Shown here: one piece after another, positions 1 to 20,070 of the stretch | Layout of the letters: each line of letters opens with the position of its first letter | Numbering within the stretch: the first letter of the stretch is position 1 | From: a virus | IMG/VR virus record: IMGVR_UViG_3300026484_000184 | Span: 1-20,070 of that record | Reading direction: 5' to 3' (one strand) | DNA: 20,070 nt | The notes under the pieces: model-generated | Database searches by the model: none | What the model saw: the letters and a program-made list of their open reading frames with translations, nothing else | What the model was told of the DNA's origin: nothing | Made by a program: the position numbers and the translations under genes

Positions 1-2
1 TC

Positions 3-2897
3 ATCAAAGAATTGACCTGATTTAAATTTAATTTTAACATTACTCATTGCTTTAACAAGAGATAATTCACTTCTATTTAAAAGAGCTTTTGATTTTTGAT
101 TAATAAGTCCTCTTAGTTTTGCATAATCAACAACTACTTTTGGTATTTTTCCATCTTTTAGTTCAATCATTTTTAATGATTTTTTATCAATTGCTTTTGG
201 AACACTTGGGTCTAATAAGTTAGATATACCAAGAAAATCATTATTGTATGTTTTAATAAATCTTAGGTTATGAGATACTATATTGTCTTCTATATTTTTT
301 AATTGTTCTTCTGTTATTTTTCTATCATTAATATCTTTTATGATATTTGTAAATTGTGTTTTACCTTCTTTAAATATTTCAGTTTTAGTAATTTTAATAT
401 CTTTGTTTTCTACTCTTTTGAGTTTTTTAAATGAATTAATCAACACATAATCTGGTTGGCTCTCTTTGAAGATTAAATCAAAAGATTTTTCATCTGAATT
501 AATGATTTTTGATAAGAAACTTTTTAAATTATTAATTGAATCAGTTTCAATAGGAATGTTTCTTTTTATTTCTTCAATTAAGATTTCTGAGTTTTCTATT
601 TTTAAACCTAAATCAATTAATGCTTTTTTAAAAATATCTTGTGTTAGTTTTTCAATATTCAAATCTTTTGAATCAAGATAAATGTTTACTACTTCTTCAA
701 ATTCTTTTGATTTTCCTTTAACTACTTTTAAATCTTTAAAAAGATTAAATAGTTTTTTTCTTGCAGTTATTTCTAATAATGCTTTAAATTCTTTTTTTAA
801 TCTATATTCTCCATTTTCTTCTTTTACTAATTTACTAATTAAGTAATCAATATTTTCATCATATGTTGTTGTTTTAGAAATAATATCTTCATACATTTTA
901 ATGATTGATTTTTCAACATCATTAACAAGTTGTTTTCTGATATCAAATATTTGTTTAATATCAATATTTTGTCCAGTAATATCTCTTATTAGTTTTATTG
1001 ATTTAGCTATATGTCTATCAATGTTTAATAGATGTTGAACAATTTTTGATTGTTGGTTCTTTGTTAAATAATCTTTTAATGATTTAAAGTAACTTAAATT
1101 TAAATCTCTATCTATTTTAATAGTTTGTTTCTTATCAGATAAAGATAAGAATTCATCACTACTTATTCCTTTTTGTTCAAGTTCTTCTAAGTCTTTTAGA
1201 ATTTCTGTTTCTACTTCTTTTTTAAGAGAAGAATCAATAGGAACTTTTGATTTAATTTTAAGATTTTCTAAATCTGCATCTTTAATATTAATGATGTCAT
1301 TTCTATGATATTTTCTTACTATTGCATCATTTGTAATAATCTCAGGTTCTTTTATAGCTTTTATAATATCGTTAAAAGACAAGTTTCTTAGTTCATTAAT
1401 ATCTTTATCTTTAAATTTATTTAAAGCCTCTAATGTATATGCAGCAATAGATAATTTGTTTATTAAATGATTTTCTTTTATGTTTTCTTTTGTTAGATAA
1501 CTTTTATTGTATTCAGCTTTTTTAGGTTGGACAAGAGGTTTGTCTTTTATCTTAGTTAAGAACCAACCAGAGTTTACTTTTGAATTAAAATGAATTGTTT
1601 TATCAGATATATTTGCTTTTAATAAATCTTTTACTTTTTTAAGTATCACTTTTTCTTTTTCTGGTTCTACATTTAAAGAATCAATTTGACTAATTATGTT
1701 TTCTTTTTCTTTGTCATCTTGTGCTATTTCACTTATTAATGTTTTTATATCATTGATTGATTTTAGATTGTCTATTTTATCTTTTAATTCTTTGATTTCT
1801 GAATTATGTTCTTTTGTTATAACAACAGAACCAATATCATCTTTGTTGTATTTAATAATTTCTCTTACTTTACTAAGATTTTCTTTTTTAATTATTTCAT
1901 CTTCAATCTTGTTTAATTCTTTAATTGCTTTTTCTTTATCAATTTCATTATTAATATATTTTTCTTTTATATTAATAGCTTTTTCTTTTAATTGTTTATC
2001 TTTTGTGTTTGCTATAAGTGTTTCATTAAATAATTCATCATCATTTAAAACTTTATCTATTTCTTCATTTGTTAAGTGTTTGATAGATATTGTTTCTATA
2101 TCATCACCCTTGTTGGTTCTAAATTGAACTTTATGTTCGTAATTGTTTTCATTTTCTGATACTTTTGATTTTAAATTAAAGTTGTTATGATGCTTTATAG
2201 AATAAATAACATCATTAAATTCATCATCATCAAGATGTTCCATAGAACCCATACCATCTGTTTCTTCAAGAGTTTTTTCTAATGCATATTTAATGTTTTT
2301 CTTTTCTTTTGCATGACTTAAAACACCAAGTGTTACAAAAGGCATAGATGCTATTAAGTTAAGACTAAAATTCTCTACAAAGTTATCACTCATGTCAACT
2401 TCAACTCTTTTACCTTCATCATCAATATATGATGATTTACCAACTGTTGTTTGGAATCCTGCCCAACCTATATTAGAACTAGTAATAGTTAACACATTTT
2501 TTAGTGATTCAAGTTTTGTTGATTCATCTGAATGCAATGCTATTTGTTTAGCTAAATTACCTTTAAAATGTTTTCTTATTAGTTTTCCAGTTAGTTTACT
2601 TGATAAACCTAAAATTCTTTTTTCAATAGCACTAGTTAAACCTCCACCAGCTAACAATCCAATAGCATCTCCAACAAATGTTGTTTGTTTAGAACCAGTT
2701 GGAGAATAGTTATCTCCTATATCAAATGCATTAAATGTTAATCCATCAATAGCATCTTTTGCTACATCTCCAAGATAAGAAGTTCCATAGGTTCTTAATG
2801 CGGCTTGAGTAGCTTGTTTATCTAAATCTACATCTTCATCAATTGTTCCAGTTATTTCCTGAGTTACATATTCATCTAAATTAAATTTATCACTCAT
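3..2897 (-). CDS. Giant helical virion protein, candidate ejection/internal virion protein (partial, runs off left edge)
   Basis: The frame is open for 965 codons from ATG at 2897 to the window edge; I read every line of it and found no in-frame stop. The ATG follows directly on the TAG of the upstream gene (TAGATG) and has a strong ribosome site, AAAGGAG, about 7 bases before it. Residues about 71-92 are glycine-rich and amphipathic, and residues about 178-193 are hydrophobic (SLNLIASMPFVTLGVL), which could be a membrane-interacting helix. After about residue 196 the chain becomes Lys/Glu/Ile/Asn-rich and almost wholly helical, with many coiled-coil-like heptads. It is the third of three consecutive large helical genes after the capsid gene, the place where podoviruses keep internal virion (ejection) proteins. 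No enzyme motif was recognised in the visible part, but the C-terminus is missing. The CDS is certain, the role is inferred from position and composition. Confidence 0.85.
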   Translation of the reverse strand, partial: MSDKFNLDEYVTQEITGTIDEDVDLDKQATQAALRTYGTSYLGDVAKDAIDGLTFNAFDIGDNYSPTGSKQTTFVGDAIGLLAGGGLTSAIEKRILGLSSKLTGKLIRKHFKGNLAKQIALHSDESTKLESLKNVLTITSSNIGWAGFQTTVGKSSYIDDEGKRVEVDMSDNFVENFSLNLIASMPFVTLGVLSHAKEKKNIKYALEKTLEETDGMGSMEHLDDDEFNDVIYSIKHHNNFNLKSKVSENENNYEHKVQFRTNKGDDIETISIKHLTNEEIDKVLNDDELFNETLIANTKDKQLKEKAINIKEKYINNEIDKEKAIKELNKIEDEIIKKENLSKVREIIKYNKDDIGSVVITKEHNSEIKELKDKIDNLKSINDIKTLISEIAQDDKEKENIISQIDSLNVEPEKEKVILKKVKDLLKANISDKTIHFNSKVNSGWFLTKIKDKPLVQPKKAEYNKSYLTKENIKENHLINKLSIAAYTLEALNKFKDKDINELRNLSFNDIIKAIKEPEIITNDAIVRKYHRNDIINIKDADLENLKIKSKVPIDSSLKKEVETEILKDLEELEQKGISSDEFLSLSDKKQTIKIDRDLNLSYFKSLKDYLTKNQQSKIVQHLLNIDRHIAKSIKLIRDITGQNIDIKQIFDIRKQLVNDVEKSIIKMYEDIISKTTTYDENIDYLISKLVKEENGEYRLKKEFKALLEITARKKLFNLFKDLKVVKGKSKEFEEVVNIYLDSKDLNIEKLTQDIFKKALIDLGLKIENSEILIEEIKRNIPIETDSINNLKSFLSKIINSDEKSFDLIFKESQPDYVLINSFKKLKRVENKDIKITKTEIFKEGKTQFTNIIKDINDRKITEEQLKNIEDNIVSHNLRFIKTYNNDFLGISNLLDPSVPKAIDKKSLKMIELKDGKIPKVVVDYAKLRGLINQKSKALLNRSELSLVKAMSNVKIKFKSGQFFD

Positions 2898-4889
2898 CTA
2901 TTCTCCTTTGATGCTTCTTTTAATAACTCCTGATGCAATATTATATCCAATGATAATATTTTTTAATTCTTCTTCTTGTTTGTCTGAAATAGAAGAATAA
3001 TAATTTAGAAAATCAAGTATCATTTTCTTTTTATATTGAGCTATCTCATTATTATCATATTTAGCTTTTAATTCTTTATCATCTGCTTGGTTCATTAAAT
3101 CAAGTAATGTTTTTGTAATACTATCAGCTTTTGTTGGTTCTATACCAGAGTTAACTAACTTAGTTTTAAATTCTTTTAGTGATGAAGAAGACTCAAATGA
3201 ATCTTTAATTAGATTGAATTGTTTTTTAATCTCTGTTGGTTCTAAATATGTAAACAATTCAATTTGTTTTTCTTTTGCTTTATCAAAATCTTTAATTAAA
3301 TAATTAGTATCATTAATTACATTTTTGTATTGAGATGATAAGAAGTTTTCATTTGAATAAATACCATAGTTTAATGTTGCATTTAATGCTTCTGTTGGTT
3401 TTATTTTGTATTTTTTAGAATACATATATGAGTATGCTAGTAAGTTTTTATAAAAAGCACTTTTGCTAAATCTGTTTTTAAACTCTTCTTTTGTTATGAT
3501 TGGACCATCTGCAACAATATTTAGTAGTTTATTTATTTTAGAACCAATTACTCCTGCATCTGTTACTCTTTCATATAGTTTATCTATAATGCTATCATCT
3601 GAAAAAGAGAATTTACTATCAAAAATTAAACCTTCTTTTTTAAAGTTTCTATGTTTAAAAATATCTTCAAGTAATTTAGGAAAATCTGATTCAGTTGTAT
3701 TTATAAGAGTTTCATTGTTTTTTAACATAGAACCAAGGAGTGCTATTACAGAATCAGTAGATATTGTATTATTATCAAGGAAACTTTTTATTGTTTTAAC
3801 AGCCTCATTTAATTGGCCTACATTAGCAAATTTACTTTTAGTAACTACATCTATTTTTAGTTTTGTTTTCATTTTTTCGTCAATTGAAAGTGAATTAATT
3901 GTTTTTAATAATTCATTTAAAGAAGTTCCATTAGTATTTAGATATTTCGTAACTTCTTCTTGATTTATTGTAGGTAGATTATTTTTATCAAAAGTTAAGA
4001 TTTTTTTAGCTATGAAATTGTTATATAGTTTTTGACAATCTTTAATACCAGAAGAACCACATGAATTTAAAAAAGCATCTTTGTTTTCAATTAGTGTTTT
4101 TAGGTTAAAATCAAGTCCATGGTTTTTGTATGTTTGTTCAAATACTTTTGTTGGTTCTAAATTCTTATTTTTAGCTAAATAACTAATAGCATCTTTTGTA
4201 GCAAGATATGCACTTTCAAGTTTTTGTTTTTTTGTTACTGGAACATTTAATTTATTTGTTTGTTGATAATTTTTATATATTTCTGATTTTAGCTTTTCGT
4301 TTTTAAGCACTCTGTTTTCAAACTCCATTGGAGTATATTGAACCAATCCATCAGGAGTAATAGTAACTCCTTTTGCTAATGCATTTGCTTTAATTTGTAA
4401 TAGTTTTGATTTTTCTTTTTGAATGTTTGCTAATTGTTTTAATGTTTCAATCTCTTTTTGTTTTTGTTCAAGTTCATATTGTTTTGTTACTTGATATACT
4501 TTTAAATCAAGAGATGCTTTTTGATTAGCAATATTAGCTAATACATTTATTCTATTTGTCTTTGCATTGTAAGCAGATATTTTTGCATTTATTCTATCTC
4601 TTTCTATTTGAGTTAGATTTGATATATACTTATCTGTTACATTTGCAAACATTTCTGTCATAAATTGATTTTCTTTTTGTAAAGCATTAGCATAGTTTTG
4701 ATATGCATTCATCATATCTCTTGTTGCTTGTAATCTTGCATTTATAGCTTGATTATAAACTTGATTCAATTGTTGTGTTGATACATCAATTTCTCTCCAT
4801 TTATCTTCATAAACTCTTTGTATATCTTCTGATGCTTTTTGTGTATTTGATAATTGTTGGTTTACATCTGAAAAATTAATATTAATCAT
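2898..4889 (-). CDS. 663-residue coiled-coil protein, candidate internal virion/ejection protein
   Basis: I do not recognise a named family. The first 200 or so residues are a long Gln/Asn/Lys-rich helical stretch (QQLNQVYNQAINARLQATRD, then repeated KQKEIE/LKQLANIQKEK patterns) typical of coiled coils. The rest is mixed helical with hydrophilic linkers and has a single CGSSGIKDC segment near residue 278. There is no signal peptide and no obvious membrane segment. The start codon lies 2 bases after the stop of the preceding gene, and its AGGAGC ribosome site is formed by that gene's last codons, so the two are probably translationally coupled. Size, composition and position downstream of the capsid resemble podoviral ejection proteins (the T7 gp14-16 or P22 gp7/16/20 sets), but no sequence motif proves this. 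The peptide EPT appears three times because the AGAACCAAC motif is read in that register. Confidence 0.85.
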   Translation of the reverse strand: MININFSDVNQQLSNTQKASEDIQRVYEDKWREIDVSTQQLNQVYNQAINARLQATRDMMNAYQNYANALQKENQFMTEMFANVTDKYISNLTQIERDRINAKISAYNAKTNRINVLANIANQKASLDLKVYQVTKQYELEQKQKEIETLKQLANIQKEKSKLLQIKANALAKGVTITPDGLVQYTPMEFENRVLKNEKLKSEIYKNYQQTNKLNVPVTKKQKLESAYLATKDAISYLAKNKNLEPTKVFEQTYKNHGLDFNLKTLIENKDAFLNSCGSSGIKDCQKLYNNFIAKKILTFDKNNLPTINQEEVTKYLNTNGTSLNELLKTINSLSIDEKMKTKLKIDVVTKSKFANVGQLNEAVKTIKSFLDNNTISTDSVIALLGSMLKNNETLINTTESDFPKLLEDIFKHRNFKKEGLIFDSKFSFSDDSIIDKLYERVTDAGVIGSKINKLLNIVADGPIITKEEFKNRFSKSAFYKNLLAYSYMYSKKYKIKPTEALNATLNYGIYSNENFLSSQYKNVINDTNYLIKDFDKAKEKQIELFTYLEPTEIKKQFNLIKDSFESSSSLKEFKTKLVNSGIEPTKADSITKTLLDLMNQADDKELKAKYDNNEIAQYKKKMILDFLNYYSSISDKQEEELKNIIIGYNIASGVIKRSIKGE

Positions 4890-4891
4890 TA

Positions 4892-5653
4892 TTAGCTCCT
4901 AAATTTTTTTGTTATAGCATCTCTTACTGCAACAGCATGATTATATTCATTTTCCTTAATTGACCATTCTTTAAGAGCTAAATCTTTTTGGAAATTATAT
5001 TGGTCAAATTGTAATGCATACATTTTCTCAAATTCAGCTTGTTTTTCAGCTAATTGTTTTTGTAATAAATCAGTTTGTGTATTTAATGCATATGTTTGAA
5101 AATCAAGGTTTTTTAAGAACATATCATATTGTTTTGCTAATGCTTGTTGTTGTAATTGATAAGTCATAGAATCTTTTTGTTTCATGTATTCTAATTGTTT
5201 ATTTAACATGTTTTTTTGTTCATTAATCAATGGTGAATAATCTATTTTAGGTAATGTTGGTTGCATAGGTTGTGTAGGTTGTATTGTTGGAATGTTTCCA
5301 ATAAGTGGTGTTTGTTGTTGTTGTGTTGTTGTTGGTTCTTGATAAGAATCAAAATAACTTATATCCTCTGATGTTGGTTCATATAAGAATGATAAATCAT
5401 CATTGATGTCATACCATACTGATTGCATACTATCATAGTCTTCATAACCAATTCCTTCTGAACTCCATAAAAAACCATCAGTATCAAAATAAGTTTCTGT
5501 TGTATCTTCTGTTGAAATTGGATTTCCAAATATATCATATCCAACATTTGATAAATCATCATCTGTATAATAATTTGAATCATAAGATTCATTTGTATTA
5601 CTTGAACCAAGTATTTCAGCAAAATATTCATTTAAATCAACATAATCTGCCAT
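4892..5653 (-). CDS. 253-residue acidic then coiled-coil protein, candidate internal virion protein
   Basis: The protein has three visible zones. Residues 1-105 are very acidic and rich in Tyr, Asp, Ser and Thr. Residues about 106-135 are a low-complexity Gln/Thr/Pro linker (TTTQQQQTP, QPTQPMQPTLP). Residues about 140-253 are a Gln/Lys/Leu-rich helix that looks like coiled coil (KQLEYMKQKDSMTYQLQQQA). The ribosome site is AAAGGA 8 bases before ATG. Its stop is 2 bases before the next gene, so it forms a pair with the 663-residue protein. The helical half resembles the N-terminal helix of that neighbour in composition, which suggests the two may contact one another in the virion. No known family was recognised; an internal virion or tail-associated role is inferred from context. 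Confidence 0.82.
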   Translation of the reverse strand: MADYVDLNEYFAEILGSSNTNESYDSNYYTDDDLSNVGYDIFGNPISTEDTTETYFDTDGFLWSSEGIGYEDYDSMQSVWYDINDDLSFLYEPTSEDISYFDSYQEPTTTQQQQTPLIGNIPTIQPTQPMQPTLPKIDYSPLINEQKNMLNKQLEYMKQKDSMTYQLQQQALAKQYDMFLKNLDFQTYALNTQTDLLQKQLAEKQAEFEKMYALQFDQYNFQKDLALKEWSIKENEYNHAVAVRDAITKKFRS

Positions 5654-5675
5654 TAGTAATCCTTTTTTAGTAAAG

Positions 5676-5681
5676 ATTATA
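5676..5681 (-). promoter_or_regulatory. Possible -10 box (TATAAT) before the ejection-protein genes
   Basis: A perfect TATAAT lies in the 60-base gap between the 107-residue gene and the 253-residue gene. No good -35 is found 17 bases upstream, where the sequence is a pyrimidine run. In DNA this AT-rich the hexamer can occur by chance, so this is only a candidate. Confidence 0.22.
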
Positions 5682-5705
5682 TAAAAGAAGAAGGAAAAGA
5701 GAAAG

Positions 5706-5732
5706 TGTAATGATTATTGAAGAACCATTACA
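5706..5732 (-). terminator. Weak hairpin with pyrimidine tail after the 107-residue gene
   Basis: Read on the minus strand, TGTAATG and CATTACA form a 7-bp perfect stem around a 13-base loop that contains the gene's stop codon. It is followed by a C/T-only run (CTTTCTCTTTTCC...). The long loop and the mixed tail make it a weaker candidate than the terminator at 15780-15811. It may reduce transcription between the head genes and the ejection genes. Confidence 0.3.
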
Positions 5733-6037
5733 GTGTATTTAGGAACAAAACCTATTGAAGTTTCAGTAGTAATATCTGAATCTCCATCTCTCATAATTTT
5801 ATTTGCTTTTTCTTGTGAAATTTTTAATTTATCCATTACTTCATAAACACTCATTCCTCTTGTGTTCTTCTTTGGTTCTTTTATTCTTTTTAATGCTTTT
5901 AAATCATCCTCAGATATTTGAAATGGAATTCCAAATGGAATTACTTTTCCATTAACTTTAACAAATCTTTCTTTATGAGCATTATCTGTTGCAGGTGTAA
6001 CAACTACTTTAATAAGGTCTTTTTTAGCTTTTGCCAT
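5714..6037 (-). CDS. 107-residue small conserved-type phage protein next to the capsid gene
   Basis: This is a basic N-terminus (MAKAKKDLIK) followed by a segment of the type ERFVKVNGKVIPFGIPFQIS at residues about 23-42 and a helical region. Short proteins with a 'V-NG-..-G-..-V/I-s/p-e' pattern are often found beside capsid genes in podoviruses and siphoviruses; their role is mostly undefined. The recognition here is by pattern memory and is moderate. ATG has a clear AAAGGAG ribosome site. The gene is separated from the capsid gene by 74 bases holding a hairpin and ends in a weak hairpin of its own. Confidence 0.75.
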   Translation of the reverse strand: MAKAKKDLIKVVVTPATDNAHKERFVKVNGKVIPFGIPFQISEDDLKALKRIKEPKKNTRGMSVYEVMDKLKISQEKANKIMRDGDSDITTETSIGFVPKYTVMVLQ

Positions 6038-6065
6038 TTATAATCTCCTTTAATTTAATTTAATC

Positions 6066-6089
6066 ATCAGAACCAAGAGAGGTTCTGAT
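6066..6089 (-). other. 9-bp perfect inverted repeat made from two copies of the AGAACC motif
   Basis: ATCAGAACC and GGTTCTGAT form a perfect 9-bp stem with a 6-base loop in the gap after the major capsid gene. On the minus strand it is followed by GATTAAATTAAATT, which lacks a U-run, so it is not a classical intrinsic terminator. It could be an RNA-processing or stabilising hairpin at the 3' end of the capsid message, or an operator, since a TATAAT lies 11 bases upstream. Both arms carry the over-represented hexamer. Confidence 0.5.
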
Positions 6090-6100
6090 TGTTAAACTAA

Positions 6101-6106
6101 ATTATA
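6101..6106 (-). promoter_or_regulatory. Possible -10 box (TATAAT) after the capsid gene
   Basis: TATAAT lies 5 bases past the capsid stop codon and 11 bases before the inverted repeat at 6066-6089. No convincing -35 is seen at the normal spacing. If it is used, the transcript would begin with the motif hairpin. The call is weak because of the AT-rich background. Confidence 0.22.
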
Positions 6107-6111
6107 TCTAA

Positions 6112-7194
6112 TTAATATTCAATTTTAGCTTTAAGTAAAGCCATTCTTTCAGGGTACACAGAATAAGCTCCAAGCCAAGATTTGATACCAATAATTTGAA
6201 TTCTGTTTAGAGGGTCAGATTTATCTTGTGTGTTAAGTCCTTTAATGATAGTTTCAATTCTTCCTTTACCTCTTAAAGGAATGTCATAAGTGTGTTCTTT
6301 ACCTAGAATTAGAGCATATCCATATTTATTTGTTCCATCATCTTCAATAAGCATGTTTTCATTGTAAACATATCTTACTTCTCCAATTGTTCCAATTTCA
6401 TTATCCATTACTTTTGATTTATCAGGATATTTTTCAACAGGAATAAAATCAGGATTTTCTCTTAAATCAAATTCACATAAAGGGTTAACAATAGCAACAT
6501 ATTTAGTTTGAATTGGAACAGTTCCATAGTTAGGAGAATTGCTAAGAATTCTATCTACATATCTTGCTCCACTTAATCTAAGTTGCATAGTTACTTTTCT
6601 GTTTGCATCTGTAAATGCACTATCTTTCATTCTGTTAGAACCATTAGCATTACCACTAATATCAATTTGATGTCCTGCACTATTGATATATAAGTCTCTA
6701 TAAAAACCATCAATAGCATAAGATGCAATTTCACTAAGTTGTTTTACATGCCAACTTGTAGTCCATAAATCATGAAACAAACTAACTTCTTCTGTTACTT
6801 TTGACCAAAAACCAATAGGGAAAATATCAGTTGAGAATTCAACTACTTTTACATCACCAATTTGGTCTCCACTCTCACCTTCTGGTAGAATAAATTGTTT
6901 ATAGTAATCTTTATCTACCAAAGTAACAATACCTTCTCCTCTATCTTCAACATTGTTACCAGTGTATTCTTTATAGATTTTATTTGCAATCAATAAGTCT
7001 TTCATATTAACCATTCTTCTAAATGTTAATGTCTTCCCTTGGTTCTGAGGAATAGCTCTTGTTCTTGTTGCAAATTTATCAAAGATTGTTTTTTGTGCAA
7101 TTTCAGCAGTAGCAAGTTTCTCAATTATAGCTTGTTGTTTAGCTCCTAATACATCACCTTGATTTCCATAAGTAATATTCCCATTTAATGCCAT
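6112..7194 (-). CDS. Major capsid protein, N4-gp56 family type
   Basis: This is the main shell subunit of the head. The 360-residue length and pattern match the N4-gp56-type major capsid family: an N-terminal helix, then RAIPQNQGKTLTFRR (residues about 46-60), a loop with glycine-rich DRGEG and PEGESGD segments (the region that normally forms the E-loop), and in the C-terminal half YVAIVNPLCEFDLR followed by EKYPDKSKVMDNEIGTIGEV, which is the family's signature 'gEiG-..-vR' stretch. It follows a scaffold-like gene and a 107-residue gene, the usual order for phage head genes. The ATG has an AAGGAG site 8 bases upstream. There is no delta-domain or protease gene beside it. The family call is from recalled motifs and is strong. 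Confidence 0.9.
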   Translation of the reverse strand: MALNGNITYGNQGDVLGAKQQAIIEKLATAEIAQKTIFDKFATRTRAIPQNQGKTLTFRRMVNMKDLLIANKIYKEYTGNNVEDRGEGIVTLVDKDYYKQFILPEGESGDQIGDVKVVEFSTDIFPIGFWSKVTEEVSLFHDLWTTSWHVKQLSEIASYAIDGFYRDLYINSAGHQIDISGNANGSNRMKDSAFTDANRKVTMQLRLSGARYVDRILSNSPNYGTVPIQTKYVAIVNPLCEFDLRENPDFIPVEKYPDKSKVMDNEIGTIGEVRYVYNENMLIEDDGTNKYGYALILGKEHTYDIPLRGKGRIETIIKGLNTQDKSDPLNRIQIIGIKSWLGAYSVYPERMALLKAKIEY

Positions 7195-7207
7195 TAATTA
7201 CTCCTTA

Positions 7208-7531
7208 TTAAGATTTTTCAATTTCTGTATCTAATACAGGTTCAAATGTTGACCTATTCTCTTGTTTTCTAAGAAGAATAACTTTTCTTCCAGAACCAAG
7301 TTTTGATGCAAAAGAGACACTTTCACCAACTTTTAATTCTTTTAAAGTCTTTTCATCAATTGTTTTACCATCTACATCTGTTAAACCTACAATGATATTC
7401 CAACCTGTTAAATCTTTTCTTTTACCACTGTAATCAACATTTGTATTGTTAGTAACAACATCACCATTATCGTTATCGTATTCCCCAATTACTTTGTAAC
7501 TCCTAAGAGTTTCTACTTTGTATGTAGCCAT
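7208..7531 (-). CDS. 107-residue protein between scaffold and capsid genes, function unknown
   Basis: The sequence is hydrophilic and beta-rich in appearance (TYKVETLRSYKVIGEYDN, SGRKVILLRKQ), without cysteines, signal peptide or membrane segment. It sits between the scaffold and the major capsid gene with an AAGGAGG-class ribosome site upstream of the scaffold junction and its own site near ATG at 7531. Position suggests a head decoration, head completion or capsid-assembly helper, but I recognise no family. The 13-base gap to the capsid gene indicates co-translation at a high level. Confidence 0.75.
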   Translation of the reverse strand: MATYKVETLRSYKVIGEYDNDNGDVVTNNTNVDYSGKRKDLTGWNIIVGLTDVDGKTIDEKTLKELKVGESVSFASKLGSGRKVILLRKQENRSTFEPVLDTEIEKS

Positions 7532-7540
7532 TTAACCTCC

Positions 7541-8392
7541 TTAAATTTCTTCAATTAATAATTTTTCAATCTCATCTGGGTCTGAGACATCACTGTTCCA
7601 AATGCTATCATAATCATCTTTTTTTTCTGTATGTAAAGACTTTTTATGTTCTTCTTGTAAAGGTTCACTTGGAGTTTTAGGAACATCTTTATTGTTTTTA
7701 AGTTCATTGATTGCTTTTTTAAAAGCATCTCCCCAATCAATATGAGGTTCTTTTGCTTTTATTTTAAGAGCTACTGGATATATTTTATTAAATGAACCAT
7801 CTTCTACTTGTTTGATAAAAACTTCAAATGCTTTTGGGATAGATAATATAACTTGTCTTAATGATGGGTCTATTGTATTAATAGTTTTAATAATTCTACC
7901 ACTCAATTCAGGGTCTCTTTTTGCAACATTATCAAACATTTTTTGAATAGGATTTTCTTCTTGTTTTTCTTCTTGTCTTGGTTCTTCAAACTCTAATTCA
8001 ATTGATTCTTCTCCAAGAAGTTTTAGAATTTCTTTTTTAGAACCAACATTGCCATTGATAGCATCTTTAAACAACAATAATTTATCTTTACCAATCTCTT
8101 TTGCAATATCAATTATGTCTTGATAATTACTTAATTGATTGTATTTTTCTTCAACTTCTAGTCCTCTTCTAGCTAATGCATAAAGTTCATCTATATCTTT
8201 TATTTCAATTGTTTTAGAACCAACAACAAGAGGTTTTAATTGATTTTTATTTTCTGTGTTTGTTGGTTCTTGATTAGTATTTTCTTGGTTATTCCATTCA
8301 TCTAGTGGTATTTCATCACCTTTCCAAATATCATCAACATTTTCTGTGTTTGTATTGTTTTCTTCAAAAAACTCTTTTAATTCTTCATTCAT
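7541..8392 (-). CDS. Capsid scaffolding protein candidate
   Basis: The 283-residue protein is strongly acidic and helical with low-complexity ends, as phage scaffolds usually are. The N-terminal 50 residues are Glu/Asn/Thr-rich and disordered in appearance. Residues about 56-85 (LVVGSKTIEIKDIDELYALA) match the common scaffold pattern of a short beta segment followed by 'i-d-ELyaLAr-GleveeKy'. Next comes a helical domain with GNVGSKKEILKLLGEE (113-128). The segment D-x-I-W-x-x-D appears twice, at 20-26 near the N-terminus and at 262-268 near the C-terminus. Its place between portal and major capsid genes supports the call. No Ser/His/Asp protease motif is seen, so it is not an obvious prohead protease. 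ATG has an AAGGAGG site. Confidence 0.75.
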   Translation of the reverse strand: MNEELKEFFEENNTNTENVDDIWKGDEIPLDEWNNQENTNQEPTNTENKNQLKPLVVGSKTIEIKDIDELYALARRGLEVEEKYNQLSNYQDIIDIAKEIGKDKLLLFKDAINGNVGSKKEILKLLGEESIELEFEEPRQEEKQEENPIQKMFDNVAKRDPELSGRIIKTINTIDPSLRQVILSIPKAFEVFIKQVEDGSFNKIYPVALKIKAKEPHIDWGDAFKKAINELKNNKDVPKTPSEPLQEEHKKSLHTEKKDDYDSIWNSDVSDPDEIEKLLIEEI

Positions 8393-8402
8393 TTAATCCT
8401 CC

Positions 8403-8597
8403 TTATTTGTAATATTCAATAAAGTCTCTAAAAGACTTAATTGCTTTTAATTCATGAATAACATTTTCATCTCTAACATCTTCTAAAAATACCAATTCTT
8501 TAACCCTATCATCACAATAGTATTGAATAAATACTTTAACAAAATCTTCATTATTTAGCAACCTATTTAACCTATCCTTGATTTCTGTCTTCTCCAT
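8403..8597 (-). CDS. 64-residue portal-adjacent small protein
   Basis: This short helical protein starts inside the last codons of the portal gene (26-base overlap), with an AGGAG site formed by portal codons. It reads NNEDFVKVFIQYYCDDRVKE, then FLEDVRDENVIHELKAI and ends FRDFIEYYK. Proteins of this size with a 'n-dF-..-l-..-y' start and a helical end are common just after portal genes in podovirus-like genomes. The role is unknown; it may help head assembly. It is probably coupled to portal translation. Confidence 0.72.
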   Translation of the reverse strand: MEKTEIKDRLNRLLNNEDFVKVFIQYYCDDRVKELVFLEDVRDENVIHELKAIKSFRDFIEYYK

Positions 8598-10662
8598 TTA
8601 ATTCTCCTAATATTTTTAATGTTTCAGCATATGCTTTTTTATTCTCAACATCTTTTCCTTGTGCCTCTTTAATTGTTTTAAGAGATTGAGCTTTTTTCTG
8701 TTCAACAGATGCTAGTTTATCAGCTAAATCAAGTTTGATTTGTATTCCTTCTTTTTTAGCTTTTACTAATGTATGCTGTGTTCTTGCTAATGCATTTTTA
8801 GCTAATGCCTCTTCTTTCATAGCTTTTGCTTTTGATTCCATAAGTTGAGTTTTTAGCATCTCTTGTTGTAATGCAACTTGTTGAGGGTCTGGTTGAGGTT
8901 GTTTGAAATGTTCAATCTCATCTGCTATTTCTGGGAATCCTAAAAGTTCTGCAAGTTTAGCAGTTAGTTTTTGAACCAACATAGGTGATGCAAGTTGGTT
9001 CTGAACCAAAGGTGCTAATTGTTGCATAAGCATATTAATTTGTTGAACTTTGATTATATTCATAGTATCAGTTCCTATTTTGATTTTAATATCATATTGA
9101 ACTCTATCTTTTCTAAAAATATCTTCTATTTCTTTTACTATAAGTTGTTCTACTTGGTATCTAAGTTTAGGAGGCATTTTTTCTGTTTGATATTTCTCTC
9201 TTAATTCTAATGTTTTTTGGAATTTAGCATCAGCTATTGATATTCCTGTTATCTCATAGATTTCTTCATCAGTTAAATACATCATAGCCATTTTTATCCA
9301 TTTAGTAAAGATTTTTTTCCAACCATCTTGATATGAAATTAAATAATCGTTTAATCTTATTTGTGCTTGTGTAAGCATAGCTTGAAAATTTGTTGCAGGT
9401 GCATTAACGTTAGAACCAACTCCTTGCATTTGTTCATTAATACCAGTTAACCCTTCTGCTTGTCTTTCTATTATTTGTAACATGTTATAAACACTATTAG
9501 GTAACTCATTAAATGAACCTTGAAATATAACATCAGTTATTTTTGCAGTTGTATTTAATTCAACAACTGGTTCATTGTTAACTAATCTTTGTAAGTTTAC
9601 AGAATCTAATGCTCCTTTTTTAATAATCTTTTGTCCATTATTACTCATAGCCATGTTATCAATAACGCCTCTTACTATTGCAGTCATAAACTTTTGTTCT
9701 TCCTCTAAAACAGAAGCTAAACCTTCTCCCCAAATATGAAACTCTCTTGGAATAAGGTTAAAAACAACAAAAGGATATTCTTTGCATGGAAGTTCTTTTT
9801 CTGTAAGTATTGTTTCTTGTGTTCCATTAAATAGTAGATATTTTACTATTATTTTATTCTTTTCTTTTTTCCAAAATTCATATAAAAATATCTTTTCATC
9901 AATAGGTTTTCCTTTTTCATTTTCAGTTTCATTGGTATCTATTCTCCATAACTCTCTATCATGTAAATCATCTGCACTTGCCTCAGAACCAACATAAGCA
10001 TTCATTTTATATTCTTCAATCCATCTTTCTACCTTTTCTCCATCAAGTAAAGGATTACTTCTTAACTCATCTTCTGTTACTTCTTTTCTTATAAAAATAA
10101 ATCTACTATCTTCAATTGATTTTGCTAATGGGTCAGTAAAAACATCTTCATTAGGTATCACATCTATATAAGGTCTATTTTTGATAGTTTGTAGAATATA
10201 AAAACCTTTATCATCTTTTAAAATATTTTCATTTTGAAATACTTCTTCTTGTGAAACATTATCAAGGTAATGTTTTTTTGTAACCTTTTTCCAACCTACT
10301 TTTACAAAACATGTCCCTTCTTTTGCAGGAACTTTAATTGTTGTTTTAATAAGATTAATCTTATTCTCCATTGTGTTATAAAAGAAATTAATTAATTTCT
10401 CATCTATTTTAGCTTTAATAACATCATTCTTTGTTCTTGGTTCTATAACACAAATCCTATCTTGACTAAGAAATGATTTTCCTATGTTTGAACTTAAAAC
10501 TTCAATTTGCTTTTTAATCAACTTCCAAACTAATGAACTTCTACCTTCTACCTCATTACCATATGGTTCTCCTCTATATTGAGATAACCAACTTTCTATT
10601 TCTGTGTTTATGTTTGCTTTATATTGTTTACTTTCTTGAAATAACTCATATATACTTTTCAT
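8572..10662 (-). CDS. Portal protein, P22 type
   Basis: The portal forms the dodecameric ring at the head vertex through which DNA is packaged and ejected. The 696-residue length fits the large P22-type portals. Residues about 30-54 carry the diagnostic stretch YRGEPYGNEVEGRSSLVWK, typical of podoviral portals. The middle has the VDVIPNEDVFTDPLAKSIED type segment (here IDVIPNEDVF, about 162-171) and the loop FVVFNLIPREFHIWGEG. The segment GLTGINEQMQGVGSN (about 413-427) is also family-like. The C-terminal 120 residues are an Ala/Lys/Gln-rich helix resembling the P22 barrel. The gene overlaps the previous one by ATGA, and GAGGAGGT provides the ribosome site inside it. Confidence 0.9.
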   Translation of the reverse strand: MKSIYELFQESKQYKANINTEIESWLSQYRGEPYGNEVEGRSSLVWKLIKKQIEVLSSNIGKSFLSQDRICVIEPRTKNDVIKAKIDEKLINFFYNTMENKINLIKTTIKVPAKEGTCFVKVGWKKVTKKHYLDNVSQEEVFQNENILKDDKGFYILQTIKNRPYIDVIPNEDVFTDPLAKSIEDSRFIFIRKEVTEDELRSNPLLDGEKVERWIEEYKMNAYVGSEASADDLHDRELWRIDTNETENEKGKPIDEKIFLYEFWKKEKNKIIVKYLLFNGTQETILTEKELPCKEYPFVVFNLIPREFHIWGEGLASVLEEEQKFMTAIVRGVIDNMAMSNNGQKIIKKGALDSVNLQRLVNNEPVVELNTTAKITDVIFQGSFNELPNSVYNMLQIIERQAEGLTGINEQMQGVGSNVNAPATNFQAMLTQAQIRLNDYLISYQDGWKKIFTKWIKMAMMYLTDEEIYEITGISIADAKFQKTLELREKYQTEKMPPKLRYQVEQLIVKEIEDIFRKDRVQYDIKIKIGTDTMNIIKVQQINMLMQQLAPLVQNQLASPMLVQKLTAKLAELLGFPEIADEIEHFKQPQPDPQQVALQQEMLKTQLMESKAKAMKEEALAKNALARTQHTLVKAKKEGIQIKLDLADKLASVEQKKAQSLKTIKEAQGKDVENKKAYAETLKILGELNGEDRNQG

Positions 10663-11105
10663 TCTACCTCCTCAATAGTTTGAACTTGAACATTACAAGC
10701 ATCACCAGTTTTCCAAGTTTCATTCTTAACTCTATCAAGAAGAGTATCATATAAATTTGAAATATTCTCATCTCTTATAATTGATGGTATATCTTCAAGA
10801 TTACCACTTTTAAATGCCTCTGCCCAACTATATAATTGGTTTTTCATCATTTCTGATAATACATTATCATCTATTTGTGCTACTTGTCTTTGTAAAAGTT
10901 CAGATTGCTCTTTTAAAACACAACTTTGATAATCATCTAATGCCACTTTTGATGCTATTTCCAAACACTTACCAATCAATTGAGAATATACTTTTGAATA
11001 TTCTGTTCCTTTGATTCTTCCTTGGCTAAACTGACTTTCTAAATCTTTTAGAACCAATGTTGATACTGCATCATATATCTCAATAAACCTATTTAAGTCA
11101 ATCAT
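10659..11105 (-). CDS. 148-residue helical protein upstream of portal, function unknown
   Basis: The protein is alpha-helical and hydrophilic (SQFSQGRIKGTEYSKVYSQL at about 26-45), ending in a short acidic tail. Small helical proteins with a 'G-R-I-t-g-..-Y-a-.-v' segment occur near portal genes in several podovirus-like phages without a settled role. Its TGA overlaps the portal ATG (ATGA), and its last codons GAG GAG GTA form the portal ribosome site, so portal output is probably tied to its translation. ATG has AAGGAG 8 bases upstream. Confidence 0.78.
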   Translation of the reverse strand: MIDLNRFIEIYDAVSTLVLKDLESQFSQGRIKGTEYSKVYSQLIGKCLEIASKVALDDYQSCVLKEQSELLQRQVAQIDDNVLSEMMKNQLYSWAEAFKSGNLEDIPSIIRDENISNLYDTLLDRVKNETWKTGDACNVQVQTIEEVE

Positions 11106-11115
11106 AATTATCTCC

Positions 11116-13239
11116 TTATTTTACTTCTATTCCTAAAACTGATTTTACCAAATCACCGTTATAAAATGATAACCAATATGCTCTTCCATATTTTACTTTA
11201 TTATCATCATACCTTAAAAACATTTCTATATTGGTATAAGCACGAACACCACATTCAATTGATTGAGATATCACTCTAAAAGTAATGTAATTAAATTTCC
11301 AACCATCTATTTCAATTTTAGTCCATCTTCCCGTTGGTTCTTTTATAGTGTCCATTGCTTTTGTATGAGCTTGTCCACAACTTGCCCATTTTTCATAATC
11401 AGTATAATTATATCCCCAGCAAGGGTTGCCAATAAATCCTAATACTCCAAAACTAAAATTAATTTTGTTTTCGCTTAATCTATTTATCAAATCTTTGATA
11501 TTTATTGAAACTAAGTTTTTACCATCATATTGATACCATTGTCCGTTATATTCAAATATTGGTTTTCTACAATCAAGTTTACATTTTTTATATTTTTTAA
11601 TTATTTTTCCATTTCTTGTTGTTTCATCACATAAAACAAGACTATTTTTTATTTTGTTGTAATATTCAATCTTTATTTTTTCTTGATATAAATCAAAACA
11701 TGTATAAGAACCAACAAGTTCTAGTGATTTTTCTTGTTTTGAATAAACTCTTCCTTTTGAACATTTACATTCTTCTTCTGAATTAAATTCATCTCCATTA
11801 GGTTTATATATTTTACAACCATCTTTTTTACAACATTCACATTTACAACCTATACCACAACATTTCAATTTGTTTTCAAGTTCTTTAATGTTATTACATA
11901 AATCACAATTACACTTAGAGCACAATGGATAATCCATACAATTTGGATATAAAGGATTATTACAACCACATATGTTAGTTGTTAAACCTTTTAAATCACT
12001 TTTATCTATAATAAAACAAAATGGAATAGGTAATGATTCAAGATAACATAAATCATTTTTTTCTTCTTCTGTTATTGTTCCATCTATTTTTTTCTGTGTT
12101 AATTCAGTCAATTTTGAAGAAAAATATTTTAATCTCTCTTGATTGACTCCAATGATTGAAATTAAATAATTTTTGCATTTTACATATGAAGATGGATTAT
12201 AGTTTCTACAATTTGCATATCCATTATTTAAAATAACATTTGAGTTTGTTTCAAGAAAACAATCTTTAAAAATTATCTTATCAATTTTTCCTTCCTCATT
12301 CTTAATGACTTCAACACAATCCCAATTTCTACAAGTTCTATTTTTAGATTCATCACACATAATAGTTAAATATTTCCATAAGTTTATAGATTCTTTTCCA
12401 TCTTCTCTTTTTAAGAAATTAACTACTTTATCAAAGTTATAAATATTTGTTGCAAAGAATTGATAAAACTCAATCTTTGATATTTGGTTCTTTTCTAAAA
12501 AATCATTAAAAGATAAATTGAAAATATATTTATTACATCTCTCATCAATTATATCACATGGATATTTATAACCCAATAATGTTGTTTTTGTATCTCTTAA
12601 TGCTACATTTTCAAAAATCTTATCATAAGCACAAATTGGTTTTATGCAATCTCCCGTATCAATAAAAACACCATTACTATCTTTATCACAAATCTTACCA
12701 TCAGAACCAACAATTTCAGGACAACAAATATTGTATTTTTCAAAAGAAAAAACAATACCACAATCATTATAAAAAACATATCCTGCACTATTCATATAAA
12801 GTTCATATGCTTTTTCTATAAATTTAACATAGTCTTTTTCTTTAATATGAACCAAATCTTTCCTTAATTCATTAGGAACTACATCAAGTTCAGATGCTAA
12901 ATAAGGAATATTTCCACATCTCTTACATAAGCAATCATAAACATCATCTTTTATACATTTACCATCTTCATCATAAGAAATAAATTCAGTATCAATTGAT
13001 AATTTAAAAACATTTGTAGGTTTATAGGATATAACAGAACCAATTGTAGGAGAATAAAAGTTTAAACCTAAACAATCTATCTCTTCTTGTGTTAATTCAA
13101 TTTGAATTGTATCTCCAAATTTCATAATAAAACCAACATCATAACCATTTTTAATTGACCTATATATTCTTGGAGTCGTTGAACTCATTATTTGATAAAC
13201 AAAAGTTTGAACAAATAAATCATTTTCATAATAATTCAT
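11116..13239 (-). CDS. Cysteine-rich 707-residue virion protein, candidate tail fibre or adhesin
   Basis: The start is taken at ATG 13239, which overlaps the previous gene's stop (TGATG) and has AAGGTG upstream; a TTG one codon earlier is less likely. No known family was recognised. About 44 cysteines are present (about 6%), against one to three in most neighbours. Sixteen of them fall in about 72 residues around 422-493, in CxC, CxxC and CC spacings (CSKCNCDLC, CCGIGCKCECC). The N-terminal 60 residues look like a virion-attachment beta region (MKFGDTIQIELTQEEID). The C-terminal 110 residues (from FIGNPCWGYNYTDYEKW) are aromatic and beta-rich, as in receptor-binding tips. There is no signal peptide. 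Disulfides or metal clusters could stabilise an extracellular fibre. Tail fibre is a guess from size, position and composition. Confidence 0.8.
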   Translation of the reverse strand: MNYYENDLFVQTFVYQIMSSTTPRIYRSIKNGYDVGFIMKFGDTIQIELTQEEIDCLGLNFYSPTIGSVISYKPTNVFKLSIDTEFISYDEDGKCIKDDVYDCLCKRCGNIPYLASELDVVPNELRKDLVHIKEKDYVKFIEKAYELYMNSAGYVFYNDCGIVFSFEKYNICCPEIVGSDGKICDKDSNGVFIDTGDCIKPICAYDKIFENVALRDTKTTLLGYKYPCDIIDERCNKYIFNLSFNDFLEKNQISKIEFYQFFATNIYNFDKVVNFLKREDGKESINLWKYLTIMCDESKNRTCRNWDCVEVIKNEEGKIDKIIFKDCFLETNSNVILNNGYANCRNYNPSSYVKCKNYLISIIGVNQERLKYFSSKLTELTQKKIDGTITEEEKNDLCYLESLPIPFCFIIDKSDLKGLTTNICGCNNPLYPNCMDYPLCSKCNCDLCNNIKELENKLKCCGIGCKCECCKKDGCKIYKPNGDEFNSEEECKCSKGRVYSKQEKSLELVGSYTCFDLYQEKIKIEYYNKIKNSLVLCDETTRNGKIIKKYKKCKLDCRKPIFEYNGQWYQYDGKNLVSINIKDLINRLSENKINFSFGVLGFIGNPCWGYNYTDYEKWASCGQAHTKAMDTIKEPTGRWTKIEIDGWKFNYITFRVISQSIECGVRAYTNIEMFLRYDDNKVKYGRAYWLSFYNGDLVKSVLGIEVK

Positions 13240-13934
13240 CAAAACACCTTATATATAGGATAAGTATTATTATTTACTAAATCAAACAATTCTTCATCTG
13301 ATAGAAATTTTCTAAAACCATACATTGAACACATTTTATGATTACCAAAATAAAACCTAACATTACGACTTTGTCTTGATGATACTTTTATTTCTCCAAT
13401 TAAAATTTTAGAATTATTTTCTATTCTATAAGCTAAAAATTTATCAAAATACATTTCAAAATATATAAATTCTTTAACTTTTATATTTTTGGGATAAAAA
13501 TCAATAGATTTCCAATCACTTTTATCAAGTATTGAATATTTTTTTCCGTATGGTATTGTTTTGATTAAACAACTCATCTTTGGTTCTATACTTTTAATTG
13601 TTAAAAGCATTTTATTACCAATTCCATTTTCACAATCACAATCATTATAATTTATTTTAGGGTGAAAGTATTCATCTATTGAATACTCAACATTGCCAGT
13701 TTCTTCAACAATGTTATTTGAATCTTTAAAATTAAAAACAAAATAAATCCCATTATTGAATATTTTATTATTACACATATTAACTTTTATTAATAAATTA
13801 TCTTTTATTTTTTCAAAAATCTCATATTTTTTTTTCATGTATTTATTTAAATAGCTATCTACTTTTTTATAGAAAGGACTTTTATCATTTAAAACTTCAT
13901 TTAAAAAACATTTTTTAATATTTTTAATCATCAT
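13239..13934 (-). CDS. 231-residue protein, function unknown, in the tail/connector block
   Basis: The N-terminus is Lys/Asn-rich and helical; from about residue 60 the chain is beta-rich with many aromatic residues (NGIYFVFNFKDSNN, EFIYFEMYFDKFLAYRIE) and a DCDCENG segment near residue 98. Two ATGs are in tandem: the first (13934) overlaps the previous TGA as ATGA, while the second (13931) is better spaced from AAAGG. Either gives the same protein apart from one Met. It is followed by the cysteine-rich gene with a 1-base overlap. The C-terminal segment FRKFLSDEELFDLVNNN resembles the end of LamG/concanavalin-like phage domains, but this is a weak impression. A tail or fibre-associated role is inferred from position. 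Confidence 0.75.
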   Translation of the reverse strand: MMIKNIKKCFLNEVLNDKSPFYKKVDSYLNKYMKKKYEIFEKIKDNLLIKVNMCNNKIFNNGIYFVFNFKDSNNIVEETGNVEYSIDEYFHPKINYNDCDCENGIGNKMLLTIKSIEPKMSCLIKTIPYGKKYSILDKSDWKSIDFYPKNIKVKEFIYFEMYFDKFLAYRIENNSKILIGEIKVSSRQSRNVRFYFGNHKMCSMYGFRKFLSDEELFDLVNNNTYPIYKVF

Positions 13935-14569
13935 AAACCTTTAAAATTATGATGTATTTTTGAATTAAGATAAAAATAATGAGGATTTTTATCAAGAATC
14001 TTATTTAACTGAAATTCATATTCTTTTTTCAATCCAAAAACATGTTGTTGGTTCTGAACATCAGTATACAATGATTGTGCTTTGTATCTTAAACCAGCTA
14101 TTAAAGCATCCTTGATTAAAGTTTCAAGATACATATCTATTTGAGTCATGTTTGGAATAATAGATAATACAACTTTATATGTTTTATAAGAATCAACAGG
14201 TAAACCAATATACTCAAAAGTTTCAATATCTAATTGTTTAAAATCGTTAAACATAACTGATTGATTTTTTAAATCAAGAATATCAATAACATTATTCATT
14301 CTCTTTGAATAAGATGAACCATTTGGTTCATTTAATGAAGATATTAAGATAGTAGAATCATCTATTGTAGTTGTATCTGTTGTGTTTTCATATCCTATCA
14401 AAATAGCATTAAAATTATATTCTTTTAATCCATTTAATACATTAAAATATATTTCTTTTCTAAAAAGATTTGTGTATGAAAAAATCTCATCAAGTAAATC
14501 ATCAATAAAATCATAATATAAATCATCATCAAGTTGTAAATCTCTCAAATATGTTCTATAATCTTTCAT
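13931..14569 (-). CDS. 212-residue candidate head-tail connector/tail accessory protein
   Basis: The protein begins with an acidic helical region (QLDDDLYYDFIDDLLDE), has a Thr-rich middle (NTTDTTTIDDSTI) and ends in a helical part with DMYLETLIKDALIAGLRYKA at about 146-165. The 'p-..-Y-..-l-..-aL-aGL-ykA' type helix is reminiscent of tail accessory or connector proteins that dock on the portal, such as P22 gp4-like proteins, but no definitive motif exists. ATG is 4 bases after the upstream stop and has AAAGGAATAAGG before it. A near-palindrome of the motif (TGAACCA-TT-TGGTTCA) lies inside the gene at 14315-14330. Confidence 0.72.
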   Translation of the reverse strand: MKDYRTYLRDLQLDDDLYYDFIDDLLDEIFSYTNLFRKEIYFNVLNGLKEYNFNAILIGYENTTDTTTIDDSTILISSLNEPNGSSYSKRMNNVIDILDLKNQSVMFNDFKQLDIETFEYIGLPVDSYKTYKVVLSIIPNMTQIDMYLETLIKDALIAGLRYKAQSLYTDVQNQQHVFGLKKEYEFQLNKILDKNPHYFYLNSKIHHNFKGL

Positions 14570-14572
14570 ACC

Positions 14573-14869
14573 TTATTCCTTTAATAAATTATCAGAATAA
14601 CTTAATATTAATTGTTTAATTTCAGATAAAATATCTTCATTTGAAATTTCTTTGTTTTTGCTTAAATAAACTATTTTTTTATCAATCAACAATTCATTAC
14701 AATAAAGTTTTATTTCAACTTCATTAGAATAAATTGTTACTTCAAATGTTTTAATTAATCCATCAGAACCAACAGGGGTATATTTTATACCTTCAACTTC
14801 TAATGTTGGTTCTAAACAATTAGTTTTTACTTCTATTTGATATAAGTTATCAGTCATTTGTTTAACCAT
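14573..14869 (-). CDS. 98-residue small protein after the endolysin, function unknown
   Basis: The frame is open from a TTG at 14884, but I prefer ATG at 14869, which overlaps the endolysin stop (ATGGTTAA) and so allows translational coupling; neither start has a strong ribosome site. The protein looks beta-rich (LYQIEVKTN, TFEVTIYSNEVEIKLYCNE) with an acidic helical tail. It contains both EPT and VGS peptides, each encoded by a copy of the AGAACC motif. A small virion protein such as a connector or fibre-associated subunit is possible. The function is not recognised. Confidence 0.65.
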   Translation of the reverse strand: MVKQMTDNLYQIEVKTNCLEPTLEVEGIKYTPVGSDGLIKTFEVTIYSNEVEIKLYCNELLIDKKIVYLSKNKEISNEDILSEIKQLILSYSDNLLKE

Positions 14870-15284
14870 TGAATGCGCTTTCAAATAATTTTTTAACTCT
14901 ATTACATCTACTTTTAACTTGATTGCACCATTTACTATTCTCTATTTCATATGATGCTTTTTCAAAATCAAATTCATTTAGAGCTTTAATCATTTTTTTA
15001 AATGTTTTAAATCTATTAATCCCCATATTAAACATCATATCAATAAGTCCTATCTTGATTGGTTCGGGGAACAAATAAAAATTATCTTTAAATATCTTAA
15101 CTAAATCATTAATAGCATCATCTATATCATTTTGAAAAAGATATTCAACCTCATAATCTTTTAATCCTTTTCCAGTTAAATTTCTACCTATTCCAATAGT
15201 AATATTACCATATATATCTTTATATGGTTTATTCCTATATCCTTCATTTAATAAAATAAATTCTTTTACTTTGTCTATGTTCAT
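14862..15284 (-). CDS. Endolysin, T4-type lysozyme (glycoside hydrolase family 24)
   Basis: The enzyme cuts the glycan strands of peptidoglycan to release progeny. The T4 lysozyme catalytic triad is intact with exact spacing: Glu14 in LLNEGYR, Asp23 in PYKDIYG and Thr29 in NITIGIGRNLTG (T4: E11, D20, T26). The following LFQNDIDDAINDL and IGLIDMMFNMGINRF segments match the rest of the family. The 140-residue length fits the family's core. No signal peptide or SAR anchor is visible, so release should depend on a holin, and the preceding gene is a candidate. AAAGGAT precedes ATG. Presence of this fold suggests a Gram-negative host. Confidence 0.93.
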   Translation of the reverse strand: MNIDKVKEFILLNEGYRNKPYKDIYGNITIGIGRNLTGKGLKDYEVEYLFQNDIDDAINDLVKIFKDNFYLFPEPIKIGLIDMMFNMGINRFKTFKKMIKALNEFDFEKASYEIENSKWCNQVKSRCNRVKKLFESAFNG

Positions 15285-15285
15285 A

Positions 15286-15768
15286 TCAATCCTTTAATAT
15301 TCCTCTTAAAATGACTTCTATTAAGATTCCTACTATTGTAGTTGTTATAAAAATAATTGTTTTATTTATTTTGTTTATTTTCTCATCTAAGTTATTAATT
15401 CTTTCATCAAAAATATCATATGATGGACATTTTCTATTTTGCATTTTTTCTTTTTCTTCATTAATTGTTTTATAAATATCTGCAATATCTCTTTCAATTT
15501 TTTCTATTTCAGAAGAAAATGTTTCTTTACTTTTCATACAACAATTATCAACTTTATTAATTTTCTCTTCAAATATTTTCATGTTTTTTTCTGTATCATT
15601 TTTAATATATTCAATCTTTGTAAGTATTATCTCTTGGTTCTTTAATGCTTCATTAATTTGCTCTATTGATAGAGAAATTTTTTCTGTTGTCTTTTGTATG
15701 TTATCAATACTTTTTTTAATATACTCAATCTCTAACGAATGTCTTGATATTATCTCTTGACTATCCAT
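15286..15768 (-). CDS. Coiled-coil protein with C-terminal membrane helix, candidate XhlA-like holin component
   Basis: Residues about 10-130 are heptad-like Lys/Glu/Ile/Asn coiled coil (IEYIKKSIDNIQKTTEKISL). Residues about 137-154 are a hydrophobic C-terminal segment (TIIFITTTIVGILIEVIL) followed by RGILKD. The arrangement of an N-terminal coiled coil with one C-terminal membrane helix, just before an endolysin, resembles XhlA-type lysis proteins, though those are usually 70-100 residues. A spanin or an inner-membrane virion factor is an alternative. It starts 20 bases after a terminator with AAAGGATTGAG before ATG, and its stop lies 1 base before the endolysin start. Confidence 0.75.
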   Translation of the reverse strand: MDSQEIISRHSLEIEYIKKSIDNIQKTTEKISLSIEQINEALKNQEIILTKIEYIKNDTEKNMKIFEEKINKVDNCCMKSKETFSSEIEKIERDIADIYKTINEEKEKMQNRKCPSYDIFDERINNLDEKINKINKTIIFITTTIVGILIEVILRGILKD

Positions 15769-15779
15769 CTCAATCCTTT

Positions 15780-15811
15780 AAAAAAAAGAGAGATTAAACA
15801 AGAATCTCTCC
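15780..15811 (-). terminator. Intrinsic (Rho-independent) terminator
   Basis: On the minus strand GAGAGATT (15810-15803) pairs perfectly with AATCTCTC (15795-15788) around a 7-base loop, extendable by further pairing at the base, and is followed directly by eight T residues (15787-15780). The TAA stop of the 196-residue gene straddles the loop and 3' arm. The ribosome site of the next gene (AAAGG) begins right after the T-run. This would separate the terminase block from the lysis and head genes unless read through. Confidence 0.8.
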
Positions 15812-16384
15812 TACAACACTTCCTGTGAAATTATCAATTTTATTTTCAACATTTTTGATAGCATCATAAATCATGTCTTCATCATGAGCAACACATTCAA
15901 CAGCTTTACTGATATTTAGTAAATCAATGCTTGGATTATTAATAACAACCAAATATTTACCAATACTTTTTGGAGTATATTCCATTTTATATACACCAGT
16001 GTTTCCTACTCTATTAATTGTATCTCCATCTGCAATACTATCACTAATAGGTTTTCTTGCATAAAGGATATTGTTTGTAGTATCTACATCTTCAACATAA
16101 AAATAAATATCTTTACCATCAACTTTTGCTACAAAACCTTTTTTCCAATTAGTAGCATCATCTACTGTTATTTTTGTAGAACCAACAGGAGTATCACCAG
16201 ATGCTTTTGAACTTAATGCATCTACTTCAACAACAACCTCAGTCATTACTCCTTCAAACTTATCTTCAATACCAGCTTTTGGATTTGCTACAATAACATT
16301 AAATGTGCTATCTTTTCCATATACATCATCTTTACCTAAGTCAACTCCAATTACTTCACTTCTACCAACAACCCATTTACTCAT
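15794..16384 (-). CDS. 196-residue Ig-like beta protein, candidate virion decoration or fibre subunit
   Basis: The sequence is beta-rich with short acidic turns. The outer parts look like one Ig-like sandwich: an early strand set (DSTFNVIVANPKAG) and a late GVYKMEYTPKSIGKYLVVI (about 136-154), the typical final strands of filamin/Ig-type domains. Between them lies GSTKITVDDATNWKKGFVAKV to DGDTINRVG (about 68-130), a pattern seen as a small nested beta domain in phage structural proteins. A C-terminal helix follows (DMIYDAIKNVENKID). Start has AAAGGAGGT, the strongest ribosome site here, so expression is probably high. A role in the virion is inferred. Confidence 0.75.
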   Translation of the reverse strand: MSKWVVGRSEVIGVDLGKDDVYGKDSTFNVIVANPKAGIEDKFEGVMTEVVVEVDALSSKASGDTPVGSTKITVDDATNWKKGFVAKVDGKDIYFYVEDVDTTNNILYARKPISDSIADGDTINRVGNTGVYKMEYTPKSIGKYLVVINNPSIDLLNISKAVECVAHDEDMIYDAIKNVENKIDNFTGSVVGEILV

Positions 16385-16409
16385 ATAACCTCCTTTTGTT
16401 GTAGTAGTG

Positions 16410-16709
16410 TTACAATATTACAATATCATCATTTTTATCAAATATGTCACTAATAACTTCAAAAACTTCTTTAAATTCTTCATTGGTTCTTTTATTAACG
16501 ATAGTTATAATATATTTTTGTGGAGAGAAAATATAAAAAACAGGAGTCCAATACCAATCATTATCTTTAATAAAAGAACCAACAACATGAGTTTTTGATA
16601 AAGGATTTATTAATGGTGAGTAATAACATTCAAAATGTTTTTCATTAGTAAAAATTGATTTATACAAAACACCAAATCTAATAGGTTCACCAACTTTAAA
16701 TACTTTCAC
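16410..16709 (-). CDS. 99-residue beta-rich small protein, function unknown
   Basis: The start is GTG, overlapping the TGA of the previous gene (GTGA), a coupling arrangement; ribosome site is weak. The protein is rich in aromatic residues and beta-like segments (VFKVGEPIRFGVLYKSI, YWTPVFYIFSPQKYIITIVN), of Ig-like or fibre-associated appearance. The 'F-k-v-GEPI-r-F-.-V' start is like that of phage beta-sandwich proteins. Its neighbour downstream is the Ig-like protein, which suggests a joint structure. No family was recognised. Confidence 0.7.
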   Translation of the reverse strand: MKVFKVGEPIRFGVLYKSIFTNEKHFECYYSPLINPLSKTHVVGSFIKDNDWYWTPVFYIFSPQKYIITIVNKRTNEEFKEVFEVISDIFDKNDDIVIL

Positions 16710-17053
16710 GCTATTGTTCCATTTTTTTGATTTGAAATTACAGAACCAGTTGTTGGTTCTATATATGGATTAGCATCCATAATTCCTATAATCTTTGTTC
16801 CATCTTTTAATATAAAAAAATCTTTAATATCAAATAATTTAATAGCATAATCACAAAATATTTTGTAGTTTTTACCATTTCTCATATCAAATAAATCTGC
16901 ATAATAAATAAAAATATAATTACCATGTTCATCTTTATTTGAATCTGATTCTTGTAGTTTATTTATTATTGTTTTGTATTTTGAGAAGAGGTAATCGTAA
17001 GTGGCTGTTGAGTTCTTACGAACCATTACCTCATATCTTTTTAAACCAGCCAC
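16706..17053 (-). CDS. 115-residue small protein with GTG start in a hairpin, function unknown
   Basis: The start codon is GTG at 17053-17051 (MAGLKRYEV), with AAAGG 8 bases upstream; the in-frame ATG nine codons later lacks a well-spaced site. The chain is mixed, with FIYYADLFDMRNGKNYKIFC in the middle and a turn-rich C-terminus. No family was recognised. The start codon and codons 16-19 can pair (see the regulatory feature), so translation could be controlled by RNA structure. Two motif copies in inverted orientation at 16742-16760 encode TTGS and EPT in the C-terminal part. Confidence 0.7.
   Translation of the reverse strand: MAGLKRYEVMVRKNSTATYDYLFSKYKTIINKLQESDSNKDEHGNYIFIYYADLFDMRNGKNYKIFCDYAIKLFDIKDFFILKDGTKIIGIMDANPYIEPTTGSVISNQKNGTIA
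16742..16760. repeat. Inverted pair of the AGAACC motif inside a gene
   Basis: AGAACCA and TGGTTCT form a perfect 7-bp inverted repeat with a 5-base loop inside the 115-residue gene. It has the same design as the intergenic 9-bp pair after the capsid gene. Confidence 0.6.
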
Positions 17054-17057
17054 TTAC
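16990..17057 (-). promoter_or_regulatory. Two mutually exclusive hairpins around a GTG start codon
   Basis: On the minus strand, GTAAGTGGCTG (17057-17047), which contains the GTG start, is perfectly complementary over 11 bases to CAGCCACTTAC (17007-16997), with 39 bases between. The latter segment can instead pair in a nearer hairpin: CTTACG/CGTAAG (17020-17015 with 17001-16996), extended by GGTAAT/ATTACC around a 4-base bulge. One fold hides the start codon, the other frees it. Function is inferred from structure only. Confidence 0.45.
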
Positions 17058-17068
17058 TTAACCTTTAA

Positions 17069-17530
17069 TTATTCTACTGCACCATCAGAATCTTCAATTG
17101 TTTCAGGGAAAAATACAGCTCTAACTTCACTAACAATAGAATCAGTATCAAAAGTAAAAATTTCCTCAGCCTCTGCTTTTGTAAAATAATTTTCACTAAG
17201 ATTTTTTTCAAGTGCATCAACTCTCTCAATTAAAGCTCCTAAGTCTTTTGCAATGCTAAGGATTTGTTCTTTTAGTTCTTTTACATTTGATAAAGTAGCA
17301 TAAATTTCATTTAGCTTTTTAACAAACTCATCCAATGTAATTGCACCATCTTCATTTGAGTCAAATAAACCTAATAGACTTTCAGCTAATTTATTTGCTT
17401 TTTCAAGTTCTTCTACTTGTTCAGGAGAGATAGTATTTTCATCAATATATTGTTTAATTACTTTTGAAGTTTCAACAGCAATTGTTTTTAATTCTTCCTG
17501 AGTTAATTGTTTTAATTCTTCTTTTGTCAT
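17069..17530 (-). CDS. 153-residue coiled-coil protein with a canonical EF-hand loop
   Basis: Residues 57-68 (DSNEDGAITLDE) form a complete EF-hand calcium loop: Asp1, Asn3, Asp5, Gly6, Ile8 and Glu12. Helices flank the loop (LAESLLGLF before, FVKKLNEIY after), as in true EF-hands. Only one loop is visible, and the rest is acidic helix or coiled coil (LKEQILSIAKDLGALIERVD). There is no signal peptide or membrane helix. It lies between the large terminase block and small virion-type genes, so a structural protein stabilised or triggered by calcium is plausible; a regulator is also possible. ATG has AAGGAG 7 bases upstream. Confidence 0.78.
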   Translation of the reverse strand: MTKEELKQLTQEELKTIAVETSKVIKQYIDENTISPEQVEELEKANKLAESLLGLFDSNEDGAITLDEFVKKLNEIYATLSNVKELKEQILSIAKDLGALIERVDALEKNLSENYFTKAEAEEIFTFDTDSIVSEVRAVFFPETIEDSDGAVE

Positions 17531-17542
17531 TTAAACTCCTTT

Positions 17543-17791
17543 TTATTTAATTAGTTTTTCTAATGCTTTTAGATTGTAAATTGCTTTTTGTATAAGCTCT
17601 CTATCATCTTCTTCAAGAGCTTTTTCAAGCATAGCAATTGTTCCACCAATACCAACTACTTCATTTTCAACAACATCTTCTCCACCAAGTTCTTCAACAA
17701 TATCACTTAGAAGAACCAATGCAGTTCCTGCAAGAGGATTTACATTGCTAACAACAACTCCTGTTGCCCTAATAACATCATCAAAATCCAT
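17543..17791 (-). CDS. 82-residue small protein, function unknown
   Basis: The N-terminal half is fairly hydrophobic (VIRATGVVVSNVNPLAGTAL, then VLLSDIVEEL), with a Gly-rich segment (VGIGGTIAMLEKAL) and a helical acidic/basic C-terminus. One weak membrane segment cannot be excluded, so a small holin-like or membrane protein is possible, but charged residues are frequent and the lysis genes are elsewhere. AAAGGATT precedes ATG. It is the first gene after the terminase and after a candidate promoter. Confidence 0.7.
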   Translation of the reverse strand: MDFDDVIRATGVVVSNVNPLAGTALVLLSDIVEELGGEDVVENEVVGIGGTIAMLEKALEEDDRELIQKAIYNLKALEKLIK

Positions 17792-17821
17792 TTTGAATCC
17801 TTTTTGAGTTGATGCAAACTC

Positions 17822-17841
17822 ATTATATTAAGTAGAACCAA
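17822..17841 (-). promoter_or_regulatory. Possible -10 box with motif copy after the terminase gene
   Basis: In the 67-base gap between terminase and the 82-residue gene, a perfect TATAAT (17827-17822) lies 6 bases after TTGGTTCT (17841-17834), one of only three intergenic copies of the over-represented motif. The -35 region has no good consensus. The motif would fall in the spacer of such a promoter. Confidence 0.27.
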
Positions 17842-17858
17842 GAAGAAGAAATGTAAAG

Positions 17859-19370
17859 TTAAAATATATAAGGATTTTTATATTCTCTTTGCTTTAAGAA
17901 AGAAAATTCATCATCATCTTCTTCATCTACAAACATAGAACCAACATAAACAGTATCAGTTAATGTTAGTTGAGCTATACTATCTATTAAATCATCATGT
18001 TTAGCTTTTATAGCCTCATTTGTAATCATACTCATTTCTGATTTTAGTTCATCTACAAAGTCTTTTAAATAATCTTCTGGTAACCAGAACTTACCCATTT
18101 CAACAATAGGTTGAAATCCTTTTAATACTGCTAACTTACTATTGGTTCTTTTAACTTTTTCTATATTAAAAAACTTACCTCTTTTAATCATCTCTTTTTT
18201 TAAGAAAGTATCAAAAGCAAGTTGTAATCCTATCTGTTCCATAACAACAGCATAAGGTCTCCATCTTGTAACAAACTTAAATATTTGTTCTATTGTTTCA
18301 TCAGGTTTTACTCTTCCAAAAAAACCATCAACTAAGAACCAATCATTATTTTCATTTATCCCTATTACACTAATAGCAGTATAATCAGCATAATCTTTTT
18401 CACTTACAGCTAAATCAACAGAAACATAAAAAGTTAATGAATGAACAAATTTCTTTAAATCTTCTAATTTAAAGTAATTAATTTTGTTCATATCATAGAG
18501 TAAGTTATCTCTTGGAACAACTTTAAGCATATATTCTTGCCAAAAGCTAAGTTCTCTACCATTTTCTTTTAATTCTTCATATGTTCCTAGTATTTCATCA
18601 GGAGTAAATCTATCAGGCCATGAAGAGATTATTTCATTTTTGTTTAATACAGGAAACTTCTCACATACAGGAAGTTCTATAAAAGCCCATTTTGAATTAT
18701 GATAAAGCTCCATTAATAAACTGTCTTCATGAGTAGGAGTTCCAATAATAATCATTTCATATTTATTCTTGTTAACAGCAGGTGCTACTGCATTATAGAA
18801 CCACCATTTTAACTTATCTCTACTTTCTTTTGTAGTTTGTTTATTCTCATCTTCAATATCATCAAGAATAATAATATTAGGTCTTTTACCTCTTATGTTA
18901 ATACCCCTAATAGCTTGTCCACTACCTTTACCTCTTATATACATCATCTTATCTTTTTCTTTATTATAAACCCATAATACAGGATTATCACCTAAATTCT
19001 TTTTCTTTATTTCAAGATAATTACTTAATTCAGTATCTTCAATAAGATAAGATAATGTGTCAATGGTTGATGCTACCATATCAACAGTATCTTGAATAAG
19101 TAAGATATAATCAAACTCTCCAAAGTTAGGTTTTCTTGCTTTAAAGAGCCAATACAATAAGTTATATCTCATTAAAGTTGTTTTACCAAAACCCCTATGA
19201 CACATAACTCCTTTTCTCTTATATCTTGAATTAATATGGTCAATTAATTGAAAATGAGAAGGTGGAGTTTTGTTTTCTTCTTCAAAAAACATATTGAACC
19301 AAGTGAAGTATTCAATAGCCTCTTTTGTAGGAGTATAAGGTTTATTGTATGGAGTTCTATTTATTACCAT
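17859..19370 (-). CDS. terL: Terminase large subunit (packaging ATPase and nuclease)
   Basis: The protein pumps DNA into the prohead and cuts the concatemer. Residues 58-65 HRGFGKTT are the Walker A motif, 166-174 IIILDDIED the Walker B motif with the catalytic acid, and IIIGTPTHED (207-216) the coupling motif. The nuclease domain of RNase H fold follows: Asp319 in VSVDLAVSEKDYADYTA, Glu378 in AVVMEQIG and Asp460 in AKHDDLIDSIAQL. At 503 residues it is of full usual length. ATG has GGAGAT 7 bases upstream, inside the end of the small terminase gene, and the two genes overlap by 14 bases. All key residues are present, so it should be active. Confidence 0.96.
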   Translation of the reverse strand: MVINRTPYNKPYTPTKEAIEYFTWFNMFFEEENKTPPSHFQLIDHINSRYKRKGVMCHRGFGKTTLMRYNLLYWLFKARKPNFGEFDYILLIQDTVDMVASTIDTLSYLIEDTELSNYLEIKKKNLGDNPVLWVYNKEKDKMMYIRGKGSGQAIRGINIRGKRPNIIILDDIEDENKQTTKESRDKLKWWFYNAVAPAVNKNKYEMIIIGTPTHEDSLLMELYHNSKWAFIELPVCEKFPVLNKNEIISSWPDRFTPDEILGTYEELKENGRELSFWQEYMLKVVPRDNLLYDMNKINYFKLEDLKKFVHSLTFYVSVDLAVSEKDYADYTAISVIGINENNDWFLVDGFFGRVKPDETIEQIFKFVTRWRPYAVVMEQIGLQLAFDTFLKKEMIKRGKFFNIEKVKRTNSKLAVLKGFQPIVEMGKFWLPEDYLKDFVDELKSEMSMITNEAIKAKHDDLIDSIAQLTLTDTVYVGSMFVDEEDDDEFSFLKQREYKNPYIF

Positions 19371-19983
19371 TCATTATCTCCAATACCTTATCAGCACTTA
19401 ATCCTTCTAATTTAGAACTTATTTCATTCATTTTATCTTCTATTCTATTTATCTGAACATTGTTAACATTAATATTAACTTCTAATCCTTTCATTTCTTC
19501 TGGTTTTCTTGTTTCTTGTAAAAATACTTTCATATACTCAATCCTATCTCTGTCTTTGGTTCTTTTATCATAAATCTTTTCAAGAGCCAAGTCCAATACC
19601 ATAAATCTATCAGCCATATATGATACATACATAGATGCACTAACTAAACTAACTATTCTCTTATATACTTTATATTCTTCAACTCTTCTAGCTTTTGTTT
19701 CAATAGTGTTTCTATTGTTACTTGAATTGTATCTTTCAGGAAAAGCAACCTTAAAAGCCTCTACTCTTGATTTTCTATAAATCAATCTATGTTTAGCATA
19801 AACAATTGTTCTTATTGTTTTTTCATATTCACTTGGTTTAACATTGCAATCAAGAATTAACATTTCAAGTTCATCAAAATCAATATCATTAGCAAAACCT
19901 ATCTTATTAGCAATCTCATATATTGGTTCTAATCTTTTTTCAACCACTCTCATTTTTTTACCTTCAAACTCTAACTTATTCAT
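19357..19983 (-). CDS. Terminase small subunit candidate
   Basis: It precedes and overlaps the large terminase gene, the normal place for the DNA-recognition subunit. The N-terminal part is helical, with SRVEAFKVAFPERYN (about 72-86), similar to the 'k-..-A-..-aFpe-..' segment of small-terminase HTH domains. The middle is a helical oligomerisation region. Near residues 168-177 there is a beta segment EVNINVNNVQIN, followed by a C-terminal coiled coil (IEDKMNEISSKLEGL), a layout seen in several small terminases. The family match is by context and pattern, not by a definitive motif. AAGGAG is 7 bases before ATG. Confidence 0.72.
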   Translation of the reverse strand: MNKLEFEGKKMRVVEKRLEPIYEIANKIGFANDIDFDELEMLILDCNVKPSEYEKTIRTIVYAKHRLIYRKSRVEAFKVAFPERYNSSNNRNTIETKARRVEEYKVYKRIVSLVSASMYVSYMADRFMVLDLALEKIYDKRTKDRDRIEYMKVFLQETRKPEEMKGLEVNINVNNVQINRIEDKMNEISSKLEGLSADKVLEIMNGNK

Positions 19984-20070
19984 AATTAGCTCCTTTTTAT
20001 TAAAATAATTAAGATTTTAACAAAAAGTGTAAATGAATATTAAGAGTAAAATAGTGTTATATATATTTTT
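19984..20070 (-). promoter_or_regulatory. Leader of the terminase operon with possible promoter
   Basis: These 87 bases at the right edge hold the AAGGAG ribosome site of the small terminase gene. A TAAAAT near 20020 could be a -10 element, but no convincing -35 element lies at the right spacing. The region is too AT-rich to decide. No gene is seen here. Confidence 0.2.

Follow-up and report, generated by a model that had tools for sequence, protein, structure and literature searches.

What does a short DNA word do that recurs dozens of times on both strands of a phage genome, and what reads it? The question is raised by the window, i.e. the whole stretch of 20,070 bp (26% GC, virus record) that was analysed here.

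A repeated word in the window

The original prediction was that a hexamer core occurs 57 times, about equally often in the two orientations, with about five occurrences expected by chance. The count and the strand balance are borne out, as AGAACC is found 28 times on the plus and 29 times on the minus strand, and 57 is the number of hexamers, not of full 10-mers. The excess is real, but the chance estimate was too low, the order-2 Markov expectation being 11.4. With the same model, AGAACCA occurs 52 times (27 on the plus, 25 on the minus strand; 6.0 expected), i.e. about once per 386 bp, and AGAACCAA 44 times (2.8 expected). GAACCAAC is found 25 times (0.9 expected) and the full 10-mer, AGAACCAACA, 19 times, while its reversed pattern is absent from the window. 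In k-mer counts against the Markov background the motif words rank top among the 6-, 7- and 8-mers of the window, and the related hexamers ACCAGA and AGACCA, which could have been equally frequent, are present in 11 copies and 1 copy, respectively.

Alignment of the flanks gives a consensus of AGAACCA followed by A at position 8 (44/52), preferably C at position 9 (24/52) and then a weak A; the information is downstream only, the upstream flank of the aligned sites showing no clear signal. TTGGTTCT is the complement of AGAACCAA. One-base variants are mostly near background in the window. The motif is non-palindromic and strand-symmetric, and its fixed core with flexible ends and dialect-like variants matches the description of DNA uptake sequences (DUS/USS).

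The sites (Table 1) were correctly placed at 1053-19932, as they span 1054 to 19924, and PHROG matches confirm the predicted identity of the terminase, portal and capsid genes that carry them. Two of the four terminase sites lie at homologous codons in two relatives, the other two do not.

Table 1. Motif sites and motif-carrying genes in the window
Feature	Position	Strand	Basis or remark
AGAACCA, 52 copies	1054..19930	27 on +, 25 on -	every site listed with flanks
AGAACCAACA	1051..1060	-	10-mer search
AGAACCAACA	2111..2120	-	10-mer search
AGAACCAACA	3132..3141	-	10-mer search
AGAACCAACA	3234..3243	-	10-mer search
AGAACCAACA	4149..4158	-	10-mer search
AGAACCAACA	5330..5339	-	10-mer search
Intergenic stretch 3' of major head protein gene, motif-stem hairpin	6038..6111	-	folding, -24.4 kcal/mol
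Major head protein gene, with motif sites	6112..7194	-	PHROG 1357, 5.5e-35
AGAACCAACA	8039..8048	+	10-mer search
AGAACCAACA	8216..8225	+	10-mer search
AGAACCAACA	8261..8270	-	10-mer search
Portal protein gene, with motif sites	8572..10662	-	PHROG 1216, 3e-91
AGAACCAACA	9985..9994	+	10-mer search
AGAACCAACA	11707..11716	+	10-mer search
AGAACCAACA	12703..12712	+	10-mer search
AGAACCAACA	14046..14055	-	10-mer search
AGAACCAACA	14765..14774	+	10-mer search
AGAACCAACA	14804..14813	-	10-mer search
AGAACCAACA	16178..16187	+	10-mer search
AGAACCAACA	16575..16584	+	10-mer search
AGAACCAACA	16751..16760	-	close inverted pair with + site at 16742, intragenic
Terminase large subunit gene, four motif sites	17859..19370	-	PHROG 38
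AGAACCAACA	17937..17946	+	10-mer search

The window is continued by two near-identical records, G001 and G002. G001, of 46,225 bp, is a 99.4% match to the window, and as G002 overlaps both ends of G001, the latter is close to a whole genome. It carries 106 copies of AGAACCAA (54/52 on the two strands) against 13 of the reversed control. Gaps between sites are near random in five out of six contigs and slightly even in G001, so regular spacing was rejected. In four genomes most sites are inside genes, and sense and antisense copies are nearly equal (60/55, 64/58, 68/76, 55/55), unlike in repressor sites of the stoperator type. In G001 the leftmost 6 kb have a polarity of 18 to 3, while G073, G075 and G074 are without polarity, the genome ends of the contigs not being certain; a Chi-style end polarity is thus seen in only one of the four large contigs.

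The intergenic hairpin of the window, which follows the major head protein gene, has the motif as its stem (CAGAACC..GGTTCTG), and motif-stem hairpins are at the same place in G073, L311, L279 and L330. G017 has a hairpin there without the motif, so the word was apparently written into a hairpin that already existed. Elsewhere, in three out of four genomes, convergent pairs do not clearly exceed the random level.

Selection on the word as DNA

It was also predicted that selection acts at the level of DNA and that protein repeats do not explain the word; synonymous-codon shuffles, conservation, intergenic density and dipeptide skew all agree with this. In 1000 shuffles that keep the proteins unchanged, AGAACCA occurs 7.0±2.3 times (maximum 14) as opposed to the 44 copies observed in coding sequences, i.e. 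codon-level simulation does not reproduce the counts. Motif heptamers are fully conserved more often than permuted heptamers in relatives at 80-90% identity (81% vs 49%), at 75-80% identity (70% vs 29%) and below 75% identity (49% vs 18%), these percentages being effect sizes and not tests because the sequence pairs are not independent. Individual sites turn over, with 130 shared and 121 in one sequence only at 75-80% identity, and the density is kept. In four large contigs the density is 4.3-6.5 per kb outside open reading frames vs 2.7-3.8 per kb inside, i.e. about 1.5-1.9 times denser outside.

The word also leaves its trace in the proteins. In the window, Gly-Ser pairs are encoded by GGTTCT in 17 out of 23 cases, Glu-Pro pairs by GAACCA in 18 out of 22, and all 3 Trp-Phe pairs by TGGTTC. 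In the window clade, four large motif contigs have an observed/expected ratio of 1.9-2.4 for Glu-Pro and 1.8-2.5 for Gly-Ser; in four motif-free relatives the ratios are 0.6-0.9 and 1.1-1.2. For the reversed dipeptides no excess of this size is consistently seen. The motif thus reshapes the proteins.

An artefact of composition or coding (codon usage, low GC, repetitive proteins) has a negligible probability: AT-rich phages with proteins rich in Lys, Glu and Asn do readily yield AT-rich words, but the explanation is rejected by the codon shuffles, the reversed control, the permuted heptamers and the motif-free relatives, and the AT-rich Campylobacter phage CP81 has 8 AGAACCA in 50 kb, equal to its reversed control.

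Carriers, relatives and the search for a host

Several separate phage lineages are packed with AGAACCAA at roughly 1-5 copies per kb on both strands. About 14 relatives of the window phage carry the motif at a roughly 10-fold excess. All terminase relatives with 54-66% identity (L090-L102) show an enrichment of about 9-14 fold, with AGAACCA or GAACCAA as the top 7-mer in 7 out of 7 checked. Their sister L103, whose terminase is 48% identical, shows no enrichment, with 3 copies in 17 kb as opposed to 2.0 expected, although the dense L091 comes from the same metagenome (3300021792). An alternative motif in L103, TAGACGA, was rejected as one-sided (9 on the plus, 2 on the minus strand). No enrichment is seen with terminases that are at most 26% identical over most of their length.

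Wherever the genes of a dense viral contig were examined, the contig proved to be N4-type. The terminase and the portal protein have about 30% identity to N4-like phages, the head protein match is weaker, and the 46-kb genome is smaller than that of N4, so the window phage is only a distant relative of the N4-type (Schitoviridae-like) podoviruses. Outside the window clade, enriched N4-type contigs are G004 (113 kb), L258, L302, L311, L279, L330, L355, L399 and L404; L390/G086 are mildly enriched. The variants used differ: G004 mixes AGAACCAA and TGAACCAA, L258 has many AGAACCAC, and L349 has TGAACCA. The majority of the 80 N4-type portal loci do not rise above background. Among these, three contigs of 58-64 kb have hardly any copies (1 in G079, 3 in G080, 2 in G081), and two of the three, G079 and G080, come from the same metagenome (3300026512) as the dense G077. 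On the portal tree the motif state changes at least 7 times, with motif-free loci beside motif-rich ones (L332/L330, L383/L404, L339/L355), e.g. L330 is dense and L332 is not at 68% portal identity; the placement of three portal rows is unsure because of long branches. Tandem 10-mer pairs in viral contigs were set aside as mostly single-strand protein repeats.

At least one sample was taken from a deep-sea hydrothermal chimney, and other records presumably come from hydrothermal fluids too. Metagenome 3300005095 (G017, L311) is cited in a study of East Pacific Rise vent chimneys, in which Campylobacteria and Aquificae dominate the active chimney (PMC7329443). The ThyX protein is nearest to that of Campylobacter phages (36% identity), a weak lead to the host that is not decisive, and a Campylobacterota plasmid is at background (4 in 118 kb).

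A host was sought among 84,980 bacterial and archaeal species, whose genomes were scanned for inverted pairs of the 10-mer. DNA of the motif phages yields about 8-11 such pairs per Mb, a figure from only four counted pairs, so that a 2-Mb host would give about 4 matches at half the phage density and about 1 at a quarter; the scan is blind to a Chi-like density and to hosts outside the species collection. Among the 84,980 species 57 genomes matched; none of them is dense, their whole-genome counts being at or near background. Mariprofundus was rejected as host: in seven of its genomes T-rich sequence follows an inverted pair of the 10-mer, yet there are only 7-15 copies genome-wide, several of them clustered in one place. 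The remaining matched genomes were rejected as at or near background. A literature search on AGAACCAA, covering a few papers, found no description of the word, its carriers or its density. As no sampled bacterial genome was found at phage density, AGAACCAA seems to mark a DNA-level signal that helps these phages.

Possible readers and known systems

Of the models considered we place a Chi-like signal first, not far ahead of a phage-encoded reader and of an uptake sequence, and hold it tentatively, at less than even confidence: AGAACCAA may be a host-determined, phage-beneficial DNA signal, the Chi type being the likeliest. The model is built on exclusion and analogy, with a postulated host and nuclease; we infer that the host sets the motif, the nuclease reads it and the motif protects the phage. 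A host DNA-end-processing nuclease of the RecBCD/AddAB type would recognise the octamer as it degrades linear or broken DNA, stop there and hand the end over to recombination. Phages that keep a linear genome in such a host would gain by saturation with the word in both orientations, and both could be useful if breaks arise anywhere.

The repeated gain and loss, the dialects, and the occurrence of motif-rich and motif-free phages in one sample speak for a factor that changes with the host or for a mobile factor. As the examined dense contigs are all N4-type, a property of these phages, perhaps the linear genome, would also be involved. The Chi-like model fits with the fewest additions, being host-specific and phage-beneficial with no need of a dense host. 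The last point follows from E. coli, where Chi has a low density (about 0.2 per kb, observed/expected about 2.3) and coliphages lacking recombinases have a ratio above that of the host (PMC3784561). Against the model, firstly, the motif, at about 1-5 per kb, exceeds the density of E. coli Chi severalfold to more than 10-fold. Secondly, there is no conserved polarity toward the ends, themselves uncertain, in three of the four large contigs. Thirdly, window-type phages carry a Sak4/RecA-like ATPase and a PD-(D/E)XK nuclease, and in coliphages own recombination genes go with a weaker dependence on Chi. Finally, a cause intrinsic to the phages would also explain why every dense contig examined is N4-type. 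If the word is Chi-like, the phages reveal a recombination or defence signal of uncultured bacteria and allow host assignment.

A phage-specific self-signal is possible, though rather doubtful. The word, at a density that no cellular genome would share, would be read by a factor of the phage or by a phage-specific host factor that tells phage from host DNA in end protection, recombination or packaging. N4-type phages would have acquired and lost it several times, and its effect would be strong enough to rewrite proteins. Such a signal would be a new form of self-marking.

The narrower proposal that a DNA-binding protein encoded by the phage (for recombination, replication, segregation or packaging) uses AGAACCAA as self-signal, its module moving among N4-type phages, we consider unlikely. 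This option of the original prediction remains live, since the examined dense viral contigs are all N4-type and the scan of 84,980 species gave no dense host. Among 10 early proteins of the near-complete G001 searched in Pfam there are a RepL-like protein with winged-helix matches, an AAA_24 ATPase, a PD-(D/E)XK nuclease and an HNH protein, with weak primase-helicase matches and no integrase. The ATPase of window-type phages resembles phage Sak4/RecA-like proteins, and these phages share with G004 a Sak4-like ATPase, a primase-helicase, a PD-(D/E)XK nuclease and ThyX. However, no shared gene tracks the motif in the N4-type genomes compared: the nuclease was rejected as shared reader because it is present in most of them, motif or not, and the ATPase because no homologue was found in the dense G075. 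Sister phages that differ in motif state also speak against a reader of this kind.

Slightly less likely, but also live, is a host uptake sequence of the DUS/USS type, where a competent host with a receptor preferring AGAACCAA would have a chromosome full of the word, which its phages accumulate via recombination or co-evolution. The gain and loss on the portal tree suggests host determination, as in the earlier proposal that the phage copies an uptake or recombination signal, but no motif-dense host was found among the 84,980 species, and it would have to be outside the collection. The best phage precedent is in the Pasteurellaceae: almost every phage that lysogenizes them has accumulated the USS of its host, up to a plateau of about 750 per Mb, with dialects according to host (PMC6776037). 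Neisseria DUS, too, occur in both orientations and in dialects, and their inverted pairs serve as intergenic hairpins (PMC3630211). On the other side, large, likely lytic phages are USS-poor in the Pasteurellaceae study (PMC6776037), the density here is up to several times the maximum of those phages, and temperate phages of the same host should also gain the word, whereas the examined dense contigs are all N4-type.

Far less probable than any of these is a recognition site of a methyltransferase, BREX-like or phosphorothioate system that is kept as a protective mark, an earlier suggestion that the data do not support. The non-palindromic length would suit type III or BREX-like sites, but phages as a rule lose such sites, which are normally avoided and not enriched in their genomes, and no methyltransferase match was found among the 10 G001 proteins searched in Pfam.

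Whichever reader applies, the N4-type phages reach a motif density up to above the compared benchmarks in at least half a dozen lineages with sister phages lacking the motif, and the reader must work on the phage DNA itself, with a selective effect large enough to double certain dipeptides.

Dense dispersed words are already known from the chromosomes of competent bacteria (DUS/USS) and of cyanobacteria (HIP1), and as Chi; a phage-specific reading would be categorically new. HIP1 of cyanobacteria, GCGATCGC, is likewise a very dense dispersed octamer, but it is palindromic and chromosomal, and the motif, being non-palindromic, was rejected as HIP1-like. The stoperators of mycobacteriophage L5 are also an asymmetric motif repeated along a phage genome, with one protein that reads it; however, they have about 30 copies, mostly intergenic and oriented with transcription, as opposed to 130 mostly intragenic copies in 46 kb here, in both orientations. 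The USS of Pasteurellaceae phages (Hin-USS, Apl-USS; PMC6776037) are similar in as much as they are short, non-palindromic, on both strands, phage-dense, in dialects and absent from unrelated phages. The difference is that there the host chromosome carries the word and prophages saturate near 0.75 per kb, while here N4-type phages have about 1-5 per kb and no dense host was found. The Neisseria DUS dialects (PMC3630211) share the fixed core and the variable ends, and their hairpins of inverted pairs recall those after the head protein gene here, but they are a chromosomal motif of a competent bacterium, with another sequence and with uptake shown by experiment. Finally, E. coli Chi in coliphages lacking recombinases or RecBCD inhibitors (PMC3784561) is far less dense, and the motif here shows no consistent orientation polarity; the likeness is that Chi, too, is an asymmetric octamer that can benefit the phage and that some phages carry above the level of their host.

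Polarity and gene content in the near-complete relative

In G001, the near-complete 46-kb relative of the window, the AGAACCA motif is strongly polarised in the early region, i.e. the left 6.5 kb (1-6500), with about 18 copies on the plus strand vs 3 on the minus strand, and these polarised copies are partly intergenic. No such polarity was seen in the other large motif-carrying contigs G073, G074 and G075. No DNA polymerase was noticed among those G001 proteins that were looked at. The giant reading frame appears to encode a very large virion or ejection protein, and the window motif sites 1054 to 2691 fall within this frame.

Coordinates of the G001 features discussed
Feature	G001 (L071)	Window	Window strand	Pfam match
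RepL-like plasmid replication protein	7085-7495			PF05732, 1.3e-11
2,964-aa reading frame	19276-28170	1-2890 (part of frame)	minus	

Other over-represented words

In L279 (1-5671), a motif-enriched contig outside the window clade, TATCGATA (6 vs 0.1 expected) and GATATCGA (5 vs 0.1) are in excess alongside the motif. In the sister contig L103 (7051-16081), ATAGACGA is in excess (10 vs 0.7 expected), mostly on a single strand, which is probably a protein-level effect.

Local clusters in Mariprofundus

In seven Mariprofundus genomes (L031, L042, L050, L051, L055, L063 and L067), several copies of AGAACCAACA are clustered in a stretch of a few hundred bp. Two of them form an inverted pair, after which the sequence is T-rich; elsewhere in these genomes the word is at background. 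The cluster is possibly an operator cluster.
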